This document shows, one piece after another, positions 1 through 64,000 of a stretch of DNA of 64,000 nucleotides. Position numbers and translations under genes: made by a program. The stretch is taken from NCBI GenBank assembly GCA_013821455.1, contig JACDGS010000009.1:1-64000 (forward strand), given 5' to 3'. Below the pieces are notes generated by a model. The model worked only from the letters and a program-made list of their open reading frames with translations. It was not told where the DNA came from and did not search any database. Position 1 is the stretch's first letter, and each line of letters opens with the position of its first letter. This stretch comes from Chthoniobacterales bacterium (GTDB lineage: Bacteria; Verrucomicrobiota; Verrucomicrobiia; Chthoniobacterales; UBA10450).

Positions 1-1397
1 GGAAAAGTTCGCGATGGCGAGGGCGCCACCGCCGGCACGCGAGGCGCGTGCGCTCCCCGGAGGTTAGCTTGCGCGTCGCGCTGGATGGAAAGTTTCGCCC
101 GGATCGTGACCGCGAGGATTTCCGGCTTGAGCCGTGCGCCGTGGCAGACCGGGCAGGTCGCGCGATTCATGAAGGCGCGGATGCGCGTGCGGGTGAACTC
201 GCTCTCGGTCTCTTCGTACAGTCGCTGCAATTGCGGGACGAGGCCTTCGAATGGCTTCGCGGTTCTGGCAGCGCGGCCGTTACCAGTGCCGGTGTTCAAC
301 TCGATCGGCTCGTCGCCGGTGCCGAAAAGGAGCGCCTTCTTGAAATCCTCCGGCAGCTCTTCGTAGGGCATGGTCTCGGCGACTTTGAAATGCCTAACGA
401 GCGCATTCTGCAGTCCGCGGTAATAAATTTTCATCCTCTTCGTCCCGCGCCGCCAAGGGATGATCGCGCCTTCCGCGAGCGATTTGGAAACGTCGGTCAC
501 CATCAATTCGGGATCGAGCACCGGCTGCGTGCCGAGCCCGTGACAGGCCGGGCAGGCGCCGAGGTGACTGTTAAAGGAAAAATGTTTAGGCGTGAGTTGG
601 CCTAACGAAAAGTTGGTGTCAGGATTGCCGTAATCGGTCGAGTAGCGAACTTCTTGGTACCCTGGTTCGGCTCCGTCCCGGAGCGCGACCAGCCGATTGT
701 TGCCCCACTTCAGCGCGGTCTCGACCGAATCGGCCAAACGCGCGCGGATGCCTTCCCTAACGACGAGGCGATCGACCACCGCTTCGATATTGTGGCGCGC
801 GTTTTTTTTCAGCCGGATCGGTTCCGGTTGGCCGAGCTCGAAGATTTCGCCGTCCACGCGAATACGGACGAAGCCTTCGCGTTTCGTTTTCTCGATCACA
901 TCGCGGAATTCGCCGGCCTCGTTGCGCACGAGCGGCGCGAGCAAAATGATTTTCGTCTCCGGCGGGTAGAGAAGAATTTGATCGACGATCTGCTGCGCGG
1001 TCTGGCGAAAAATCGGCTGGCCCGTGACCGGATCATGCGGCTGACCGACAGCCGAAAAAAGAACGCGCAGATAATCGTAAATCTCGGTCGTGGTCGCGAT
1101 GATGGAGCGCGGATTTGTGCCCGCGCTGCGCTGCTCGATCGCGATCGCGGGCGAGAGGCCTTCGATGAAATCGACCTCTGGTTTTTCCATCTGATCGAGG
1201 AATTGCCGGGCGTAAGCGGAGAGGCTTTCGACGTAGCGGCGCTGGCCTTCGGCGTAGAGCGTGTCGAAGGCGAGCGACGATTTTCCCGAGCCGCTCAGGC
1301 CGGTGATCACGACCAGCTTTTCTCTCGGAATCTCGACGTGGAGATTCTTCAGATTATGCTGGCGTGCCCCACTGATCTTGATAGTTTTGGCAGGCAT
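1..1397 (-). CDS. uvrA: Excinuclease ABC subunit A, partial (3' end beyond window)
   Basis: UvrA is the damage-recognition ATPase of nucleotide excision repair. Translating the minus strand from ATG at 1397 gives the usual UvrA start ([18 protein letters not shown]), the Walker A motif GLSGSGKSS, the ARQFL stretch, and the zinc-module CPAC.HGLG pattern near 530-570. After the second Cys pair (CPVCHG) and KPEILAVTI, the frame stays open but stops resembling UvrA: from about 61 downward it reads through a dispersed repeat (see repeat at 5-61), and the gene leaves the window still open. Most of the protein, including the second ATPase half, is outside. The family call is secure; whether the gene is intact is not known. 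Confidence 0.93.
5..61. repeat. Partial copy of the sdh-intergenic inverted-repeat element, inside uvrA
   Basis: These 57 bases match 20958-21014 with about two or three differences, including the right-hand terminal inverted repeat (37-61 here). The left half of the element would lie before base 1. In uvrA the frame remains open across it, adding Ala/Pro/Arg-rich residues. The match ends sharply at 61. Confidence 0.8.
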
Positions 1398-1465
1398 CGG
1401 GCGGGATTTTCCGAACCTGTAAGTCAAGCACGTCCGACCGCCTTCTCCAGCGAATTTGCCTATTT

Positions 1466-1711
1466 ATGACTGAGTCCAGCCCAAGCATTCCGCAGGAAGA
1501 AGTCGCGCAATTGCAGAAGAAATTCAGCGAGGTCAAGCACTCGATAAACAACGCGCTGGCAGTGATGATGGCGCTCTCGGAAATGTCGCAGCGCCGGCCG
1601 GATTACGCGGAGAAACTGGCCAGCACCGTCCTCGCGAAAGCGCCGCAAATCGTGACGAGTTTGCAGGAGTTCACGCAGGTGCTGAACGAGAAGGCCGCGC
1701 CGAAATCGTAA
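1466..1711 (+). CDS. Small helical protein resembling a stand-alone histidine-kinase DHp segment
   Basis: This 81-residue protein has no signal peptide or membrane helix and appears almost wholly alpha-helical. Residues 25-40 read KHSINNALAVMMALSE, which resembles the H-box of phosphoacceptor (DHp) domains, where a His is followed by Asn-Asn and a hydrophobic helix. A second helix (about 52-75) could complete a two-helix hairpin. No ATPase domain follows. It starts 69 bases from the divergently oriented uvrA start, so a short shared promoter region is likely. The DHp resemblance is my inference from pattern only; a generic coiled-coil helical protein is the alternative. Confidence 0.6.
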   Translation: MTESSPSIPQEEVAQLQKKFSEVKHSINNALAVMMALSEMSQRRPDYAEKLASTVLAKAPQIVTSLQEFTQVLNEKAAPKS

Positions 1712-1725
1712 GAGCAAAACGTCCT

Positions 1726-1745
1726 CGGCGGTTTTCAAACCGCCG
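1726..1745. terminator. Hairpin between convergent genes
   Basis: A perfect 9-bp stem with a 2-base loop (CGGCGGTTT/AAACCGCCG) lies between the convergent ends at 1711 (+) and 1801 (-). It has no long T tract, so it is a plausible but unproven bidirectional terminator. Confidence 0.5.
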
Positions 1746-1800
1746 CTCCCGTCTCCGATCACCGCAAGCCCTTATCGTGACGCTTTCAGACCTATACTCG

Positions 1801-2517
1801 TTAGGCTTTAGTCAGCGGAAGCGCTTTGGGCCAGAGGAAATAGGGGCCGAAACGAGTGCTCACCCGCATCTCGCCGCCGAGTCGCCGGCCTAGTTCGGTG
1901 ATTTGCTTGTGACCTTCGCGCACTTCGATCGCGCCCAGGCGAACGAGATGGTCGGTTAGCTCCTGCGTTTTCAAGCCAAGGCTCCGCGCCAGTTTCGAGG
2001 TGCTGAATTTGACCCCGTCTTCCGGTTCTGTTTCTTCTTCCGGTCTCGCTTTTTGTTCACTCATCGGGCGCACTTTTTCCAGGCTCATGCGCAGCTCTTC
2101 ACTGATGCGAATGAGCCGGTTGGCTTCATCGGCAAAATCCCGGTAGAGTTCGCCGTCTTCCTCGCGCGAAATGAGGATGCCTGCTTCGTTGTTATTCACC
2201 TGGCTGAAGTCGTGCAGATCCAGGCTGGTGATAATGCCGAAGTGTTCGTTCAGGTAGCAGGTCGCGTGCAGGTCTTTGCAATAGCTGGTGCGGATGAAAG
2301 AGAGCGCACTCAGCCAGTTGATTTCCCTGGGTTGAAGCTCGTTTTTTCCGTAGACCAGGCGGACGTCCAGTTTGAGCCGATTCTTATCTTCCAGCAGCTC
2401 CTTGATGCGATCGTTCAGTTTCAAGAAGGGGCTGATCAGGATAAGCCGGATGTGCGCGAGCCGGATTATCTCTTCGAGATAATAGTTAGCCGCGCTGGTG
2501 TTCAGGAACTTCGCCAT
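1801..2517 (-). CDS. Phospholipase D-like protein with C-terminal helical DNA-binding-like domain
   Basis: This is a 238-residue protein. The N-terminal two thirds follow the PLD-like fold: an early strand (IRLILISPFLKLND), then LHATCYLNE, ITSLDLHDFSQVNNNEAGI and a helix ending the domain. In active members the motif is HxK; here the Lys position is Thr (H84-A85-T86), so catalysis is doubtful. The last ~70 residues (LGLKTQELTDHLVRLGAIE, then ITELGRRLGG) resemble a KilA-C or winged-helix-type module, suggesting nucleic-acid binding. The stop codon TAA is supplied by a copy of the GCCTAACGA motif at 1798-1806. The substrate is unknown. Confidence 0.7.
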   Translation of the reverse strand: MAKFLNTSAANYYLEEIIRLAHIRLILISPFLKLNDRIKELLEDKNRLKLDVRLVYGKNELQPREINWLSALSFIRTSYCKDLHATCYLNEHFGIITSLDLHDFSQVNNNEAGILISREEDGELYRDFADEANRLIRISEELRMSLEKVRPMSEQKARPEEETEPEDGVKFSTSKLARSLGLKTQELTDHLVRLGAIEVREGHKQITELGRRLGGEMRVSTRFGPYFLWPKALPLTKA

Positions 2518-2592
2518 AATTACCAGAAAGCAGCTAAGGTACCACCGGCGGTCTCATTCCGCGGGCAGTCGCGCAGGAGGAACCGACGCGCT

Positions 2593-3528
2593 CTAGGGGG
2601 ACAGGAAATCAGAGGCGCCCAACTTCACCGCGGTAGGTTGCGGAGAGTGTTCCGGGAGCACGAAAGTCTCGCCGATTTCACGGAGAGCAATCCGCTCCGG
2701 CTCGTCAGCAAGAGCGGCGGCGAAACGCTCGATCGGTTCGCAGAATGGCTCGAAGCTCAATTTAAAGGTTTGATGATGCACGGGCATGACGAAGCGCGCG
2801 CCGGCGGCGGTGGCCATGGCAATCGCCTGCTCAGGCGTGCAGTGCGCGCGAATCCACGGTTGGTAGGCGCCGATTCCCATGATCGCGAGATCGAAAGGCC
2901 GGCCGTCGCGCAGATGCGAGAAGTCAGCGCTCATGGCGGTGTCGCCGCCGAAAATGATTCTCCGGCCCGCGCGCTCGAGGACGTAGCCATTGTAACCGCG
3001 GAAGGTGTCGTACTGTATTCTCGCGCCCCAGTGGTTCACGCGAAATTCCCTAACGAGTAAAGGACCGGCCGGCGCGTGAATTTCCGTGGTCTCGCCCCAG
3101 CGCAGCTCGGTGCTGTCGCGCAGCCGCGTTCCGCGCAGGAGATCTCGTGTGCGCGGCGCGGTCACGACCCGCGTGTGCGCGTGGAATTGCCGCAACGTCC
3201 GCCGATCGAAGTGATCGAAGTGCGCGTGGGAGAGAAGCACGAGATCAAGCGGCGGCAGCTCGCGGATGCTCAGCGCCGGTTTCGTCAGGCGTTTCGGTCC
3301 CATGGTAAAACCGGGGAAGCGCACGCCGATCCGGGGAAACAAAACCGGATCGGTCAGGATGGTGACGCCATAAAAATTCAAAAGCACGGTGGAATGACCC
3401 AGCCAGGCCGCGGTCAGGCGATCGTTAGGCCATTCGTTAGGCTGAGGGCGCGCGAAAGCGGGTCGGATCGGGCGGCGCAGCTCGAAAAGCCATTCGCGCC
3501 AAAGATGAGCGAGCCAACTGCGGGTCAT
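2593..3528 (-). CDS. MBL-fold metallo-hydrolase (NAPE-PLD/UlaG-like)
   Basis: This 311-residue protein of the metallo-beta-lactamase fold carries the zinc motif SHAHFDHFD (HxHxDH), an earlier WLGHSTVLL strand, TDPVLFPR, and later FGGDTAMS and MPVHHQTFKLSFEP, which supply the remaining metal ligands. This arrangement matches the branch that includes N-acyl-phosphatidylethanolamine phospholipase D and related bacterial hydrolases. There is no signal peptide, so it is probably cytoplasmic. It is transcribed alone; a 20-bp inverted repeat lies just upstream. The substrate cannot be read from the sequence. Confidence 0.88.
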   Translation of the reverse strand: MTRSWLAHLWREWLFELRRPIRPAFARPQPNEWPNDRLTAAWLGHSTVLLNFYGVTILTDPVLFPRIGVRFPGFTMGPKRLTKPALSIRELPPLDLVLLSHAHFDHFDRRTLRQFHAHTRVVTAPRTRDLLRGTRLRDSTELRWGETTEIHAPAGPLLVREFRVNHWGARIQYDTFRGYNGYVLERAGRRIIFGGDTAMSADFSHLRDGRPFDLAIMGIGAYQPWIRAHCTPEQAIAMATAAGARFVMPVHHQTFKLSFEPFCEPIERFAAALADEPERIALREIGETFVLPEHSPQPTAVKLGASDFLSP

Positions 3529-3540
3529 GCTCGTTTTGGG

Positions 3541-3625
3541 TTAGACAGGATTAACAGGATTTACGGGATTGAAGAAGGCGAGCGGCCTTGTCCATAATCC
3601 TGTTCATCCTGTTAATCCTGTCTAA
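3541..3625. repeat. Palindromic element with 20-bp perfect inverted arms
   Basis: Arms 3541-3560 and 3606-3625 are perfect inverted copies built on the word ACAGGATTAACAGGAT, separated by about 45 bases. It would fold into a long hairpin in the intergenic space upstream of the MBL hydrolase. It looks like a dispersed REP-type element rather than a terminator. Confidence 0.75.
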
Positions 3626-3751
3626 TCTCCCCGCGCCCCGAGCACGCTCGACGAAATTTCGCAGTTAAACCCGCCGAAATCGCGCGGGGCGCCGGCGCGG
3701 AAGCGATTCGGTCCTGACCGATGAGACTTTTTTCCAGGGTCATCTCGATCA

Positions 3752-3774
3752 TTTGCGCGCGGTGCGCGCGCAAA
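3752..3774 (-). terminator. Hairpin downstream of the Pal-like gene
   Basis: A perfect 10-bp GC-rich stem (TTTGCGCGCG/CGCGCGCAAA) with a 3-base loop lies about 50 bases beyond the stop of the minus-strand Pal-like gene. Only a weak U run follows, so termination is probable rather than certain. The rest of 3626-3824 shows no gene. Confidence 0.5.
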
Positions 3775-3824
3775 ACGGGAGGACTGGATCGCTACTCCAG
3801 GAGACTCGTTAGGCGACGCGGTCT

Positions 3825-4379
3825 CTATTTTATGACGCCGATCTCAGCGCGGCGATTTTTGGCCCAGGCTTCCTCGTTCGAGCTGGGGTCGGCCGGCATG
3901 TCGGCGCCAAAGCTGACGGTCTGGATGCTTTGCGCGCTCGCGCCGCTCGCGATAAGCGCTTCGCGGACGGATTCGGCGCGGCGTTCGCCGAGGCCGCGAT
4001 TGTATTCGGCGGTACCGCGCTCATCGGTGAAACCGGCGATGATGATCTGGCTGCGGCCCTGTTGCAGGAAGCTGGCGATTTGCTGGATTTTTCCGTTTTC
4101 GGACGAGCCGATGACCTGGCTGTCGAACGCGAAAGAAATGGGCTGAAACTGGTGGCGATCGACGTTGCTGCTCATGAAGGAAGTGCCGCCTTCCGGACGA
4201 TCGGACAGCGGCGTGCCGTTGACGTAATCGCCGGTGTTGCCCGCGGATTGGTCGCCTCCTTTTTTCGGCGAGCAGGCTGGGATGAGGACGAGGGCGAGCA
4301 AAACTACGAGCGGGGAAAATTGCCTAACGAGTGTAAGTGCGCAGCGAAATTTCGAATTCATAGCGGGCAGCGCGAGCAT
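3825..4379 (-). CDS. pal: Pal-like OmpA-family lipoprotein
   Basis: The N terminus is a lipoprotein signal: a basic start, a hydrophobic stretch (LVVLLALVLIPAC) and a lipobox ending in Cys. The C-terminal OmpA domain has the peptidoglycan-binding signature GFTDERGTAEYNRGLGERRA, with the conserved Asp and Arg, and the SFAFDS strand at its start. Family knowledge places such proteins in the outer membrane, bound to peptidoglycan as part of the Tol-Pal system; no tol genes are nearby. ATG at 4379 gives 184 residues; an internal ATG at 4361 would give a more typical signal peptide. Neither has a clear ribosome binding site. Confidence 0.87.
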   Translation of the reverse strand: MLALPAMNSKFRCALTLVRQFSPLVVLLALVLIPACSPKKGGDQSAGNTGDYVNGTPLSDRPEGGTSFMSSNVDRHQFQPISFAFDSQVIGSSENGKIQQIASFLQQGRSQIIIAGFTDERGTAEYNRGLGERRAESVREALIASGASAQSIQTVSFGADMPADPSSNEEAWAKNRRAEIGVIK

Positions 4380-4467
4380 AGCGGCAGCGATCTGCCATGC
4401 AAGCCGGGGGCTCGCAGCCGGGTCGTTAGGCTGCTGCGATTATAGCGGGCTAAGGCAACGCGCAATT

Positions 4468-4609
4468 TGTCATCCTGAGCCGGCGCAGCGCGGCGAAGGA
4501 CCCCGCAAGCGTTCGCGCGGCGTGTGCTGGCCTAACGACAAGCGGAAGACAATTTTCGCAAGGGAAACCGAGGGACGCTGCGGGGTCCCTCGCTCCGCTC
4601 GGGATGACA
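4468..4609. repeat. GTCATCC(T/C)GAG-type inverted-repeat element, copy 1
   Basis: The ends read TGTCATCCTGAG and, inverted, CTCGGGATGACA, with a second pair of partly complementary blocks (GGACCCCGCAAGCG and GCTGCGGGGTCC) inside. A GCCTAACGA copy sits in the middle. The same ends recur at 30061-30175, and half copies lie at 7144-7195 and 35829-35862. There is no coding capacity, so it behaves like a small non-autonomous palindromic element between the Pal-like gene and the universal stress protein gene. Confidence 0.8.
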
Positions 4610-4644
4610 AGCCAAAGCGAGGGCGCGCTGCGGAGAACGGCTCG

Positions 4645-5541
4645 TTAGGCAGATTTCGCGCCGAAGCCGTGGAGGAGCCGATGGAAAAATCCGCCTTCCG
4701 CGTCGTCGTCATCGACGATCTTCCCGGCGCGCGCGACGAGCACCGGACATTCAGCGCGGTTCAAAATCCCGCGCGTCAGATCGCCCATGATGTAATGGCG
4801 GAATGTCCCGCCCGCCTGCGAGGTGCCGGTGACGATGAGGTCGTGCTCGCCTTCGCGCACTTCCATGAAAATCTGGTCGAGCGCGAGCCCATGACGAATG
4901 CGCACTTCGACTTCGAGTCCCATTTTTTCCAGGCTCTCTTTTTGCCCAAGCAAGCCGAGGCCCAGCTCGGAATCGGAGGCGAGCAAACGATCGACGTCTT
5001 CTTCCAGCCTAACGAGATCGGCATAAATCGCGGGCGGCTCCGCCATGACGTGCAGGAGCGTGAGCGACGCACCGACACACGTGGCGATCTCGCCCGCGAG
5101 CTGCACCGCATCGTCGATGTAACGTTTCCCGCCCGTGCAAACGAGAATGCGCTTGATGCGACCGCACGCACCGATCGCCACCAGCACCGGCGGCGGCACG
5201 GCCTTGATCACTTCGTAGGTTTTTTCCGGACGCCAATACAAACCACCGGTCCCTTTGCGTCGCGCACCGATGATCGCGAGATCGTATTCGTTCGCCGCCG
5301 TCTCGGCGAGGATCTGGCGGATCGGCTCGCCGGAGCGGATCACGATCGTGGGCGTGACGCCCTGCTCCTGGAGCATGGCGGCTTCGCCATCCAAGGCAGC
5401 GCGCAAGGCCTGTTCGTCTTCGTCCTTCTCCGCGATGCCCAGAAGAGTGGTTGGCGACTGGCAAGGCGCGCCAATGATGCCGCCGATCCGCGTCGGGTTA
5501 TCGGCCGGGTCGGTGCCATCGCTGCAAATGAGGAGACGCAT
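4645..5541 (-). CDS. Tandem universal stress protein (two UspA domains)
   Basis: This is a 298-residue protein. The first UspA-like half (about 1-125) has a DLAIIGARRKGT segment but is less canonical. The second half (about 128-280) has the ATP-binding signature GTSQAGG followed by GDLTRGILNRAECPVLV, i.e. the G-2X-G-9X-G(S/T) pattern, so it probably binds ATP. It lies 3 bases from the TauE permease gene upstream on the same strand, so the two plus the small membrane protein before them form an operon. The physiological trigger is not visible. Confidence 0.9.
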   Translation of the reverse strand: MRLLICSDGTDPADNPTRIGGIIGAPCQSPTTLLGIAEKDEDEQALRAALDGEAAMLQEQGVTPTIVIRSGEPIRQILAETAANEYDLAIIGARRKGTGGLYWRPEKTYEVIKAVPPPVLVAIGACGRIKRILVCTGGKRYIDDAVQLAGEIATCVGASLTLLHVMAEPPAIYADLVRLEEDVDRLLASDSELGLGLLGQKESLEKMGLEVEVRIRHGLALDQIFMEVREGEHDLIVTGTSQAGGTFRHYIMGDLTRGILNRAECPVLVARAGKIVDDDDAEGGFFHRLLHGFGAKSA

Positions 5542-5544
5542 GAG

Positions 5545-6507
5545 CTAGAGTTTCTGTCCGGTGAATAAAGTGTAGAGGACGATGGCCGCCCCGATCAACG
5601 GGAGCGGCACAAAAAAGAGACGGATTTTCGGGCCGGCAAAATACTGGGTGAGGATGGCACCGATCTGCGCGCCGATGGCTGCGCCGGTATTCATGACGAG
5701 CGCGATGAGAATATCGACGTTGCCTTTTATCGCATGGCTAAAAGTGCCGTAACTCGCCGAGATGATGATCTCGAAAAGATCGGTCCCGACCGCGAGGTGC
5801 GTGGGAATTCCGAGCACGTAGACCATCATCGGCATGCGGATGTAGCCGGCGCCGCCGCCGAGGAAACCGCTGAAGAGTCCGCCGATAAACGAGACAATGA
5901 TGATGACCCAAAGCGAGATCGATTTTACACCAGAAGTCGGGAGCGAAATCATCGGCCATACCGGAATGCCCTGGATCGCTTTCGTGACGTTGTCGAAAGA
6001 GGAGACGTCCTTCTCGCTGCTTTTACTTTTGCCTTTGGTCTTGGCTTTTCCCTGGCCGCTCCCGGCCTGTTTTTTTTGCAACTGCCTCGTCTTCCAACTC
6101 TCCAAAACCATGAAGGTCGAAATGCTGACGTAGATTACGATCGAGATGATGCTGACGACGAAATCGACGTTGCCTTGGCGCTTCAGGAGCTGGATTAACT
6201 GCGCGCCGCATTCCGCTCCACCGATCGTGCCCAGCGCCATGATTAAACCCAGGCGCAGATCGACGTTGCCGAGCGCGCGGTGACGCTTCGCCGCGACCAC
6301 AGATTTCCCGACAATGTGCGCGAGGTCGGTGCCGACGGCGTAATTCCAATGCATCCCCACCGCGCGCAAAGCCGGGCCGGCGATGAAGCTGCCGCCGACC
6401 CCGAAAAATCCACCGAGAATCCCGATCAAAAATCCGATCACGACCAGATACACCGGACTGATGTCCGTGTTCGAAATCGGAAAATGCATCGCGAGGAGCG
6501 TGATCAT
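5545..6507 (-). CDS. TauE/SafE-family permease
   Basis: This 320-residue polytopic membrane protein begins with the family's repeated signature (IGFLIGILGGFFGVGGSF) and repeats it in the second half (FIGGLFSGFLGGGAGYIRMP), as expected for two inverted halves of about four helices each. A hydrophilic, Lys/Ser-rich loop (about residues 150-175) separates the halves. Family members export sulfite, sulfoacetate or other organic anions; the substrate here is not determined. The start overlaps the stop of the upstream small membrane gene by 4 bases. Confidence 0.9.
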   Translation of the reverse strand: MITLLAMHFPISNTDISPVYLVVIGFLIGILGGFFGVGGSFIAGPALRAVGMHWNYAVGTDLAHIVGKSVVAAKRHRALGNVDLRLGLIMALGTIGGAECGAQLIQLLKRQGNVDFVVSIISIVIYVSISTFMVLESWKTRQLQKKQAGSGQGKAKTKGKSKSSEKDVSSFDNVTKAIQGIPVWPMISLPTSGVKSISLWVIIIVSFIGGLFSGFLGGGAGYIRMPMMVYVLGIPTHLAVGTDLFEIIISASYGTFSHAIKGNVDILIALVMNTGAAIGAQIGAILTQYFAGPKIRLFFVPLPLIGAAIVLYTLFTGQKL

Positions 6508-6746
6508 TCGGAGCGGCCGCGCAGGACGCGAAAGATAAAGGTGGTGATCGATTCAAGGACGACAGCCTGGCCGATGATCAGCCCGATCGAGACGAGCGCG
6601 TAAAGGCGGATGCTTTCCTTATCCAGATGCGCCAGCCAGTTCGCAAGAAAATGGAGAACGAGGAAAAAATAAACGACGACCAGAATGCCATAGACCACCA
6701 GCTCGATGGCGAAAGAAATGAGGGCCTTGCGGGCGTCGGATTTCAT
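6504..6746 (-). CDS. Small two-helix membrane protein
   Basis: The 80-residue product has two clear membrane helices (about 9-35 and 45-70) with charged ends. I do not recognise the family. It overlaps the TauE permease start by four bases (6504-6507), so it is almost certainly co-transcribed and could be a small accessory subunit; this is inference from position. The ATG at 6746 follows a 140-base divergent intergenic region shared with the ferredoxin gene. Confidence 0.75.
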   Translation of the reverse strand: MKSDARKALISFAIELVVYGILVVVYFFLVLHFLANWLAHLDKESIRLYALVSIGLIIGQAVVLESITTFIFRVLRGRSE

Positions 6747-6886
6747 AAACAGCGGGCCGCGGGTCTGGTGCCGAAGCGGCTCCGCGTCACTTGATGGCGA
6801 CGAGGCGAAGCGTCAACCGGAAAATCCCTTTGCGCGCGGAACGAATCATTCTACACTCGTGCCCTCGGAAGAACCGGAAGTGATTT

Positions 6887-7120
6887 ATGGCTGATGTCGC
6901 AAACAAATATGGAGAAAACGTAGAGGGAAAATTCTACGTGGACGACCAGTGCATCGACTGCGATCTCTGCCGCGAAACCGCGCCCGCGAATTTCAAGCGC
7001 AACGACGATGGCGGCCATTCCTTTGTCTACAAAGAGCCCGAATCGCCCGAGGAAGAAGCGCTTTGCAAAGAGGCGATGGAAGGTTGTCCGGTCGAAGCGA
7101 TCGGCAACGACGGCGGCTAG
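6887..7120 (+). CDS. Single-cluster [4Fe-4S] ferredoxin
   Basis: The 77-residue product has C22, C25 and C28 in QCIDCDLC and the fourth ligand C67 in GCPVEAI. C60 lies in the position where some ferredoxins of this type keep an extra Cys. The protein is acidic, as expected for a soluble low-potential electron carrier. A TACACT hexamer at 6851-6856 could be the -10 element of its promoter, but the -35 is weak. The redox partner is not encoded next to it. A half copy of the GTCATCC-type repeat follows the gene. Confidence 0.93.
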   Translation: MADVANKYGENVEGKFYVDDQCIDCDLCRETAPANFKRNDDGGHSFVYKEPESPEEEALCKEAMEGCPVEAIGNDGG

Positions 7121-7143
7121 CGTGCGGAAGCAGCGCGTTCGTT

Positions 7144-7195
7144 CGTCATCCCGAGCGCAGTGGAGCGCAACGCAACGGAGTCGAGGGATCCCGTC
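7144..7195. repeat. Half copy of the GTCATCC(T/C)GAG element
   Basis: The left end (CGTCATCCCGAGCGCAG) is present between the ferredoxin and thiD genes, but no matching right end follows, so this is a truncated or degenerate copy. Confidence 0.55.
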
Positions 7196-7249
7196 GGGCA
7201 TCCAAAAAGCTCAGGAGCGAACTCGATCGATCGAAGAGATCTCGCCCCG

Positions 7250-8122
7250 ATGATCCCCGTCGCCCTAACGATCGCGGGCTCCGATTGCAGCGCGGGCGCA
7301 GGTCTGCAAGCCGACCTGAAAACGTTCAGCGCACTCGGCGTGTACTGCCTAACGGCGGTGACCTGCGTGGTCGCGGAAGTGCCGGGAAAAGTCTCGCGCA
7401 TCCAGGCCGTTGCGGCGGAAAATGTCCGCACGCAGATCGAACTCCTGCTCGCAAGCTTCCCGGTAGCGGCGGTGAAAACCGGGCTGCTGTATTCGCCCGA
7501 AGTGGTGGAAATCGTCGCGGATATTTTCGAGAAAAGCGCGCTGCGAAATATTCCATTGATCATTGATCCGGTGATGATCGCGACCAGTGGAGATGTATTG
7601 CTCCAGTCGGCGGCGGTGGAGATTTATCGTTCGCGGCTTTTTCGGTTGGCCACGCTCGTCACGCCAAACATGGCCGAAGCGGCGGCGCTGACTGGTCGGC
7701 CGGTGCGCGATATCGACGAAATGCGCACGGCGGGCGAGCAGCTTCAGGCCGAGTTCGGTGCGCGTTTTCTAGTTAAAGGCGGGCACTTGTCCGGTGACCG
7801 CGCGATCGATCTGTTGTTCGACGGCTCGCGGATCGAGGAATTTTCCGCGCCTTTTCACGAAGGCATTTCGACCCATGGGACGGGTTGCACTTACTCCGCA
7901 GCGATCGCGGCCGGGCTCGCGCAGGGACATGTGCTCGAGACCGCAATCGCGCGCGCGAAGGAGTTCGTTAGTCGCGCAATTGGCGAGCACTTTTCCTGGA
8001 CGAATTCGTTAGGCAAGATCGACGCGCTGAATCACGTAATACAGGCTTCCAGCCTGTCAGGTCGCCCGGGCTTCCAGCCCGGAGCGTCACCCTCCGGCGG
8101 GCAGGATGCCCGCTCGACCTAA
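7250..8122 (+). CDS. thiD: Hydroxymethylpyrimidine/phosphomethylpyrimidine kinase
   Basis: ThiD phosphorylates HMP and HMP-P in thiamine synthesis. The start is ATG 7250 (MIPVALTIAGSDCSAGAG); the frame is open upstream, but family alignment begins here. AGSDCSAGAGLQAD is the substrate-binding segment, DPVMIATSG the central motif, and THGTGCTYSAAIAAGLA the anion-hole and catalytic-Asp region, with TGC where many members have TGT or SGC. The last ~24 residues (from about 8050) are translated from a palindromic repeat and are foreign to the family. No TPP riboswitch is seen upstream, and no other thi gene is near. Confidence 0.92.
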   Translation: MIPVALTIAGSDCSAGAGLQADLKTFSALGVYCLTAVTCVVAEVPGKVSRIQAVAAENVRTQIELLLASFPVAAVKTGLLYSPEVVEIVADIFEKSALRNIPLIIDPVMIATSGDVLLQSAAVEIYRSRLFRLATLVTPNMAEAAALTGRPVRDIDEMRTAGEQLQAEFGARFLVKGGHLSGDRAIDLLFDGSRIEEFSAPFHEGISTHGTGCTYSAAIAAGLAQGHVLETAIARAKEFVSRAIGEHFSWTNSLGKIDALNHVIQASSLSGRPGFQPGASPSGGQDARST

Positions 8123-8140
8123 CAGGCTGGAAGCCTGTGT
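8041..8140. repeat. AGGCTTCCAGCCT palindromic element forming the thiD 3' end
   Basis: The palindrome ACAGGCTTCCAGCCTGT at 8041-8057 and its counterpart at 8121-8139 flank two further small palindromes (GGGCTTCCAGCCC and CGGCGGGCAGGATGCCCG). The element supplies the end of thiD and abuts the stop of convergent rnc, so it may also terminate both transcripts. Confidence 0.75.
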
Positions 8141-8871
8141 TACGCATCGCTCTGCTTCCACCTTTCTTCCTTCAAAGCCACAAGCGCAGCCGCGCTTTCC
8201 GCGTGTTTTTTGCTGCGTCCGGTTCCTTCTCCCAGCACCTTCCTCTCCCAGATTACCCGCACCGCAAAGGTCTTCTCGTGTTCCCGCCCCTCCTGCGAGA
8301 TCAGTTCGTAAACCGGGCTGCGCGGCGAGATCGCCTGCAGCAATTCCTGCAGCTGGCCCTTGGGATTTATCTCCAGCGACTCATCCTCGAGCCGCCCCAA
8401 TTCCTCCTCCATTTCCGCCAGGATAAAACGGCGCGCCGTCGCCAGATCGCCATCGAGAAAAATCGCGCCTAACAATGCCTCAAACGCGTCCGCCAAAGTG
8501 GAAGCGCGCATGCGTCCGCCACTCGCTTCCTCGCCCCGGCCTAACAATAAGTGACGGCCCAGTTCGAGCTTGAGCGCATGCTCCTTGAGCGATTCGCGCG
8601 AGACCAGGCGCGCGCGCCGCGTCGTTAGGCGACCTTCCCCCGCGTCGCCGAAAAGATGGAAGAGATGCTCCGTGATGACGAGCTGGAGGACGGCGTCGCC
8701 GAGAAATTCGAGCCGCTGATTATCGAAATGGCCGCGTTGCTTTTCGTGGCGCACGCTCGGGTGTGTCAGCGCCTCGGTGAGCAACTGCGGATTGCGAAAC
8801 TCGTGCGCGATGCGCTCTTCGAGAGGATGCACGACGCGGCACTCGTTAGGGCGCGCGACCGCCGCGCGCAT
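8140..8871 (-). CDS. rnc: Ribonuclease III
   Basis: RNase III cleaves double-stranded RNA in rRNA and mRNA processing. The 243-residue protein has the catalytic signature NQRLEFLGDAVL with the metal-binding Glu and Asp, the later DAFEALLGAIFLD with the second acidic pair, and a C-terminal double-stranded RNA-binding domain (GQLQELLQ, then GEGTGRSKKHAESAAA). The start at 8871 overlaps the end of the upstream S41-like gene (8846), so the two are probably co-transcribed with purD. An in-frame start inside the leader is possible but less supported. Confidence 0.95.
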   Translation of the reverse strand: MRAAVARPNECRVVHPLEERIAHEFRNPQLLTEALTHPSVRHEKQRGHFDNQRLEFLGDAVLQLVITEHLFHLFGDAGEGRLTTRRARLVSRESLKEHALKLELGRHLLLGRGEEASGGRMRASTLADAFEALLGAIFLDGDLATARRFILAEMEEELGRLEDESLEINPKGQLQELLQAISPRSPVYELISQEGREHEKTFAVRVIWERKVLGEGTGRSKKHAESAAALVALKEERWKQSDA

Positions 8872-9931
8872 CTTTCGCGTAAACGCCGATCGAAGTAATC
8901 ACGTCGACCGCGCGCTGCGCGACGGTGTCACGTGGCAGCGATTTCTCGCCGCGCGCGCGCCGCTGTTGCCGATCCTGCATCATTTCGATCTCGGGATTCG
9001 TGCCCGCGAGAAGAGCGGCTTCGTTCAAATGCGGCTGATCGGTTTCAAAAATGAACGGCGCCATCCCACTCGTTAGGCTCTGGGAAAAAATCTGATGCTT
9101 CACCGCGGGCGACAACGTCACCAGCAGATCCGGGCGCACTTCGCGCGGAGCCGTCGCGCTCTGTTCCGGCAAGACCGCTGCCGCCACGGCCACGCGCAAA
9201 ATCAAACCGTCCGCCAGCGCCAGCTCCGAATAATCGACCGCGCCGCCGGCCGTCGGCTGACCGATAAGGATCGCTTTATCGTGCGCGCGCAAAACACTCG
9301 CCAGCACCTCGGCCGCTCCCATCGTCTCGCCATCGATGAGCACCGTGACGAAGCCGGTGTAAGCCGGTCTCCGCTCGGAAATGAAGACGTGATCGTGCGC
9401 GGTCTCCGTCCCGCGCAGAGTAAAAAGCTTTTGGCCCGGCGTCACGAAACGTTGCGCAAACTCCGACGCCGCCGGGAAATCGCTGCCCGGGGCGACCGCC
9501 CGCAGATCAAGGATGATCACGTTCACCTTTTTCGAGGCGAAATTTTGCAGCGTGCCGTCCAGCTCGGCGAAGTCGTTTTTGTGCAGCGCGCCCGGTCGCA
9601 GGTAGCCGATGCGATCGCTCATGATCTCGTGATAAAAAGATTTTGCCGCCGGCTCCGCGCTCGCGTTTTTGGACGCGAGGTTCAACCCGTATCCCAGGCG
9701 GTTGAGCAGGCCGTCGAGCGTGGCGCGATCGAGCGCAGCGTCGTCGAGCGCCGCAGGAGCAACGTAGTTTTTCTTGATGAAACCGAGAGCGCGCTGGAGG
9801 TCGGCGGGACTGAGCGCATCGATCGGTTCGGCGACCGGTGACGGGGAAGGACTCGCGGGCGATTGCGCCCGAAGTGAAATCGAAGCGCAGAGAACAATCG
9901 TTAGGCTGAGACTAAGAGCGAGACGGAACAT
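8846..9931 (-). CDS. S41-peptidase-like secreted protein, probably catalytically inactive
   Basis: ATG 9931 gives a signal peptide (FRLALSLSLTIVLCASISLRAQ) followed by a Pro/Ser-rich linker. The rest follows the C-terminal-processing-peptidase fold: NVIILDLRAVAPG, FVTVLIDGETMGAAEVLAS and AILIGQPTAGGAVDYSE. In active enzymes the second segment carries the Ser nucleophile (SASAsE) and the third carries the Lys (TxGKG). Here the aligned positions are Gly and Gly, and no PDZ domain is evident, so it is likely a pseudo-enzyme exported to the periplasm. It lies between rnc and purD with overlaps on both sides. An upstream ATG at 9970 is also in frame. Confidence 0.72.
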   Translation of the reverse strand: MFRLALSLSLTIVLCASISLRAQSPASPSPSPVAEPIDALSPADLQRALGFIKKNYVAPAALDDAALDRATLDGLLNRLGYGLNLASKNASAEPAAKSFYHEIMSDRIGYLRPGALHKNDFAELDGTLQNFASKKVNVIILDLRAVAPGSDFPAASEFAQRFVTPGQKLFTLRGTETAHDHVFISERRPAYTGFVTVLIDGETMGAAEVLASVLRAHDKAILIGQPTAGGAVDYSELALADGLILRVAVAAAVLPEQSATAPREVRPDLLVTLSPAVKHQIFSQSLTSGMAPFIFETDQPHLNEAALLAGTNPEIEMMQDRQQRRARGEKSLPRDTVAQRAVDVITSIGVYAKDARGGRAP

Positions 9932-11216
9932 CCTTCCCGGCGACGTTAGCCGGGAGCGCAGCGAGAGCAATATCGCGTCGGTAATAGCAGCCTTCGAAGT
10001 CGATTTTTGAGACCGCCTCGTAAGCCAGGGCGCGCGCTTCGCCTAACGAGTCCCCGAGCGCGGTGACACTGAGGACGCGCCCGCCATTAGTCAGGACGTC
10101 GCCGTTATTCCTTCGCGTGCCGGCGTGAAAGATGTGGACGTTTTCCATCTTCGCGCAGTCCGCCAGACCGGAGATTTTCTTGCCGGTCTCAAATTTTTCG
10201 GGATAGCCCGCGGAAGCCATCACCACCGTTACCGCCGGCCGCGGGTCGGTCTCGATCTTCATCGCGCCGACCTGGCCGTCGATGGTCTGTTGCATGATCG
10301 CGAGTAGGTCGCCTTTCAGCCGCGGCAGAATTACCTGCGTCTCCGGATCGCCGAAGCGGCAGTTGAATTCCAGGACGCGCGCGACGCCGTCCTTAATCAT
10401 CAGTCCCGGAAAGAGCAGCCCGGTGAAGTGCAGCTTCTCGTCGTTCAGCCCGCGCAGAAGAGACCGCATGATTTTTTCGTCGAATTGCTTTTCCAAGTCG
10501 CACGTCCACGCCGCAGCCGGACTGTAGGCGCCCATTCCGCCAGTATTCGGTCCTTCGTCTTGATCGCGCAGCCTTTTGTGATCGCAGGCTGTGCCGAGCA
10601 ATTGATAGCGATCCCCATCGACAAACGCGTGCAGTGAGCATTCCCAGCCTTCGAGAAATTCTTCAATCAGGACGCGCGCACCCGCCTCGCCGAACCGCCG
10701 GTGCTCGATCATTTCGTAGATGGCGGCGCGCGCGCTTTCCGCGTCGGGCGCGATGATCACGCCTTTGCCCGCGGCTAGACCGTCGGCCTTGATCACGATC
10801 GGGTAGCGCAATTTCTCTACGAAACGGCAGGCCTTTTTGGTGTCGTCGAAAACGCCGGCCATGGCCGTGGGTACGCCCGAGCAGCGCATGATTTGTTTCG
10901 CAAAGACCTTCGAGGACTCCAGGCGAGCGGCCGATTTGGTCGGCCCGAAGACGCGCAGATTTTCCGCTTTAAAATCGTCCACCAAACCCGCGGCGAGCGG
11001 ATCGTCTGGCCCAACGACGGTGAGATCGATCCGATTTTCTTGCGCGAAACGTCGGAGACCGGCGTTGTCGTTAGGGGGAATGGCAACGTTCTCCCCCAGC
11101 CCGGCTGTCCCAGCGTTACCGGGCGCGCAGAAGATCTCACCGACCTCGGGGGATTGCCGCAGCTTCCAGGCGAGGGCGTGTTCGCGGCCACCGCCGCCGA
11201 CAATCAAAAGTCTCAT
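9912..11216 (-). CDS. purD: Phosphoribosylamine-glycine ligase
   Basis: PurD joins phosphoribosylamine and glycine in purine synthesis. From ATG 11216 (MRLLIVGGGGREHALAWKL) the 434-residue protein has the family length. It carries the N-terminal Rossmann-like GGGGREHA, the ATP-grasp region KADGLAAGKGVI, GPNTGGMGAYSP, and RFGDPETQVILPRL. The frame is open for 65 codons upstream, but that stretch is unlike the family. Its last bases overlap the start of the S41-like gene. No purine operon surrounds it. A divergent HxlR-type regulator starts 264 bases away. Confidence 0.95.
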   Translation of the reverse strand: MRLLIVGGGGREHALAWKLRQSPEVGEIFCAPGNAGTAGLGENVAIPPNDNAGLRRFAQENRIDLTVVGPDDPLAAGLVDDFKAENLRVFGPTKSAARLESSKVFAKQIMRCSGVPTAMAGVFDDTKKACRFVEKLRYPIVIKADGLAAGKGVIIAPDAESARAAIYEMIEHRRFGEAGARVLIEEFLEGWECSLHAFVDGDRYQLLGTACDHKRLRDQDEGPNTGGMGAYSPAAAWTCDLEKQFDEKIMRSLLRGLNDEKLHFTGLLFPGLMIKDGVARVLEFNCRFGDPETQVILPRLKGDLLAIMQQTIDGQVGAMKIETDPRPAVTVVMASAGYPEKFETGKKISGLADCAKMENVHIFHAGTRRNNGDVLTNGGRVLSVTALGDSLGEARALAYEAVSKIDFEGCYYRRDIALAALPANVAGKDVPSRS

Positions 11217-11479
11217 CGCAAAAATAATCTGGCGGGTAGTAATTCCATCACGCGCGCGCCACGGGCGTGAAGGACGAAAATCGGGGAACCGATTCGCGCT
11301 GATTCGACAGGCTTTGGGGACGCGCCGAAGGGGAGCTTTGCGATTTTGGGTTGTTATTCCAAGCAAAAACCATGTTCTCCGCGGAGAATTTTTCGTGCGG
11401 GTGCCCGCCACCCATACTCACCTGAAGGAGGGTTACTCTCCGGTTGCACGTAGGACAGGTCGCCCTTAAAGCAAAAACC
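11217..11479. promoter_or_regulatory. Divergent intergenic region between purD and the HxlR-type gene
   Basis: The stretch holds a direct repeat, AAGCAAAAACCATGT, at about 11359-11374 and 11469-11484 (the second spans the regulator's start codon). It also holds a TACTC...TTACTC pair around 11415-11438 next to the purine-rich GAAGGAGGG. Such repeats are typical of autoregulated divergent promoters. No -10/-35 pair stands out. Confidence 0.3.
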
Positions 11480-11875
11480 ATGTCTTCTCGTTCTCATGCC
11501 GCCTCTGTGATGAATCCGGGTTGCCTCTCCCGCGTCGTCCTCGATCGCATCGCGGATAAATGGACCGCGCTCATCATTTATGTGCTGGCCGGCGGCACTC
11601 ACCGCTACGCCGTGCTGCAACGCGAGATCGGCGGCATTTCCCAGAAAATGCTCACGCAAACTCTCCGCAGTCTCGAGCGCGACGGCCTCGTGCAGCGCAA
11701 GGTTCATCCGGTTGTGCCGCCAAAAGTGGAATACTCGCTCACGCCGCTCGGGCGGACTTTGATCGAGCCGCTGAAAGCGATTTGCAGTTGGTCGGAAAAA
11801 CATCTGCCGCAACTGCAGGCCAATCGCACCCGGGCGCGTAACGCTGAAGGCGCGCTCACGACCGCGGCCGGTTGA
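11480..11875 (+). CDS. HxlR-family winged-helix transcriptional regulator
   Basis: The 131-residue protein starts at ATG 11480. It has the family core: C-LSRVVLDRIADKWTALIIYVL, HRYAVLQREIGGISQKMLTQTLRSLERDGLV (recognition helix) and the wing VPPKVEYSLTPLGRTL. The N-terminal Cys common in thiol-sensing members is present (NPGCLSR). Members respond to aldehydes, quinones or hypochlorite, but the ligand here is unknown. It precedes the antiporter gene by 20 bases, so it may control it, and it is divergent from purD. Confidence 0.9.
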   Translation: MSSRSHAASVMNPGCLSRVVLDRIADKWTALIIYVLAGGTHRYAVLQREIGGISQKMLTQTLRSLERDGLVQRKVHPVVPPKVEYSLTPLGRTLIEPLKAICSWSEKHLPQLQANRTRARNAEGALTTAAG

Positions 11876-11895
11876 CGTTTTCGCGGTAGCTCGCC

Positions 11896-13476
11896 ATGCA
11901 TCACGTCGAGCCGATCGTCCTGCTCCTCATGCTGGTCGCGGCGCTCGTCATCGTCGCGAATAAATTTGCCATTCCGTATCCGGTTTTGCTCGTGCTCGGC
12001 GGACTGGGCCTGAGTTTCGTTCCCTTGCTGCCGGTTATCCGGTTGGATCCAGATGTGGTGTTCTTTCTTTTCCTGCCGCCGCTGCTTTATCCGGCCGCGC
12101 TCTTTACTTCGTGGCGGGATTTTCGGCGCAACCTGCGGGCGATTCTCTTTCTCGCGGTAGGCCTGGTGTTACTCACGATGACCGTCGTCGCCTGGGTCGC
12201 GCACTCTTTCATCGTCGGTTTGCCATGGGCGGCGGCTTTTGCGCTGGGCGCGATCGTCTCGCCGCCGGACGCGGTCGCCGTGGAAGCGATCCTGAAAAGA
12301 TTGCGCGTGCCGGTGCGCATCGAAGCGGTGCTGGGTGGTGAGAGTTTGGTCAACGATGCGACCGCGCTCGTCGCCTACCAATTCGCGGTCGCGGCCATGG
12401 TCGCCGGCCACTTTTCGTTAGGCGAAGCGAGCGTGCGTTTCCTCTTCGTCGGCTTCGGCGGAGTCGGCCTCGGGCTCGCCGTCGCCTATTGCATTCGTTG
12501 GGTGCAGAGGCATCTGAACGATCCGCCGGTGCAGATCACGATCTCGCTTCTGACTCCGTTCGCCGCTTATCTCCTGGCGGAAAAGGCGCATGTCTCCGGC
12601 GTGCTCGCGACCGTGACGGCCGGCGTTTATCTCGGCTGGCACTCGACTGCCCTCCCCGCGCGCACCCGTCTGCAGGCTCTGGCGTTTTGGGAGATGATCG
12701 CGTTCCTCCTCAACGGTTTTATTTTCGTCGTCATCGGTCTGCAATTACCGGAGCTCCTGCGCGCGCTTCACTCGGAGCCGTTCACGCGCCTGGTCGGTTA
12801 CGCATTGCTCGTCAGCGCGACGGTCGTGCTCGCGCGGATCGTCTGGGTTTTTCCGGGCACCTATCTGCCGCGCTGGCTCAGCCGGCATTGGCGCGAGCGA
12901 GATCCGATCCCGCCTTGGCGGCAAATGGTGCTCGTCGCCTGGGCGGGAATGCGCGGCGTTGTCTCTCTCGCGGCTGCTTTTGCTTTGCCGCTGGTGCTTA
13001 ATAACGGCCAGCCTTTTCCGGGGCGGAATTACATCTTGTTCCTCACCTTTAGCGTCATCCTCACGACGCTGGTCTTCCAGGGCCTGACTCTCCCGCTCCT
13101 GATCAAAGGACTCAGGATCGAAGACGATGGTGCGGTCGATCGCGAGGAACGCGAGGCGCGCCTTCAGGCGAACGAAGCCGCGGTCGAATTCATCGAACAA
13201 CGCGCGCTCGAACAGCACATGCCCGAAGACGTGATGGTGCGCGTGCGCGCGGAATATTGCGACCGCATCGCGCAACTCGAAGCCTGCGCCAAAGGCAGCG
13301 ATAACCCCGGCGGCGAAATTTCTACCCCGCTCTACCAACAACTGCAACAGGGCGCGCTCGGCATCGAGCGGCGCACCATCATCGCCCTGCGCAATTCACA
13401 CCAAATCAACGACCAGGCCCTGCGCCGCATCCAGCGCGACCTCGACCTCGCGGAAGCGCGGCTGACCGGGGACTAA
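11896..13476 (+). CDS. CPA1-family Na+/H+ antiporter
   Basis: The 526-residue protein has about 12 N-terminal membrane helices and a ~120-residue cytoplasmic tail rich in charged residues. Key segments are FLPPLLYPAALF, the unwound-helix motif SPPDAVAVEAIL and GESLVNDATALV, which carries the Asn-Asp ion-binding pair of electroneutral exchangers, plus GMRGVVSLAAAFALP. It matches the bacterial CPA1 exchangers in length and order. It follows the HxlR-type regulator closely and may be in its regulon. Confidence 0.93.
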   Translation: MHHVEPIVLLLMLVAALVIVANKFAIPYPVLLVLGGLGLSFVPLLPVIRLDPDVVFFLFLPPLLYPAALFTSWRDFRRNLRAILFLAVGLVLLTMTVVAWVAHSFIVGLPWAAAFALGAIVSPPDAVAVEAILKRLRVPVRIEAVLGGESLVNDATALVAYQFAVAAMVAGHFSLGEASVRFLFVGFGGVGLGLAVAYCIRWVQRHLNDPPVQITISLLTPFAAYLLAEKAHVSGVLATVTAGVYLGWHSTALPARTRLQALAFWEMIAFLLNGFIFVVIGLQLPELLRALHSEPFTRLVGYALLVSATVVLARIVWVFPGTYLPRWLSRHWRERDPIPPWRQMVLVAWAGMRGVVSLAAAFALPLVLNNGQPFPGRNYILFLTFSVILTTLVFQGLTLPLLIKGLRIEDDGAVDREEREARLQANEAAVEFIEQRALEQHMPEDVMVRVRAEYCDRIAQLEACAKGSDNPGGEISTPLYQQLQQGALGIERRTIIALRNSHQINDQALRRIQRDLDLAEARLTGD

Positions 13477-13521
13477 AATTTTTCTTGCCAACCTCCGCCT
13501 AACGGACGCAAAACGAGAGGC

Positions 13522-14019
13522 ATGAAAAGTATAACCCTCAGAAAACTCTTGCCTTTAACGTTCGCTTCCATCGCGCTCTCTCTCACGAGTTGCGAACCAG
13601 GAGGAGTGGAAACCGTCCGATCGTCAGGAGGAAATGCCATCCTGCTTCATAAGAAACTGACACAGAACCAGCTCAGTAAACTGCGCACGGCTCTACACAA
13701 AGACACCGGTGACCCCCACGTCCAGCGCGAGCAGCTTTTCCATCTCCGAGAATACATTGATGGCGTTCCGCAGACAGATTTTTTCGAGAAGGGTCATCTC
13801 CCTGACGCCTATCTCCTTGAAGAAAATAATGAATTTTCACAGACCGGCTTTACGGGGCACGCCTATCAGATAGGACTGGGTTTGAACAAGAGTTTCGACA
13901 AGGTGCCGCCCGACCCTCCGGTCGCGACCACCTTGACCTTGCACGCTCATTATCAACACCAGATTGATGAGTCACAGAAGTTGGCGGACGAGGTCGATCT
14001 AATTCTCAAGGGACCTTAG
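13522..14019 (+). CDS. Hypothetical lipoprotein
   Basis: The 165-residue protein begins with a lipoprotein signal (RKLLPLTFASIALSLTSC) with Cys at the lipobox. The mature part is hydrophilic and has no motif I recognise. The ATG at 13522 follows GAGAGG at a good distance. It is the first of three close genes (spacing 7 and 12 bases) ending in an HTTM membrane protein, so they are likely one operon. Confidence 0.75.
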   Translation: MKSITLRKLLPLTFASIALSLTSCEPGGVETVRSSGGNAILLHKKLTQNQLSKLRTALHKDTGDPHVQREQLFHLREYIDGVPQTDFFEKGHLPDAYLLEENNEFSQTGFTGHAYQIGLGLNKSFDKVPPDPPVATTLTLHAHYQHQIDESQKLADEVDLILKGP

Positions 14020-14026
14020 TCCTAAC

Positions 14027-14641
14027 GTGTCTGCCCGCGTCAAGGTGCTGTGGGGTGCGCTACTTTTCCTTCATCTCTCCCTGATCATAAGCGCGTCCCT
14101 TCAGGACATCGCCTCAGGGTTAGGCGAAGGGAAGAGTATCCTGCCAGAGTGGACTAAACCCCTCTGGCATGAGACCGCCGCTATCTCCTCCGCCCTTTTA
14201 GGCAGGCGGCTGCCGGAATCCAATCTTCTCCGCCAAGCCCTTACAACCTATACGGACTGCACGGGAATCGAGGCGGGCTATAGTTACTTCGCGCCAAGTG
14301 TCTCGGGTAACTGCAGGCTTGTCTTCGAACTTTCCTATCCCGATGGTCATGTGGAGGAAGAACTACCGCTCGTCGCAGGAGAAGCGGCTGGGTTCCGCAT
14401 CGCGACGCTGCTCGATCGCCTACAGGCGATTCATTACGTCCGGCTGCGTGAAGAGATACTTAGGAACCTGGTCTACTCGGTTTGGCGGGAACACAGGGAC
14501 GCGACCCGGATTAGTGCGGTCTTCGGCGTTGCGGAGAGAGCTAGCGCCGGGGAATATCGGGCGGGAAAAGAGACTTCCTATCACGTGCTCTATGCCTATG
14601 AATTCAGGTTTCCGACGCGGATAGGTCCTCCTTTTCCCTAG
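14027..14641 (+). CDS. Hypothetical protein with N-terminal membrane anchor, HTTM gene partner
   Basis: This 204-residue protein starts at GTG 14027, 7 bases after the lipoprotein gene. Residues 7-27 form one hydrophobic helix, and the rest is predicted outside the membrane. I recognise no catalytic motif. Genes of this size and layout commonly accompany HTTM (vitamin-K gamma-carboxylase-like) membrane proteins in bacteria, and one follows 12 bases later. Function unknown. Confidence 0.7.
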   Translation: MSARVKVLWGALLFLHLSLIISASLQDIASGLGEGKSILPEWTKPLWHETAAISSALLGRRLPESNLLRQALTTYTDCTGIEAGYSYFAPSVSGNCRLVFELSYPDGHVEEELPLVAGEAAGFRIATLLDRLQAIHYVRLREEILRNLVYSVWREHRDATRISAVFGVAERASAGEYRAGKETSYHVLYAYEFRFPTRIGPPFP

Positions 14642-14653
14642 GACTCGATTCGC

Positions 14654-15742
14654 ATGCGCGAACGTTTGCAGCGGCTCTGCTGGCCGGCTGACTCAGGGCG
14701 CTGGCTCCAACTCTTGCGTCTCGGTCTGGCCCTGCAACTTCTTTGCTACACTTGGTCTCTGCGCGGCGATTGGATCGACCTTTTTAGCCGGACGACTCCC
14801 GGCCTGGTGAATCGAGGTTTGAACGAAGCCATCCTCTCCGCGGAAACAATTCTCACTCCTCGCCTCGGCTGGCTCGTCGCGGCCGGCGATCATCTCGGGC
14901 TCGCAGAGTCCGCCATGCTTTCTCTTGTCTGGTGGAGTCTAGTTCTCGTTAGCATTCTTCTCTTGGCCGGCCTTTACTGCCGCAGTGCGGCGATTGTCGC
15001 CTGGTTCCTTTATCTTAGTTGCGTGCAGAGCGGCATTCTCTTCGCTTACGGCGTCGATAACTTCACCACGATCGGTTTATTCTATCTCATGATCGCTCCT
15101 TCCCCCGATCGATGGACGATCGATCATAGGTATCGCCGGCGGCCGCTCGCCTCGCCGGAGCGCCTGGGATTTCATCGGCGAGTCCTCCAGTTCCATCTCT
15201 GCCTGATCTATTTCTTCAGTGGCGTCTCGAAATGTCTGGGCCCGGATTGGTGGAATGGGAATAGCGTTTGGGGCGCTCTCACCCGGCCGCCCTTTAACCT
15301 GATCCCCGCCGAATCTCTTCTCCGTCTTAGCTGGCTCCTGCCAGCTATAGGAATTCTCGTCTGCATCCTGGAAGCAGGCTATCCTTTCTTCATCTGGGGC
15401 CGGCAAACCAGAGTTCCATGGCTCCTCGGCATCCTCGGTCTGCACCTCGGAATCGGCCTAACGATGGGTCTCTATCTCTTCGCCTTCATCATGATTGTTC
15501 TCAACCTTTCCGCGTTCGCGCCCGATTCGCTGCGGCCGCGAAAAAATAAACTTCTATCCCGGCCTCAGGCGAGGCATCATTCACTTACCGGAAACGGCTG
15601 GCATCAGACAGGCCGGGATGAAGACTTTCTTAGCGGAACTCAAACGGCGCAGCGTTTATCGCGTCGCGCTGGCGTACGTCGTCGTCGCTTCCGCCGCGGT
15701 GCAGGTCGTGGGGACGATCCTGCCGGCTTTTCATGCGCCTGA
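14654..15742 (+). CDS. HTTM-domain membrane protein (vitamin-K gamma-carboxylase-like)
   Basis: This polytopic protein has about eight helices. It has the HTTM layout: LQLLRLGLALQLLCYTW at the start, FAYGVDNFTTIGLFYLMIAPS in the middle, and QFHLCLIYFFSGVSKCLGPDWWNGNSVW, which matches the family's conserved QxHxxxxY..SGxxK..G..W region. The final ~60 residues (after about 15560) are Arg-rich, unlike the family, and overlap the next gene by 125 bases. The true end may have been lost by a frameshift. The biochemical role of bacterial HTTM proteins is generally unknown. Confidence 0.8.
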   Translation: MRERLQRLCWPADSGRWLQLLRLGLALQLLCYTWSLRGDWIDLFSRTTPGLVNRGLNEAILSAETILTPRLGWLVAAGDHLGLAESAMLSLVWWSLVLVSILLLAGLYCRSAAIVAWFLYLSCVQSGILFAYGVDNFTTIGLFYLMIAPSPDRWTIDHRYRRRPLASPERLGFHRRVLQFHLCLIYFFSGVSKCLGPDWWNGNSVWGALTRPPFNLIPAESLLRLSWLLPAIGILVCILEAGYPFFIWGRQTRVPWLLGILGLHLGIGLTMGLYLFAFIMIVLNLSAFAPDSLRPRKNKLLSRPQARHHSLTGNGWHQTGRDEDFLSGTQTAQRLSRRAGVRRRRFRRGAGRGDDPAGFSCA

Positions 15743-17678
15743 TTGGATTTTGCAACTGTTCGTCGCTCTGACGGCGGTGGGATTTCCTGTTGCTCTCATC
15801 CTCTCCTGGGTTTTCGAGATCGAGGCGGGGGGCTTGCGCAAGACAGTGACACCAGAGACGGCCCGGCCCACAAATCACCGCCGGATCGCCATCCTCGGAA
15901 TCGTAGGTCTGCTCCTGGCCGGGATCGCACTTACTGGTTATTGGCTTTGGCACCCGTGGCGCAAGTCGCCCGCCTCTCTGAGTGAGTCAGACTCACTTGC
16001 CGGGAGGAAAAGTATTGCTGTCATACCATTCACAAACCTGAGTGATGATAAGGAAAATGCCTATTTCACCCAGGGCGTGCAGGATGAGATTCTGACTGAC
16101 TTAGCCAAAGTCTCATCCCTTAAAGTCATCAGTCGCACCTCCGTCATGCAATACCGTGCCGGCGCCGAGCGCAACCTGCGCGAAATCGGGCAAGCCTTGG
16201 GCGCTACCTACATTCTGGAAGGCACCGTCCAGCGCGAGGGCCAGCGCGTCAGAGTAAGCGCCCAACTTATCGACGCCCGTGCTGACGGTCATCTTTGGGC
16301 CGAGCATTACGATCGCGACATCAAAGATCTCTTCGCCCTTCAAAGCGAGCTAGCCGAAACAATTGTGACTCGTCTCGAAAGCACTCTCTCGCCGCGAGAG
16401 AAGGCTGCTATCGAAGCCACTCCTACCGCAGACTTAGCCGCTCATGATCTCTATCTCCGGGCGAACGCACTTATCTCCCAGCCTCTCTTCAATGCCCAGG
16501 GAACAGAAAACCTATTTCGCGCCGTGGATTTTTTGGATCGAGCCGTGCGCCAGGATCCTAACTACTTTCTAGCGTACTGCCGGCTAGCCAGCGCGCATGA
16601 CCAAATCTATTTCAATGGCACCGATCAAAGTGCGGCACGGTTACAATTAGCGGATAGCGCCCTCCAATCCGCGCAACGTCTTCGGCCGGATGCTGGCGAA
16701 ACGCATCTCGCGCGCGCCGAGCATCTCTACTGCGGTTTCCTCGCTTACGATGATGCCCGCCGCGAGCTTGGGCTCGCCCAGGTCACTCTACCTAACGAAC
16801 CGCTGATTTACGCGCTCGCCGGTTTCATGGATCGGCGCCAAAGCCGCTGGGAAAATTCCATGAAGAACCTCACCCACGCCCTCGAACTCGATCCACGTAA
16901 CACTTATTTCCTGCAACAGATCGCAGTAAATTATTACTTACTCCATCAGTACGATGAAGCGGCGCGCTACCTCGATCTCGCCCTGCCGATTCTACCTAAC
17001 GACGCTGGCCTGCGACTTATTCGTGCCGAGACTGAATTAGCCCAGCGCGCAGATACCCGGGCCCTCCACCTCGCGATCTCCACCATCATCGCGGCTGACC
17101 CTAACGCCGGCGCGGGCTTCGCGGATGAATGGCTTTTCCTCGCCCTCTGCGAGCGCGATCCTGCTGCCGCGCGGCGCGCCACAGGGACCCTCTCGGCCAA
17201 AGGTTACACGAACGAAGGAATCGTTTTTCCACGGGCTTGGTGCGAGGCTCTCGTCGCGCGTTTGGAAGGTGACGACCGCGCCGCGCGCGCGGCCTTTACT
17301 TCCGCACGCGAACAGGTCGCGCGAAGTCTGAGCGAGGGACCGGACCACAGCAAAACGCTAAGTGTCCTGGCCATGATCGATGCCGCTCTTGGCCGGAAAG
17401 CGGAGGCGATCAGTGAAGGTCGCCAGGCCGTCGAACAACTGCCTCTTAGTAAAGATTCGATCAACGGCGCGCTCGTCGCGCAATATCTCGCCGTTACTTA
17501 TGCCTGGGTGGGTGAGAAGGACGCCGCGCTCGAGCAACTGCGCACGTTGGTAGGGGTTCCCAGTGAGCTGAGTTACGGTCAACTGAGATTGCATCCGTTC
17601 TGGGATTCCCTGCGGGCCGATCCGCAGTTTGAGAAAATCGTGGACTCTCTCGCGCCGCCCGCGACCTCGCCGCAGTAG
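15618..17678 (+). CDS. Membrane-anchored TolB-like/TPR signalling protein
   Basis: ATG 15618 (MKTFLAELKRRSVYRVALAY) gives 686 residues. Two or three N-terminal helices (about 15-70 and 103-118) are followed by a TolB-like domain (KSIAVIPFTNLSDDKENAYF, then ILEGTVQREGQRVRVSAQLID and HLWAEHYDRD) and then many TPR-like helical repeats to the C terminus. This layout is common for regulators in soil Verrucomicrobia and Acidobacteria that lack or have lost an N-terminal effector. The start overlaps the tail of the HTTM gene. A frameshifted N-terminal relative is at 43485. Confidence 0.85.
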   Translation: MKTFLAELKRRSVYRVALAYVVVASAAVQVVGTILPAFHAPDWILQLFVALTAVGFPVALILSWVFEIEAGGLRKTVTPETARPTNHRRIAILGIVGLLLAGIALTGYWLWHPWRKSPASLSESDSLAGRKSIAVIPFTNLSDDKENAYFTQGVQDEILTDLAKVSSLKVISRTSVMQYRAGAERNLREIGQALGATYILEGTVQREGQRVRVSAQLIDARADGHLWAEHYDRDIKDLFALQSELAETIVTRLESTLSPREKAAIEATPTADLAAHDLYLRANALISQPLFNAQGTENLFRAVDFLDRAVRQDPNYFLAYCRLASAHDQIYFNGTDQSAARLQLADSALQSAQRLRPDAGETHLARAEHLYCGFLAYDDARRELGLAQVTLPNEPLIYALAGFMDRRQSRWENSMKNLTHALELDPRNTYFLQQIAVNYYLLHQYDEAARYLDLALPILPNDAGLRLIRAETELAQRADTRALHLAISTIIAADPNAGAGFADEWLFLALCERDPAAARRATGTLSAKGYTNEGIVFPRAWCEALVARLEGDDRAARAAFTSAREQVARSLSEGPDHSKTLSVLAMIDAALGRKAEAISEGRQAVEQLPLSKDSINGALVAQYLAVTYAWVGEKDAALEQLRTLVGVPSELSYGQLRLHPFWDSLRADPQFEKIVDSLAPPATSPQ

Positions 17679-17730
17679 AAGAGAAATTGTTGCGAGGTTG
17701 CTGCCGGGTGCTATCAAAAGCGAAGAAACG

Positions 17731-18537
17731 ATGACATCAGCAGAACTCACAACCCTTAACCGCCGCTCCTTTGGCCAGACCATGCGCGCCGATGTTTGGT
17801 GGGTGCAACCGCTCGTCGTCTTTCTCGGGCTGGGAGCTTTCGTCGTCTACTCGACTTGGGCGGCTTTCCAAGGACAGAACTATTACTTCGGTCCCTATCT
17901 CTCACCCTTCTATTCGCCGGAGATTTTTGGTAACTCACCACATAGCTGGTTTGGTCCGAAGCCAGGTTGGTGGCCAGTCTGGCTACTCTTCTCGCCGGCG
18001 CTCCTTGTCCTATGGGCGCCGGGTGGCTTTCGCCTTACCTGCTACTACTACCGCGGTGCTTACTATAAAGCCTTCTGGGCCGACCCTCCCGCCTGCACCG
18101 TCGGCGAGCCGCGTAAGACTTACCTGGGAGAAAGGTCTTTCCCACTCATCATGCAAAATGTGCATCGCTACTTTCTCTATGTGGCGTTGCTCTTCCTTCT
18201 CGTCCTTTTGCATGATGTCTGGAAAGCACTTTGGTTTTTCGATCCTTCCACGGGTCGCACTTCTTTCGGGGTCGGCATCGGCACCATTGTCCTTGCCGTG
18301 AATGTCGTCCTTCTCGGTGGTTATACCTTTGGCTGCCACTCACTGCGTCATCTCGTCGGCGGCTTCCTCGATCAATTCTCGAAGGCGCCGGTTTGTCATC
18401 GCGCTTATGCCTGTGTCGGCTGCTTTAATCGCCGACATATGCTCTGGGCTTGGATGAGTCTCTGCTGGGTCGCGTTTTCCGACATTTACATCCGCCTATG
18501 TTCGTTAGGCCTCTGGACGGACTGGCGGTTCCTTTAG
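17731..18537 (+). CDS. sdhC: Succinate dehydrogenase membrane anchor, five-helix Sdh1-type
   Basis: The 268-residue protein starts at ATG 17731 (MTSAELTTLNRRSF). Hydrophobic helices lie at about 25-45, 82-98, 143-168, 183-203 and 238-258, five in all. Conserved-looking Cys/His residues cluster at the membrane edge: H145, H161, C202-H203 with H207 (GCHSLRHLVGG), C222-H223, C228, C231 and H236. Mycobacterial Sdh1 has an anchor of this size in which a membrane-embedded Rieske-type [2Fe-2S] cluster replaces heme; these Cys/His residues could play that role. The assignment rests on length, helix count and position before sdhA; the FeS idea is inference. Confidence 0.72.
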   Translation: MTSAELTTLNRRSFGQTMRADVWWVQPLVVFLGLGAFVVYSTWAAFQGQNYYFGPYLSPFYSPEIFGNSPHSWFGPKPGWWPVWLLFSPALLVLWAPGGFRLTCYYYRGAYYKAFWADPPACTVGEPRKTYLGERSFPLIMQNVHRYFLYVALLFLLVLLHDVWKALWFFDPSTGRTSFGVGIGTIVLAVNVVLLGGYTFGCHSLRHLVGGFLDQFSKAPVCHRAYACVGCFNRRHMLWAWMSLCWVAFSDIYIRLCSLGLWTDWRFL

Positions 18538-18590
18538 GGCGATGCCACACGAACCATTGCTAACTCTCGCCGCCGGAATAACATTCAACC

Positions 18591-18773
18591 ATGAGTGTCG
18601 CAGAACTGCTCGAAAAGATTGAGGCCTTACCAAACAGCGATCGCGTCGCCCTGCTGCAAAAACTCAGTGAGCGCGACGAAATCCCCGCTTCCCTGCGCGA
18701 AAGCCTCGCCGAGGCGGCTCGCGGTGAACTGATGGACCTCGACGATGCGTTACAAGAATTGGACCGTGCGTGA
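18591..18773 (+). CDS. Antitoxin of a RelE/ParE-type addiction module
   Basis: The 60-residue product (MSVAELLEKIEALPNSDRVA start) is helical and acidic. It resembles short antitoxin partners of ParE/RelE toxins with an LxxKIxxLPxxDRxxL pattern. The stop TGA overlaps the toxin's GTG start by four bases, the usual translational coupling for such pairs. The pair sits between the succinate dehydrogenase anchor and sdhA. Confidence 0.8.
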   Translation: MSVAELLEKIEALPNSDRVALLQKLSERDEIPASLRESLAEAARGELMDLDDALQELDRA

Positions 18774-19045
18774 AGTATCGTTGCTCCGCGACGCCTTCCT
18801 TCCGAAAAGCGTTGAGGAAACTCTCTCCCTCGCAAAAGCGTTCCGCCAAAGCCGCCTTTGCTATCTTTAGAAGCGACCCTTTCGATCCTCGTCTCGGGAC
18901 GCACAAAATTCATCGACTCTCTGCGAAACTCGGACGAACGATTTATGCCGTGAAAGTGGAAGCCGACTTGCGCGCACTATTTTATCTCGATGGCGACCAC
19001 GTGGTCAGCATCGACGTCGGCAGCCATCGTTTGTATCGAGAATAG
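18770..19045 (+). CDS. RelE/ParE-family toxin
   Basis: The 91-residue protein starts at GTG 18770. It is basic and follows the RelE/ParE fold: FRKALRKLSPSQKRSAKAAF (two helices), FDPRLGTHKIHRLSAKLGRTIYAV, ADLRALFYLDGDHVVSIDVGSH. Family members cleave mRNA on the ribosome or block gyrase; which applies here is not clear. The stop is 5 bases before sdhA, so the module lies within the succinate dehydrogenase transcription unit. Confidence 0.85.
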   Translation: MKYRCSATPSFRKALRKLSPSQKRSAKAAFAIFRSDPFDPRLGTHKIHRLSAKLGRTIYAVKVEADLRALFYLDGDHVVSIDVGSHRLYRE

Positions 19046-19050
19046 CTCTC

Positions 19051-20868
19051 ATGGCTGACTACGAAACTTTTACTCATGACGTGCTTGTCATCGGCGCGGG
19101 AGGAGCGGGCTTGCGCGCGGCCATTGAAGCTTCCGCTGTCGGCGTCAAGGTTGGGATGGTTTGCAAGTCCTTGTTAGGAAAAGCTCATACCGTCATGGCG
19201 GAAGGCGGCATCGCCGCCGCCCTCGCTAACGTGGACGATCGCGATAACTGGCAGGTCCATTTCTCCGATACCATGCGTGGTGGCCAGTATGTCAATAACT
19301 GGCGCATGGCAGAGTTACACGCGAAGGAAGCGCCAGCCCGCGTGCGCGAGTTGGAAGCATGGGGCGCAGTCTTCGATCGCACAAAAGATGGTCGTATTCT
19401 GCAAAGGAACTTCGGCGGTCATAAGTATCCGCGACTAGCGCACGTCGGCGATAGGACTGGGCTGGAAATGATTCGCACCCTGCAGGACCACGGCGTGCAC
19501 CAAGGCATCGATGTGCACATGGAGCATACCATCCTCACCCTGCTAAAGGATGGTGACCGCGTCGTAGGTGCGTTTGGTTACGATCGCGAGCGCGGACGCT
19601 TTAAGGTCTTTCGCGCCAAGGCCGTAGTTCTTGCTACCGGTGGAATAGGTCGCGCCTTTAAGATCACGAGTAACAGTTGGGAATACACGGGCGACGGGCA
19701 CTCGTTAGGTTATCAAGCGGGCGCGGAGCTGATCGATATGGAATTTATCCAGTTCCACCCTACCGGCATGGTCTGGCCGCCAAGTGTCCGCGGCATTCTC
19801 GTCACGGAAGGAGTTCGCGGTGAAGGTGGTATCCTAACGAACAAAGAAGGTCGTCGCTTTATGTTCGACGACATCCCGGAGAACTACAAAGCCCAGACGG
19901 CCGAGAGCGAAGAAGAAGGCTGGCGCTATTGCCAGGGCGATAAGAACGCTCGCCGGCCTCCGGAGTTACTCACTCGCGATCACGTGGCACGTTGCATTGT
20001 CCGCGAAATCAAAGCCGGTCGCGGCAGCCTGCACGGCGGAGTCTTTCTCGATATCTCCTGGATTAAGAGCAAGCTTCCCAACGGCGAAGACTACATCAAA
20101 CGCAAGCTTCCAAGTATGTATCACCAGTTCAAGCAACTGGCCGATATCGATATTACCCAGGCGCCGATGGAAGTAGGACCTACAACTCACTATGTCATGG
20201 GTGGCATCCGTGTTGACTCCGATACACAGATGGCGCGTGTCCCCGGACTCTTTGCCGCGGGGGAATGTGCTGCAGGGATTAATGGCGCGAATCGCTTAGG
20301 TGGTAACTCACTCTCCGACCTGCTCGTCTTCGGCAAACGCGCTGGCGAATTTGCCGCGAAGTTTGCGCAGGAACATTCGTTAGGCGGCATCGATGCGGCG
20401 CAGATCGGTGAAACCGCGCGCCGCGCGTTGGAGCCATTCGATCGCGGCACCACTGCGGGAGAAAGTCCTTACCAAGTGCAAAAGGACCTGCAGGAGATGA
20501 TGCAGGATAACGTTGGAATCGTTAGGCGAGAAGATGAGATGGCGACTGCGCTCGAAGGTATCGACGCTCTCACCGAACGCGCGCAGAGAATAGGCGTGGA
20601 AGGTAATCGTGAGTTCAATCCCGGCTGGCATACGGCACTCGACCTGCCAAACCTCCTCACTGTGTCAGAAGCCGTGACGCGCGCGGCACTCGAGCGCAAA
20701 GAAAGTCGGGGCGCGCAATTTCGCGAAGACTATCCGGATAAGAGTGCGGAGTTTGCCGAAGTGAATACGGTAGTCTGGAAAGGCGACGACGGAAGAATGC
20801 AAATCCGGCGCGACGCGCTGCCGGAAATACGGGAAGATTTAAAGCGCGTGATCGAGGAGATGAAATGA
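19051..20868 (+). CDS. sdhA: Succinate dehydrogenase/fumarate reductase flavoprotein subunit
   Basis: The 605-residue protein has the FAD-binding GAGGAGLRAAIEA, the AHTVMAEGGIAAAL segment with H46 at the covalent-FAD position, the substrate-site QFHPTGMVWP, GEGGILTN, THYVMGGIRVD and the C-terminal GANRLGGNSLSDLLVFGKRAG. It oxidises succinate to fumarate in the TCA cycle. It has several copies of the TCGTTAGGC/TCCTAACGA word. Start ATG 19051 is 5 bases after the toxin stop. Confidence 0.96.
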   Translation: MADYETFTHDVLVIGAGGAGLRAAIEASAVGVKVGMVCKSLLGKAHTVMAEGGIAAALANVDDRDNWQVHFSDTMRGGQYVNNWRMAELHAKEAPARVRELEAWGAVFDRTKDGRILQRNFGGHKYPRLAHVGDRTGLEMIRTLQDHGVHQGIDVHMEHTILTLLKDGDRVVGAFGYDRERGRFKVFRAKAVVLATGGIGRAFKITSNSWEYTGDGHSLGYQAGAELIDMEFIQFHPTGMVWPPSVRGILVTEGVRGEGGILTNKEGRRFMFDDIPENYKAQTAESEEEGWRYCQGDKNARRPPELLTRDHVARCIVREIKAGRGSLHGGVFLDISWIKSKLPNGEDYIKRKLPSMYHQFKQLADIDITQAPMEVGPTTHYVMGGIRVDSDTQMARVPGLFAAGECAAGINGANRLGGNSLSDLLVFGKRAGEFAAKFAQEHSLGGIDAAQIGETARRALEPFDRGTTAGESPYQVQKDLQEMMQDNVGIVRREDEMATALEGIDALTERAQRIGVEGNREFNPGWHTALDLPNLLTVSEAVTRAALERKESRGAQFREDYPDKSAEFAEVNTVVWKGDDGRMQIRRDALPEIREDLKRVIEEMK

Positions 20869-20878
20869 GAACGGCATC

Positions 20879-21020
20879 GCATATTCCGGGGAGCGCACGC
20901 GCCTCGCGTGCTGTTTTCGGCGCCCCGCCGAAAACCCGGCGGACGTTGCCTAACGAGAAGTTCGCGATGGCGAGGGCGCCATCGCCGGGACGCGAGGCGC
21001 GTGCGCTCCCCGGAATATGC
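20879..21020. mobile_element. MITE-like element with 31-bp perfect terminal inverted repeats
   Basis: Arms 20879-20909 and 20990-21020 are exact inverted copies. Inside are a second inverted pair (GTTTTCGGCG and CGCCGAAAAC) and a GCCTAACGA copy at 20948-20956. It fills the space between sdhA and sdhB with no coding capacity. A partial copy is at 5-61 in uvrA. It is short, symmetric and present more than once, which fits a non-autonomous mobile or REP-type element; no transposase is in view. Confidence 0.85.
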
Positions 21021-21034
21021 GACGCCGTTCTCGT

Positions 21035-21820
21035 ATGAAATCCGCTACTTTCCGAATCTGGCGCGGCGATGCGAGCGGTGGTGAGTTCCGCGACTACACC
21101 ACTGAAGTCTCCGAAGGAATGGTGGTCCTCGATGCGGTGCACGACATCCAAGCCACTCAGGCGAACGACCTGGCCTGTCGCTGGAACTGTAAAGCCGGTA
21201 AGTGTGGCTCCTGTTCCGCGGAAGTAAATGGCATGCCGAAGCTCATGTGCATGACTCGGCTGAATGATCTCCCGCTCGACAAACCAGTCACCATCGAGCC
21301 GATGAAAGCGTTCCCGAGACTTAAGGACCTTATCACCGACGTCTCCTGGAACTTCGCCGTGAAGAAGCGGATCAAACGCTTCAAGCCTCGTCCGCCGGAC
21401 GCCGCCGATGGCACCTGGCGCATGTCGCAACAGGACATCGATCGAGTGCAGGAATTTCGTAAGTGTATCGAGTGCTTCCTATGCCAGGATGTATGTCACG
21501 TCCTGCGCGATCATCATAAACACGACCAATTCGTCGGGCCACGCTATCTCGTCTATACGGCCGCACTCGAGATGCATCCTTTGGATACGGAAGATCGAAT
21601 AACTGAGCTTCGCGAGGCCCAGGGAATAGGTTATTGCAACATCACAAAATGCTGCACCAAGGTCTGCCCCGAGGAGATACATATCACCGATAACGCCATC
21701 ATCCCTTTGAAAGAACGAGTAGTGGATGATTACTACGATCCTCTCGGCTGGGTCTGGAAAAAAATTCGCCGCCAGCAGGAACGCACCCCCGCACCAGCGA
21801 TGCCTAACGAACATGAGTGA
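21035..21820 (+). CDS. sdhB: Succinate dehydrogenase/fumarate reductase iron-sulfur subunit
   Basis: ATG 21035 gives 261 residues. The [2Fe-2S] ligands are C52, C57, C60 and C72 (NCKAGKCGSC and LMC). The [4Fe-4S] and [3Fe-4S] ligands are in KCIECFLCQDVCHV and CNITKCCTKVCPEEI. It passes electrons from SdhA FAD to the membrane anchor. An ATG at 21017, inside the end of the repeat, is also in frame but less likely. The final residues overlap the start of the TPR gene. Confidence 0.95.
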   Translation: MKSATFRIWRGDASGGEFRDYTTEVSEGMVVLDAVHDIQATQANDLACRWNCKAGKCGSCSAEVNGMPKLMCMTRLNDLPLDKPVTIEPMKAFPRLKDLITDVSWNFAVKKRIKRFKPRPPDAADGTWRMSQQDIDRVQEFRKCIECFLCQDVCHVLRDHHKHDQFVGPRYLVYTAALEMHPLDTEDRITELREAQGIGYCNITKCCTKVCPEEIHITDNAIIPLKERVVDDYYDPLGWVWKKIRRQQERTPAPAMPNEHE

Positions 21821-22310
21821 CCTCAAACAGTTATCCCGGGAAGCGATCCCGGCAGCCTTGGAAAAAGCGGAACGTTATCGACTACTCAACGAACCGGCCG
21901 AAGCGGAAAGTATCTGCCTTGACGTCTTGCAGACCGATCCGGAAAACCAGGAAGCTGTTATTACTCTCCTCCTCGCCGTCACCGACCGTTTTAGTAAAGG
22001 CTACGGAGTGAGCGGCACCCAGGCGAACCAGTTACTCGCAAGAGTTAAAGGTGAGTATGAGCGCGCTTATTACGCGGGCATCCTGGCCGAGCGCCGGGCG
22101 AAGGCAAAGCTGGCGCAAGGCGCGCCGGGAGCGAGTCATTATGCCTATGATAGCTTGTGCGAAGCGATGGCTTGCTTCGAGAAAGCGGAGACGATGCGAC
22201 CTCCCGGAAACGATGATGCTTTGCTGCGCTGGAACACTTGCGCGCGCATGATCGAGAAAAACAAACTCGTCCCGCGCGAGGATGAAAGAATCGATCCCGT
22301 CCTGGAGTAA
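21813..22310 (+). CDS. TPR-like helical protein, sdh-linked
   Basis: The 165-residue protein starts at ATG 21813, overlapping the end of sdhB by eight bases. It is helical, with TPR-like repeats: ERYRLLNEPAEAESICLDVL and DPENQEAVITLLLAVTDR, then AMACFEKAETMRPPGNDDAL. It has no membrane helix or signal. Translational coupling suggests a role connected with the succinate dehydrogenase, for example assembly, but nothing in the sequence proves that. Confidence 0.75.
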   Translation: MSDLKQLSREAIPAALEKAERYRLLNEPAEAESICLDVLQTDPENQEAVITLLLAVTDRFSKGYGVSGTQANQLLARVKGEYERAYYAGILAERRAKAKLAQGAPGASHYAYDSLCEAMACFEKAETMRPPGNDDALLRWNTCARMIEKNKLVPREDERIDPVLE

Positions 22311-22361
22311 GACTTAGAGGAAGAGTTAGCCACGGCCGTTAACCGGCGCTAAGTGAGAGCC

Positions 22362-23072
22362 ATGGATCAACTGGCCAAGGCGCAGGCGGCGGAGCGCGAC
22401 CCAGCGGCGGTTCGTTCCATGTTTGGCCGTATCGCGCGGCGCTATGATCTGGCTAATCATCTTCTCAGTGGCGGTTGCGATTTCTGGTGGCGGCAGCGCG
22501 CTTCCGCCATCGTTAGGCAACTCCAACCCGAACGAGTGCTCGATCTCGCTACCGGGAGCGGCGATCTTGCCCTAACGATTAAACGACATCTGCCCGAGGT
22601 CGAAATAATCGGGGCTGATTTTTCGCCTGAGATGCTGGAGATGGCGCGGCGGAAAGGCCTTCAGCATACAATCGTAGCCGATGCTCTTGCTCTTCCTTTT
22701 CCTGATAGAAGCTTCGATGTCGTAACGGTAGCGTTTGGTCTGCGCAACATGGCCGATTGGTCTCTGGCCTTGCGCGAGATGGCGCGGGTGCTTCGGCCGG
22801 GCGGTCATTTGCTTATCCTCGATTTCTCGCTGCCGCCGCCACCATGGGGAGCGCTCTACCGTTTCTATTTGCATGGCATCCTGCCTTGGCTCGCGCGTCT
22901 CGTCACCGGCGAAAAACAAGCTTATAACTATCTCGGCGCCTCGATCGAAAAATTTCCCAGCGGCGCGGCCATGACAACTTTGCTGGAAGCCAATCACCTT
23001 GCCTTGGAGCGCGCTCTTCCGCTCACGGGCGGCGTCGCGACCATCTATCTCGCCCAAGTAACTCCGCGCTAG
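22362..23072 (+). CDS. ubiE: Ubiquinone/menaquinone methyltransferase
   Basis: The 236-residue SAM-dependent methyltransferase has the UbiE/MenG signatures: MFGRIARRYDLANHLLSGG, VLDLATGSGDLAL (SAM motif I), FDVVTVAFGLRNMADW and KQAYNYLGASIEKFPSG. It performs the C-methylation of demethylmenaquinone or the ubiquinone precursor. ATG 22362 is preferred over GTG 22353. Its place after sdh fits a quinone-linked respiratory cluster. Confidence 0.94.
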   Translation: MDQLAKAQAAERDPAAVRSMFGRIARRYDLANHLLSGGCDFWWRQRASAIVRQLQPERVLDLATGSGDLALTIKRHLPEVEIIGADFSPEMLEMARRKGLQHTIVADALALPFPDRSFDVVTVAFGLRNMADWSLALREMARVLRPGGHLLILDFSLPPPPWGALYRFYLHGILPWLARLVTGEKQAYNYLGASIEKFPSGAAMTTLLEANHLALERALPLTGGVATIYLAQVTPR

Positions 23073-23118
23073 TTGAGCGCTGGAGGGACGACCGCCGTCG
23101 CTTGGTATGTGTCTTGCT

Positions 23119-23133
23119 TTACTCTAGGAGTAA
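23119..23133. promoter_or_regulatory. Small perfect inverted repeat upstream of a membrane-protein operon
   Basis: TTACTC-TAG-GAGTAA lies 22 bases before the ATG at 23155. The size and symmetry would suit a dimeric repressor site, or it could be chance. Confidence 0.2.
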
Positions 23134-23154
23134 CTGCTCCACCCGCCGCTCACC

Positions 23155-23631
23155 ATGAAAGCCGCACACGTCATCGTTTGGGTTAGCCTGCTTTGCACTT
23201 ATCTGGTTGTAAGTCTCACTTACCTGGCTCCGGCTCTATCTCCGCTTGCGCTCGAGCCAGCTAACTCTCTCTATTCCACTGACAGCTATCTGCAAAATCT
23301 TACCGGCACAGCGCACGCTTCTAACTTGATTCTGCGGGCGCTTGCTCCGTTGCCGCGCGATAAGACGATCGTCCTGGTTCTACCCGACCGCGGGCCACGC
23401 AGCGGATATATTGCCATGAATTTGAATTACCTCAGTTGGCCGCACGCCGTGCGTTGTCTCTCCGCCGCGCAAGGTGATGTGGCCGACCAACTCTCCGCCA
23501 TCTCGCCGGCCTCGATCGCGGCGGTCATCTTCTGGGATACTCCCGCTTTCCTCAGCAACGCCTCGGCGACACAGATCGGTCCCAGACAGTTAATCGTTCC
23601 TCTTCGCCTAACAAGTATACCTCGCACATGA
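23155..23631 (+). CDS. Hypothetical exported or membrane-anchored protein
   Basis: This 158-residue protein has one N-terminal hydrophobic segment (about 5-30) and a soluble domain after it (KTIVLVLPDRGPRSGYIAMN). I recognise no family. Its stop overlaps the ATG of the following polytopic protein (ATGA at 23628-23631), so the two are translationally coupled and probably work together. Confidence 0.65.
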   Translation: MKAAHVIVWVSLLCTYLVVSLTYLAPALSPLALEPANSLYSTDSYLQNLTGTAHASNLILRALAPLPRDKTIVLVLPDRGPRSGYIAMNLNYLSWPHAVRCLSAAQGDVADQLSAISPASIAAVIFWDTPAFLSNASATQIGPRQLIVPLRLTSIPRT

Positions 23632-25037
23632 TCTCGCTGGCGCTCTGCGTAGCGTTAAGCACCATCCTGATCGCCGGCGCCGGCGTGCACTTACTTCTGG
23701 TTGGCGATCGGGTAAGACTAAATATTGTCGAGCTACTTTGCTTCGCCTGGCTTTTCGGGACCGGTAGCCTTTCCATCCTTCTCTGGGCGGGCGGCTTCTT
23801 TTTTCATGGCGCCGCCCTGCAGGTTGTGGTGACCACTTCCCTTCTCGCTCTCGGGCTCTTGGGTTGGAGAAAGGCGCGCCGCCGTCTCGTTGTGCTTTAC
23901 TTTCCCGAGCTGAATAACACCACCCGGTTGCTAGGACTGATTCTGGCCGTCGAGATGATGTTGATCGTCCTTTACTCGTTAGGCACTCCTTTGCAGTTGG
24001 ATGGTTCTTTGAACTGGGAAATCAAAGCTCGCTTCGCCTTTCTTAACGACGGCGTGATGCCAGCCAGTTACTTTGGTCAACCTACGCAAGCGGATAGTCA
24101 TCCCGAATATCCGCTTTTCATCCCCATGGTTCAGCTCTGGCTTTATCTCTGGCTCGGCGCCGCCCATCAAGTCTGGGCGAAACTTATCTTTCCTATCTAT
24201 GGCGCAACCGGTGCGGCGCTGCTGGCGCTATACGGCGCGCGCCTTTCCCAGCGGCGCTGGGCCGGTTTGCTCGCCGCGGCTCTTGCTTTTCTGGTGCCGC
24301 GTCTGGCCGGTGGATGGGGTGGAGTCACGGGCGGCTATCCCGACTTCGCGCTCGCGGTTCTCTATCTCGCATGCATCAGTAACTTGATCTTTTATCTTAA
24401 GACCAATTGCGATGACTACTTTCGCATCTATGCCGCGGGACTCGCGCTTCTTCCATGGTTAAAGCGGGACGGACTTATTCTTTGGGCGGTGGCGCTACTT
24501 TGCGGAATCGCCGTCATAAAACCCGGCCGCAAATGGCTCGGCTTTCTTCCCGGCCCGGTCATTCTTGTGCTCTGGCAGTTATACCTCAGAAGCGTGGGCG
24601 CGACACCGCCTCATGACTTCATTCCTGTTACCTTCGCTACTTTCATTTCTCATCTCGATCGCGCGCGATTTATCTGGCACGCGCTGGTAACGAACCTCCT
24701 TGACCTCAGACAATGGAGTATCTTTTGGTTGCTGGTCGCGGTGGCGTTCGCTTACCAAACCTGGCGCGCGCGCGATAAGTCGTCACTTGTTATCTTCAGC
24801 GCGCTGGTGTTGCCCATTGTTCTTTATAGCAGCACTTATCTTTTCAGCTCCTGGCCGGATTACCGTGTGCACATTCATAGCTCACTCTCGCGCCTGCTTA
24901 TTCACGTCGCCTTACTCGGCTGGCTGGTCGTTGCCTGGGCTTCGAAAGGACTGGCGCCTCAGCCTCGCCGAAGCAAAACGCCTTCCAGGCCGGCGATAAG
25001 TTTTGCGGAAGCGACTTATTGGAAGTCTAACTGCTAA
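23628..25037 (+). CDS. Polytopic membrane protein, glycosyltransferase-39-like layout
   Basis: The 469-residue protein has about 11-12 helices. An extracytoplasmic loop between early helices contains LQLDGSLNWEIKARFAFLND and DSHPEYPLFIPMVQLWLY, the sort of acidic and aromatic loop seen in lipid-linked sugar transferases (GT-C fold). No diagnostic DxD is certain. It is coupled to the preceding gene and followed 85 bases later by a GT2 enzyme, which may supply a polyprenyl-phosphate sugar. Function is inferred from fold only. Confidence 0.65.
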   Translation: MISLALCVALSTILIAGAGVHLLLVGDRVRLNIVELLCFAWLFGTGSLSILLWAGGFFFHGAALQVVVTTSLLALGLLGWRKARRRLVVLYFPELNNTTRLLGLILAVEMMLIVLYSLGTPLQLDGSLNWEIKARFAFLNDGVMPASYFGQPTQADSHPEYPLFIPMVQLWLYLWLGAAHQVWAKLIFPIYGATGAALLALYGARLSQRRWAGLLAAALAFLVPRLAGGWGGVTGGYPDFALAVLYLACISNLIFYLKTNCDDYFRIYAAGLALLPWLKRDGLILWAVALLCGIAVIKPGRKWLGFLPGPVILVLWQLYLRSVGATPPHDFIPVTFATFISHLDRARFIWHALVTNLLDLRQWSIFWLLVAVAFAYQTWRARDKSSLVIFSALVLPIVLYSSTYLFSSWPDYRVHIHSSLSRLLIHVALLGWLVVAWASKGLAPQPRRSKTPSRPAISFAEATYWKSNC

Positions 25038-25122
25038 CTCCAAAGCCCCGGACTGGCGCAGCTGACAACTGCAACGCGCTGGTCTGCGACTTGCTCACTG
25101 GAATACGGGCCCACGCGCGTCC

Positions 25123-25941
25123 ATGAAAATTTCCGTTGTCATTCCTTGCTACAATGAGCTGGCTACGATCGAGGAGTTAGTCACCGCGGTGCGCACCGCT
25201 CCGGTCGCAGACTTGGAACTCATCGTGGTGGACGATGGCTCGACCGATGGCTCGGTGGAGATTTTGCGCGAGCGCATCTCACTCATCGCCGATCGCGTTC
25301 TCTACCATGCGCGGAATCGCGGCAAAGGCGCGGCCCTTCGCACCGGGATCGCCGCCGCCACCGGCGAAGTCATTCTCATTCAAGATGCCGACCTGGAATA
25401 TAACCCGCAGGAGTATCCGCTCTTGCTCGGACCTATCCTTGCGGGAAAAGCGGATGCCGTCTATGGCTCGCGCTTTGTCGGCGCCCAGCCGCATCGCGTG
25501 GTCTATTTCTGGCACATGGTAGGGAATAAAATACTTACCTTGTTCTCGAATATGTTCACTAACCTAAACCTAACCGATATGGAGACATGCTATAAGGCTT
25601 TTAAGTCTTCTCTTCTTCGGGAGATGAAACTAGAGGAAGACGGTTTCGGTTTCGAACCGGAAGTAACGGCCAAGCTCGCCCGCTCCGGTTGTCGTATCTA
25701 CGAAGTAGGTATTTCCTACGATGGGCGGACTTATCAGGAAGGTAAGAAAGTATCCTGGAAAGATGGATTTAGAGCGTTGCATGTGATCTTGAAGTATAAC
25801 TTACTTCGGCGCGGTCCGTCCCTCCCTCGCCACTGGGAAGTCGAAGCAAAGGATCGAGCCAGACCACCCGGCCTCTGTCCCGCCCCTTCGCCTAACGAAC
25901 AAAGGACTAGGGCGTGGGCGGCGAAGAGGTTGCGGAGCTAA
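25123..25941 (+). CDS. GT2 glycosyltransferase, dolichyl-phosphate-mannose-synthase-like
   Basis: The 272-residue protein has the GT-A family 2 core: [55 protein letters not shown] (DxD-type metal site) and later [10 protein letters not shown] and [12 protein letters not shown]. Enzymes of this type load sugars onto polyprenyl phosphate. The last ~35 residues are Pro/Arg-rich, contain a GCCTAACGA-encoded PNE, and overlap the end of the convergent DUF4340 gene, so the end may be extended. Confidence 0.9.
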
Positions 25942-27754
25942 CCGGCGTCGCGGCAGGAGAGACGTTGCTTGGTGAGGGCTGAGTCAAGGGCAGCTTGCAC
26001 GCGTTCATGTCGGGATTGCTCACGACGAAGGTGTCATCTCGGCCATCGACTTTAGCGAACCACATCGAGTCGTCCGTCTTCTGCCCGATAGTCAACTTAT
26101 GAGTTGTCTTAGGATCAGACTTAGTGGCGAAAGTAAGGACAAGAGTCGGCTTATCGAAACCATGAGCAGAAGTGGTCGCACCAACCCAGCGCACCGCGCG
26201 AAGGGAAGCCAAAGTATTGAGTAAGGACTGCACGTTCTTGTTCTCCACTGCGTCTGTCGTTCTCGCCGATTGCCAGGTTCGGGGGCCGGTGCGCTCATAA
26301 GTTTCCTCGCGCTCCATAACACGGGAGAAGTGCGTAATCTCGTTAGGCTGTAACTTATAGATGGCCAGCTCCTGCCACTGCGCCGGGTCGCTAAAAATCT
26401 GACTTAGAAGCTGACGGCTGACCGCAACGATGAAAGGTTCTTCCCCGACGCGCGCGTAAACATCGCCTTCTTCAGTCTTACCAAAAGCGAGAGTCAGAAA
26501 GGGGTGTTCGCCGGCGGCTGTCTCCGCCGTGTTCTCGGAAGCAAAGGAGCTGAAGGTGAGTTGCAGGGAAGGATGATCGAGACCGTACTTAGGCAGCTCC
26601 GAAGCCGTATCAGCGACGAACTTACTGACCTGCTGCTCGTTCAAAGTATTGAAGAGCCGTCTAACCTCATCACCATTCGCGGGCTCGTTACTCTTACTCA
26701 CAATCGTCCAGGTCTCGCCTTTGCGCGCGAGAACTATCTCAGGCTGACCGGCGCCTTGGATATGAATACGATCAAGTGCGTCGGTTTCCAGCCTAACGAG
26801 ATGATGATCGCGCAAGTCGTTAGGGCGCGCGGCCAGGAGATCTTCGGTCTTTTTCGAAAGCGCATAGATACCGTGGCGCGGCTCGAAGCGGGCATAGATC
26901 TGCTCCTTGTTTTTCTCCGGCGTGGCGCCGAGTTGCAAGGTCTCACCCTGCTTATCGTCGGCGCCGTAGATGGTGATGGAACCGCGCGGCTCGGCTAACC
27001 CATAGGTGTGCAAGTCACCACTGCCATCGCCAATGAACTCTTCAATCCGCGCATTGGTCACTTGGGCGAGGAGATCGCCTATCTTCTGGTCGTCGCCTCG
27101 CGCTTGCAGTGGCTTTACGATTTCCCAATGCTCGTTCTTTTTCGCCAGCTCCATCTCGCCCGCCGGACTTTTGATCACCGCGCGTATCACTTGCGCGGTC
27201 GTTAGGCTGGTAAGTTTGCGATCGCGAAAATCATCGGGTTTCTTCGAGATATCGTTGCGCACGGTTTGACCCGCGATGATGACATCCTTTGCGTCGCCCA
27301 GCCGGACATACATCTCAGCGTTCAGAGCCGCGTCCTTGCCGAAACGAATTTCTGGCGGCGCACCCGGCCCAAGTAACTTGAGTCTTAGCTTCGACTGGGT
27401 GAGGCCAAACTCCGAGAGGTTGCCTTTGTCGATCTTGCCGTCGCCCTTTCCGGAGATCAGGGAAAATTTGCGCCACGATTCGAGATCGGAGAGCAGGTTA
27501 TCGATCGTGGCCGAGTCGGCCTGATCCTTAACTGGCGCGGTCAGTCTCCACTTCCCATTTTCGCGATGTAGCTCTATGCGGTCGTCGCCATTTTGGATGA
27601 TGATGCCTTCCAGCTTCTCGCGCTCGAATGTCAGGACGTTACCGGCCTGTCGCTTTGTCTCCGCCGTGTTCGGTATCTTAATTTCGAAGAACTTGATCCA
27701 GAGACCAAGCGCCACCACCAGCACGAGGAGAATGAGAGTCGTTCTCGTTTTCAT
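25907..27754 (-). CDS. DUF4340-domain protein of a Gld-like ABC operon
   Basis: The 615-residue protein has one N-terminal helix ([19 protein letters not shown]) and a long exported part with repeated beta-rich segments (for example [16 protein letters not shown] and [20 protein letters not shown]), as in DUF4340 proteins. It lies 10 bases after the GldG-like gene and ends a four-gene operon. Its role is unknown; genetic context links it to the ABC exporter. The C-terminal Ser/Pro/Thr-rich tail is low complexity. Confidence 0.85.
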
Positions 27755-27764
27755 CCTATACTCG

Positions 27765-29273
27765 TTAGGCGCGACGTTTCCACCAGACAGCCAGCCCGAT
27801 CAAGGCGGGCACGAGCGGCAGGAGGACGAGGATGATCCAGCGCAGATTGCGCAGGGCGGCCGGCTCCAGGGTAAAGGTGAGCGTTTGCGGAACCTTCGGC
27901 GCGATACCGATTAATGCTTCGCGACTGAGAAGCCAGTTAATGCTGGCAGAAGAGAAATCCAAACCTTGTTGACCCTGCGTAAGAGCCTCGTCCTGAAGAA
28001 AAGTAGAGTTCGCTACGACGACGAGACGCGCGGAGTTTATCTGCACGCGCTGATCGGCGCTTCCTCCCTTCTCGACCGAAGCAGCGATAGTTAGTGGCTC
28101 ACCATGATCTTTCGCCGGATCGTATTGCAAGAGAGTCTCATTATCCGAATTGAAATCGGTCTCACCCCAGTAACCCTTTTCCGCCTGGGCGAGAGGTGAA
28201 AGATGCAGGTTAGAAGCCGCAGTGGCTGGAGCCGCGGCCAAAGTCACAGAGCTAGTCGGTCCAAGGAAAGGTGCGCGCACATCGGCGATCCGTTGCGTGA
28301 CCGGGTTATCACTCAAGAAATGCGCGACCACATCTCTTACCCGCGCGACCTCCTCGATGCCGGTCTTAACCATGGCCATGAGTCGATCGTTATCCACCGT
28401 GACACCCAGCTCATTAAGGAAGGCCGTCAGCTTGGGTGTCTTAGCCGCAGGATCTACGAGTAGGAAAATGCGCCCGTCCTTATTCCAAAAATCGCGCAGC
28501 ATCTTCATCTCGCGGTCGGAGAAGTCGTACTGCGGGCCGGCGATCATCACTACTTTTACGTCCGTGGGGATGGCCGGCACTTCGAAGAGATTTAGCTCCT
28601 TGAACTGGACGTTTTCGTTCTCGATAAAAGTCTTGAAGATAGAGATCGAACTCGGTGCATTCGCGCTTGCGAGTGGCGGCTCTTTGTGACCGAGGACATA
28701 GCCGACAATGTTCTTCTTTCCTTCGACTACATCGAGGAGCGCGCTGGTGATTGCCTGCTCGCCCTTGAAAGCGGTGATCTGCGCCTCTTCGCCAGTCATC
28801 GGATTACCCTGGCTGGTATCGGCCATTTCCGATGCTTTGACTGTCTTATTACGGTTTTGATAATCGAGAATGAGAACACTTTCGTCAGTGACTACTTTGT
28901 ACTTACCAAGTAACTCTTTGGCTCTCGTTAGGCTGCGTTCGGGATCGACATACTCGACATCGATCTTTCCGCGCGAGGCATATTGGTATTCGGTGAGAAG
29001 ACTCTGGACGTCGCCGGTGAGAGGGTTATTCGAAGCGAAGAAGACAGTCATCCGCACCTTACCCGGGAGGCTGGCGAGGAAGTTCTTCGTCTTGGCGGAG
29101 AGCGCGTATTTCTTATCGCGTGAGTAATCCCACCGCCGGTAGTGTTCGAACGCGAGATAGTTCACCATGGCGGCAAGAACGATGACGATTACGACTTGAA
29201 CGATAACGTTCAGGCCGATCTGAAAACGGTGGATTTTTTTAGGCTGCCTGGGAGAAGAAACGTCGTCGGCCAT
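27765..29273 (-). CDS. GldG-like ABC transporter auxiliary protein
   Basis: The 502-residue protein has an N-terminal helix (NVIVQVVIVIVLAAMVNYLA), a large extracytoplasmic domain (SLPGKVRMTVFFASNNPLTG and later VKVVMIAGPQYDFSDREM) and a C-terminal helix (WIILVLLPLVPALIGLAVWW). This is the layout of the GldG-type partner of gliding/ABC-2 systems. Its stop TAA lies in a TCGTTAGGC copy (27762-27770). It is 3 bases after the permease gene on the same strand. Confidence 0.85.
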   Translation of the reverse strand: MADDVSSPRQPKKIHRFQIGLNVIVQVVIVIVLAAMVNYLAFEHYRRWDYSRDKKYALSAKTKNFLASLPGKVRMTVFFASNNPLTGDVQSLLTEYQYASRGKIDVEYVDPERSLTRAKELLGKYKVVTDESVLILDYQNRNKTVKASEMADTSQGNPMTGEEAQITAFKGEQAITSALLDVVEGKKNIVGYVLGHKEPPLASANAPSSISIFKTFIENENVQFKELNLFEVPAIPTDVKVVMIAGPQYDFSDREMKMLRDFWNKDGRIFLLVDPAAKTPKLTAFLNELGVTVDNDRLMAMVKTGIEEVARVRDVVAHFLSDNPVTQRIADVRAPFLGPTSSVTLAAAPATAASNLHLSPLAQAEKGYWGETDFNSDNETLLQYDPAKDHGEPLTIAASVEKGGSADQRVQINSARLVVVANSTFLQDEALTQGQQGLDFSSASINWLLSREALIGIAPKVPQTLTFTLEPAALRNLRWIILVLLPLVPALIGLAVWWKRRA

Positions 29274-29276
29274 CAG

Positions 29277-30032
29277 TTAGAGCCTCCACTTCCGCGATTG
29301 GAAGGCTTGATAGGTGAAAGTCAGCATAACGATGGTAAGGCTGAGATAGAGGACGACCGGGCGGGTGTCGATCACTCCGCGGGAGAGCGTGCCCATTTGC
29401 TCGATGGCGGAAAAGTAACCGAGTAACTGTCGCGTCTCCGAGCTGATATCGAGGAGAATAAAAGAAACCAACCCAAGGAAGAAGAGCAGCGTGATGGTAG
29501 CGAAGGAAATGATGGCCGCGACGATTTGATTTTTGGTCAGGACAGAAGCGAAACAACCAATCGAGAGATAGAACATTCCTAACAAGAGAAGCATGAGATA
29601 GCCACCGAGATAGGCGCCGGGAGAGCTGGCCGCAGGCTGGTGAGTTATCGCCTGGAAGATGACAAAGTAGAGAAGAGTAGGAATCCAAAGAACGACATAA
29701 AAGAAAAGCGCGCCGAAGTATTTCGAGAGGACGACCTGCCAGTCGCGCACCGGTGCGGTCATGAGAGGCTCGATCGTGCCGAGTTTAAATTCTTCGGAGA
29801 AAAGCCGCATGGTGATAAGGGGGAAAACGAGGACGAAAGCGAACCAGAAAAAGACGGAGTTAAAAAAGGCTTCCTCGACCGAGTAGGGAACCGGTCGCTG
29901 GTTCATGAAGGAAATCTGGAAGTAGAAATCGACGCCGCTAACTAACAGAAAGAAGACGAGGACGGTGTAGGCGATCGGAGAATAGAAGTAACTCCGGATT
30001 TCGCGCGCGAGCAGGGTGAAGAACTTGGTCAT
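29277..30032 (-). CDS. ABC-2 type permease, GldF-like
   Basis: The 251-residue protein has six helices: REIRSYFYSPIAYTVLVFFLL at the start and RLFSEEFKLGTIEPLMTAPV after the second, the latter being the typical ABC-2 permease coupling segment. It is followed by GldG-like and DUF4340 genes and preceded by the ATPase gene, from which a 115-base repeat element separates it. The module is known from gliding in Bacteroidetes, but outside that phylum it serves unknown export functions. Confidence 0.88.
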   Translation of the reverse strand: MTKFFTLLAREIRSYFYSPIAYTVLVFFLLVSGVDFYFQISFMNQRPVPYSVEEAFFNSVFFWFAFVLVFPLITMRLFSEEFKLGTIEPLMTAPVRDWQVVLSKYFGALFFYVVLWIPTLLYFVIFQAITHQPAASSPGAYLGGYLMLLLLGMFYLSIGCFASVLTKNQIVAAIISFATITLLFFLGLVSFILLDISSETRQLLGYFSAIEQMGTLSRGVIDTRPVVLYLSLTIVMLTFTYQAFQSRKWRL

Positions 30033-30060
30033 CTTATTGTTGCGGAACGTCGCAGTAAGT

Positions 30061-30175
30061 TGTCATCCTGAGCGGAGCGAAGGACCTCACAAGCGTTTTT
30101 CGGCGCCGACTTTGCAACCTGTGTCGAGGGACGCTTGCGGGGTCCTTCGCCGCGCTTCGCCGGCTCAGGATGACA
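30061..30175. repeat. GTCATCC(T/C)GAG-type inverted-repeat element, copy 2
   Basis: The ends TGTCATCCTGAG (30061) and CTCAGGATGACA (to 30175) are exact inverted copies, and GGACCTCACAAGCG/CGCTTGCGGGGTCC form an inner pair. It separates the ATPase and permease genes of one operon, so it must be transcribed and could fold in the mRNA. Confidence 0.85.
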
Positions 30176-30203
30176 AGTTGCGATGGCCACGTCTGACTTT
30201 GAG

Positions 30204-31139
30204 TTACGCTTCATCGGGATGGGTGATTTCGACGAAGACGTCTTCCAAGGTGGCTTTGCGCTGGGTGAGTTCTCGCACAATCCATTTGCGGTCACTCGCG
30301 AGTTGAAAAACTTCCGGGCGCGCGTCCGCTCCGGCCTCGACGCGCAGGGAGAAGATCTTCCACTCTCCTTCACTCGTTAGGCTAACATCCTTCACGCCTT
30401 CGATCTTCTTGAGTTGCTCGATGCCGTCGTCGGAGCCTGTTTTCGCTTCCAGAGTTACACCCGTGGCCGTGCGCATTTGATGGAGCAAATTCTCCGGCGT
30501 GTCGCAGGCTTCTATCTTGCCCTTATTAATAATGATGACTCGGCTGCAGGTCATCTCGACTTCGGGTAGGATATGAGTGGAAAGCAGGATGGTATGCTGG
30601 CGGCCAAGGTTCTTGATCAAGTCGCGCACTTGTCGGATCTGGTTAGGATCCAAGCCGCTCGTGGGTTCATCGAGAATGAGTAAGTCCGGCTCATGCACTA
30701 AGGCGTCAGCGAGACCTACTCTTTGCCGATAGCCTTTGGAAAGCGCGCCGATCATCTTCTTCTCGACGTCCTTCAGCCCGCATAACTCTTTCACGTCGCC
30801 GACCCGTTCCTTGATTCGACGATGAGCGACACCTTTAAGTGCGGCGCGGTAATCGAGATACTCAGTAACGCGCATATCGTTATAAAGGGGGACGTTTTCC
30901 GGCATGTAACCAAGGTGCGCCCGCGCCTCGAGTGACTTATCGAAAAGGTCGAACCCGGCAACAGAGGCGCGGCCGGAAGTCGGCGGCATGAAGCTCGAGA
31001 GGATGCGCATGGTTGTGCTCTTGCCCGCGCCGTTCGGCCCGAGAAAACCCATAATCTCTCCTTTGCCGACCTCGAAGGTGAGGTTATCGATCGCGGTCTG
31101 GCCGGCGTAGCGCTTGGTGAGGTTTTCTACCTTGATCAT
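30204..31139 (-). CDS. ABC transporter ATP-binding protein, GldA-like
   Basis: The 311-residue ATPase has Walker A GPNGAGKST, signature LSKGYRQRVGLA, Walker B LLILDEPTSGLDP and the H-loop STHILPEVE. The C-terminal ~80 residues form the accessory domain typical of ABC-2 exporters. It is the first gene of the Gld-like unit and its ATG at 31139 is 64 bases from the end of the HtrA-like gene. Confidence 0.92.
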   Translation of the reverse strand: MIKVENLTKRYAGQTAIDNLTFEVGKGEIMGFLGPNGAGKSTTMRILSSFMPPTSGRASVAGFDLFDKSLEARAHLGYMPENVPLYNDMRVTEYLDYRAALKGVAHRRIKERVGDVKELCGLKDVEKKMIGALSKGYRQRVGLADALVHEPDLLILDEPTSGLDPNQIRQVRDLIKNLGRQHTILLSTHILPEVEMTCSRVIIINKGKIEACDTPENLLHQMRTATGVTLEAKTGSDDGIEQLKKIEGVKDVSLTSEGEWKIFSLRVEAGADARPEVFQLASDRKWIVRELTQRKATLEDVFVEITHPDEA

Positions 31140-31203
31140 CTTTGCGGTGGGTTTTTACTGACAGCGCCAGCGCCCGAAGCGTTGGCATTTTTTTCGAGAA
31201 AAA

Positions 31204-32343
31204 TCAGCGCGCCTGCAAGTTTACCGTCTCCACGCGACGGCTTCTGCCCCCGCGACCTATGATCCCGACCGCCAAATCCACGCTCGATCCGGTGTCGGCG
31301 GGCGCGAGCACGCGCTCGGCTTCCTTCACTGAGTTCACTGCAAATTTCCCGATCTTATAGATGACAAGCCCGCGCTCGATCCCGACTTGATCCGCCGGGC
31401 TACCGGGCTCGACCGAGCTGACGAGGACGCCTTTGCCCGCGATATAGCCGAGGGCGTTAGCGAGATCGGGCGTGAGATCCTGCAGTTGCAAACCGAGCAG
31501 ACGATCGGCGTTGGACGAGCCCGTTTCGACCGCGCTCGATCCCGGGCGCGGCGGCGGTTGCTTCTCGGCGATCTTCTTAAACTCCTCGACGCTTTGCCTA
31601 ACGACATCGGCGGGGATGGCAAAACCGAGACCTTGTGTCGGCACACCCTGCGGAGTGAAAGCCATTTTCGCGGAGCTGATCCCGACGAGGCGGCCGGAAA
31701 GGTCGATCAAGGGACCGCCGCTATTACCAGGATTGATGGCCGCGTCGGTCTGAAGCAGGTCCTTGTAATCGACGTCCTCGATCGTGATCTCGCGCTTTGA
31801 ACCGCTGAGGACGCCGCGGCTGATCGAAGTGCCGTAACCAAGCGCGTTCCCGACGACGATTACTGTTTGGCCGAGGAGGTTCGGTGAGATGTCGTGCAGG
31901 TTAATAAAGGGAAGTGGCTTGTCGCTATCGATTTTGATGAGAGCGAGATCCTTCTTCGGATCGCCGGTGATGTAGCGCGCTTTATAGGTCTTGGTGTCGT
32001 TCGTGATGACTTCGATTTTGAGATCGGCCGCGCGCGCGACGACGTGTTCGTTCGTCACGATGTAGCCTGCGGGATCGACCAGAAAACCGCTGCCCAGACT
32101 TTGCAAAGTCTGGCGCACTTCGCGCGGGCGATTGCGATAAACGCCAAAGAACTGCGCAGCAAAATCGTCCCACGGGTCACGCACTTGTCGCCTAACGATG
32201 CGCTCGGTGTTGATGTTCACCACTGCGGGCAAAACCTTGGCCACCGCCAGAACCGCCGGCTCGGAAGCGGGGTCTGGCGCGGGCGTGTTCTGCGCAAAGG
32301 CGATCGCGGGCAGCGCCACCGCCAAGCAAGCTGCGAGTCTCAT
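31204..32343 (-). CDS. HtrA/DegP-like serine protease with one PDZ domain
   Basis: The 379-residue protein starts with a signal peptide (MRLAACLAVALPAIAFAQ). The trypsin-like domain has all three catalytic residues: His in VTNEHVVA, Asp in KKDLALIK and Ser in NPGNSGGPL. One PDZ domain follows (LGLQLQDLTPDLANALGY, then GVLVSSVEPGSPAD). Family members are periplasmic quality-control proteases. The start overlaps the stop of the upstream nucleotidyltransferase gene by 4 bases. Confidence 0.93.
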   Translation of the reverse strand: MRLAACLAVALPAIAFAQNTPAPDPASEPAVLAVAKVLPAVVNINTERIVRRQVRDPWDDFAAQFFGVYRNRPREVRQTLQSLGSGFLVDPAGYIVTNEHVVARAADLKIEVITNDTKTYKARYITGDPKKDLALIKIDSDKPLPFINLHDISPNLLGQTVIVVGNALGYGTSISRGVLSGSKREITIEDVDYKDLLQTDAAINPGNSGGPLIDLSGRLVGISSAKMAFTPQGVPTQGLGFAIPADVVRQSVEEFKKIAEKQPPPRPGSSAVETGSSNADRLLGLQLQDLTPDLANALGYIAGKGVLVSSVEPGSPADQVGIERGLVIYKIGKFAVNSVKEAERVLAPADTGSSVDLAVGIIGRGGRSRRVETVNLQAR

Positions 32344-32873
32344 GGGTGCTTTTCCTCCAATTGCCTAACGATCTCCTGAGGAATCGCCGAACGCAGCCGC
32401 GGATAGGCCTCCGCCAGACGGAGAAGGTCCAACTCGTCCTTCTTGCGCTTCGTTAGGCGACGTTTCTTATCTTCCCAAGCCCACACTTTCCCCTGAATGA
32501 CATCGGCCAGCGAAGCCACGGGGACTTTTAGACCAAGCACTTCGTTGCTCTCCGCACGTTTGGGAAAATCCTGATAACGCGGGTCTGTGGTGAACTGGAG
32601 GCTCAGTTCGCTCTCAGGTCGGCGGGCATTCACTGAGTGCGCGAAGGTTTGCAAGGCGAAGCCGGATTCGGCGAGAGCTGATGCAACCTTTTGCAGATCG
32701 CTGGCGACGACCACGAAATCCGCATCGACGGTGTATATCGGCTCGACGTAGCAGTTCACCGCTAGCCCACCGATCAAACACCACGGGCCGAAGCCTTCGA
32801 AAATCTCCACCGCGTCCGCGAAATCGCTGGTGCCTCCGTTCGTGACAGATTCGTAAACTTCTTCCGCGGTCAT
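32340..32873 (-). CDS. Nucleotidyltransferase-fold protein (AbiEii/MNT-like)
   Basis: The 177-residue protein has the minimal nucleotidyltransferase pattern: LIGGLAVNCYVEP followed by TVDADFVV, with Gly-Gly and the Asp-x-Asp metal pair, then VASLADVIQGKVWAW as in AbiEii/AbiGii-type domains. Such proteins act as toxins or tRNA/nucleotide modifiers in some systems. No antitoxin gene adjoins; instead its stop overlaps the HtrA-like start. Function unproven. Confidence 0.72.
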   Translation of the reverse strand: MTAEEVYESVTNGGTSDFADAVEIFEGFGPWCLIGGLAVNCYVEPIYTVDADFVVVASDLQKVASALAESGFALQTFAHSVNARRPESELSLQFTTDPRYQDFPKRAESNEVLGLKVPVASLADVIQGKVWAWEDKKRRLTKRKKDELDLLRLAEAYPRLRSAIPQEIVRQLEEKHP

Positions 32874-32963
32874 GCCCGTGCGCTCACTTTGCCGGCGAAC
32901 ATCCGAGCGCGTCCGGGACTGTCAACTTGCCCGGCTGCCAATCGCCGCCAGAGTACCAGTCGT

Positions 32964-35714
32964 ATGCAACCATCGTTCGCGACTCGCGGAAATCTCGATC
33001 TGATCGATGAAAATTTCCGCCGATGGGAGAAGGATCCCGATTCGGTCGATAGCACCTGGCGCGCGTTTTTCGAGGGGTTCGAGCTCGGCAACACGCCGCA
33101 GCGCAATGGCACCGCCACCGCAGCCGCGCCGGCCCGCGCGAGCGAAGTGGACAGCTCGCTGCAAACGCGCGTCGATGGACTCATCCATGCCTATCGAACG
33201 TTAGGCCACACCATCGCGCGGGTGAATCCGCTGGCGGAAAAACGGCCGGAAAATCCGTTGCTCTCGCAGCGTGAACTCGGGTTCAGCGAGAAGGATCTCG
33301 GCCTTCAGGTTTCGTCGCAATTTTTTCTCGACGGCAAAAAAATGAAGCTGCGCGAGATGGTTGCGCTCCTCGACGAAATCTACGCCGAAGCGATCGGCGC
33401 AGAATTTCAGCACATTCAAAATCCGCATCTGCGCCACTGGGTGCGCGATCGCCTCGAAGCGCGGCCGACGAAGCATCACGCCTCGACCGACGTCGAGATC
33501 GCTCTCCTGCGCGTGCTCATGGAATCGGAGGCGTTCGAGGTTTTTCTGCACACGCGCTACGTCGGGCAGAAACGCTTCTCGCTGCAGGGCGCGGAATCGC
33601 TTCTGGTGATTCTCGACACCATTTTGCACCGCTGTCCCGGCGAAGGCATCGAGGAAATTTGCATGGGGATGGCGCATCGCGGGCGGCTCAATGTGCTCGC
33701 GAATTTTCTTCGCAAATCGCTCAGGGTCCTCTTCACCGAGTTCAGCACGAATTATATTCCCGAGTTGGTCGCGGGCGATGGCGATGTGAAATATCACCTC
33801 GGCTACCGCACGATTCGCAAGCTCGCCGACGCGGAAGTGGAGATTCGCCTCGCAGCCAATCCGAGTCATCTCGAGGCGGTCGATCCGATCGTGGAGGGCA
33901 TCGCGCGCGCGCGGCAACGGATTCGCGGCGACACAGAGCATCGGCGAAAAGTGTTGCCATTGCTCGTGCACGGCGACGCGGCATTTGCGGGTCAGGGCAT
34001 CGTTGCGGAAACACTCAACATGTCGCAACTACACGGCTACTCGACCGGTGGGACCGTGCATCTCGTGGTCAATAACCAGATCGGTTTCACCACGCTGCCG
34101 GAAGACGCGCGCTCTTCGATGTATGCGACGGACATCGCGAAGATGATCGAGGTTCCCATCTTTCACGTGAACGGCGACGACCCGCTCGCGGTTCGTTTCG
34201 TCACGGAAACGGCGCTCGATTTTCGCCAGAAGTTCGGCCGCGACGTGGTCGTGGATATGTACTGTTATCGTCGCTACGGGCACAATGAGGGCGACGAGCC
34301 GTTGTTCACGCAGCCTGATCTCTACGCGAAGATCGCGCAGCGGCCGTCGGTCGCGCAGCTCTATAAGAAGGAGTTGATCGATGGCCAAGTCCTGAGCGCC
34401 GAAGCGGCGACAGCGTTGGAAAAAGATTTGCAGGACCGGCTGGAGAACGCGCTCGAGGAAGTGAAAGCGGCGGAAAAATCGCCTAACGATCACAAAGAGC
34501 GCTTCCAGGAATCGACGGCGGTTTTCCAACCGGAATACTCGGGCAAGTCAGGACCGACCGCGATCAGCGCGGAGATGTTGCAGCAGATCGTCGCTGGCCT
34601 AACGACTGTGCCAGACGACTTCAACGTCCTCCCAAAAGTGAAGCGCATCACGATCGATCGGCAGCGGGAAGTTTACGCCGCAGGCGGTCCGTACGACTGG
34701 GGATTTGCCGAGGCGCTCGCGTTCGGTTCGCTGCTACTCGAGGGAACTCCGGTGCGGCTTTCCGGGCAGGACAGCCGGCGTGGCACCTTTAGTCATCGCC
34801 ACTCATTTCTTTACGACGCGGACACCGGCAAACCTTATTTGCCGCTGCTGCACCTCGCGCCTAACCAGGCGCGGATTTGCATATATAACAGTCTGTTGTC
34901 CGAAGCGGCCGTGCTCGGATTCGATTACGGCTACGCGCTCGATTACCCGAACATGCTTTGTCTTTGGGAAGCGCAGTTCGGTGATTTCGCTAATGGCGCA
35001 CAGACCATCATCGATCAGTTCATTGTCTCAGCCGAATCGAAGTGGCAACGCCCTAACGGCATCGTGCTCCTGCTGCCGCACGGCTACGAAGGCCAGGGAC
35101 CGGAGCATTCCAGCGCGCGGCTCGAACGTTTCCTGCAAGCTTGCGCGGAGGACAACATTCAGGTCTGCAACCTAACGACTGCGGCGCAGTACTTTCATGT
35201 TTTGCGGCGGCAGATGAAACGCGACTTCATCAAGCCGCTCATCATCATGACCCCGAAAAGTCTGCTGCGTTCGGAAGCCGCTTCCTCGCGCACGGAGGAT
35301 TTTACGAGCGGCAGCTTCGCCGAAATTTTGCCCGCGCCGGAAGTGGGCGCGCCGGAAAAAATCGAGCGCGTCATTCTTTGCTCCGGCAAAGTTTATTACG
35401 ACCTGCTGAATCATCGCACCGAGCAAAAAATCACCAGCGCCGCCATCGTTAGGCTGGAGCAGCTCTATCCGTTTGCGGAGGAAAAGTTACGGCAAATCCT
35501 GACACCGTACGCTAACGCGCAAAAATTCGTTTGGTGCCAGGAAGAATCGCAGAACATGGGCGCCTGGACCTATCTCGAGCCGCGTTTGCGATCATTGTTA
35601 GGCAAAGAAATTGCCTACGCGGGCCGCAACGCGAGCGCGAGTCCCGCCGTCGGCGCGCTCGCGGTGCACAAGCGCGAACAGGCCTGTGTGATCGCCGAGG
35701 CTTTCGCCGTGTAG
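32964..35714 (+). CDS. sucA: 2-oxoglutarate dehydrogenase E1 component
   Basis: ATG 32964 gives 916 residues, normal for the family. Key segments: NLDLIDENFRRWEKDPDSVD at the start, MGMAHRGRLNVLANFL, HGDAAFAGQGIVAETLNMS (thiamine-diphosphate/Mg site), VNNQIGFTT, YRRYGHNEGDEP and the transketolase-like region RGTFSHRHSFLYDADTG. It decarboxylates 2-oxoglutarate in the TCA cycle. No sucB gene follows, which is unusual but seen in other genomes. It is rich in the GCCTAACGA word. Confidence 0.96.
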   Translation: MQPSFATRGNLDLIDENFRRWEKDPDSVDSTWRAFFEGFELGNTPQRNGTATAAAPARASEVDSSLQTRVDGLIHAYRTLGHTIARVNPLAEKRPENPLLSQRELGFSEKDLGLQVSSQFFLDGKKMKLREMVALLDEIYAEAIGAEFQHIQNPHLRHWVRDRLEARPTKHHASTDVEIALLRVLMESEAFEVFLHTRYVGQKRFSLQGAESLLVILDTILHRCPGEGIEEICMGMAHRGRLNVLANFLRKSLRVLFTEFSTNYIPELVAGDGDVKYHLGYRTIRKLADAEVEIRLAANPSHLEAVDPIVEGIARARQRIRGDTEHRRKVLPLLVHGDAAFAGQGIVAETLNMSQLHGYSTGGTVHLVVNNQIGFTTLPEDARSSMYATDIAKMIEVPIFHVNGDDPLAVRFVTETALDFRQKFGRDVVVDMYCYRRYGHNEGDEPLFTQPDLYAKIAQRPSVAQLYKKELIDGQVLSAEAATALEKDLQDRLENALEEVKAAEKSPNDHKERFQESTAVFQPEYSGKSGPTAISAEMLQQIVAGLTTVPDDFNVLPKVKRITIDRQREVYAAGGPYDWGFAEALAFGSLLLEGTPVRLSGQDSRRGTFSHRHSFLYDADTGKPYLPLLHLAPNQARICIYNSLLSEAAVLGFDYGYALDYPNMLCLWEAQFGDFANGAQTIIDQFIVSAESKWQRPNGIVLLLPHGYEGQGPEHSSARLERFLQACAEDNIQVCNLTTAAQYFHVLRRQMKRDFIKPLIIMTPKSLLRSEAASSRTEDFTSGSFAEILPAPEVGAPEKIERVILCSGKVYYDLLNHRTEQKITSAAIVRLEQLYPFAEEKLRQILTPYANAQKFVWCQEESQNMGAWTYLEPRLRSLLGKEIAYAGRNASASPAVGALAVHKREQACVIAEAFAV

Positions 35715-35828
35715 AGCGCAGCGCGCCACGCTAAAGGCCGTTCACGCGGAGTTCCCGGAAAGACGGCGAGGAGCCTGCCAAGGTTGCTCGGTTGTCGATT
35801 TGCCTAACGAAATCGTGTGACACATGCG

Positions 35829-35862
35829 AGGTCCCTCCCCGCTTCGCCGGCTCGGGATGACA
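35829..35862. repeat. Right half of the GTCATCC(T/C)GAG element
   Basis: The right-end sequence, ending in CTCGGGATGACA, is present without its left partner, between sucA and the hydrolase gene. Confidence 0.6.
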
Positions 35863-35879
35863 ACTCGCGCGAAGCGATT

Positions 35880-36623
35880 CTATGGCAAATGGCGCGCGAA
35901 GAACTCGACCGCTTCTTTCCGCACTTTGGCCGCGGCTTTTGTCGAGAGTTCGTGCCCCTCCCCGGGATAGAACCGCTGCTCGTATGGATCGTCGTGCGCT
36001 AGGAGATACTCCAGCAGCGGCTGCGTATATTTCTCGTTAGGCACGCGCGTATCGGCGGTGCCGTGGATCACCAGCATCGGCGGCAGGGGTTGTTGGGTCG
36101 GTCCCTCCGGATGTCCATGCCAAAACCCGCCGGCTTCTTCCACGATCGCGCCGATGGACGGATCGCGCCGCGCCGTTTCGATCGCGGCAAACGCGCCTAA
36201 CGAATAACCAAAGATGCCGACCTTCGGCGCCTCTGGCCGCTGTGCATGAACCCACTTCACGGCATCGCCCACGGTCGCGCGCCAGGTTGGAAAGAGTTTC
36301 AACAACACCGCCTGTCGCGCGTACCAGGTGTGGGTGCGATCGAAATAATGCACTTGGTAGGCCTCGAACCCCGCGCGCGCGAGCTGCGCCGCCACGCGCG
36401 ACATCTCCGGGCCGTCGAAGAGCATGCCTCCCGCGCCGTGGAGCACAAGAATCGGTGTGTGTCGTCCCGCAGCCGTCGGCCTGTAAACGTCAACGAGGAC
36501 TTTCCTACCGCTGCTCGTGAAACTTTTTTGCCTAACGACAAAAGGACTATCCGCCTTAGCGCCCGCGTGACCACTGCCTGCAATGAGCGCCACCAGCAAA
36601 CTGAGAACACCTATACGACTCAT
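35880..36623 (-). CDS. Secreted alpha/beta-hydrolase, dienelactone-hydrolase-like
   Basis: ATG 36623 gives 247 residues with a signal peptide (RIGVLSLLVALIAGSGHAGA). The alpha/beta-hydrolase core has LVLHGAGGMLFDG (oxyanion region), the nucleophile elbow FGYSLGAFAAIE (Ser), IHGTADTRVP (Asp region) and GEGHELS (His). The substrate is unknown; probably an ester in the periplasm. An ATG 60 bases upstream is in frame but would mask the signal peptide. Confidence 0.87.
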   Translation of the reverse strand: MSRIGVLSLLVALIAGSGHAGAKADSPFVVRQKSFTSSGRKVLVDVYRPTAAGRHTPILVLHGAGGMLFDGPEMSRVAAQLARAGFEAYQVHYFDRTHTWYARQAVLLKLFPTWRATVGDAVKWVHAQRPEAPKVGIFGYSLGAFAAIETARRDPSIGAIVEEAGGFWHGHPEGPTQQPLPPMLVIHGTADTRVPNEKYTQPLLEYLLAHDDPYEQRFYPGEGHELSTKAAAKVRKEAVEFFARHLP

Positions 36624-36703
36624 GTGACTTATACGACCGATACGCGGCTCAGACGCGGTCTCCAGCTTGCGTCGCACGCCCATGTGGCGGTTGTTGTTAG
36701 GCC

Positions 36704-37846
36704 ATGAGCGCTTCCGATCACGTGTTCACTCTCGGGATCGAGGAAGAATTCCAGATCATCGATCCCGAGACGCGCGAACTGCGTTCGCACATCCAAGAGA
36801 TTCTTGGCGAAGGCAAAGTGACCTTGAAGGAGCAGATCAAGCCCGAGATGCACCAGTCGGTCGTGGAGATGGGCACGGACGTTTGCCGCGATATTCATGA
36901 TGCGCGCCAACAGGTCGTCCGCTTGCGCAGCGAGCTCGCGACCATGGCCGGCCGCACCGGACTCAAGATCGCCTCCGCGGGCACACATCCCTTTTCGCAT
37001 TGGTTCGATCAGAGGATCACGGAAGGCGAACGCTACGAGACGATCGTGAGGGATTTGCAACAGGTCGCGCGCGCGAATCTCATCTTCGGCTTGCACGTGC
37101 ACGTCGGCATTCCGAATCGCGAAACCGCGATCCACGTCATGAATCAGACACGTTATTTTTTGCCGCATCTTTACGCGCTTTCGACCAACTCGCCGTTTTG
37201 GGTCGGGCGCAACACGGGCCTGAAAGGTTATCGCCTGAAAGTCTTCGAGCGCTTCCCACGCACCGGCATTCCCGACGCCTTTGAGAGCCTCTCCGAGTAC
37301 GAAGATTTTTTAAAACTGCTCATCAAAACCGGCTGCGTCGATAACGCGAAAAAAATCTGGTGGGACATCCGGCTGCATCCGTTTTTCGACACGCTCGAGA
37401 TTCGCATCTGCGACGCCCAATCCCGCGTGGACGACACGCTCGCGCTCGCTGCCCTCATCCAAGCGATCGTGGTGAAGCTGCACAAGCTGCTCTGGCATAA
37501 CACCACTTTCCGCGTTTATCGCCGGCGCTTGCTCGACGAGAATCGCTGGCGCGCGTCGCGTTACGGCATCGATGGGAAGCTGATCGATTTCGGGCGCGAG
37601 ACCGAAGCGGAAACGCGCTCATTGTTAGGCGAATTGCTCGAGTTTATCTCCACCGAAGTGGACGAACTCGGGAGCCGCAATGAGATCAATCACATCGAGC
37701 AGATCATGCGCGAAGGCACCGGCGCGGATCGACAAATTGTCGCCTGGGAACGCGAGCACAACATGCATGACGTGGTCGATCTCATCGTGAGGGAGACTTA
37801 CGAAAAACTCGACGTTCCCGCGATGGCGGACTCGACAACTCGTTAG
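36704..37846 (+). CDS. Glutamate-cysteine ligase type 2 (YbdK-like carboxylate-amine ligase)
   Basis: The 380-residue protein has the GCS2 signature: FTLGIEEEFQIID at the start (Glu residues for metal), FGLHVHVGI, and WWDIRLHPFFDTLEIRICDAQ. YbdK-type enzymes form gamma-glutamyl-amine bonds; whether this one makes gamma-glutamylcysteine is not certain, as no gshB is adjacent. Its TAG stop lies in a TCGTTAGGC copy (37840-37848). The GNAT gene follows in 15 bases. Confidence 0.92.
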   Translation: MSASDHVFTLGIEEEFQIIDPETRELRSHIQEILGEGKVTLKEQIKPEMHQSVVEMGTDVCRDIHDARQQVVRLRSELATMAGRTGLKIASAGTHPFSHWFDQRITEGERYETIVRDLQQVARANLIFGLHVHVGIPNRETAIHVMNQTRYFLPHLYALSTNSPFWVGRNTGLKGYRLKVFERFPRTGIPDAFESLSEYEDFLKLLIKTGCVDNAKKIWWDIRLHPFFDTLEIRICDAQSRVDDTLALAALIQAIVVKLHKLLWHNTTFRVYRRRLLDENRWRASRYGIDGKLIDFGRETEAETRSLLGELLEFISTEVDELGSRNEINHIEQIMREGTGADRQIVAWEREHNMHDVVDLIVRETYEKLDVPAMADSTTR

Positions 37847-37861
37847 GCGAAGCTGCCTCGT

Positions 37862-38347
37862 TTGTCTTTCTCCGCCGAATCTCCGGCCCTGGCGATCGCG
37901 CCGGCCGATTCTTTTGCGCCCGAAAGCCTCCGGCTCGCCGGCGCGCTCTGGGCGGAGTTGAGCACGATCTACCCGGAGCAAACCGCGCCGCCTTTCCCCC
38001 CGCGCGACATCGTCGGCGAGCGCGCCGTCTTCATGGTGGCGTCGTTAGGCGAAAAGGCGATCGGCTGCGGCGCAGTGCGACCTTTCCCTGACGGCCCACC
38101 TGAAATCGCAGAGGTGAGGCGCATGTATGTCGCGCCGGAAGCGCGCGGACGCGGCGTCGCGGCGGCCATCCTGCGTGCGCTGGAAGACTGGGCGCGTGCT
38201 CGGAACTACGCCCTCATGCGGCTGGAGACGGGCGCGCGCCAACCGATCGCAATCCACCTTTACGAACGCGTCGGATATTACCGCATTCCCAGTTACGGTC
38301 ACCACGCCGAGGACCCGCTCGCGCTTTGCTTCGAAAAGCACCTGTAG
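37862..38347 (+). CDS. GNAT-family N-acetyltransferase
   Basis: The 161-residue protein probably starts at TTG 37862, since no ATG or GTG fits better. The acetyl-CoA site is VRRMYVAPEARGRGVAAAIL (R-x2-G-x-G/A pattern), followed by LYERVGYYRIP. The acceptor is unknown. The stop TAG lies inside the inverted repeat at 38343-38421. Confidence 0.85.
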   Translation: MSFSAESPALAIAPADSFAPESLRLAGALWAELSTIYPEQTAPPFPPRDIVGERAVFMVASLGEKAIGCGAVRPFPDGPPEIAEVRRMYVAPEARGRGVAAAILRALEDWARARNYALMRLETGARQPIAIHLYERVGYYRIPSYGHHAEDPLALCFEKHL

Positions 38348-38421
38348 CGTCCGCTGTCCCCAGCGGAAATGCCGCGCGTAGCGCCATGCCACCCGATGCG
38401 CTGAGGACAGCGCACGCTACA
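38343..38421. repeat. Inverted-repeat element with 17-bp arms
   Basis: Arms 38343-38359 (TGTAGCGTCCGCTGTCC) and 38405-38421 match inverted with a single mismatch, and CAGCGGAAATG.../...CGATGCGCTGAGG pair inside. It spans the end of the GNAT gene and may act as a terminator; such elements are common in related genomes. Confidence 0.75.
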
Positions 38422-38498
38422 TCGCTTCACCCACGGACCAGCCGTTCCCCGGGACGATTGCCCACGGCACTTTCCCTGCTTAATCTGAGCGCTCCAAA

Positions 38499-39524
38499 AT
38501 GCCCGACCGCCAATTCAGCGACACCATCGCCATCGATCCGGAATTAATCCCCGGCGCGCGCAACGCCATCCGCGATTGCCTGCGGCTCCAGCCTAACGAG
38601 CGCATCACCATCATCACCGATGAGGCGACGCGCGAGATCGCCGCTGCCTTGCAGGAACAGGTCGAGGAAGTCGGCTCCGAGCACGCCGTCTTCGTCCTCG
38701 AAAATTACGCCGAGCGTCCGCTCACCAACATGCCGCGCATCATTCTCGACGACCTGAACACCTCGCAGGTCTCGATCTTTTGCGCCCAAACCCAGCGCGG
38801 CGAACTCGGCTCTCGCATGCAGATGAGCGAGATCGTAAACAAAAATCACATCCGCCACGGCCACATGGTGAACATCAGCCACCAGATCATGCTCGAGGGA
38901 ATGCGGGCCGATTTCCGCGCGATCGACGCGCACAGCCAGATCCTGGTCGAGCGCGCGCGCGCCGCCCGGCGCATCCATTGCACCAACCCCGCCGGCACGG
39001 ATTACACCGCCGATCTCTCCGCGAATCTGCGCTGGCTCAAAACCAGCGGCATCATCACCCCGGAGAAATGGGGCAACCTTCCGGGCGGCGAGATTTTCAC
39101 CTCGCCCTTCGATAGCAACGGCCGCTTCGTCGTCGATGGAGTGGTCGGCGATTACCTTTGCCAGAAATACGGCGACATCCAGAAAACCCCTCTCACGATC
39201 GAGGTGCGCGACAACCGCATTAAATCGTTAGGCTGTGACAACCAGGAGCTGCTCGAAGAATTCGCCGCCTACACCAACACCGACGAAAACAGCAACCGCG
39301 TCGGCGAGTTCGCGGTCGGTACCAACACCGCCTGCACCCACGTCATCGGCAACATTTTGCAAGACGAAAAAATCCCCGGCATCCACATCGCATTCGGCCA
39401 TCCCTACGCCGAACACACCGGCCAGACCTGGCTTTCGAAAACGCACATCGACTGCGTCGGCCGCGACTTCGACATCTGGTTCGACGACGACCAGGTGATG
39501 CGCAAAGGCAAGTTTTTGGTATAA
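38499..39524 (+). CDS. M29-like (leucyl) aminopeptidase
   Basis: The 341-residue protein shows the M29 metal ligands and surrounding motifs: GNLPGGEIFTSP, RVGEFAVGTN, GIHIAFGHPYAEHTG, and KTHIDCVGRDFDIWFD. The Glu, Glu, His, His and Asp residues fit the two-metal site of thermophilic aminopeptidases. It has no signal peptide, so it is cytoplasmic. The small conserved gene after it is only 7 bases away. Confidence 0.85.
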   Translation: MPDRQFSDTIAIDPELIPGARNAIRDCLRLQPNERITIITDEATREIAAALQEQVEEVGSEHAVFVLENYAERPLTNMPRIILDDLNTSQVSIFCAQTQRGELGSRMQMSEIVNKNHIRHGHMVNISHQIMLEGMRADFRAIDAHSQILVERARAARRIHCTNPAGTDYTADLSANLRWLKTSGIITPEKWGNLPGGEIFTSPFDSNGRFVVDGVVGDYLCQKYGDIQKTPLTIEVRDNRIKSLGCDNQELLEEFAAYTNTDENSNRVGEFAVGTNTACTHVIGNILQDEKIPGIHIAFGHPYAEHTGQTWLSKTHIDCVGRDFDIWFDDDQVMRKGKFLV

Positions 39525-39531
39525 TACGCAA

Positions 39532-39750
39532 ATGATCTCCGACGTGCGCGAACATCTCGAGCGGGTGCCATTCGTGCCGTTTGTCATTCGCACTTCCGAC
39601 GGACACGAGTATTCCGTTCCGACCGTGGATCACGCGTATATCACGCCGCGAGGCAACCGTGTGGTTGCGGTCGCTGACGATGGCGGCGTCGCGGTTCTCG
39701 GGCCGCTGCACATCAACAGCATTATCGAACCGGCGACAGACCGCGCCTGA
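39532..39750 (+). CDS. Small conserved-looking hypothetical protein
   Basis: The 72-residue product (start MISDVREHLERVPFVPFVIR) has a compact alpha-beta look with the sequence TSDGHEYSVPTVDHAYITPR, similar to short housekeeping-type hypotheticals that follow larger genes. I do not recognise a characterised family. It is probably co-transcribed with the aminopeptidase gene. Confidence 0.6.
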   Translation: MISDVREHLERVPFVPFVIRTSDGHEYSVPTVDHAYITPRGNRVVAVADDGGVAVLGPLHINSIIEPATDRA

Positions 39751-39780
39751 GTTTGCCGCATGCGCTCCTTCTGAATGCGC

Positions 39781-40095
39781 GTCGTAGTCGCGCAAGTCAT
39801 CGACAGGTCGCTGCAACTCTCCGACAGATCACTTCAACTCGCCGCCGAACCGTTTCAATCGCGCCTAGGCTTCACAAAACTCTGCGTCATCCCGGCAAAA
39901 GTAGGCTCCGCCCGGCCACAACTCCGCGCTAGTCAACCGCAACTGCGCGTCAGCCTATTCCAAGCGCGCGTTGATCGCTCGCAAACGCGCGTCACACCAT
40001 AAAAAGCGCGAGTCGCCGCTGGTCAAGTGCGCTTAAATTTCGCCAGACTCGTCGCCGGCCGACCAAAAGTGCGCATCCAGCCTTCCAATTGCGCG
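39781..40095. repeat. Degenerate 21-bp tandem array, about 15 units
   Basis: Cutting the sequence every 21 bases from 39781 leaves a clear column pattern. Position 1 is G in about 11 of 15 units and position 3 is usually C. Positions 13-15 are (C/A)AA in 13 units (AGA in unit 13). Positions 20-21 are mostly GC. Units differ elsewhere. In one frame the array reads as heptapeptides with Gln or Lys at place 5 and often Arg at place 7, broken by a stop in unit 11. No unit is interrupted by spacers. Confidence 0.8.
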
Positions 40096-40181
40096 TCGGA
40101 CGGCATAGCACAGCTGAACCTCGGCCCATCGCGGTGCATGAGGCTTGTCCACCGCACAGTTCAGCGGGTATCGTCGCCAAC

Positions 40182-40700
40182 ATGACAGCTTCCTCCGTGG
40201 CCCAATACCTCGCCGCCCTCCCCGCGGATCGCCGCGCCGCGCTCAGCGCCGTGCGCAAAGCGATCAATGAGAATCTGCCGGACGGATATGAGGAGGGCAT
40301 GCAGTTCGGGATGATCGGCTGGTACGTCCCGCTCTCCCTCTATCCGGCGGGCTATGGCGAGAATCCCAAAGTGCCGCTGCCATTGGTTGCGCTCGCCTCG
40401 CAGAAGTCGGGGATGGTGTTGCATTGCATCGGCCTCTACATGAATCCCACTCTCTCCACCTGGTTCACCAGCGAATACCAGAAGAGCGGCAAGAAGCTCG
40501 ACATGGGTAAAGGTTGCGTCCGCTTCAATAAGTTGGAGGACCTGGCTCTCGACGTGGTCGGCCGCACCGTTGCGCGCGTGTCCGTGGAGGAGCACATAGC
40601 CAATTACCAGGCGGCGAGGGCCCTCTTGGGCAAGGGAAAGAGCAGCGCAAAGGAAGGCGCCAGAAGGTCCGCGGTGAAGGCGGCGAAACCGAAGAAGTGA
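40182..40700 (+). CDS. DUF1801-domain protein
   Basis: ATG 40182 gives 172 residues with the DUF1801 pattern: MTASSVAQYLAALPADRRAA, ENLPDGYEEGMQFGMIGWYV, PLPLVALASQKSGMVLHCIG and KLDMGKGCVRFNKLEDL. The family is small, cytoplasmic and of unproven role, some members being compared with frataxin-like iron-binding proteins. The last ~25 residues are Lys/Ala-rich. The first gene after the repeat array; it lacks the GCCTAACGA word. Confidence 0.85.
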   Translation: MTASSVAQYLAALPADRRAALSAVRKAINENLPDGYEEGMQFGMIGWYVPLSLYPAGYGENPKVPLPLVALASQKSGMVLHCIGLYMNPTLSTWFTSEYQKSGKKLDMGKGCVRFNKLEDLALDVVGRTVARVSVEEHIANYQAARALLGKGKSSAKEGARRSAVKAAKPKK

Positions 40701-41385
40701 CCCAGGCGACTGCCGTCAGCGAAAAGCGAAGGCTTCGCCAGAAGCACGTGCGCCCGCCAACCCGAGGAGCTTCGCGCCCGCGCCTGTCGATAGTAAGCTC
40801 TGACCCCTTCTGCCTGTCTAACCTGAGAGATTTTCCTCCAGTCCGCTGGGATAGCGGACGCGACAAGGCCAAGCTGATCCGCTGAGACAGCGTTACCACG
40901 AGGCGCGCTTAATTATTCTCAAACAAGATTCACAACGGGCGCGTTCTGGTCCTGCAGGATGGCCTGAAACACCCTCCAGGGCTCCGGCGGTGGCGTCGAG
41001 ATCGATGATCATGCGCGCGTTCATGTATCCGTCGAAAAACTGCGGACACCAAGTTAAGAGGCATTCGTGATCGTTCTGTCGTCCCTTGCGGGACTTAGCC
41101 CTTTCTTCTACTGGTGACCCCGCAATGAATTACAGGGCTATCGTCGGAGAAACGCCCACCAACATCGGTCCCCTGCGTGCCCCGGGGCGATACGAAAATA
41201 GCCCACCGGTTCACTGGTGGGTCTGCATGGAAGAGGGAGGCTGAGTGCGGCCAGGGACGATAGAACTTGAACCTGTCTTGACTTAGCGCCATTCAGACTG
41301 AGCCCGATGCTTCCCGGAGCCGACGGCCTAATTTACTCCCGCTAATAAGATAGGCAGACCGTTGCGGCTCCGATAGAAATGGATC
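40701..41385. other. 685-base region without a recognisable gene
   Basis: No frame here resembles a protein. It holds a palindromic stretch (about 41080-41150) with GTCCCTTGCGGGACT and TGAATTACAGGGCTA, typical of dispersed repeats in such genomes, and a hairpin CCCACCGG.TTCA.CTGGTGGG near 41201-41220. The region between about 40890 and 41080 has fragments that look decayed. It separates the DUF1801 gene from the first cyclase gene and has no GCCTAACGA copies. Confidence 0.5.
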
Positions 41386-43488
41386 GTGCCCGCGGAATCC
41401 GACGATAATCTCCACCTGGAAATCGGACATGTCTTGTTCATCGACATCGTCGGTTACTCGAAACTCTTGATCGAGGAACAAAAGGAGCGCCTGCACCAGC
41501 TCACCGCGATCGTTCTGGCGACAGCGCAGGTGCGCACCTCGACCGACGAACAACTCGTGAGGCTGCCGACCGGCGACGGGATGGCGCTGGTCTTCCACCA
41601 CAGCGCGGAAGAACCGGCGCGGTGCGCGCTCGAGATCGCCGCAGCGCTCCAGAAGCACCCGGACCTTCCGGTGCGGATGGGCATTCACAGCGGACCGGTG
41701 AGCGAGGTGCGGGACGTGAGCGGGCGCAGTAACATCGCGGGAGCCGGCATCAACATGGCGCAACGGGTGATGGATTGCGGCGACGCCGGACACATCCTCC
41801 TCTCCCAGCACGTGGCCGATGATCTGGTGCAATATCGGCAATGGGCCCCGCGTTTGCATGACCTGGGCGATTGCGAGGTCAAACACGGCGTCCGGCTTCA
41901 TTTGGTCAACCTGTACGCTGAGCCACTGGGCAACGCCGCGCTCCCGCAGAAATTTCAGCAGGCAAAGCCAAAGCCGGCGCGACGCATCAATCTCGGCTGG
42001 ATCGCCGCCCTCGCGCTCGCCGCGATCCTTGCTGCCGGAGCTGCCTATTATTATTTCAGTGCCTATCGATCAGCGTCGAAGGGCGCTGCCATTCCCGAGA
42101 AATCGATCGCCGTGCTCCCGTTTGAGAATCTGAGCCGGGATCCCGAGAACGCCTATTTCGCTGAAGGCATTCAGGAAGAGATCCTGACGCGCGTGGCGAA
42201 GGTCGCGGACCTGAAAGTCATCTCACGCACATCGACGCAGCGCTTCAAAAGTGCGCCCGGTGATCTGCGCCAGATCGCACAGCAGCTTGGTGTCGCCCAC
42301 ATCCTCGAAGGCAGCGTGCAGAAGTCGGCTGATCAAGTCCGCGTCAATGTGCAGCTAATCGAGGCGGCGACCGACGCGCACCTTTGGGCGGAGATCTATG
42401 ATCGCAAGTTGACGGATGTGTTTGGCGTTGAAACCGAAATCGCGAAGAAGATCGCTGATTCGTTGCAGGCCAAGCTCACGGGCTCCGAGCAAAAGGCGAT
42501 GGCCGCGCGACCGACTGAGAACACCGAAGCGCATGAGCTTTACCTGAAGGGCCGCTACTTCTGGGGGAAGCGTACGGGCGACGGCTTTAGAAAGGCGCTC
42601 GATTACTTCCACCAGGCCCTCAACCAAGATCCGAACTACGCACTGGCCTATGCAGGCATAGCCGATTGCTACGTGCTTCTGATAGCATGGACGCCCGCCT
42701 CGCCGGTGGAATATCTGCCGAAAGCAAGAGCAGCCGCGAACAAAGCTTTGGAGATTGATAACAGCTTGGGCGAGGCGCATGCGTCGCTTGGGGAGGTGAT
42801 GATTGGTGAGCTAAACCCGCGCGATGCCAGACGCGAGTTTGAACGCGCGATCGAATTGAACCCCAACTATGCGACTGCTCATCACTGGCTCGGAATTGAT
42901 GCTCTCGCGCCGCTGGGGGAACACGATCATGCTATCGCCGAGCTGAAACGCGCGGTCGAGCTTGATCCCTTTTCCGCGATCATCAACGCGAACTTGGGAC
43001 TGAGCTATACCCTCGCGCGACGCTATTCCGAGGCGATCGCCCAGCTCCGCAAGACGGTGGAGTTGGACCCGGCATTTCCTTACGCTCACAGCATGCTGGG
43101 CGAAGCGCTTGTCCTCAGCGGTCAGTTGGATCAAGCGATCGGCGAGTACGAGAGAACGTATAACATTAGCCACGAGCATTTCCCACTATTGAGGGCCGCG
43201 CATGCTTACGCCTTGAAAGGCGACCGTAAAAAAGCCTTGCAACTGTTTAACCAGGCGAAAGAACTCGGCAAGCCCATCGTCTGGGCCTTTGGTTGTGCCC
43301 TGGTCCATATTGGGCTCGGCGATAAGGAAGAGGCGATCAATTGGCTCGAGCAAAGTTATCGGCAGAAAGAAAGCACCAACATATCTCTTATCAGAGTTCA
43401 TCCATTCCTCGACCCGCTGCGCGGCGATCCGCGGTTTGAGAAGCTCGCCGATAAAATCATCGGGCCGCAGCAGAATAAGCAGCCGTGA
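41386..43488 (+). CDS. Class III adenylate/guanylate cyclase-like protein with TolB-like and TPR domains (1)
   Basis: GTG 41386 gives 700 residues. The cyclase domain (about 12-185) has both metal Asp residues (D20 in FIDIVGYS, D64 in PTGDG) and the transition-state pair N123/R127 (GINMAQR), but the base-selecting Lys of typical adenylate cyclases is not visible, so its product is uncertain. One helix (about 206-226) follows, then a TolB-like domain (KSIAVLPFENLSRDPENAYF, ISRTSTQRFKS, ILEGSVQKSADQVRV) and about eight TPR-like repeats. The layout suggests a sensor in which the TPR part modulates the cyclase. Confidence 0.88.
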   Translation: MPAESDDNLHLEIGHVLFIDIVGYSKLLIEEQKERLHQLTAIVLATAQVRTSTDEQLVRLPTGDGMALVFHHSAEEPARCALEIAAALQKHPDLPVRMGIHSGPVSEVRDVSGRSNIAGAGINMAQRVMDCGDAGHILLSQHVADDLVQYRQWAPRLHDLGDCEVKHGVRLHLVNLYAEPLGNAALPQKFQQAKPKPARRINLGWIAALALAAILAAGAAYYYFSAYRSASKGAAIPEKSIAVLPFENLSRDPENAYFAEGIQEEILTRVAKVADLKVISRTSTQRFKSAPGDLRQIAQQLGVAHILEGSVQKSADQVRVNVQLIEAATDAHLWAEIYDRKLTDVFGVETEIAKKIADSLQAKLTGSEQKAMAARPTENTEAHELYLKGRYFWGKRTGDGFRKALDYFHQALNQDPNYALAYAGIADCYVLLIAWTPASPVEYLPKARAAANKALEIDNSLGEAHASLGEVMIGELNPRDARREFERAIELNPNYATAHHWLGIDALAPLGEHDHAIAELKRAVELDPFSAIINANLGLSYTLARRYSEAIAQLRKTVELDPAFPYAHSMLGEALVLSGQLDQAIGEYERTYNISHEHFPLLRAAHAYALKGDRKKALQLFNQAKELGKPIVWAFGCALVHIGLGDKEEAINWLEQSYRQKESTNISLIRVHPFLDPLRGDPRFEKLADKIIGPQQNKQP

Positions 43489-43600
43489 ACCCACGCAACT
43501 TCTTCGCCGAGCTGGAAGCGGCGCAATGTTTACAAGGTCGCGCTCGCATATGCCGTCGTTCCTGGCTCGTCATGGAGGTCGCGGCGACGAGACCAATTCT
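43485..43600 (+). pseudogene. Decayed N-terminal remnant of a TolB/TPR regulator
   Basis: GTG at 43485 overlaps the stop of the previous gene. The first frame reads MNPRNFFAEL; one frame shift later it reads KRRNVYKVALAYAVV; after a second shift it reads WLVMEVAATR. Together these match the start of the intact protein at 15618 (FLAELKRRSVYRVALAYVVV). Two frameshifts and no downstream domain mark it as a pseudogene fragment, probably left after a recombination between cyclase copies. Confidence 0.75.
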
Positions 43601-43669
43601 CCTTCAACAAAATCAGCTTCCTGACGAAATAGTTCGCCGGTGCGCTATCATTTCCGATAGACACAGACT

Positions 43670-45736
43670 GTGCCCGAGTCCGACGATAATCTCCACCTGG
43701 AGATCGGGTATGTCCTGTTCATCGACATTGTCGGTTACTCGAAGCTCCTGATCGAGGAACAGAAGGAGCGGCAAAACCAGCTCACCGAGATCGTGCTGGC
43801 CACTGCGCCAGTGCGGGAAGCGACGGACGAACAACTCGTGAGGTTGCCGACCGGCGATGGGGTGGCGCTGGTCTTCTATCACAGCGCGGAAGAACCGGCC
43901 CGCTGCGCGCTCGAGATTGCCGAGGCGCTGCAGAAGCACCCGGAACTTCCGGTGCGGATGGGCATTCACAGCGGACCCGTGAGCGAGGTGCGAGACGTGA
44001 GCGGGCGCAGCAACATCGCCGGAGCCGGCATCAACATCGCGCAACGGGTGATGGATTGCGGCGACGCCGGGCACATCCTCCTCTCGCAGCACGTGGCCGA
44101 TGATCTGGTGCAATACCGGCAATGGGCGCCGCGTCTGCACGATCTGGGTGATTGCGAGGTCAAACACGGCGTCCGGCTCCATTTGGTCAATCTCTATGCT
44201 GAGCCATTGGGCAACGGCGCACTCCCGCAGAAATTTCAGCAGGCAAAGCCAAAGCCGGTGCGGCGCAGTGTCGGGTGGATGAGCGCTCTCGTGCTCGCCG
44301 TAATCCTCGCCGCCGGAGCGGCCTATTATTTCACGTCGCATCGAGGAGCGACGAAAGGTGCCGCTATTCTCGAAAAATCGATCGCGGTCCTGCCGATGGT
44401 CAATTCCACCGGCGACCCGGCTAACGAATACTTCTCCGACGGGATGTCGGAAGAATTTATCTCGTCGCTCTCGCGTCTGCCGGAACTGAAGGTTGTCGGA
44501 CGCACCTCGTCTTTTCAGTTCAAAGGCAAGCCCGATGACAGCAAGACCATCGGCGAGAAGCTCGGGGTCTATTATCTGCTCGAAGGCAGCGTGCGGAAGT
44601 CCGCCGATCGGGTCCGCATCGCGGTGGCGCTGATCAAATCCAGCGATGGCGCCAATGTCTGGTCCGACACCTACGACCGGGAACTGAAGGACATCTTCGC
44701 GGTGCAGTCGGAAATCGCACAGTCCGTCGCGGGCGCGCTCAAGGTCGCGCTCCTGGGCGCGACTGAGAAAAACCCGGACGCGCCGTCGAATCAGAACGTC
44801 GATGCCTACACGGCCTATCTGCAAGGACGCTTCTACGAGCAACTCTATACCGCCGCCGATTTGCGAAAAGCGATCGGGTTTTACGAAACGGCAACCCGGA
44901 GCGATCCGCACTACGCTCTGGCTTATGCGGCTTTGTCCAAAAGTTGGTGGGCCCTTGGTGATATCACGGGTGAGGATGTGGCCGAGGCAAACCGCAAGGC
45001 CCGGGCGGCGGCAGAGCGGGCGGTGGCCGAAGATCCCAACTCCGCCGAGGGGCACGCCGCTTTGGGACAAATCCTCGTAAGCGTCGATCGCAATGAAAAA
45101 GGAGCGGAGGCCGAATATCGACGCGCCCTCGAGCTGGCCCCTGCCTCCGCAGTGCCGAAGATTGGCCTCGCCACCGTGATCGCGGATTTGGGGCAGATCG
45201 ATGAAGCAGTCGATCTCTTGCAGCAGGCGGTGCGACTCGACCCATTGAGCACCAACGCTCATTTCAATCTCGCCCGACTCCTCACCTCGTTAGGCCGCTA
45301 TGACGAAGCAGTGCGCTCAGCTCGCAAGGCGACCCAGCTCCAGCCGGGCGGCGCGGGCACGTGGCAGGTGCTGGCGCTGGTCGAGGCAAAACGTGGGGAT
45401 GGCGAGGCGGCCCTGAGAGCCGCTACGCAGGAATCCGATCCCGATTGGCGAGCCTACGCGATCGCCCTGGCGCAACAGGCTCGAGGTGACGCGAAGGCGG
45501 CCGATGAAGCCCTCAACGCGCTCATCGCCGGCCATAGCAACGACATGTCTTTTCAAATCGCGACCGTCTATGCCTTTCGCAGCGACGCCGACAAGACCTT
45601 CGAGTGGCTCGAGCAGGGCTATCAAAAGCAAGACCCCGGCGTGATGTCGATCTTGGAGAACCCGTTCACGCGCGAGCTGCGATCCGACCCGCGCTTCGGC
45701 GCATTCTGCAAAAAAATTGGCGTGCCCTACCCGTGA
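43670..45736 (+). CDS. Class III cyclase-like protein with TolB-like and TPR domains (2)
   Basis: GTG 43670 gives 688 residues. Residues 1-225 are nearly identical to copy 1 (cyclase domain plus helix, about 90 percent by eye), and the metal Asp residues and GINIAQR are kept. From about residue 235 the TolB-like and TPR regions diverge strongly (KSIAVLPMVNSTGDPANEYF instead of PFENLSRDPEN), so the sensor half is of different origin or age. A single GCCTAACGA-complement copy is at 45287, near the end. Likely a paralogue that reads a different signal. Confidence 0.88.
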   Translation: MPESDDNLHLEIGYVLFIDIVGYSKLLIEEQKERQNQLTEIVLATAPVREATDEQLVRLPTGDGVALVFYHSAEEPARCALEIAEALQKHPELPVRMGIHSGPVSEVRDVSGRSNIAGAGINIAQRVMDCGDAGHILLSQHVADDLVQYRQWAPRLHDLGDCEVKHGVRLHLVNLYAEPLGNGALPQKFQQAKPKPVRRSVGWMSALVLAVILAAGAAYYFTSHRGATKGAAILEKSIAVLPMVNSTGDPANEYFSDGMSEEFISSLSRLPELKVVGRTSSFQFKGKPDDSKTIGEKLGVYYLLEGSVRKSADRVRIAVALIKSSDGANVWSDTYDRELKDIFAVQSEIAQSVAGALKVALLGATEKNPDAPSNQNVDAYTAYLQGRFYEQLYTAADLRKAIGFYETATRSDPHYALAYAALSKSWWALGDITGEDVAEANRKARAAAERAVAEDPNSAEGHAALGQILVSVDRNEKGAEAEYRRALELAPASAVPKIGLATVIADLGQIDEAVDLLQQAVRLDPLSTNAHFNLARLLTSLGRYDEAVRSARKATQLQPGGAGTWQVLALVEAKRGDGEAALRAATQESDPDWRAYAIALAQQARGDAKAADEALNALIAGHSNDMSFQIATVYAFRSDADKTFEWLEQGYQKQDPGVMSILENPFTRELRSDPRFGAFCKKIGVPYP

Positions 45737-45855
45737 TGAAGCTGGAATCAAACCTTACAGAGGGGAGGCGTGAGTGGGTCGTGTCTATACATTTGACATC
45801 TGACCCCGTCGACGACCGTTGAAGGCGCGCCGCGAGATTTAAAGTTTGCCCAAAA

Positions 45856-46680
45856 ATGATCGTGCACCTCGTCGACGGCACCTACGAGCTGTTCCGTCAT
45901 TTCTACGGCTTGCGCCGGTTCAATAAGGGCAAAGATCGCACCTACGGCGCCGTCGTCGGCGTGCTGCAGACCGTTCTCCAAATGATCGAGAACGGCGACA
46001 CGTATCTCGGCGTCGCCACCGATCATGTGATCGAGTCGTTTCGCAATCGGCTTTGGGCGGACTACAAAACCGGCGCCGGCATCGAGCCCGCGCTGCGCGC
46101 GCAATTCCATCCGCTTGAGAAGGCTCTCGCGGCCATGGGCGTGGTGGTGTGGCCGATGATCGAGCTCGAAGCGGATGATGCCCTGGCTTCCGCCGCGCAT
46201 ATCGCCGCCAAGGCAAAGAAGGTGGAGAAAACCGCTATCTGGACACCGGATAAGGACCTGGCGCAATGCGTGCGCGGGACCCGCGTGGTGCAGATTGACG
46301 GCCGGCGCAAAACGATTCGCGATGCTGCTGGGATACGTGAGAAGTTTGGCGTCGATCCGCCGCTCATTCCGGACCTGCTCGCGCTCGTGGGCGATGCGGC
46401 CGACGGCTACCCCGGTATCCCCGGGTTCGGCGTCAAGACCGCCGCTCAGCTTTTGAATCGCCATGGCCCGATCGAAAAATTCCCGTCAAACATTCTCGGC
46501 CAACAGCGCGAGCTCGCCTTGCTCTTCAAAAAACTCTCGACCCTGCGCACCGATGCGCCGCTCTTTAAGAAGGTCGAGACGCTGCGCTGGCGCGGTGCAA
46601 CTCCAGCATTCGCGGACTGGGCGGATCGGATGGAAGCGCCGCGGTTGGTCGAGCGTTGCGCAAAAGCTGCAGCCCGATAA
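45856..46680 (+). CDS. FEN-like 5'-3' exonuclease
   Basis: The 274-residue protein matches the 5'-3' exonuclease domain of DNA polymerase I as a stand-alone protein. It has VHLVDGTYELFRHFYG (first metal Asp), LEADDALAS (Asp pair), IWTPDKDLAQCV and the helix-3-turn-helix GDAADGYPGIPGFGVKTAAQLL. It would remove flaps or RNA primers. No polymerase domain follows. Confidence 0.9.
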   Translation: MIVHLVDGTYELFRHFYGLRRFNKGKDRTYGAVVGVLQTVLQMIENGDTYLGVATDHVIESFRNRLWADYKTGAGIEPALRAQFHPLEKALAAMGVVVWPMIELEADDALASAAHIAAKAKKVEKTAIWTPDKDLAQCVRGTRVVQIDGRRKTIRDAAGIREKFGVDPPLIPDLLALVGDAADGYPGIPGFGVKTAAQLLNRHGPIEKFPSNILGQQRELALLFKKLSTLRTDAPLFKKVETLRWRGATPAFADWADRMEAPRLVERCAKAAAR

Positions 46681-46798
46681 AGAGTTTACGGCCCTCTTTC
46701 CACGAGGAATGACCTAGCGGAGTAGAATACCGAACGACCCGTTAACGGGCCTGTCGAGAGCTTTGTTGAGCAGCCTTTTCGTGGCATGCTCACCGCCG

Positions 46799-48010
46799 AT
46801 GGACCCAATCCAGCGCAAACGCTTCAACGCGGATTTCACCGCCGATAAATACGCGGCGCTCCTGCGTTGCGTGAACGAAACCGAGAAGTGGCCGGCCGAT
46901 TTCCGCGTTTCGGAAACGCCGATCTTTTTGACGCGCGAGTTTGCCGATGAAATCTGCGAGGCCGCGCGCGAGATCGTTGGGCAGGTACGCACGCCGGAGT
47001 TTCGCCGGCATTCCGCGACTGCGATCCCGCCGCACCTGGTCGTGCCTAACGAAACGCCCCATCCGCTTTTTCTCCAAGTCGATCTGGCGGTGTGCGCGGC
47101 GGAGAACGGTAAGTTCACGCCGCGTCTCATCGAGCTGCAGGGCTTTCCCAGTCTCTACGGCTTTCAGTTCCACCTCCTTGGCTGCATGCGCCACGCCTTT
47201 CCGGCGATCCCGCGCGACTGGACCTCGGCTTTCAGCGGCTTGAGGGACGAGGGTTACCTTGAGCTCCTGCGCAAAGCCGTCGTCGGCGATTGCGCGCCGG
47301 AGAATGTGATTCTGCTCGAAATCGAGCCCGAGAAACAGAAGACGCGCATCGACTTTGCCTGCACCGAGACGCTCCTCGGCGTGCGGCCGGTTTGCCTAAC
47401 GAGTATAAGACAATGCGGCCGTCAACTCTTCTACGATCGCGACGGTCGTGAAACCCGGATCGAACGAATCTATAACCGCGTCATCTTCGACGAGCTTCTA
47501 CGACGGCCAGATGTTAAGCCCGGGTTTGACCTCCGACAGGAGGTTGAAGTGCAGTGGGCGGGACATCCGAACTGGTATTTCCGTATTAGCAAACATTCGC
47601 TGCCTTATCTTAAAACCGCGCATACGTCTGCCGCTTATTTCGCGGATGAGTTTCCACCTAACGAGTCGTTGGAGCGGTTCGTCCTCAAACCTCTCTACTC
47701 ATTCGCCGGCTTGGGAGTAGAGATGGAACCGACCCACGAAAAACTGAGTGCGCTGAAAAAACCGCACTCATGGATTCTGCAGGAGAAAGTGACTTATGCC
47801 GAGTTCGTCCCCACAGTCGATGGTCACCGCTCAAAAGCAGAAATACGGATGATGTTCCTCTGGCCCGAAGGCGAAGAACCTACCCTGGTCAATAGCCTTG
47901 TTCGCATGAGCCAGGGCAAGATGATGGGCGTGGATTTCAACAAGGATAAGACCTGGGTCGGCTCCAGCATCGCGCTGCATCAAAAGGTCGGTGTCGCTAA
48001 CGGGACCTAG
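46799..48010 (+). CDS. ATP-grasp-like hypothetical protein
   Basis: ATG 46799 gives 403 residues. The central part has IELQGFPSLYGFQFHLLG, and the C-terminal part has RFVLKPLYSFAGLGVEME and WILQEKVTYAEF, then EIRMMFLW. The KP-x4-G-x-G lysine-loop and the acidic strand that follows recall ATP-grasp ligases, perhaps of the circularly permuted type. The N-terminal third has no match that I know. Substrates cannot be named. Copies of GCCTAACGA encode PNE twice in the protein. Confidence 0.6.
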   Translation: MDPIQRKRFNADFTADKYAALLRCVNETEKWPADFRVSETPIFLTREFADEICEAAREIVGQVRTPEFRRHSATAIPPHLVVPNETPHPLFLQVDLAVCAAENGKFTPRLIELQGFPSLYGFQFHLLGCMRHAFPAIPRDWTSAFSGLRDEGYLELLRKAVVGDCAPENVILLEIEPEKQKTRIDFACTETLLGVRPVCLTSIRQCGRQLFYDRDGRETRIERIYNRVIFDELLRRPDVKPGFDLRQEVEVQWAGHPNWYFRISKHSLPYLKTAHTSAAYFADEFPPNESLERFVLKPLYSFAGLGVEMEPTHEKLSALKKPHSWILQEKVTYAEFVPTVDGHRSKAEIRMMFLWPEGEEPTLVNSLVRMSQGKMMGVDFNKDKTWVGSSIALHQKVGVANGT

Positions 48011-48137
48011 ACGCGGCCGGCCCAGCGGCGCCACGTTGTCTGCCGCGAGCTTGGCGCGATAAGTCTTCCGGACCGTTAAGAGTCGTTAGCGCGGTCGAAT
48101 CATCCCGCGAAACAGATTAATCCAGCCTGTTTGATGC

Positions 48138-50666
48138 TCACGGGTTGGTCGCTTGGCGATCAACTGCCACCGGTTTCTTAATCCGGGCGACGTTGGCCTC
48201 TTCAATCCTCACGCGCTGGCGAATCGTGACATTTTTCGGATCGGCTTTCGACAACGATTCCAGGATAAGCAGAGCCTTCTGATAGTTTTCCAGTGCGCCA
48301 TCCACATCCCCCGTTTTTTCGCGCATCTCGCCCAGTGCTTCCAACCCTACGAGCAGGTTCCCTCTCGTTTCCGCGTTGGCCGGGTCCGCTTTGCTCAACT
48401 CCTGGTTGATGGCGACGGCTTTGCCGGCCAGCTCGAGGGCGGCGCTCAAATCGCCGCTTTGCGCCAGAGCCTGACTCACGGAGAAATACGAGTTGGCCAC
48501 GTCGCGTTGCGCTTCCACATTGGTCGGATCAGATGCTCTGATCGCTTCAAAGATGCTCAGACTGCGGCGGAAATTTTCCAAGGCCTCGGTGGTTCGCTTT
48601 AGATTCAATTGCGCGTGCCCCACCTCGCTATAAACATCGGCGAGGATTCGCCGATAGGTCCCGTTCCCTGGATCCGAAGCGGCCAGGGCTTCATTAATTT
48701 TTAGTTCGGCTCGATGATTCTCCAAGGCCGCGGCATAATTTTTCGGATCACCGGTCAGGTCCCCCAGCTGGGTGAAGGCGATGCCGATGTACTCATAATC
48801 CACACCGGCGGCGTAACGATAACTGGCATTGCCGGGCTTGGCCGCGCCGAGCGCCTCATGGAGGTGCAGGGCCTTGCGGAACCAGGCGATCGCCTCCCGG
48901 TGATCCGCCACGGTGGCGCCGCGCTCCGGCTTATAAAGCGCCTCTCCAAAATGCAGATAGTTATCTGCGAGAAGACTGCGATAACGGGCGCGATCCGGAT
49001 CGGCGGAGACCAGTGCTTCGCTGATGGCCACGGCCTCTCGCTCACTCGCCAACGCGGTTGACCAATCGCCCACGCGGCTCTGCAAACGACCGATGCTTTG
49101 CCAGGCGATGCTCAGGTAACGGCGCGCTTCCAGGTTGCCTTGGTCGGTCGCGGTCACTGACTGGAGAATTTCCTCCGCCTTGCGATAACTCGCCAGCGCT
49201 CCCGTGCTGTCGCCGAGATTCGGGCGATAGGGCATACCCTGGACGTCTCCAACTTTGAGGTAGCCGGCCGCCAACTCAAGTTGCAGCTCCCGATCGTTGC
49301 CCGATTCCTGCGCCAGCCGGTCGAGATAAGTGAGCGTTCGCCTAACGAGCATGGCTCTGGCCTGAGTCGGCCCTTTCTGGATCGCGTCGTCCACTTCGAA
49401 GATGAAGGAGTTAGCCATTTGACGGACATCGTTGAACCGGCGATCGGCTTTTCGCTTTTCCCTTGCCGTCATCACGATGCCGCTGACGAGCGTGACAAAA
49501 ATGATCGCCGCCGCCGCCACCGCGAGGCGATGGCGGCCCACGAACCTACTCGCGCGATAGGTAAAAGTGTCTTTGCGCGCCCGGACGGGCAGACCTTCGA
49601 GATACCGTCGGATGTCTTCCGAAAATTGAGCCGCCGATTCGTAGCGCCGTGGCGGCTCTTTGCGCAGCGCCTTTAGCACAATGTTACCGAGATCGCCGCG
49701 GAGAGTTTTCTGATCGCGCGCGGCGTTGGGACGTTCTGGGCTTCGGCCGGTGATCGTGCTTGCGAGTTCCTTCGCACCTTGACTCGTTAGGCGAGAGGGT
49801 TTCGCTCCCGTGAGCAGCTCGTAAAGAACAACCCCAAGGCTATAGACATCGCTCGTGGTGTTGATCGCCTCGCCGCGCGCTTGCTCGGGGCTCGCATAGT
49901 CCGGGGTCATGACCCGCTGCGAGGTCATTGTCTGGGAGGCGACCTCCTCATCCGCGCCTAACAGTTTCGCGATGCCGAAGTCGAGCAGCTTCACTTCGCC
50001 GTCGTTGGTCACCAAAATGTTTGATGGCTTGAGATCGCGGTGAATGACCAGGTTTTGGTGCGCGTAAGTGATGGCGGCACAGACCGTGCGAAAAAGCTGC
50101 AGCCGCTCATCAGTAGTTAGCCCGTGCGTCTCGCAGTAAATGTTCAGGGATGTTCCCTGCACATACTCCATCACGAAGAACGGCAACCCATCCTCGCTCG
50201 TGCCGCCGTCGATCAGGCGCGCGATATTTGGGTGGTCGAGCCGCGCGAGGATTTGCCGTTCGTTTCGAAAACGCCGCAGGATGTCGTCGGTGTCGAGTCC
50301 GCGGCGCAGCAGTTTGACCGCGACTTCCTTTTCGTAGGCGGCGTCGCTCCGGGCCGCGAGATAGACCGTGCCCAGGCCACCGCGGCCGATCTCGCGGATC
50401 GTCCGGTAAGGGCCAAACTGCCGGGCCACGAAAGGCTCCTCCGCGGCGATCCTCTCCAGCGCGTCGCGCGGGATGGCCCGGCTTGGGTCCTCGATAAAAC
50501 CATGCGCCTGCGCGTCGGAGGCGAGAAGCGATTCCACTTCCCGTCTCAGGGACTCGTCGCCGGGGCCAAACCGATGCAAAAAAGCGGCGCGCTCAGCCGG
50601 AGCGAGATCGGCTACGGCCTCGAAGGCTTCTTTGACGCGTAGCCAGTCTTCAGCCGCCCGCGGCAT
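48138..50666 (-). CDS. Serine/threonine protein kinase with C-terminal TPR repeats
   Basis: ATG 50666, with GGAG just upstream, gives 842 residues. The N-terminal ~80 residues are helical. The kinase domain (about 86-350) has GRGGLG, K118 (VAVK), HRDLKPSN (209-216) and DFG (229-231), so it should be active. One helix at about 390-410 (AVAAAAIIFVTLVSGIVMTA) anchors it, and the rest is TPR-like repeats that probably lie outside the membrane and sense or bind partners. It overlaps the ECF sigma gene by 17 bases, so the two are coupled. Confidence 0.92.
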   Translation of the reverse strand: MPRAAEDWLRVKEAFEAVADLAPAERAAFLHRFGPGDESLRREVESLLASDAQAHGFIEDPSRAIPRDALERIAAEEPFVARQFGPYRTIREIGRGGLGTVYLAARSDAAYEKEVAVKLLRRGLDTDDILRRFRNERQILARLDHPNIARLIDGGTSEDGLPFFVMEYVQGTSLNIYCETHGLTTDERLQLFRTVCAAITYAHQNLVIHRDLKPSNILVTNDGEVKLLDFGIAKLLGADEEVASQTMTSQRVMTPDYASPEQARGEAINTTSDVYSLGVVLYELLTGAKPSRLTSQGAKELASTITGRSPERPNAARDQKTLRGDLGNIVLKALRKEPPRRYESAAQFSEDIRRYLEGLPVRARKDTFTYRASRFVGRHRLAVAAAAIIFVTLVSGIVMTAREKRKADRRFNDVRQMANSFIFEVDDAIQKGPTQARAMLVRRTLTYLDRLAQESGNDRELQLELAAGYLKVGDVQGMPYRPNLGDSTGALASYRKAEEILQSVTATDQGNLEARRYLSIAWQSIGRLQSRVGDWSTALASEREAVAISEALVSADPDRARYRSLLADNYLHFGEALYKPERGATVADHREAIAWFRKALHLHEALGAAKPGNASYRYAAGVDYEYIGIAFTQLGDLTGDPKNYAAALENHRAELKINEALAASDPGNGTYRRILADVYSEVGHAQLNLKRTTEALENFRRSLSIFEAIRASDPTNVEAQRDVANSYFSVSQALAQSGDLSAALELAGKAVAINQELSKADPANAETRGNLLVGLEALGEMREKTGDVDGALENYQKALLILESLSKADPKNVTIRQRVRIEEANVARIKKPVAVDRQATNP

Positions 50667-51246
50667 TTGCTGCTCCTTCGCCCACAATCTCCCGCCGCAG
50701 CCAGGCCCGGGCGAGGCGCCATTCGCGCTTGATCGTGCGAGGCGAAATGTGGAGGAACTCGCCGATTTCTTCATTCGTCAGGCCGCCGAAAAACCTCATC
50801 TCGACGATGTCGCTCTGGCGTTGATCGAAGCTCGCCAGGTCCTTGAGCGCGTCATCGAGGGCGACGAGATCGACCGTGCGTTCATCGGAAAAATCGAGCG
50901 CTTCATCAAAGGAAAGCTTCTCCTGGTTGCCTCCGCGTTTTTCGGCGCCGCGGCTGCGGGCGTAATCGACCAGGATGCGGCGCATCGTTTGCGCGGCGAT
51001 GCCGAAAAAGTGCGCCCGATTTTGCCAGGTCGCGGTCTTCTGGTCCACCAATTGCAGGTAAGCCTCGTGGACCAGCGCCGTCGCCTGGAGGGTGTGACCG
51101 ATGCGTTCCCGCTCGAGATAACGGCGCGCGATCCGGCGCAACTCTTCGTAAACCAGCGGCATGAGCCGCCGCGGCGCGTCGTGATCCCCGTCGCCCCAAT
51201 CCCCCAGGATTCGGGTCACTTCTTCTCGCGGAGGGGACGATAGCAT
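50650..51246 (-). CDS. ECF-family RNA polymerase sigma factor
   Basis: ATG 51246 gives 198 residues. Region 2 has LMPLVYEELRRIARRYLERE and ALVHEAYLQLVDQ; region 4 has DIVEMRFFGGLTNEEIGEFL and SPRTIKREWRLARAWLRRE (helix-turn-helix). It belongs to the ECF branch often found next to TPR-kinases in Acidobacteria and related phyla, where the kinase replaces an anti-sigma factor; that link is inferred. No anti-sigma gene is adjacent. The frame is open upstream to 51390, but no good start sits there. Confidence 0.92.
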   Translation of the reverse strand: MLSSPPREEVTRILGDWGDGDHDAPRRLMPLVYEELRRIARRYLERERIGHTLQATALVHEAYLQLVDQKTATWQNRAHFFGIAAQTMRRILVDYARSRGAEKRGGNQEKLSFDEALDFSDERTVDLVALDDALKDLASFDQRQSDIVEMRFFGGLTNEEIGEFLHISPRTIKREWRLARAWLRREIVGEGAANAAGG

Positions 51247-51509
51247 GGCGGCGGTCGGTTCTTGCGGGAAATGGGGCACGCCCGGTTTTCCGCCCGCCAC
51301 GGAGAATAACAGCGCGGCCTTTCTCCCGGCAAGGGAAATCCAACGGCGCGCAAGATTGTCGAAAATTCCTGGCCCCGGTCGGCCGCGCATTCCGCTTTAG
51401 CTCCGTGGAAACCAAATCATGACCCGCAACTTTCCAGGCCTTTCGCGAACGTTCTGTGCTCTCGCGGCCGCATTTCCGTAAAAACGAAACCCTAACAAAA
51501 CAAATAACT

Positions 51510-52715
51510 ATGAAATCCCCATTAATTAATTCACTTGTCATTAAATCCGCCACTATCGCAGTGGCGCTCCTCGGGTCGCTGGCGACAGCAGCAAACGCTA
51601 CCTCAATTGTCGCTCCCAACGCCAACGCGACAGTCGAAGGAGACGTGCGGGCTAGTACCGCGCCATTGAACGACTCGAGTCGCTTCCAGCAAATCGTTGG
51701 ATCATCCCAGTTTGGTTCCAGCCCGATAATGATCACGCAGATCGCATTTCGGCCGGACTCGACGCAGGCGGCGCCGTTTTCAATCAACTTCAGCAACCTC
51801 CGTTTGGATCTCTCCACCACATCGGTCGCGGTGGGGAGTCTCAATTCAACTTTCGCCAGTAATATCGGCGCTAACAATACGACGGTGTTTGACCAGGGGA
51901 TCACTTTATCATCAGCAAATCTGCCCGGACCGGGAAACACGAAACAGTTCGACATCATCATCACTTTCACGACTCCCTTCCTGTATGACCCGTCCGCCGG
52001 TAACCTTCTGCTCGATCTCACAACTCTTAACCCCGACTCTACTGGCTTCATAGATGGGCAAACCGATTCTACCGGGACAATCACCGCGGTGGTGTTTGCG
52101 GATAACGATCCCAACGCGACCATGGGCTTGGTGCAGCCCGCCGGTGTAGTGGTGCAGTTTACCACTACCGGCCAAAATGCGCCGCTGACAATCACCGGCG
52201 CCGTGTCGCGCAAAACACACGGGGCCCAGGGCGACTTTGACCTGCCGCTTATCCTGGCTCCAGCGGGCAGCGGAACGGTCGAGCCACGCGCGGGCGGTCC
52301 TACCACCCTGGTCTTCACTTTCAGTGAAGATGTCGAAGCCGCGGATGGGATGATTAGCTCTAATGAGTTCACGATCACCAATGCGACTTACAGCAGCGCC
52401 TCGATCTCGGGAAACATGATCACGCTCAATCTTATCAACGTCATCGACCAATCAGTCGTGAGTGTCACCTTGAATGGAATTAGCGACACCAGTAACAACG
52501 CGCTCACTGGTGATAGCGACGTCGAAGTCCGCGCCCTCTTCGGAGACGCAAATCAGGACCAGACCGTGGATAAGCCCGACCTTCAGGGAATAAACAGCCA
52601 CTTAGGACAGACTCTCGACCAGACTAACTATCTCGACGACCTCAATCTCGATGGAGCGATCACGCGGAAGGACGGGCGGATCGTGCAGATGAATAAGTTG
52701 CACACGGTGCCGTAA
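51510..52715 (+). CDS. Secreted protein with C-terminal dockerin-like repeats
   Basis: ATG 51510 gives 401 residues with a signal peptide ending near AANA (SATIAVALLGSLATAANA). The middle part is beta-rich and Thr/Ser-rich, with an Ig-like segment (LVFTFSEDVEAADGMISSNE). The last ~60 residues contain two calcium-loop repeats (GDANQDQTVDKPDL and DLNLDGAITRKDGR) as in type I dockerins. It probably acts outside the cell. It sits divergently next to the ECF sigma gene, which could control it. Confidence 0.85.
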   Translation: MKSPLINSLVIKSATIAVALLGSLATAANATSIVAPNANATVEGDVRASTAPLNDSSRFQQIVGSSQFGSSPIMITQIAFRPDSTQAAPFSINFSNLRLDLSTTSVAVGSLNSTFASNIGANNTTVFDQGITLSSANLPGPGNTKQFDIIITFTTPFLYDPSAGNLLLDLTTLNPDSTGFIDGQTDSTGTITAVVFADNDPNATMGLVQPAGVVVQFTTTGQNAPLTITGAVSRKTHGAQGDFDLPLILAPAGSGTVEPRAGGPTTLVFTFSEDVEAADGMISSNEFTITNATYSSASISGNMITLNLINVIDQSVVSVTLNGISDTSNNALTGDSDVEVRALFGDANQDQTVDKPDLQGINSHLGQTLDQTNYLDDLNLDGAITRKDGRIVQMNKLHTVP

Positions 52716-52909
52716 CCTACGCTAACCCCTTAAACGCTCCGGCCTCTGCGCTTAGGCCCCGCAAAACGACGAACTCGCCTAACGAGACTAAGTCTTCGCG
52801 CCGCCAGCTTGCCTAACGAGGCTAATCCTTTGTTGAGATTCAACACTGATCTTAAGATCCCAATCGAAACCACTCGCTCGTAAACGTTAAGGGAGAGGCG
52901 TGGAATTTA
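52716..52909. other. Short intergenic region with two GCCTAACGA copies
   Basis: Nothing codes here. Two same-orientation copies (52777-52785 and 52811-52819) lie 34 bases apart, and AGACTAAGTCTT forms a small palindrome between them. It lies between the dockerin gene and the DUF3303 gene, both of which end toward it. Confidence 0.6.
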
Positions 52910-53200
52910 TTATCTCATCTCAAAGCGTTTCTCTGACTCATCCACGCGCATCGACTCAACCATCTCCGCGGAGCTGTGCACAGGGATGATCTCGAAGTCC
53001 ATGAGGTCGTGCCATTCGTTCGTCCACAGGGCGAAAAGCGAAGCGTCGTCTGTTCGCATGATTTGCCAGCAGGTTTGCCGGTCGTGATCGATCCAACTTG
53101 AAATGTATTCCAGACCGTCGGGCATCATGCGGCCTTTGGCGCGGAAACGCGCGTAAATCGCCGGCGCATCTTTGAAACGCTCGATCACCATGTAAAGCAT
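52910..53200 (-). CDS. DUF3303-family protein
   Basis: The 96-residue protein begins MLYMVIERFKDAPAIYARF and contains LEYISSWIDHDRQTCWQIMR and DFEIIPVHSSAEMVE, the pattern of the small DUF3303 family. The role is unknown. It is 6 bases after kbl on the same strand and is likely co-transcribed. Confidence 0.85.
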   Translation of the reverse strand: MLYMVIERFKDAPAIYARFRAKGRMMPDGLEYISSWIDHDRQTCWQIMRTDDASLFALWTNEWHDLMDFEIIPVHSSAEMVESMRVDESEKRFEMR

Positions 53201-53206
53201 GGAGAG

Positions 53207-54388
53207 TTATCCGATCTCGGCTGCGGTCTCCGCGAAAGCGTTGACGGCGAACTCCAGCTCTGCGCGCGAGTGGGCGGCGCTGACCTGAGTGCGCACGCGC
53301 GCGGTCCCGTGCGGCACCACCGGATAGAAGAAGCCGACGACGTAAACGCCTTTCTCGAGCATGCGCTCCGCGAACTTTTGTGAGAGCGCGGCGTCACCGA
53401 GCATGATCGGGACGATCGGATGGGTCCCGGGCTTGATTGTAAGTCCTTTACTCGTTAGGGCGGCACGGAAGTATTTTGTGTTCTCTTCGAGTTTGTCGCG
53501 CAGCTCGGTGGAGGCCGTTAATAACTCCAGTGCCTTCAGCGAAGCCGCTACGATCGGCGGCGCGACCGTGTTGGAAAAAAGGTAGGGCCGCGAACGCTGG
53601 CGCAGAAGCGCAACGATTTCCTTGCGCCCGCTGGTGTAGCCGCCGCTCGCGCCGCCGAGCGCTTTGCCCAGCGTTCCCGTGATGACATCGATACGGCCCT
53701 GCACGCCGCAATGCTCCGGCGTGCCGCGCCCAGTCTTGCCGATGAATCCAGCCGCGTGCGCGTCGTCCACCATGACCATGGCGTCGTATTTTTCGGCGAG
53801 ATCGCAGATGCCTTGGAGGTTGGCGATTGTCCCGTCCATGGAGAAGACGCCGTCAGTCGCGATGAGCCGGAAGCGCGCGCCTTTTGCTGCCTGCAGCTGC
53901 GCCTCGAGATCAACCATGTCGGAATTTTTGTAACGAAAGCGCTGCGCTTTACAGAGCCGGACGCCGTCGATAATGCTGGCGTGATTCAGCTCGTCGGAGA
54001 TAACCGCGTCTTCCGCGCCTAGCAATGTCTCGAAGAGACCGCCGTTGGCGTCAAAGCACGATGGATAAAGAATCGTGTCCTCAGTGCCGAGAAAGTTCGT
54101 TAGGGCACCTTCCAGTTCCTTATGGATATCCTGCGTGCCGCAAATGAAACGCACGCTCGCCATGCCGAAGCCATGCGTGTCGAGGGCTGCCTTGGCAGCG
54201 GCGATAAGAGCGGGATGATCGGCCAGACCGAGATAGTTATTCGCGCAAAGATTGATCACCCGGCGGCCATCCGCGATCGGGATCTCGGCGTTCTGCGGGC
54301 CGGTGATGATGCGCTCGGTTTTGAAAAGCCCCTGCGCTTTGATTTCGTCGAGAGTTTTTGAGACGTGATCAGCAAATTTCGCGAGCAT
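53207..54388 (-). CDS. kbl: 2-amino-3-ketobutyrate coenzyme A ligase (glycine C-acetyltransferase)
   Basis: ATG 54388 gives 393 residues, matching Kbl. The PLP enzyme core is [14 protein letters not shown], the PLP-ring His in [21 protein letters not shown] and [17 protein letters not shown] with the Schiff-base Lys. It splits 2-amino-3-ketobutyrate into glycine and acetyl-CoA in threonine breakdown. No tdh gene is adjacent. The frame is open upstream but without family similarity. Confidence 0.94.
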
Positions 54389-54495
54389 CGTGCAGTTTCG
54401 GGCAAGCCAGCAGGCGATGCAAAGGTTTGTGGTCCCGGGCTTTTTGAGCTTGACCAAATGCCTCCGGCCCCCAGCCCAACTTGGGAGAAAAAATT

Positions 54496-55404
54496 ATGAA
54501 GAACCAGAACCGATTATTGATCTGCCTGCTGACCGGCTTTCTCGCCTTGTTCCCAAGCAGCCTCTTTGCGCAAAGTTACAGCATCACCCTGGTCGCGAGC
54601 TTCGACTATCCCGGAGCCGGGAATTCCACGACGCCCTTCGGGATTAACCGAGGCGGCGATATTGCGGGCTATTTCCTGAACTCGAGCGGTGCCACGCGTG
54701 GATTTATTCGCTTTCGCGACGGAAGCTTCAGTGCACCGCTTGTGGAACCAAGCGACACCGGAAATTTTACTCGGGGGGCCGGCATTAACAGCGTCCAAAC
54801 TGTCGTCGGCGATTTCTTTAACGTAGGCGACAACTCTTTTCACGGCTATTTCCTGAGTGGCGGCGTCTTCACTCAGTTCGACTTTGGTGGACCCTTCTCG
54901 ACGAATGTCACCGGAATCAACGATGCCGGAGACTTCGTAGGCACGTTTGGCAACGTCACGCAGCCAAATCAAGGCTTCGTCAACGTCGGCGGCACTTCGA
55001 CAGTGATTACCATTCCCGGCGCCACCCTCAGCTTTGCGTACGGTATTAATAACCTCGACCGGGCCGTGGGAACATACACCGATAGCGCCTCGATCGTTCA
55101 CGGTTTTCTCCGCGACTCGAGCGGCGCCTTGACCGCTCCGCTCGACTTTCCCGGTTCTACCTCAACGGAATTCCTTGGAATCAACGACCGGGGTTGGATT
55201 GTTGGGAGATATCAGGTCGGTGACGGTTTGATTCACGGGCTCTTTTTGAAACTGCCCAACACCTTTGTCAGCTTCGATTTTCCGGGTGCGGTCGAGACCT
55301 CTTTGAACGGGATCAACAACGCGGGATTAATCTCCGGGCGCTATACCGATGGGGCCGGGATTCGCCACGGCTTCGTGGCCCGGGTCCGGCGGACCGCAAA
55401 TTAA
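54496..55404 (+). CDS. Secreted HAF-repeat (beta-propeller-like) protein
   Basis: ATG 54496, after GGGAGAAA, gives 302 residues. A signal peptide (LLICLLTGFLALFPSSLFAQ) is followed by six or so repeats of about 45 residues with the core GINxxGxIVGxY (for example GINRGGDIAGYF, GINDAGDFVGTF, GINDRGWIVGRY, GINNAGLISGRY) and paired HGFL/HGYF. This is the extracellular HAF repeat pattern. Function unknown; probably surface or extracellular. It ends with a 4-base convergent overlap with mazG. Confidence 0.88.
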   Translation: MKNQNRLLICLLTGFLALFPSSLFAQSYSITLVASFDYPGAGNSTTPFGINRGGDIAGYFLNSSGATRGFIRFRDGSFSAPLVEPSDTGNFTRGAGINSVQTVVGDFFNVGDNSFHGYFLSGGVFTQFDFGGPFSTNVTGINDAGDFVGTFGNVTQPNQGFVNVGGTSTVITIPGATLSFAYGINNLDRAVGTYTDSASIVHGFLRDSSGALTAPLDFPGSTSTEFLGINDRGWIVGRYQVGDGLIHGLFLKLPNTFVSFDFPGAVETSLNGINNAGLISGRYTDGAGIRHGFVARVRRTAN

Positions 55405-56189
55405 GCATCTGCAGCGGCCTTGACCCGATTCCAGATCGCATCCATCGCGGTGAGATCGGCGTCGCCAAGCTTCTGGCCGTCGGCTTTCATCGCCTTTTCC
55501 ATTAGATGGAAACGGCGGATGAATTTCTCCGTGGCCGAGGCCAGGAGGGTCTCCGCTTCGAGCTGATTTTTCCGCGCGAGATTCACCGTCGCGAAAAGCA
55601 GGTCGCCGATTTCATCCGCGATCGCGTCCGCTTCGCCCGCGGCGAGGGCTGCTTTCACTTCCGCCAGTTCTTCCTCGACCTTGGCCACGACCGCGGAAAT
55701 TTCGCTCCAATCGAAACCGACGCGCGTCGCCTTCGTTTGCGTTTTCTGCGCGAGGAGGAGCGCCGGGAGCGCTCTCGTTAGGCCGCTAAAATAAGGCGCG
55801 TCCTTATCCGCGCTTTTTTCCGCGCGCTTGATCGCGTCCCATTGTTTAAGGACGGCACCCGTGTTGCGCGCTTCGCTCTCCCCAAAAACATGAGGATGCC
55901 GCCGAACGAGTTTGTCGCCAATCTCGCGGGCGACGTCGTCGATGGAAAAACGTCCGGTTTCGCTCGCGATTTGCGCATGCATCACGGCCTGCAGGAGCAG
56001 ATCGCCCAACTCTTCGCGGAGATTAGCATCGTCCTTGGCGCGGATCGCCGCCGCTACTTCGTAGGTCTCCTCGAGCAACTCCGGGACTAACGACTCATGG
56101 GTTTGCTCGCGATCCCAAGGGCAGCCATCCGGCGCACGGAGTTGCCTAACGATGTCGCAAAGCCGCGCGAAAGACTCCACCGCTTTCAA
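55401..56189 (-). CDS. mazG: Nucleoside triphosphate pyrophosphohydrolase MazG
   Basis: The 262-residue protein has two MazG domains. Domain 1 has APDGCPWDREQTHESLVPEL, LLEETYEVAAAI and LREELGDLLLQAVMHA (EExxE and ExxD metal sites). Domain 2 has VEEELAEVKAAL and IADEIGDLLFATVNLAR. It hydrolyses (d)NTPs to monophosphates and may also lower ppGpp. It overlaps the DUF2270 gene upstream by 4 bases. Confidence 0.94.
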   Translation of the reverse strand: MKAVESFARLCDIVRQLRAPDGCPWDREQTHESLVPELLEETYEVAAAIRAKDDANLREELGDLLLQAVMHAQIASETGRFSIDDVAREIGDKLVRRHPHVFGESEARNTGAVLKQWDAIKRAEKSADKDAPYFSGLTRALPALLLAQKTQTKATRVGFDWSEISAVVAKVEEELAEVKAALAAGEADAIADEIGDLLFATVNLARKNQLEAETLLASATEKFIRRFHLMEKAMKADGQKLGDADLTAMDAIWNRVKAAADA

Positions 56190-56911
56190 ATCCGCCAGAG
56201 CGAACGATGGCTGCCGAACTCGGAAATTTCCCCGGACGACCTGCGCCCGACATAAATCGCGATCCCGATAACGGTGATGAGTGTGCCGAGGAAAATGATG
56301 AGGACGAACCAGGGCGCGATATGTCCGACGCGCATGGCCCGGTAAAAAGCGCCGAAGCTTTCGATCGGCTCCTGCGCGTGCAGGAAAAGCTTCATGATCC
56401 AGGCGGCGATGATGAGGAGAAATATGAAAACGTAGTTGCGTTTCAGCCGGCGACCGACCGCGTCGAGCATGCTGATTTTAAACGAGGGCAGGATCAGATC
56501 TTCGCAGACCAGCTTCTTCCATTCGCCCTGCAGCATCTGGCGATTTTCCATGATCATGGGGACGAGAAAATGCGCCTCGAGCATGCGCACGCGCGCGCGA
56601 AAGGCGTCGTAGAATCGGTAACGCCGGGCCTCGATCCAAAGCATGATCCAGACGATGGCGAGATTAAAAAAGAAGATGAGGTGGGGCACGCCGGCATTGG
56701 AAAAAGCAATGGTGATGATCGCGGTTGTGCCGGTGACGGCCCAGTTCGTGGTCGTGTCGAGACGCGTGCGCCAGACCATGATTCGTCCCAGTTCGCCGCG
56801 ATAGAAATGGGACATCGCGTTGACGTAGCCGGCGTCGTAAAGGCTGGAGACGGCGTGCGCGGCCGCGGCGACTTCGACCGGCGTTGGGCTGGGATGAGAT
56901 TCGGCGGCCAC
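56186..56911 (-). CDS. DUF2270-family membrane protein
   Basis: The 241-residue protein has four hydrophobic helices, starting at about 63-80 (TTAIITIAFSNAGVPHLIFF), with HFYRGELGRIMVWRTRLDTTTNWAV before the first and RRYRFYDAFRARVRMLEAHF between helices, as in DUF2270. The function is unknown. The stop overlaps the mazG start by four bases. Confidence 0.85.
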   Translation of the reverse strand: MAAESHPSPTPVEVAAAAHAVSSLYDAGYVNAMSHFYRGELGRIMVWRTRLDTTTNWAVTGTTAIITIAFSNAGVPHLIFFFNLAIVWIMLWIEARRYRFYDAFRARVRMLEAHFLVPMIMENRQMLQGEWKKLVCEDLILPSFKISMLDAVGRRLKRNYVFIFLLIIAAWIMKLFLHAQEPIESFGAFYRAMRVGHIAPWFVLIIFLGTLITVIGIAIYVGRRSSGEISEFGSHRSLWRI

Positions 56912-56965
56912 GGTGCTGGGGAATGATTCGACAACGCGCGCGCGGACGTCAATCTACATTCGGTC

Positions 56966-57433
56966 ATGATCTCAATTCCGCTCGCCGATTTTTTCTCGGA
57001 AAAACATCTCGCGCTGGATCTGCGCAGCACGACGGCCGGCGAAGCGGTCTGGGAAATCGTCGAGCGCCTGCGCGAAAGCGGCGACCTGAACGAGGCGGAG
57101 AAATTCTACGATCTGGTGATGGAGCGCGAGCAGAAAAGCTCGACGGTGGCGAATGGCGGCGTCGCATTTCCGCACGCGCGCACGAACCTGGTCGACCGGA
57201 TTTTGCTCGGGATCGGGCGAAGCAAAGCGGGAGTGACGTTCTCCGATAGCGCGGAACCGGTGCACCTGCTTTTCGTCATCGCCGTGCCGCAGCAGATGGT
57301 GAACGACTACCTCATCTGTGTGGGCGCGCTGGCGCGTTTGCTGAAGAATGAGGACCGGCGCAAAGCTTTGCTGGAAGCGACGACTGCCGCGGAGTTCTTC
57401 GAAGAGCTGCAGCGCGATCGTGAGGCGGCCTAA
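56966..57433 (+). CDS. PTS IIA domain protein (PtsN/fructose type)
   Basis: The 155-residue protein has the IIA fold, with H70 in NGGVAFPHARTN as the phosphorylation site, and LLFVIAVPQQMVNDYL and LARLLKNEDRRKALLEA after it. Single IIA proteins of this type are usually regulatory rather than sugar-specific. No EI, HPr or IIBC gene is in view. Its stop TAA is part of a GCCTAACGA copy (57428-57436) and overlaps the convergent GT2 gene. Confidence 0.9.
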   Translation: MISIPLADFFSEKHLALDLRSTTAGEAVWEIVERLRESGDLNEAEKFYDLVMEREQKSSTVANGGVAFPHARTNLVDRILLGIGRSKAGVTFSDSAEPVHLLFVIAVPQQMVNDYLICVGALARLLKNEDRRKALLEATTAAEFFEELQRDREAA

Positions 57434-58206
57434 CGACGGCTTAATTCTTTCGCCGGGGGTGCGGCGCGCGCGGCTTCCGCGCATTCGTTAGGCATGGACC
57501 GACCCTGGGTATAATACCAGCGATGTAGTCGATGCGGCGAGCAACCGCACCAATAAAGCAAAATGAAAAGACCGTTCTGAATCGAGGTGCGCCAGGCGCC
57601 TCGATCCAGGTGGCGGCGGCTCGATGACTCGATCGGCGGATCAAGAACCGCGATGCGGCCGGCCCGGCGAAGGCGGCGGGAGAACTCGATGTCTTCCATG
57701 AGCGGGACCGGAGCAAAACCGCCTAACGAATTAAAGATTTCTCGCCTAACGAAAATCGATTGATCGCCGAAGAGCGTGCCGCCGCGCCGCGTAAAAAAAC
57801 GGGCGACTTTTTCCAGTCCGTGAAGATGTGGATGCCGACGGTCGAACTTTCGATAAAAAGCCCCGCCGATCACCGCCGGATCGCGCAGGGCGCGCGCGAT
57901 GGCGGTGAGATGTTCCGCGCGCAGAATCGCGTCGGCGTGCTGAAAAACCATTACGTCTCCCGAGGCCCGGGAAGCGCCCAGATTCATCTGCGCGCCGCGG
58001 TTTGGCTCCGGCGCACCCAGGTAAATCCCGCCCGCGCCGCGCACGAGATCTTCGATCGCCGGGTCGGCCGACGCATCGACCACAATCACTTCGTGCAATT
58101 CCTTCAGCCTAACGAGTGCAGGAACCAGCTCCTGCAAATGCGCGCGGTCGTTCCAACTGGGGACGACCACGCTGATTCGCACCGGCGCCGCCGGGCTTTC
58201 GCTCAC
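57430..58206 (-). CDS. GT2 glycosyltransferase (TIGR04283-like)
   Basis: The 258-residue protein has SVVVPSWNDRAHLQELVPAL, VIVVDASAD, EPNRGAQMNLGA, MVFQHADAIL and the later GDQSIFVRREIFNSLGGF and PLMEDIEFSRRLRRAG. This is the compact GT2 branch known for association with radical-SAM or selenium-related proteins, though none lies nearby. It overlaps the rhomboid-like gene start by 4 bases, hinting at an operon. Confidence 0.88.
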   Translation of the reverse strand: MSESPAAPVRISVVVPSWNDRAHLQELVPALVRLKELHEVIVVDASADPAIEDLVRGAGGIYLGAPEPNRGAQMNLGASRASGDVMVFQHADAILRAEHLTAIARALRDPAVIGGAFYRKFDRRHPHLHGLEKVARFFTRRGGTLFGDQSIFVRREIFNSLGGFAPVPLMEDIEFSRRLRRAGRIAVLDPPIESSSRRHLDRGAWRTSIQNGLFILLYWCGCSPHRLHRWYYTQGRSMPNECAEAARAAPPAKELSRR

Positions 58207-59045
58207 GAGGATTTATTGAGCAGGCGATTGCGCGCGCGATCGAGCGCGCGGCGCTCGCTCGCAGTCAGGCTGCCGATGCCGGACTTGGAAATCTTATCAA
58301 GCACGGGATCGATCGAATCGTAAATGTCTTCGCCCTCCGCCGTGCGTGGCGCACTCTCGCGCGGGACAACTTGGAATTTTGGCTTGCGGCGGAAAAGTCC
58401 GGTGACCGCCGCGGGCAACTCAAAGGGCACCTGTTTCCCAATCAATCTGAGGTAAATAAAACTCGTTAGGCACATTCCCCAGAGGACGGAGAGATTGCCC
58501 CACTCATGGTTAGGCAAGGTCTGCATCGAAGCCAGGACGAGGCCGGCAAAGGCGAGCCATTTCAGCGTGACCCAGCCGAAAAGCTCAACGTTAGGATAGA
58601 GGGTGGCGAAGGCGATAAACATGCCCACCGAGATTTCGTACGAGCCGTAGTAGGTCCAGTGCACGCCCCCCGCGCTCCAGCAGGTGAGAAAAACCGGAGG
58701 CACGAGCAGCAGTAGCGCGAGGAGGGTGAGATAACGCTGGCGGCCTAGATATTTTTCTACTTCAACGCCCGACCAGTAGAGGAAGAAAATGTTGAAGAGG
58801 AAAAAGAATGAGGCGCCCTGGATGAGCACGCAGGTGATGGGTTGCCAGACCGATCCATGCCAGAACGACCACGTCGTAAAAGCGAACGGCGTCACCACGT
58901 CCCAATGCGCAGAAAGCGCGATGACGGTGGCGAACATTCCGATGACGAACGCCGCGACCACGATGGTGGTGATGCGAATCGGGTAGCGTCCCATCCAACC
59001 AACCGGCTGGTAGTCATCGGAGGTAACCACGCCAAACATCACCAC
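58203..59045 (-). CDS. Rhomboid-like membrane protein, catalytic residues not evident
   Basis: The 280-residue protein has six helices in the rhomboid order, the first near residues 27-47, with FWHGSVWQPITCVLIQ and FFFLFNIFFLYWSGVEVEKYLG. In the region where active proteases have GxSGxxxG it reads YGSYEISVGMFIAFATLYP, and the expected His in the sixth helix is not seen (GNLSVLWGMC). It is probably an inactive rhomboid relative. The last 60 residues are soluble and charged. Confidence 0.72.
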   Translation of the reverse strand: MVMFGVVTSDDYQPVGWMGRYPIRITTIVVAAFVIGMFATVIALSAHWDVVTPFAFTTWSFWHGSVWQPITCVLIQGASFFFLFNIFFLYWSGVEVEKYLGRQRYLTLLALLLLVPPVFLTCWSAGGVHWTYYGSYEISVGMFIAFATLYPNVELFGWVTLKWLAFAGLVLASMQTLPNHEWGNLSVLWGMCLTSFIYLRLIGKQVPFELPAAVTGLFRRKPKFQVVPRESAPRTAEGEDIYDSIDPVLDKISKSGIGSLTASERRALDRARNRLLNKSS

Positions 59046-59184
59046 AGTTAAAGGCCCCGGTTCGTCGAGCGCAAGCGAGTAGCGGCGCGCGCGTCCCTGG
59101 ACATTTTCGCGCTCAGATTTTCCTTGGCCATCCAGCCGAAGCGGTCAGATTAAATGCCCGCTGCATCGTGCGGCGAAACACTTT

Positions 59185-60996
59185 ATGGAAAATATCGCCC
59201 CTGCCATCTCGCTGCCCGCTGGCTTGGGCGAAAACAAAACGCGCAATCAAGCGGTGCTCGCTTGGGTGGCAGAGATCGAGTCGTTAACCGAGCCGGAAAA
59301 CATTTTCTGGTGCGACGGCTCGCAAGCGGAGAATGATTTTCTCCTCAGCGAAGCCTGCCGCCTGGGCGTGCTCATAAAGCTCAACCAGGAGAAAGCGCCG
59401 GGCTGTTATCTGCATCGGTCGAGCCCTAACGACGTCGCGCGGGTGGAGCAGTTCACACTCATCTGCACGCCGACGAAAGCGGAAGCCGGTCCGACAAATA
59501 ATTGGGCTGAGCCCGGCGAAACCTACCGAAAAATTAACGGCTACCTCAAAGGCGCGATGCGCGGGCGCACCATGTATGTCATTCCCTACATCATGGGGCC
59601 GGCGGAATCGCCCCTCGCTAAAATCGGCTACGAAATCACGGACTCGATTTACGTCGTTCTGAGCATGCGGATCATGACGCGGATGGGTGCGAAAGCGTCC
59701 GAGAAGCTCGGCGAAAAAGCCGACGCGGAATTCAATCGCGGCGTGCACTCGCTCTTGGATATCAACCCGGAGCGCCGTTGGATTTGTCACTTCCCGCAGG
59801 ACAACACCATTCTCTCAGTCGGCTCCGGTTACGGCGGCAATGTTCTCTTGAGCAAGAAATGTCTCGCGCTCCGCATCGCTTCCTACCTCGCGAAAAAACA
59901 AGGCTGGCTCGCGGAGCACATGCTCATCCTCGGCGTCGAATCGCCGGAGGGAAAAAAGCACTACGTCGCGGCGGCGTTCCCGAGCGCTTGCGGCAAGACG
60001 AATTTCGCCATGCTCATTCCGCCGAAACATTTTGCCGGCTGGAAAATCACCACCATCGGCGACGACATCGCGTGGATGCAGATCGGTGACGACGGCCGGC
60101 TCTACGCGGTCAATCCGGAGAACGGTTATTTCGGGGTCGTGCCGGGCACGAGTTACAAATCGAATCCGAACGCGATGAAGTCGATTGAGCACGACACGCT
60201 CTTCACCAACGTCGCCCTAACGAGTGAAGGAGAGGCCTGGTGGGAAGGAAAAGACGGTCCTGTGCCTGACGAGGCGACCGATTGGAGAGGCAACCCCTGG
60301 ACACCGGCCGCGAAAGAAAAAGCGGCGCATCCGAACAGCCGTTTCGCCGTGCCCATGCAAAACAATCCAGTGCTCGACGCAGAGGTGGAAAATCCGGCCG
60401 GCGTCCCGATCAGCGCGATCATTTTTGGCGGACGGCGGAGCGACACGATGCCGTTGGTTTTTCGCGCCTTCGATTGGGAGCACGGCGTTTACGTCGGCGC
60501 GACCATGGCTTCCGAGACGACGGCGGCCGCCACTGGCGCGGTCGGCCAGGTGCGGCGCGATCCGATGGCGATGCTGCCGTTCTGCGGCTACAACATCGGC
60601 GATTACTTCCGGCACTGGCTCGAGACGGGACCGCGCCTAACGAACCCGCCGTTGATCTTTCACGTTAACTGGTTCCGCAAAGACGCGACGGGAAAATACC
60701 TCTGGCCTGGTTTCGGCGACAACATGCGGGTGCTGAAATGGATGATCGATCGCTGCGAAGATAAAAGCGGCGCGCAAAGAACGGCGATCGGCTGCATCCC
60801 GCGCGCGGAAGATCTCGATCTCGAAGGATTGGAAGGGGTCTCAGCGGAGCAGTTGAAAACTTTGCTTTGGGTTGAGCCTAACGAATGGATGAAAGAGCTC
60901 GCGGGGCAGAAGGAGTTCTTCGACTCGCTTGCGCCAAACGTTCCGAAGGAGTTGCTCGCGCAGGGCGAGAAACTCGCGGAGCGGCTGGATCGTTAG
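59185..60996 (+). CDS. pckG: Phosphoenolpyruvate carboxykinase (GTP)
   Basis: The 603-residue protein has the GTP-type family length and motifs: FPSACGKTNFAML (P-loop), GDDIAWMQ (second metal site), NPENGYFGVVPGT, FGGRRSDTMPLV and NWFRKDATGKYLWPGFGDNMR. It converts oxaloacetate to PEP in gluconeogenesis. ATG 59185 fits the family start. The stop TAG lies in a TCGTTAGGC copy (60990-60998). Confidence 0.96.
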   Translation: MENIAPAISLPAGLGENKTRNQAVLAWVAEIESLTEPENIFWCDGSQAENDFLLSEACRLGVLIKLNQEKAPGCYLHRSSPNDVARVEQFTLICTPTKAEAGPTNNWAEPGETYRKINGYLKGAMRGRTMYVIPYIMGPAESPLAKIGYEITDSIYVVLSMRIMTRMGAKASEKLGEKADAEFNRGVHSLLDINPERRWICHFPQDNTILSVGSGYGGNVLLSKKCLALRIASYLAKKQGWLAEHMLILGVESPEGKKHYVAAAFPSACGKTNFAMLIPPKHFAGWKITTIGDDIAWMQIGDDGRLYAVNPENGYFGVVPGTSYKSNPNAMKSIEHDTLFTNVALTSEGEAWWEGKDGPVPDEATDWRGNPWTPAAKEKAAHPNSRFAVPMQNNPVLDAEVENPAGVPISAIIFGGRRSDTMPLVFRAFDWEHGVYVGATMASETTAAATGAVGQVRRDPMAMLPFCGYNIGDYFRHWLETGPRLTNPPLIFHVNWFRKDATGKYLWPGFGDNMRVLKWMIDRCEDKSGAQRTAIGCIPRAEDLDLEGLEGVSAEQLKTLLWVEPNEWMKELAGQKEFFDSLAPNVPKELLAQGEKLAERLDR

Positions 60997-61015
60997 GCGA
61001 GGCCTATAGGACCTA

Positions 61016-62419
61016 TCAATAAGCCGACGCCGGGGGCACCACCAACTGCACACAGGTCCGCGCGATGATGCCGCACTCCAGCATCAGGTTCCAATTTTCC
61101 AAATACTCCAGATCGCAGGCCACCCGGTTTTCGATGTCCTGGTTCGTCTGCGCTTCGCCGCGGAAGCCGCGCACCTGCGCGAGGCCGGTGATGCCCGGCT
61201 TCACGAACGCGCGCACGTGGTAGCTCGACATCAACTGCGCAAACTGCGCGTTGTGCTCAATCAAATGCGGGCGCGGGCCGACCGTGCTCATCTCGCCGCG
61301 GAGCACGTTCCAGAACTGCGGAATCTCGTCGAGGCTGAGTTTGCGAAACCATTTGCCTAACGAATAAATGCGCTCGTCTTCCGTCGTCGCCTGGCGCGTG
61401 ATGTCGTGATTAGCGGAATGCATGGTGCGGAATTTCAGAATCTCAAAATGCTTATTCTGGATGCCGGCGCGGATCTGCCGATGGAAGAGCGGGCCGGGCG
61501 ATTGCAGGCGCTGCGCCAACCAAACGATGAGCGCGAGCGGCGGGAAGACGAACAACATGATCGGCACGGTGAGCACGACATCGAGTCCGCGTTTGAAGGC
61601 GCGATTAAGCGGATTCTCCAGCGGCTCCTCGCGCAGGCCGATGAAGCGAAAACCGTCATCCTCGAAATGGACGACGGGGTGGCGCAGTTTTTCCTCAAGA
61701 TCGCTCACGATCAAAAGCCGCACCCCGAGCTGATCGCACGCCGCGATGACGCCGCGATTCAGTTCATCGAGCTGCGGAAACTCGAGCATGATGACCTGCG
61801 TCACCCCCTCTCTCTCGATGATGGAACGCAATTTTCCGGTGCCGCCGAGCACGGGGATTTTATCGTCGGTGCAATCGAGCGGTTCTTCGCAAATAATTCC
61901 AACCGTGCGCAAGCCGACATCGGCTTTGCGGCGGAGCCAGCCGCGCAGTTGTTTCGCTTTTGCGGTCGAGCCGACGAGGAGCGTTTTCTCATCGCGCAAT
62001 CCGAAAATTCCGCGCGCCAAAAATTGCGGCAGAAAATGATGCGAGAAGAGGAGCGCGATGTAGAGCCACGGCACGAAATTGAAGAAGAAAATTCGCGAGA
62101 TGAAGGCGTCCTTGGCCGCGATCAGATAAAGGACGAGCGCGCCGACGCTGGCGATCGTTTGTCGCAGCGCGAGCCGATGTTGCCGGAGCAATTCTGCCTG
62201 GAGAAAATAATTTTTCGAACCTTCGCGACTGAGGGATTCGGCCAGAATCCCCACGAAAAGCATCATGCAGTAGGTGGTGTAACTGCCGCGGGTGAGCTTC
62301 CCGCTCGGCGAATAAAAGGTCACCATCACCCAGACGCCAAACCAGAAGAGCGCGGCCACGAGCACGAGCTGGCAAAGCAGAAAAACCCGGTACAAACCTT
62401 GCGTGCGCTGGGTGAGCAT
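61016..62419 (-). CDS. Polyprenyl-phosphate sugar-1-phosphate transferase (exopolysaccharide initiation)
   Basis: The 467-residue protein has four N-terminal helices, a CoA-binding-like middle region (LVGSTAKAKQLRGWLRRKAD, VIMLEFPQLDEL), a fifth helix, and a C-terminal bacterial sugar transferase domain: RGLDVVLTVPIMLFVFPPL, HFEILKFRTMHS, LDEIPQFWNVLRGEMSTVGP and GLAQVRGFRGEAQ. Such enzymes start exopolysaccharide or O-antigen units on undecaprenyl phosphate. The divergent gene after it encodes an O-antigen-ligase-like protein, so this is the edge of a polysaccharide cluster. Confidence 0.92.
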   Translation of the reverse strand: MLTQRTQGLYRVFLLCQLVLVAALFWFGVWVMVTFYSPSGKLTRGSYTTYCMMLFVGILAESLSREGSKNYFLQAELLRQHRLALRQTIASVGALVLYLIAAKDAFISRIFFFNFVPWLYIALLFSHHFLPQFLARGIFGLRDEKTLLVGSTAKAKQLRGWLRRKADVGLRTVGIICEEPLDCTDDKIPVLGGTGKLRSIIEREGVTQVIMLEFPQLDELNRGVIAACDQLGVRLLIVSDLEEKLRHPVVHFEDDGFRFIGLREEPLENPLNRAFKRGLDVVLTVPIMLFVFPPLALIVWLAQRLQSPGPLFHRQIRAGIQNKHFEILKFRTMHSANHDITRQATTEDERIYSLGKWFRKLSLDEIPQFWNVLRGEMSTVGPRPHLIEHNAQFAQLMSSYHVRAFVKPGITGLAQVRGFRGEAQTNQDIENRVACDLEYLENWNLMLECGIIARTCVQLVVPPASAY

Positions 62420-62560
62420 GGTTATCGATCGGAACGGAAGGCCAACTCTGACGCGGAATCGCAGCCGGAGCGCGCGTCGTCAGTCGAGAGTTTCATCAGT
62501 GGCCTTCGCCGAGGATTAAAATCATAAAGCTACTCCCATACCATCGCGAATCTCCGAGCC

Positions 62561-64000
62561 ATGCAAACTGAGCGCGCCCAGCACGACGACCGATCACGCC
62601 CGGCCAGCGGGGCCGCAGCGGGTTGGACGGGAGTCACCCTGGCGTTATTCGTCGTCCTCGGGTCGTTTCTCGGCGGAACAACGACGCGCTGGAGCGAGGG
62701 CATCGTCATGGCGGGCTTCGGCCTTTTGCTGCTGGCGCGGCCGCCGCGCTTTTCTCTCGGGCCGACGCTGAATTTATTAGCGCTTCTTTTTTTGGCGCTC
62801 GCCGCCGTCGCGTTTTTGCCCGCGGCTTGGTTTCACGTTCCCGCGTGGCGCGTTGCCCTAACGAATGACTTCGGGCTCGCGCTGCCCCCTACGCTCAGCG
62901 TGCAGCCATGGTTGACGCTCGAGAGCTGCGTCACGCTTCTCGCGGGCCTGACGTGGATTTATTACGTCGCCACCTTTGCGGCTGACCTCCGCGACATCCG
63001 GCTTGCGGCGCGCGTTTTTGCGGGCGGCATGATTGCTCTCGCCGCGCTCTGCATCGTGCTCCATCTGCGGCAAACCGCGCTGCCTTTTTGGCACAACGTG
63101 CGCAACTTCGGCCCCTACCCGAATCGCAATCAAACCGGCGATCTCTTCGGCATTTCGACACTGATCGTTCTGGCCTGTATGCGGGAAGATTTTCGGCGCG
63201 GAAATCTGCGCTGGATCGTCTGGGCCGGCGGTGTCGGCGTCTTGGTCGCTGCGCTCGTGCTCGATTTTTCGCGCGCCGGGATTCTGCTTCTCGTTCTCGG
63301 CGTCGCCGCCTGGCTCGTTAGGCTGGCCTTCCGCAAATGGAGCGGCGCCGGCGTCGCTGTGGGCGTTTCAGTGCTGCTTGTTCTCTTCGCTGCGCTGCTC
63401 CTTTTCGGCGGCGAAACGATCGCTCGTTTTCACCTGCGGCTCGACAGCGACGAGTCGATGACCTCCGATTTTCGCTGGCTCATTTTTCACGACGCCTGGA
63501 CGATGATCAAAGCTTCGCCCTGGTGCGGAGTTGGACTGGGAAATTTCGAAAGCGTCTTCGCCCTCTTCCGCAACGCTTCGCAAAGTGCGAATCGCGCCCT
63601 TCATCCCGAGAGCGATTGGCTTTGGCTTTGGAGCGAGATGGGCTGGCCTGCCCTTCTTCTCTTGGGCGCTGCGGCGCTGCTTTTCGTTAGGCGCGCACTT
63701 CCCTTGCAGGAAGGGACGAATCAGCGGCTTCGTTACGCGGCGTTGCTTGGCGCGTTGCTCTTTGCGCTGCACGGTTTCGTCGATGTCTCGGCGCATCGCT
63801 TTGGCACTTTTCTCGCCGGGACTTTTCTCCTCGGACTCGCGCAGCGCCGGCCAATTGCGACCGCGCCTTCTCGCTGGTTGCCGCTGGTCTTTCGCCTAAC
63901 GGGTCTTGTTCTCCTCGCGCTCGGGACGACTTGGTTTTTTGCCTGGCGCAATCACGCGCTTCTTCCCGGTGACCTCGGCGTGGAGGAGGCGAAGGCCGCC
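62561..64000 (+). CDS. O-antigen ligase/polymerase-like membrane protein, partial (runs off window)
   Basis: From ATG 62561 the frame is open to the end of the window (480 codons so far). About 11 hydrophobic helices are seen, with the Wzy_C-type signature FGPYPNRNQTGDLFGIS, VLDFSRAGILLLVLGVAAW, and FHDAWTMIKASPWCGVGLGN, HPESDWLWLWSEMGWPALLL in the large loop. Members ligate or polymerise surface polysaccharides. The gene overlaps no other; the sugar transferase is divergent, 140 bases away. The C terminus, and any TPR domain, lie beyond 64000. Confidence 0.88.
   Translation, partial: MQTERAQHDDRSRPASGAAAGWTGVTLALFVVLGSFLGGTTTRWSEGIVMAGFGLLLLARPPRFSLGPTLNLLALLFLALAAVAFLPAAWFHVPAWRVALTNDFGLALPPTLSVQPWLTLESCVTLLAGLTWIYYVATFAADLRDIRLAARVFAGGMIALAALCIVLHLRQTALPFWHNVRNFGPYPNRNQTGDLFGISTLIVLACMREDFRRGNLRWIVWAGGVGVLVAALVLDFSRAGILLLVLGVAAWLVRLAFRKWSGAGVAVGVSVLLVLFAALLLFGGETIARFHLRLDSDESMTSDFRWLIFHDAWTMIKASPWCGVGLGNFESVFALFRNASQSANRALHPESDWLWLWSEMGWPALLLLGAAALLFVRRALPLQEGTNQRLRYAALLGALLFALHGFVDVSAHRFGTFLAGTFLLGLAQRRPIATAPSRWLPLVFRLTGLVLLALGTTWFFAWRNHALLPGDLGVEEAKAA

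Follow-up and report, generated by a model that had tools for sequence, protein, structure and literature searches.

Two unrelated bacterial families use short "self" tag words to choose DNA for uptake. The Neisseriaceae have the DUS, with ComP as its receptor, and the Pasteurellaceae have the USS, whose receptor is unproven, with ComN/PpdA as the predicted one (PMC12616744). Here we describe a word, GCCTAACGA, that recurs throughout the window (the whole 64-kb stretch of DNA that was analysed) and that is probably a DNA uptake sequence with an origin separate from that of the Neisseria and Haemophilus sequences. The organism, placed in the Chthoniobacterales (Verrucomicrobiota), belongs to a group of soil bacteria represented chiefly by genome assemblies. 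No uptake sequence in Verrucomicrobia was found among the literature matches listed, which left aside most subscription papers and bioRxiv, nor was any experiment on DNA uptake or transformation in this group.

In several respects, GCCTAACGA resembles the DUS as two published accounts describe it: in word length, in a density of ~1 per kb, in its use of both strands, in being conserved above the genome average between slightly more divergent flanks, and in having clade-specific word variants (PMC2397512, PMC3630211). The genome here likewise has genes for the type IV pilus, ComEC, and DprA. The words themselves are unrelated, and GCCTAACGA lacks the CTG core. CTG is common to the DUS dialects, whereas no obvious core unites GCCTAACGA and AAGATCGACA, the unrelated word carried by a sister clade within the same family. 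Close inverted DUS pairs act as terminators in Neisseria, whereas neighbour-orientation counts reveal no excess of close inverted pairs of GCCTAACGA.

The USS is also a 9-base word with a spacing near 1 kb, and its sites are reported to change by point mutation (PMC7811141). It differs from GCCTAACGA, which is not a USS word with the GCGG core and is spread evenly along genes (including across gene deciles), whereas the USS is reported to be biased to gene termini (PMC2346458). The sequence-only reading had called the word unlike known ones, and GCCTAACGA indeed matches no known DUS or USS word. Within 759 kb, the DUS 10-mer occurs once where 2.7 copies are expected (0.4 of expectation), and Hin-USS and Apl-USS occur three times each where 5.2 are expected (0.6 of expectation). 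The conservation, flank, substitution, and GC features of GCCTAACGA, described below, are comparable with published features of uptake sequences.

Abundance, form, and layout of the word

The sequence-only reading listed 68 copies of GCCTAACGA in the window, 33 forward and 35 reverse; all 68 coordinates proved exact, and a search of the window gave no more (Table 1). It had also claimed a great excess over roughly 0.5 expected copies, and 100 dinucleotide-preserving shuffles of the window agree (mean 0.33, maximum 3). With strands pooled, GCCTAACGA is the window's most frequent 9-mer. A further 18 copies of the 8-mer CCTAACGA carry a different letter at position 1 (12 C, 5 A, and 1 T), which is in keeping with the dozen-odd C-first and few A-first variants reported earlier, and brings the total to 86. 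The whole genome (4,302,014 bp) holds 2306 forward and 2299 reverse copies of GCCTAACGA, 4605 in all, which is 159 times the dinucleotide expectation of 29; a control consisting of the same letters read backwards has 33 and 29 copies genome-wide.

Table 1. Copies of GCCTAACGA in the window, all of them exact, and, where aligned, their state in related genomes ("exact" marks a copy listed without a relative).
Coordinates	Strand	State
392..400	+	exact
600..608	+	exact
1798..1806	-	exact
3422..3430	-	exact
3434..3442	-	exact
3806..3814	-	exact
4322..4330	+	exact
4423..4431	-	exact
4530..4538	+	exact
4642..4650	-	exact
5007..5015	+	exact
8006..8014	-	exact
8622..8630	-	exact
9070..9078	-	exact
9898..9906	-	exact
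10041..10049	+	exact
12415..12423	-	exact
15456..15464	+	exact
18502..18510	-	exact
20377..20385	-	exact
20519..20527	-	exact
20948..20956	+	exact
21802..21810	+	exact
22510..22518	-	exact
23976..23984	-	exact
25890..25898	+	exact
26340..26348	-	identical in G040; differing letters in G042, G043, G037
26791..26799	+	identical in G042, G037
27199..27207	-	identical in G042
27762..27770	-	identical in G042, G040, G043, G037
28925..28933	-	identical in G042; 2 or 3 substitutions in G040, G043, G037
30374..30382	-	identical in G042, G040
31596..31604	+	identical in G042, G040, G037
32190..32198	+	identical in G042, G043, G037
32363..32371	+	identical in 2/2 aligned relatives
32450..32458	-	identical in 2/2 aligned relatives
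34481..34489	+	identical in 2/2 aligned relatives
34597..34605	+	identical in G037
35446..35454	-	identical in G042, G043, G037
35802..35810	+	1 substitution in G042
36034..36042	-	identical in G042
36195..36203	+	identical in G042
36530..36538	+	exact
37840..37848	-	1 substitution in G042
38042..38050	-	identical in 2/2 aligned relatives
38591..38599	+	identical in G042
39225..39233	-	identical in G042
45287..45295	-	exact
47044..47052	+	identical in G042, G040, G043, G037
47394..47402	+	identical in G042, G043, G037
49340..49348	+	exact
49784..49792	-	exact
52777..52785	+	exact
52811..52819	+	exact
55775..55783	-	identical in G042, G040, G043, G037
56144..56152	+	identical in G043
57428..57436	+	identical in 0/2 aligned relatives
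57485..57493	-	identical in 2/2 aligned relatives
57721..57729	+	identical in 0/3 aligned relatives
57744..57752	+	identical in G042, G037
58107..58115	+	identical in 3/3 aligned relatives
58463..58471	-	identical in 0/2 aligned relatives
60635..60643	+	identical in G042
60876..60884	+	identical in 0/4 relatives (G042, G040, G043, G037)
60990..60998	-	identical in G042, G040, G043, G037
61355..61363	+	identical in G043
63315..63323	-	identical in G042
63684..63692	-	identical in G042, G043, G037

The edges of the word tolerate change, and its TAAC core does not. The word is non-palindromic and is followed between genes by a weaker, graded, one-sided 3' extension, GTA.A.GAC. A one-sided extension is also found in the USS, a further likeness to GCCTAACGA. 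Sequence shared by the flanks rises above thresholds only from about -3 to +17, and an origin of the copies from a repeat family or a mobile element is rejected for that reason.

Over 759 kb, the four stop-free coding frames contain 160, 185, 157, and 120 copies, and in three of these frames the word cannot be encoded without a rare codon (CTA, TTA, or AGG). Because all four are used, including the three with a rare codon, an explanation by codon usage or protein sequence is rejected, as the sequence-only reading had argued from the mixture of frames. The signal is one that works on DNA itself. Of these copies, somewhat more lie on the gene strand than on the opposite one (345 vs 277; P = 0.007). 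Gaps between copies are near-Poisson (mean 811, standard deviation 863), and neighbouring copies use all orientations in near-random proportions (109/104/99/86). The strand balance claimed before holds in the genome-wide counts, and heterogeneity across 18 pieces is non-significant (chi-square 24.1; P = 0.15), with three single pieces uneven at 10:1, 10:3, and 12:3, so that a replication-skewed signal such as KOPS or Chi is unsupported.

Conservation in relatives and dependence on GC content

We searched for 31 kb of the window in four relatives, G042, G040, G043, and G037, at 20–24 per cent divergence, and aligned 19–24 kb in each. GCCTAACGA is kept 3 to 5 times more than other 9-mers: it is exact at 26 of 35 aligned sites in G042 (background 0.150), 11 of 30 in G040 (0.132), 12 of 25 in G043 (0.127), and 13 of 23 in G037 (0.107). 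A further relative, G041, compared over the first stretch only, has it at 6 of 15 sites (0.122), and G038 shares none of nine aligned sites, where ~0.6 would be expected by chance (0.064). Third-codon-position identity inside and outside the word is 0.91 and 0.58, 0.80 and 0.57, 0.74 and 0.56, and 0.76 and 0.54 in the four relatives. Identity of the flanks falls slightly under the average in all four comparisons (0.76 vs 0.799, 0.73 vs 0.776, 0.77 vs 0.785, and 0.72 vs 0.765), and the DUS flanks are likewise reported to be slightly more divergent than the genome average (PMC2397512). The word, unlike its flanks, is thus held against mutation at homologous positions. Where aligned alleles are not exact, 29 of 51 are at one or two substitutions, a comparison that excludes sites gapped in the relative and would therefore undercount insertions. 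On this comparison, GCCTAACGA evolves by point substitution, not by insertion.

Enrichment of the word rises with gene GC content, which serves as a proxy for acquired DNA, from 39-fold in the lowest fifth of genes to 327-fold in the highest. Unlike GC, a codon-typicality score shows almost no trend in density (0.89, 1.05, 0.99, 1.00, and 0.90 per kb). There are nine word-free gaps of more than 6 kb where 1.0 is expected. Ten genes sampled from three of these gaps include toxin–antitoxin-type genes, one ResIII-type helicase, and one DUF5131/GP88 gene, and four of the ten have no match. The GC gradient and the long gaps suggest that the word may be rarer in recently acquired DNA; the codon-typicality score does not. 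GCCTAACGA might help to flag foreign DNA in these genomes.

Competence genes and alternative readings

The genome encodes ComEC, DprA, four PilT/PilU proteins, a pilus secretin of the Amuc_1098 family, and PilM-like, PilB/GspE-like, and PilC/GspF-like proteins, and pilin-type N-termini are present, so that pilin-type and ComEC genes, of the kinds suggested for checking, were found. The G000 ComEC scores 168.5, below the NCBIfam ComEC_Rec2 cut-off of 190.05 and above the Pfam cut-off. ComEC was found in 76 of the family's 83 genomes. Because these include most genomes of genus g5, in which neither GCCTAACGA nor AAGATCGACA is strong, the competence machinery alone is insufficient for word enrichment. 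A pilin-rich locus, placed in ten genomes, was considered as a source of the receptor, and its comparison gave no candidate; by gene order (gene lists from nine of the ten genomes, without G039), we take it to be a Gsp-type secretion locus.

If GCCTAACGA is an uptake sequence, a protein that belongs to the type IV pilus apparatus and lies at the cell surface would bind it on free DNA, and the pilus would draw the bound DNA in. ComEC would then let a single strand through, which DprA and RecA would recombine into the chromosome. Because word-bearing fragments would be taken up more often, recombination would keep restoring and spreading the word, a molecular drive checked by harm to genes. The outcomes named in the sequence-only reading as refuting a candidate uptake sequence did not appear: the genome-wide count is 159 times expectation, the flanks are unrelated, the frames are mixed, and there is no strong strand skew. 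The conservation, the GC gradient, and the pilus, ComEC, and DprA genes fit such a function.

A HIP1-like motif, in which a cytoplasmic DNA-binding or DNA-modifying protein (a methyltransferase, mismatch factor, or repair factor) rather than uptake keeps the word in place, appears unlikely to us. HIP1 (GCGATCGC) is iterated genome-wide, as GCCTAACGA is, inside and between genes, and HIP1 is reported to be tied to orphan methyltransferases in cyanobacteria (PMC4390886). Two words in one genome would be readily explained by two such proteins. HIP1, however, is palindromic, whereas GCCTAACGA is asymmetric with its graded extension on one side, and HIP1 itself is enriched only 1.7-fold here. The GC gradient and the long gaps are predicted by uptake, although they are compatible with a HIP1-like motif as well.

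We regard as very improbable a Chi-like recombination hotspot read by an enzyme of the RecBCD/AddAB type. A short non-palindromic recombination word would also be conserved and might be rarer in foreign DNA, but the strand skew is non-significant, the word has nine bases and a 3' extension, GCCTAACGA is enriched 167-fold in DNA where the E. coli Chi word reaches 3.4-fold, and the sister clade carries an unrelated word. Hardly any more credible, and if anything slightly less so, is binding of the word by a protein of the nucleoid, of segregation, or of transcription termination: the copies are dense genome-wide, with 1.46 per kb outside genes against 1.05 inside, and a stop codon within the word ends 39 of 323 genes, yet they show no significant strand skew, an even spread along genes, and no dyads, and the steep GC gradient is unlike that of an architectural site. 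Integron attC relics or another mobile repeat can be dismissed, even though the heptamer GTTAGGC fits the attC core consensus, since convergent GCCTAAC..GTTAGGC pairs at 40–150 bp number 13 against 24 divergent ones, the flanks share no sequence past the short extension, and the word differs by substitution in aligned orthologous DNA.

Words across the family

Strong enrichment of GCCTAACGA occurs in one family, within which the sister clade appears to have swapped its preference to AAGATCGACA. Word choice tracks the ComEC tree (n = 51) by clade, and DUS dialects are reported to follow phylogeny (PMC3630211). G038 carries both words densely, which speaks against the uptake reading, as does the contrast between the two: near-misses of the second word are almost absent, and that word is uneven among frames and favours same-strand neighbours, unlike the first. 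A profile of its five intergenic GCCTAACGA copies was left out as too small.

A wider proposal, that uptake sequences originated independently for a third time, in another phylum, that the word was replaced between sister clades, and that G038 may read two words, is one that we believe and doubt in equal measure. If GCCTAACGA does serve uptake, it would be the first DNA-uptake word outside the two known families, and such a third case would show uptake bias to evolve repeatedly and would imply frequent gene exchange in this group, in which we know of no study of such exchange. It would also offer a route to the receptor, by a search for pilin-type proteins in which one word clade departs from the other.

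No other dominant word was recognised in genera g5–g9 (samples of 19–135 kb, those of g8 at 36 kb and g9 at 19 kb being small). GCCTAACGA is the top-ranked 9-mer in the 36-kb g8 sample. Separately, the g6 sample (135 kb) contains 17 copies of GGATCGTACA.

Abundance and form of the word

All 68 positions at which the sequence-only reading had placed the 9-mer GCCTAACGA, a candidate DNA uptake sequence, are exact copies of the word on one strand or the other, and no further copy turned up when the window was searched. The count is indeed far above chance (mean of 0.33 in shuffled windows). Nor is it near expectation genome-wide: in the source genome (G000; 4,302,014 bp in 117 contigs, completeness 97.5 per cent, contamination 3.1 per cent), GCCTAACGA is 159-fold over the dinucleotide expectation. 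The proposed strand balance extends to the whole genome (2306 + 2299 copies), in which the same letters read in reverse order (the backward control) occur 33 + 29 times. The DUS 10-mer, the Chi word, and the attC core served as comparison sequences.

We consider an uptake function of GCCTAACGA probable, because its feature set matches that published for uptake sequences (PMC12616744, PMC3630211, PMC7811141, PMC2397512, PMC2346458), and because none of the rival explanations accounts for all features as well.

Variants were counted in 374 kb of G000, made up of the window and 20 pieces of contigs. In the core, letters 4–7 (TAAC), single-base variants occur at 0 to 2.3 times expectation, and variants at the edges (C or A at position 1, A at 2, A at 8, and G or T at 9) are enriched 11- to 30-fold. 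Because a T is weakly preferred two bases upstream and the downstream consensus of 76 intergenic copies is GTA.A.GAC, the full signal spans approximately 18 bases; 15 copies in the 374 kb continue exactly as GTAAAGGA.

Placement relative to genes and word-free DNA

Of 417 copies, 290 fall entirely within genes as called by our own simple caller (84 per cent coding), 87 are intergenic, and 40 cross a gene end. The word is denser outside genes (1.46 copies per kb) than inside them (1.05). The mixed reading frames noted earlier are borne out, as the 290 in-gene copies split 78, 73, 78, and 61 over the four stop-free frames, three of which impose a rare codon (CTA, TTA, and AGG, at 4.3, 5.4, and 3.7 per 1000). 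A larger sample of 759 kb gave frames of 160, 185, 157, and 120, a further 163 copies between genes and 69 across a gene end, and a modest preference for the gene strand (345 versus 277; P-value = 0.007). Gene deciles are evenly filled (31, 29, 33, 29, 26, 28, 23, 32, 31, and 28), and the word supplies the stop codon of 39 of 323 scored genes (23 TAA, 16 TAG). The 398 gaps between copies have a mean of 811 and an sd of 863, a near-random spacing, and neighbors occur in all four orientations (109, 104, 99, and 86).

In the 759 kb (854 copies; the ends of the pieces truncate some gaps), word-free gaps longer than 3 kb are close to expectation (32 versus 29), and nine exceed 6 kb versus 1.0 expected. 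Among ten genes hand-picked from three long gaps, six have Pfam matches (HicA, HicB-like, addiction-module component, ResIII/helicase, DUF5131/GP88, and DUF2283) and four have none. Two long word-free stretches with toxin–antitoxin-type genes are possible genomic islands.

Coordinates of the features discussed in the text
Feature	Location	Coordinates	Remark
Longest word-free stretch of the window	window	39.2–45.3 kb	6.06 kb
Two similar adjacent TPR-repeat genes	window	41386–43488, 43670–45736	one and most of the other in the 6.06-kb gap
Word-free stretch, toxin–antitoxin-type genes	L015	3929–17372	13 kb
Word-free stretch, toxin–antitoxin-type genes	contig C40	136–152 kb	16 kb
Dispersed short repeats	window	~30060–30176, 38342–38429, 35825–35863	
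ComEC domain of G000	contig C40	3105–3920	within a 757-residue predicted protein

When 597 genes of at least 300 bp were ranked by GC content, word density was 0.30 per kb (39-fold over expectation) in the fifth with the least GC and 1.66 per kb (327-fold) in the fifth with the most; in 5-kb tiles, GC content and density correlate with a Spearman coefficient of 0.62. Ranking by codon typicality leaves density nearly flat (0.89, 1.05, 0.99, 1.00, and 0.90 per kb), which speaks against foreign DNA as the simple explanation of the GC trend; GC-biased recombination could also produce it.

Conservation in relatives

Relatives were searched with two stretches of the window, 13.8 and 17.3 kb long, and the word was scored at sites aligned without gaps. 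At 76–80 per cent identity, it is retained exactly at 26 of 35 sites in G042, 11 of 30 in G040, 12 of 25 in G043, and 13 of 23 in G037, a member of another genus, versus background fractions for other 9-mers of 0.150, 0.132, 0.127, and 0.107, respectively. On the first stretch only, G041 retains 6 of 15 (versus 0.122) and G038 none of nine (approximately 0.6 expected). Reciprocally, within aligned columns, 26 of 35, 11 of 14, 12 of 14, and 13 of 18 copies of G042, G040, G043, and G037 are found in G000. Of 51 non-exact alleles, 29 are only one or two substitutions off, and the fifth base is changed in 32.

Third codon positions are conserved more within words than outside them (0.91 versus 0.58 in G042, 0.80 versus 0.57 in G040, 0.74 versus 0.56 in G043, and 0.76 versus 0.54 in G037), and the 30-base flanks on either side fall slightly under average in all four comparisons. 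The DUS likewise combines a conserved word with slightly less conserved flanks, as reported by Treangen et al. (2008; PMC2397512).

Separately, partial copies of the dispersed window repeats are numerous in G042 and fewer in other relatives; G000 is enriched in k-mers such as GTCATCCCGA, which possibly belong to these repeats.

Carriers, uptake machinery, and a second word

A scan of named genomes, possibly lacking the window's own genome and those near it, found the 17-mer GCCTAACGAGTAAAGGA in nine stretches, all selected for at least one copy of GCCTAACGA. Five, from three Chthoniobacterales-labeled genomes (L043–L046, L049), hold two to eight copies in 2.1 to 8.0 kb; the remaining four, named Lachnospiraceae, Olsenella, Nitrososphaerales archaeon, and Opitutaceae, hold one or two in 1.2 to 8.0 kb. 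G000 is probably related to the Chthoniobacterales-labeled group (Verrucomicrobiota, Spartobacteria). Among 83 genomes of the family, GCCTAACGA is strong in genera g1 (5/5 genomes, 1410–4605 copies), g10 (1/1, 2147 copies), and g11 (1/1, 1802 copies). Relative to dinucleotide expectations, computed for 14 genomes outside g2, g3, g4, and g13, enrichment is 20- to 42-fold in five genomes of g6–g9 and 5-, 7-, and 4-fold in single genomes of g5, g14, and g12. Beyond the family (384 of 387 genomes), the highest count is 133, in G270. This genome, G267, and G279 (all g51), together with G458 (g71), belong to other families of the same class and have mildly raised counts, by eye clearly over the backward control.

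ComEC and pilin genes, to which the sequence-only reading had pointed, were looked for and found. Pfam PF03772 (ComEC) matches 76 of the 83 family genomes, including G000, whose protein scores under the NCBIfam ComEC_Rec2 cut-off, and DprA is present in 12 of 12 genomes queried. G000 has 15 pilin-type N-termini (E-value of 0.01 or better). Ten of its proteins were scanned. They include a pilus secretin of the Amuc_1098 family (905 bits against a cut-off of 750), a PilM-like protein of the Amuc_1101 family (660 against 650), DprA, a single-strand binding protein, and four proteins exceeding the PilT/PilU cut-off; PilB/GspE-like and PilC/GspF-like proteins are also among them but score below the equivalog cut-offs. 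Presence of the word in a genome is not predicted from machinery alone. A pilin-rich locus was placed in ten genomes (L143, on contig C109 of G000, and L144–L152); in nine of them, the gene order is one that we take to be Gsp-like.

G038 carries, besides its 1802 copies of GCCTAACGA, a second word, AAGATCGACA (2314 + 2339 copies, 1.6 per kb, 482-fold), noted at loci L027–L029, L144, L154, L156, and L157; inspection of the two words revealed no obvious common core. Among 182 copies of AAGATCGACA in 107 kb of G038, single-base variants are nearly lacking (0–7 each), two frames are preferred (42 and 54 copies; 1 to 26 in the other four), and A or T directly follows 97 per cent of copies. Same-strand neighbors outnumber the others (107 versus 68), and eleven same-strand pairs are 15 or 16 bp apart, ten of them at exactly 15 bp. 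Beyond the family, across 85 other genomes of the order, AAGATCGACA is rare (at most 46 copies in any). In a midpoint-rooted, single-gene tree built from the ComEC of 51 family genomes (out of 83), the sampled AAGATCGACA-rich genera (g2, g3, g4, g11, g12, g13, and g14) form one clade (support 100/99), and g1 and g10 a separate one (100/100). Within this tree, G040 (g1) pairs with G037 (g10; 100/99), and the ComEC gene therefore does not follow genus labels. In genus g6 (L030–L032, L050–L053), 135 kb contain 17 occurrences of GGATCGTACA and k-mers that overlap it, versus 0.13 expected; these may represent a local repeat.

Follow-up and report, generated by a model that had tools for sequence, protein, structure and literature searches.

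A degenerate array of 21-bp units upstream of a DUF1801 gene in a Chthoniobacterales genome

A degenerate array of about 16 tandem 21-bp units lies upstream of the start codon of a DUF1801 gene in the window, that is, the whole 64-kb stretch of DNA analysed here, which is part of contig C82 in a 4.3-Mb draft genome. The genome is that of a soil bacterium of the Verrucomicrobiota, and the closest relatives with names are Chthoniobacterales. Twenty-one base pairs correspond to two turns of B-DNA, or to seven codons. We give an even chance to the array being a non-coding cis element, composed of about 16 tandem, same-strand, degenerate sites for one DNA-binding protein, helically phased and placed upstream of DUF1801. 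In such an element the 21-bp spacing would align all sites along one face of the helix. Individually weak sites would fill up cooperatively and build a nucleoprotein complex, wrapped or filament-like, immediately 5′ of the DUF1801 gene, which the element probably regulates. The analysis shows the period and register of the array, its constrained columns, its lack of coding capacity and of RNA structure, its place ahead of a start codon, the return of the same period in other arrays of this genome and its relatives, and constraint measured in two related sets of arrays; we infer from these protein binding as the source of the constraint, cooperativity between sites, and DUF1801 as the presumed target. 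If arrays of this kind are bound, they would be nucleoprotein platforms that owe their cohesion more to spacing than to sequence identity.

Anatomy of the array

The array and its neighbours in the window are the following.

39775-40099, + strand: degenerate array, one partial and 15 full 21-bp units (about 16), from autocorrelation and column profile
39793-40079, + strand: 13-bp conserved core of each unit, [CA]AAnT[CG]nGCGTC[GA], from column information and heterogeneity against neutral simulations
40085-40097, + strand: final core, CAATTGCGCGTCG, 20 bp and not 21 bp past the previous core, read from the sequence
38499-39524, + strand: M29 aminopeptidase gene (PF02073), used as anchor for orthologous loci
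39532-39750, + strand: 72-aa ORF with tblastn homologues in relatives and no Pfam family, its stop about 25 bp 5′ of the array
40182-40700, + strand: DUF1801 gene (PF08818, E 4e-12), its start 82-86 bp past the array

The array sits between the 72-aa ORF, itself 3′ of the aminopeptidase gene, and the DUF1801 gene. Its start is placed near 39775 because the first full unit follows a partial one, GAATGCGCGTCG, and the core reaches about 40099. Units follow the consensus GTC[GA]nnCnnnCn[CA]AAnT[CG]nGC; the first copy of the core begins at 39793 and the others follow each 21 bp up to 40066, the remaining 8 bp of every unit being nearly free. The original prediction of an exact 21-base register holds for all steps but the last, where the spacing is 20 bp because the last unit is displaced by one base. 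Column counts bear out its description of about 15 units with (C/A)AA at places 13-15, GC at 20-21 and G.C at 1-3. Among the 15 units, column 13 is C in nine and A in six, columns 14 and 15 are A in 14 units each, column 20 is G in 10 and column 21 C in 13, and columns 1 and 3 are G and C, respectively, in 11 units each. Two further columns, missing from that description, are column 17 (T in 10/15) and column 4 (G in seven, A in seven). Columns 5, 6, 8-10, 12 and 16 are near random, and about half of the columns vary freely. Mean identity between units is about 45%, and the G+C content of the array is 59%.

Enrichment of the 21-base autocorrelation over shuffled sequence had been set as a test of the array, and it was found: identity at lag 21 was 0.454 in 39781-40096 (0.453 at lag 42 and 0.443 at lag 63), against a mean of 0.265 and a maximum of 0.366 in dinucleotide shuffles (n=5000). 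The register held 12.5 bits of information (shuffled mean 3.1, maximum 5.2; 2000 shuffles), and the array was the strongest periodic signal in the whole 64 kb for the periods scanned, 9 to 59. Tandem Repeats Finder detected only 2.8 copies in it (39787-39844). Arrays of this kind keep their period and a few columns, with less than half of their bases in common, and therefore similarity-based repeat finders would miss them in most genomes. A 7-bp period is absent (autocorrelation 0.201 at lag 7 and 0.199 at lag 14), and ancestry from a heptamer array was rejected on this ground. Dyad symmetry of the unit was not supported (P 0.94).

Coding capacity, RNA and DNA shape

It is highly improbable that the array is a heptad-repeat protein gene, decayed or orphan. 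A seven-codon period would suit such a gene, and true coding heptads do yield signals of this type: in 0.5 Mb scanned of E. coli and Sinorhizobium, the one array found reads as a coding heptad repeat (pSymB). In the best frame, 108 codons contain a single stop, and the stop reported earlier in unit 11 is a TAA at 40000-40002. A frame with a single stop is not exceptional here, because stops number between 1 and 6 in each of the six frames. In this best frame all 13 codons for Gln or Lys end in A, with P about 1e-5 as computed from the codon usage of ten reference ORFs in the window, where CAG is commoner than CAA. The array has no third-position GC excess and shows neither the open frame nor the codon-like conservation of a coding heptad. 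Among the arrays of genome G038 described below, the wobble columns of the open frame are not at the fastest-changing places. The array is non-coding, and the suggestion of an 'old, decayed coding repeat' is not supported.

The array has no detectable RNA structure either, as neither strand folds better than shuffles (z +0.10 and +0.85), and it has no match in Rfam. An active transcribed strand, for example a long, C-rich, unstructured RNA serving as a Rho-loading region or as a protein-bound DUF1801 leader, would agree with this lack of folding, with a C-over-G excess on the + strand that is matched by 0.8% of 318-base stretches, and with an array that begins shortly after a stop codon and has no intrinsic terminator within it or directly after it. 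It leaves the exact two-turn period and the choice of AA as the most conserved pair unaccounted for; moreover, C enrichment in the upstream gene is almost as strong (C/G 1.38 vs 1.52 in the array), and the 21-bp array on contig C11 (L114) is not C-rich. We regard it as quite unlikely. No promoter- or terminator-like site was found inside or directly adjoining the array; a weak terminator-like site lies upstream of it, inside the 72-aa ORF.

The period could also reflect selection on shape, with helix-phased AA steps giving an intrinsically bent stretch. In a wedge model, no other 316-bp stretch of the window is predicted to be as curved as the array, whose predicted phased curvature exceeds that of column-permuted arrays (P 0.014). 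An AA/TT signal is present at 10.5 bp and absent at 10 or 11. Against this explanation, none of the other three 21-bp arrays in the genome reaches significance for curvature (P 0.08-0.30), and the T at column 17 and the GC at columns 20-21 are unnecessary for bending. Shape as the sole object of selection is very unlikely in our estimate. It is, however, compatible with a protein-bound array rather than exclusive of it, and the predicted phased curvature fits wrapping of the array.

Neutral decay

We simulated neutral histories, star-like or by duplication, with uniform mutation over sites and matched to the observed mean identity. Column heterogeneity as large as that of the array arose in 0-3% of runs, and in at most 1.5% in all settings but one; together with a neighbour similarity as low as observed, it arose in ≤0.13%. 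Adjacent units show no significant excess of similarity over distant ones (P 0.20), and closeness to the consensus varies among units (P 0.0005). For the window array, neutral decay of a tandem repeat is rejected; its pattern on the whole fits repeated, independently constrained copies of a motif. The selection for period that the original prediction had proposed is supported by this rejection, by a register kept over 15 units, and by a related pair of arrays (see below) in which motif columns change more slowly and no indel is seen.

An old, non-coding minisatellite, born from tandem duplication and since decayed without function, is an unlikely explanation for the array. It would agree with the lineage specificity reported in the next section and with the behaviour of other arrays of this period in the order, those of genus g19, in which whole units come and go and neighbouring units resemble each other, as they also do in the L195 array of the present genome. 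The simulations speak against it, and it leaves unexplained both a period of 21 common to independent arrays and the unequal column rates in related arrays.

Distribution of the array and its motif

Searches with blastn and with a profile recovered the window array alone among 58 relatives, under strict filters that may lose weak matches. Against 83 genomes of the family, the profile again found it alone at E<=0.005, and the weak matches examined in relatives are not arrays. No array follows the aminopeptidase gene at the loci examined in the same genus, and none lies upstream of the DUF1801 homologues with readable flanks, nor upstream of a DUF1801 paralogue on contig C21 of the same genome (91% identical in DNA). 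The array is lineage-specific; its absence from relatives is provisional, because this genome and most relatives are drafts. Constraint on the window array itself is readable from its columns only. A plasmid or phage origin was rejected, as no plasmid sequence matched the array at the DNA level. A genome-wide role of the motif as a single site was likewise rejected, with 528 sites per Mb vs 448 in shuffles, which is no clear over-representation. This count, the lineage specificity, the DUF1801 homologues without arrays and the absence from the window of the 240-aa protein family described below all speak against an array of protein-binding sites.

Several DUF1801-related fragments, one with a stop, lie on a single contig (G000:C117:10352-11720) and resemble decayed copies.

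Other arrays of the same period

At least three further non-coding 21-bp arrays, with other motifs, were found in a 1.04-Mb sample (about 24%) of the same genome, using a period-scan threshold that gave zero matches in 3.1 Mb of block-shuffled sequence.

Contig C11, L114:2943-3160: 21-bp array outside long ORFs, from the period scan
Contig C21, L195:3527-3700: 21-bp array outside long ORFs, from the period scan
Contig C15, L118:5738-6080: 21-bp array outside long ORFs, from the period scan

In this sample, and over periods 15-63, three of the four non-window arrays outside long ORFs have period 21. The expectation of related arrays elsewhere was borne out for the period and not for the columns: no motif is common to the four 21-bp arrays of the genome, and a shared core AACTC was dropped when permutation gave it no support. 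Relatives of the gene adjoining the L118 array have no arrays, and about 0.55 Mb scanned in relatives of the family held no array outside ORFs.

In genus g19, which belongs to another family of the order, dispersed 21-bp arrays are many, and several have palindromic units and strong folding.

L027:2229-2486: g19 array, fold z -9.9
L187:9460-9690: g19 array
L189:2268-2550: g19 array
L190:3162-3450: g19 array
L174: g19 array, fold z to -16
L176, L178 and L180-L185: further g19 arrays

Orthologous g19 arrays differ by gain or loss of whole units, and their conserved columns changed at 13/299 places vs 25/184 for variable columns (P 4e-4). The arrays compared (L027, L174, L176) resemble the window array in period, intergenic position and constrained columns, whereas the window array has neither their palindromic units nor their strong folding. 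Kinship was rejected on these two differences and on a motif similarity at chance level, and g19 arrays are set apart here as another class that has the period in common. A leader-like conserved stretch, CGGTCGTCTTCTCTGTAGAAGCGC, precedes g19 arrays (L027:2190-2230 and the left flanks of L187, L189 and L190); strings similar to it flank L174 and L176. In genome G058, several arrays lie at contig ends.

Arrays upstream of an unnamed protein family

The C11 array lies upstream of a gene for a 241-aa protein with no match in Pfam, NCBIfam or PHROG. The family to which it belongs (240-aa family) has a Pro/Thr-rich C-terminal tail. Genome G038, from another family of the order, yielded four homologues (24-31% identical), and each of them likewise has a 21-bp array upstream.

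L114:3320-4042 (own genome, C11): 240-aa family member, 21-bp array upstream
L297:1495-2190 (G038): 240-aa family member, 21-bp array upstream
L300:1498-2196, - strand (G038): 240-aa family member, 21-bp array upstream
L304:1504-2232, - strand (G038): 240-aa family member, 21-bp array upstream
L305:1453-2178 (G038): 240-aa family member, 21-bp array upstream

Over these five members the distance from array to start codon is 74-167 bp and the motif is on the coding strand. Coding-strand motifs are common to L114 and L304, and to L297, L300 and L305 (P 0.001-0.009). Homologues without an array are L301, the second one of the own genome, and partial ones in G002 and G004; the family has no match in plasmids or phages.

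The arrays of L297 and L300 align without gaps over 315 bp. Changes between them affect 28/165 motif columns (17%) and 60/150 other columns (40%) (P=6e-6); the two classes of column were defined from one member of the pair, L297, according to how well its units conserve each column. This difference in rates is the best evidence for selection on motif and register in such arrays.

A 240-aa family member beside the window array was sought and rejected, as none is present in the window. The window motif is similar to the L305 motif (P 0.015 before correction for five comparisons), and its distance to the start codon is similar to that of the family-linked arrays, but the gene is DUF1801. Since the window array adjoins DUF1801 and the window holds no 240-aa member, its link to the family is one of analogy only. 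Being linked to several such arrays, the family is a direct candidate for experiments on a binding protein. It is possible, though doubtful, that degenerate 21-bp arrays form an undescribed class of chromosomal elements in Chthoniobacterales, each with its own motif, with the period selected and the sequence drifting, some tied to 240-aa proteins that bind or use them; the window array would then be one among perhaps a dozen or more in its genome. No description of degenerate, non-coding 21-bp arrays in Verrucomicrobiota was found in the literature, which is weak evidence as subscription journals were mostly outside the search.

Comparison with known systems

Plasmid iterons are direct repeats of 17-22 bp, on the same strand and in helical phase, to which Rep proteins bind cooperatively in a strongly spacing-dependent manner; cooperativity is abolished when two sites are shifted by half a turn, and listed origins have two to seven of them (PMC4980987). 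The window array shares the same-strand direct repeats, the unit length and the phase. It differs in lying on a chromosomal draft contig, in having about 16 units and in conserving about half of its columns. No Rep_3 initiator (Rep3_N, PF01051) was matched in the genome, although positive controls were detected.

In type II/III partition systems (parC/tubC), a tandem block lies upstream of a gene or operon, a layout that the arrays linked to the 240-aa family share. The binding protein of parC winds the repeats, which lie upstream of their operon, into a superhelix and also represses the promoter (PMC5016525). Unlike them, the window array is beside DUF1801, with no ParM/TubZ-like partner among the neighbours scanned (aminopeptidase, 72-aa ORF, DUF1801 and a TPR/cyclase protein). 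Our best reading is that the array would work like iterons or parC, by analogy and with no claim of membership in either.

TIGR arrays alternate two repeats, each 8-12 nt long, with spacers of 9 nt, giving guides of 36 nt, and are served by a Nop-domain Tas protein (PMC12045711). Like them, the window array alternates short conserved and variable stretches, and its motif differs from that of other loci; unlike them, it has one motif and a period of 21, with no edge and loop repeats. No Nop domain (PF01798) was matched in the genome, the positive controls again being detected. TIGR and Rep_3 identities were discarded along with Rfam for lack of a match. CRISPR repeats are near-identical, 25-36 nt long and separated by spacers of similar size (PMC12045711). 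The array, with its low unit identity and shorter period, has no well-conserved repeat with spacers, and is not a CRISPR array, as had been stated from the outset.

REP elements have been recorded in Verrucomicrobia (PMC3733652), and Y1 transposases are present in the genome. A REP unit is palindromic and 20-40 bp long; the window array shows neither dyad symmetry nor folding.

A survey with SPADE found heptamers to be the most abundant intergenic DNA repeats and tolerated about 10% noise for DNA (PMC6344855); the units of the window array diverge far more than this, and arrays like it would therefore escape the survey. Heptamer repeats (STRR) are also short and intergenic and are present in this genome, but the window array is without their 7-bp period. 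We observed GTTGAAC-like and AAAGTAG-like intergenic heptamer tandem repeats at L111:9950-10050 and 10337 and at L216:9927. Other tandem arrays outside long ORFs include one of 41 bp with nearly identical units (L227:3054) and, in Candidatus Sulfotelmatobacter, one of 18 bp, TTCGGTTCTTAAGCCTCG (L060:2261-2400). An 11-bp tandem array, TGAGTTATGTG, lies outside ORFs on contig C82 itself (L103:15100-15300; contig of about 99 kb). In G050, three 42-bp arrays have nearly identical units (L093:19542-19830, L088:43-290 and L099:7692-7940), and the 42-bp unit of L093 is made of two related 21-bp halves.
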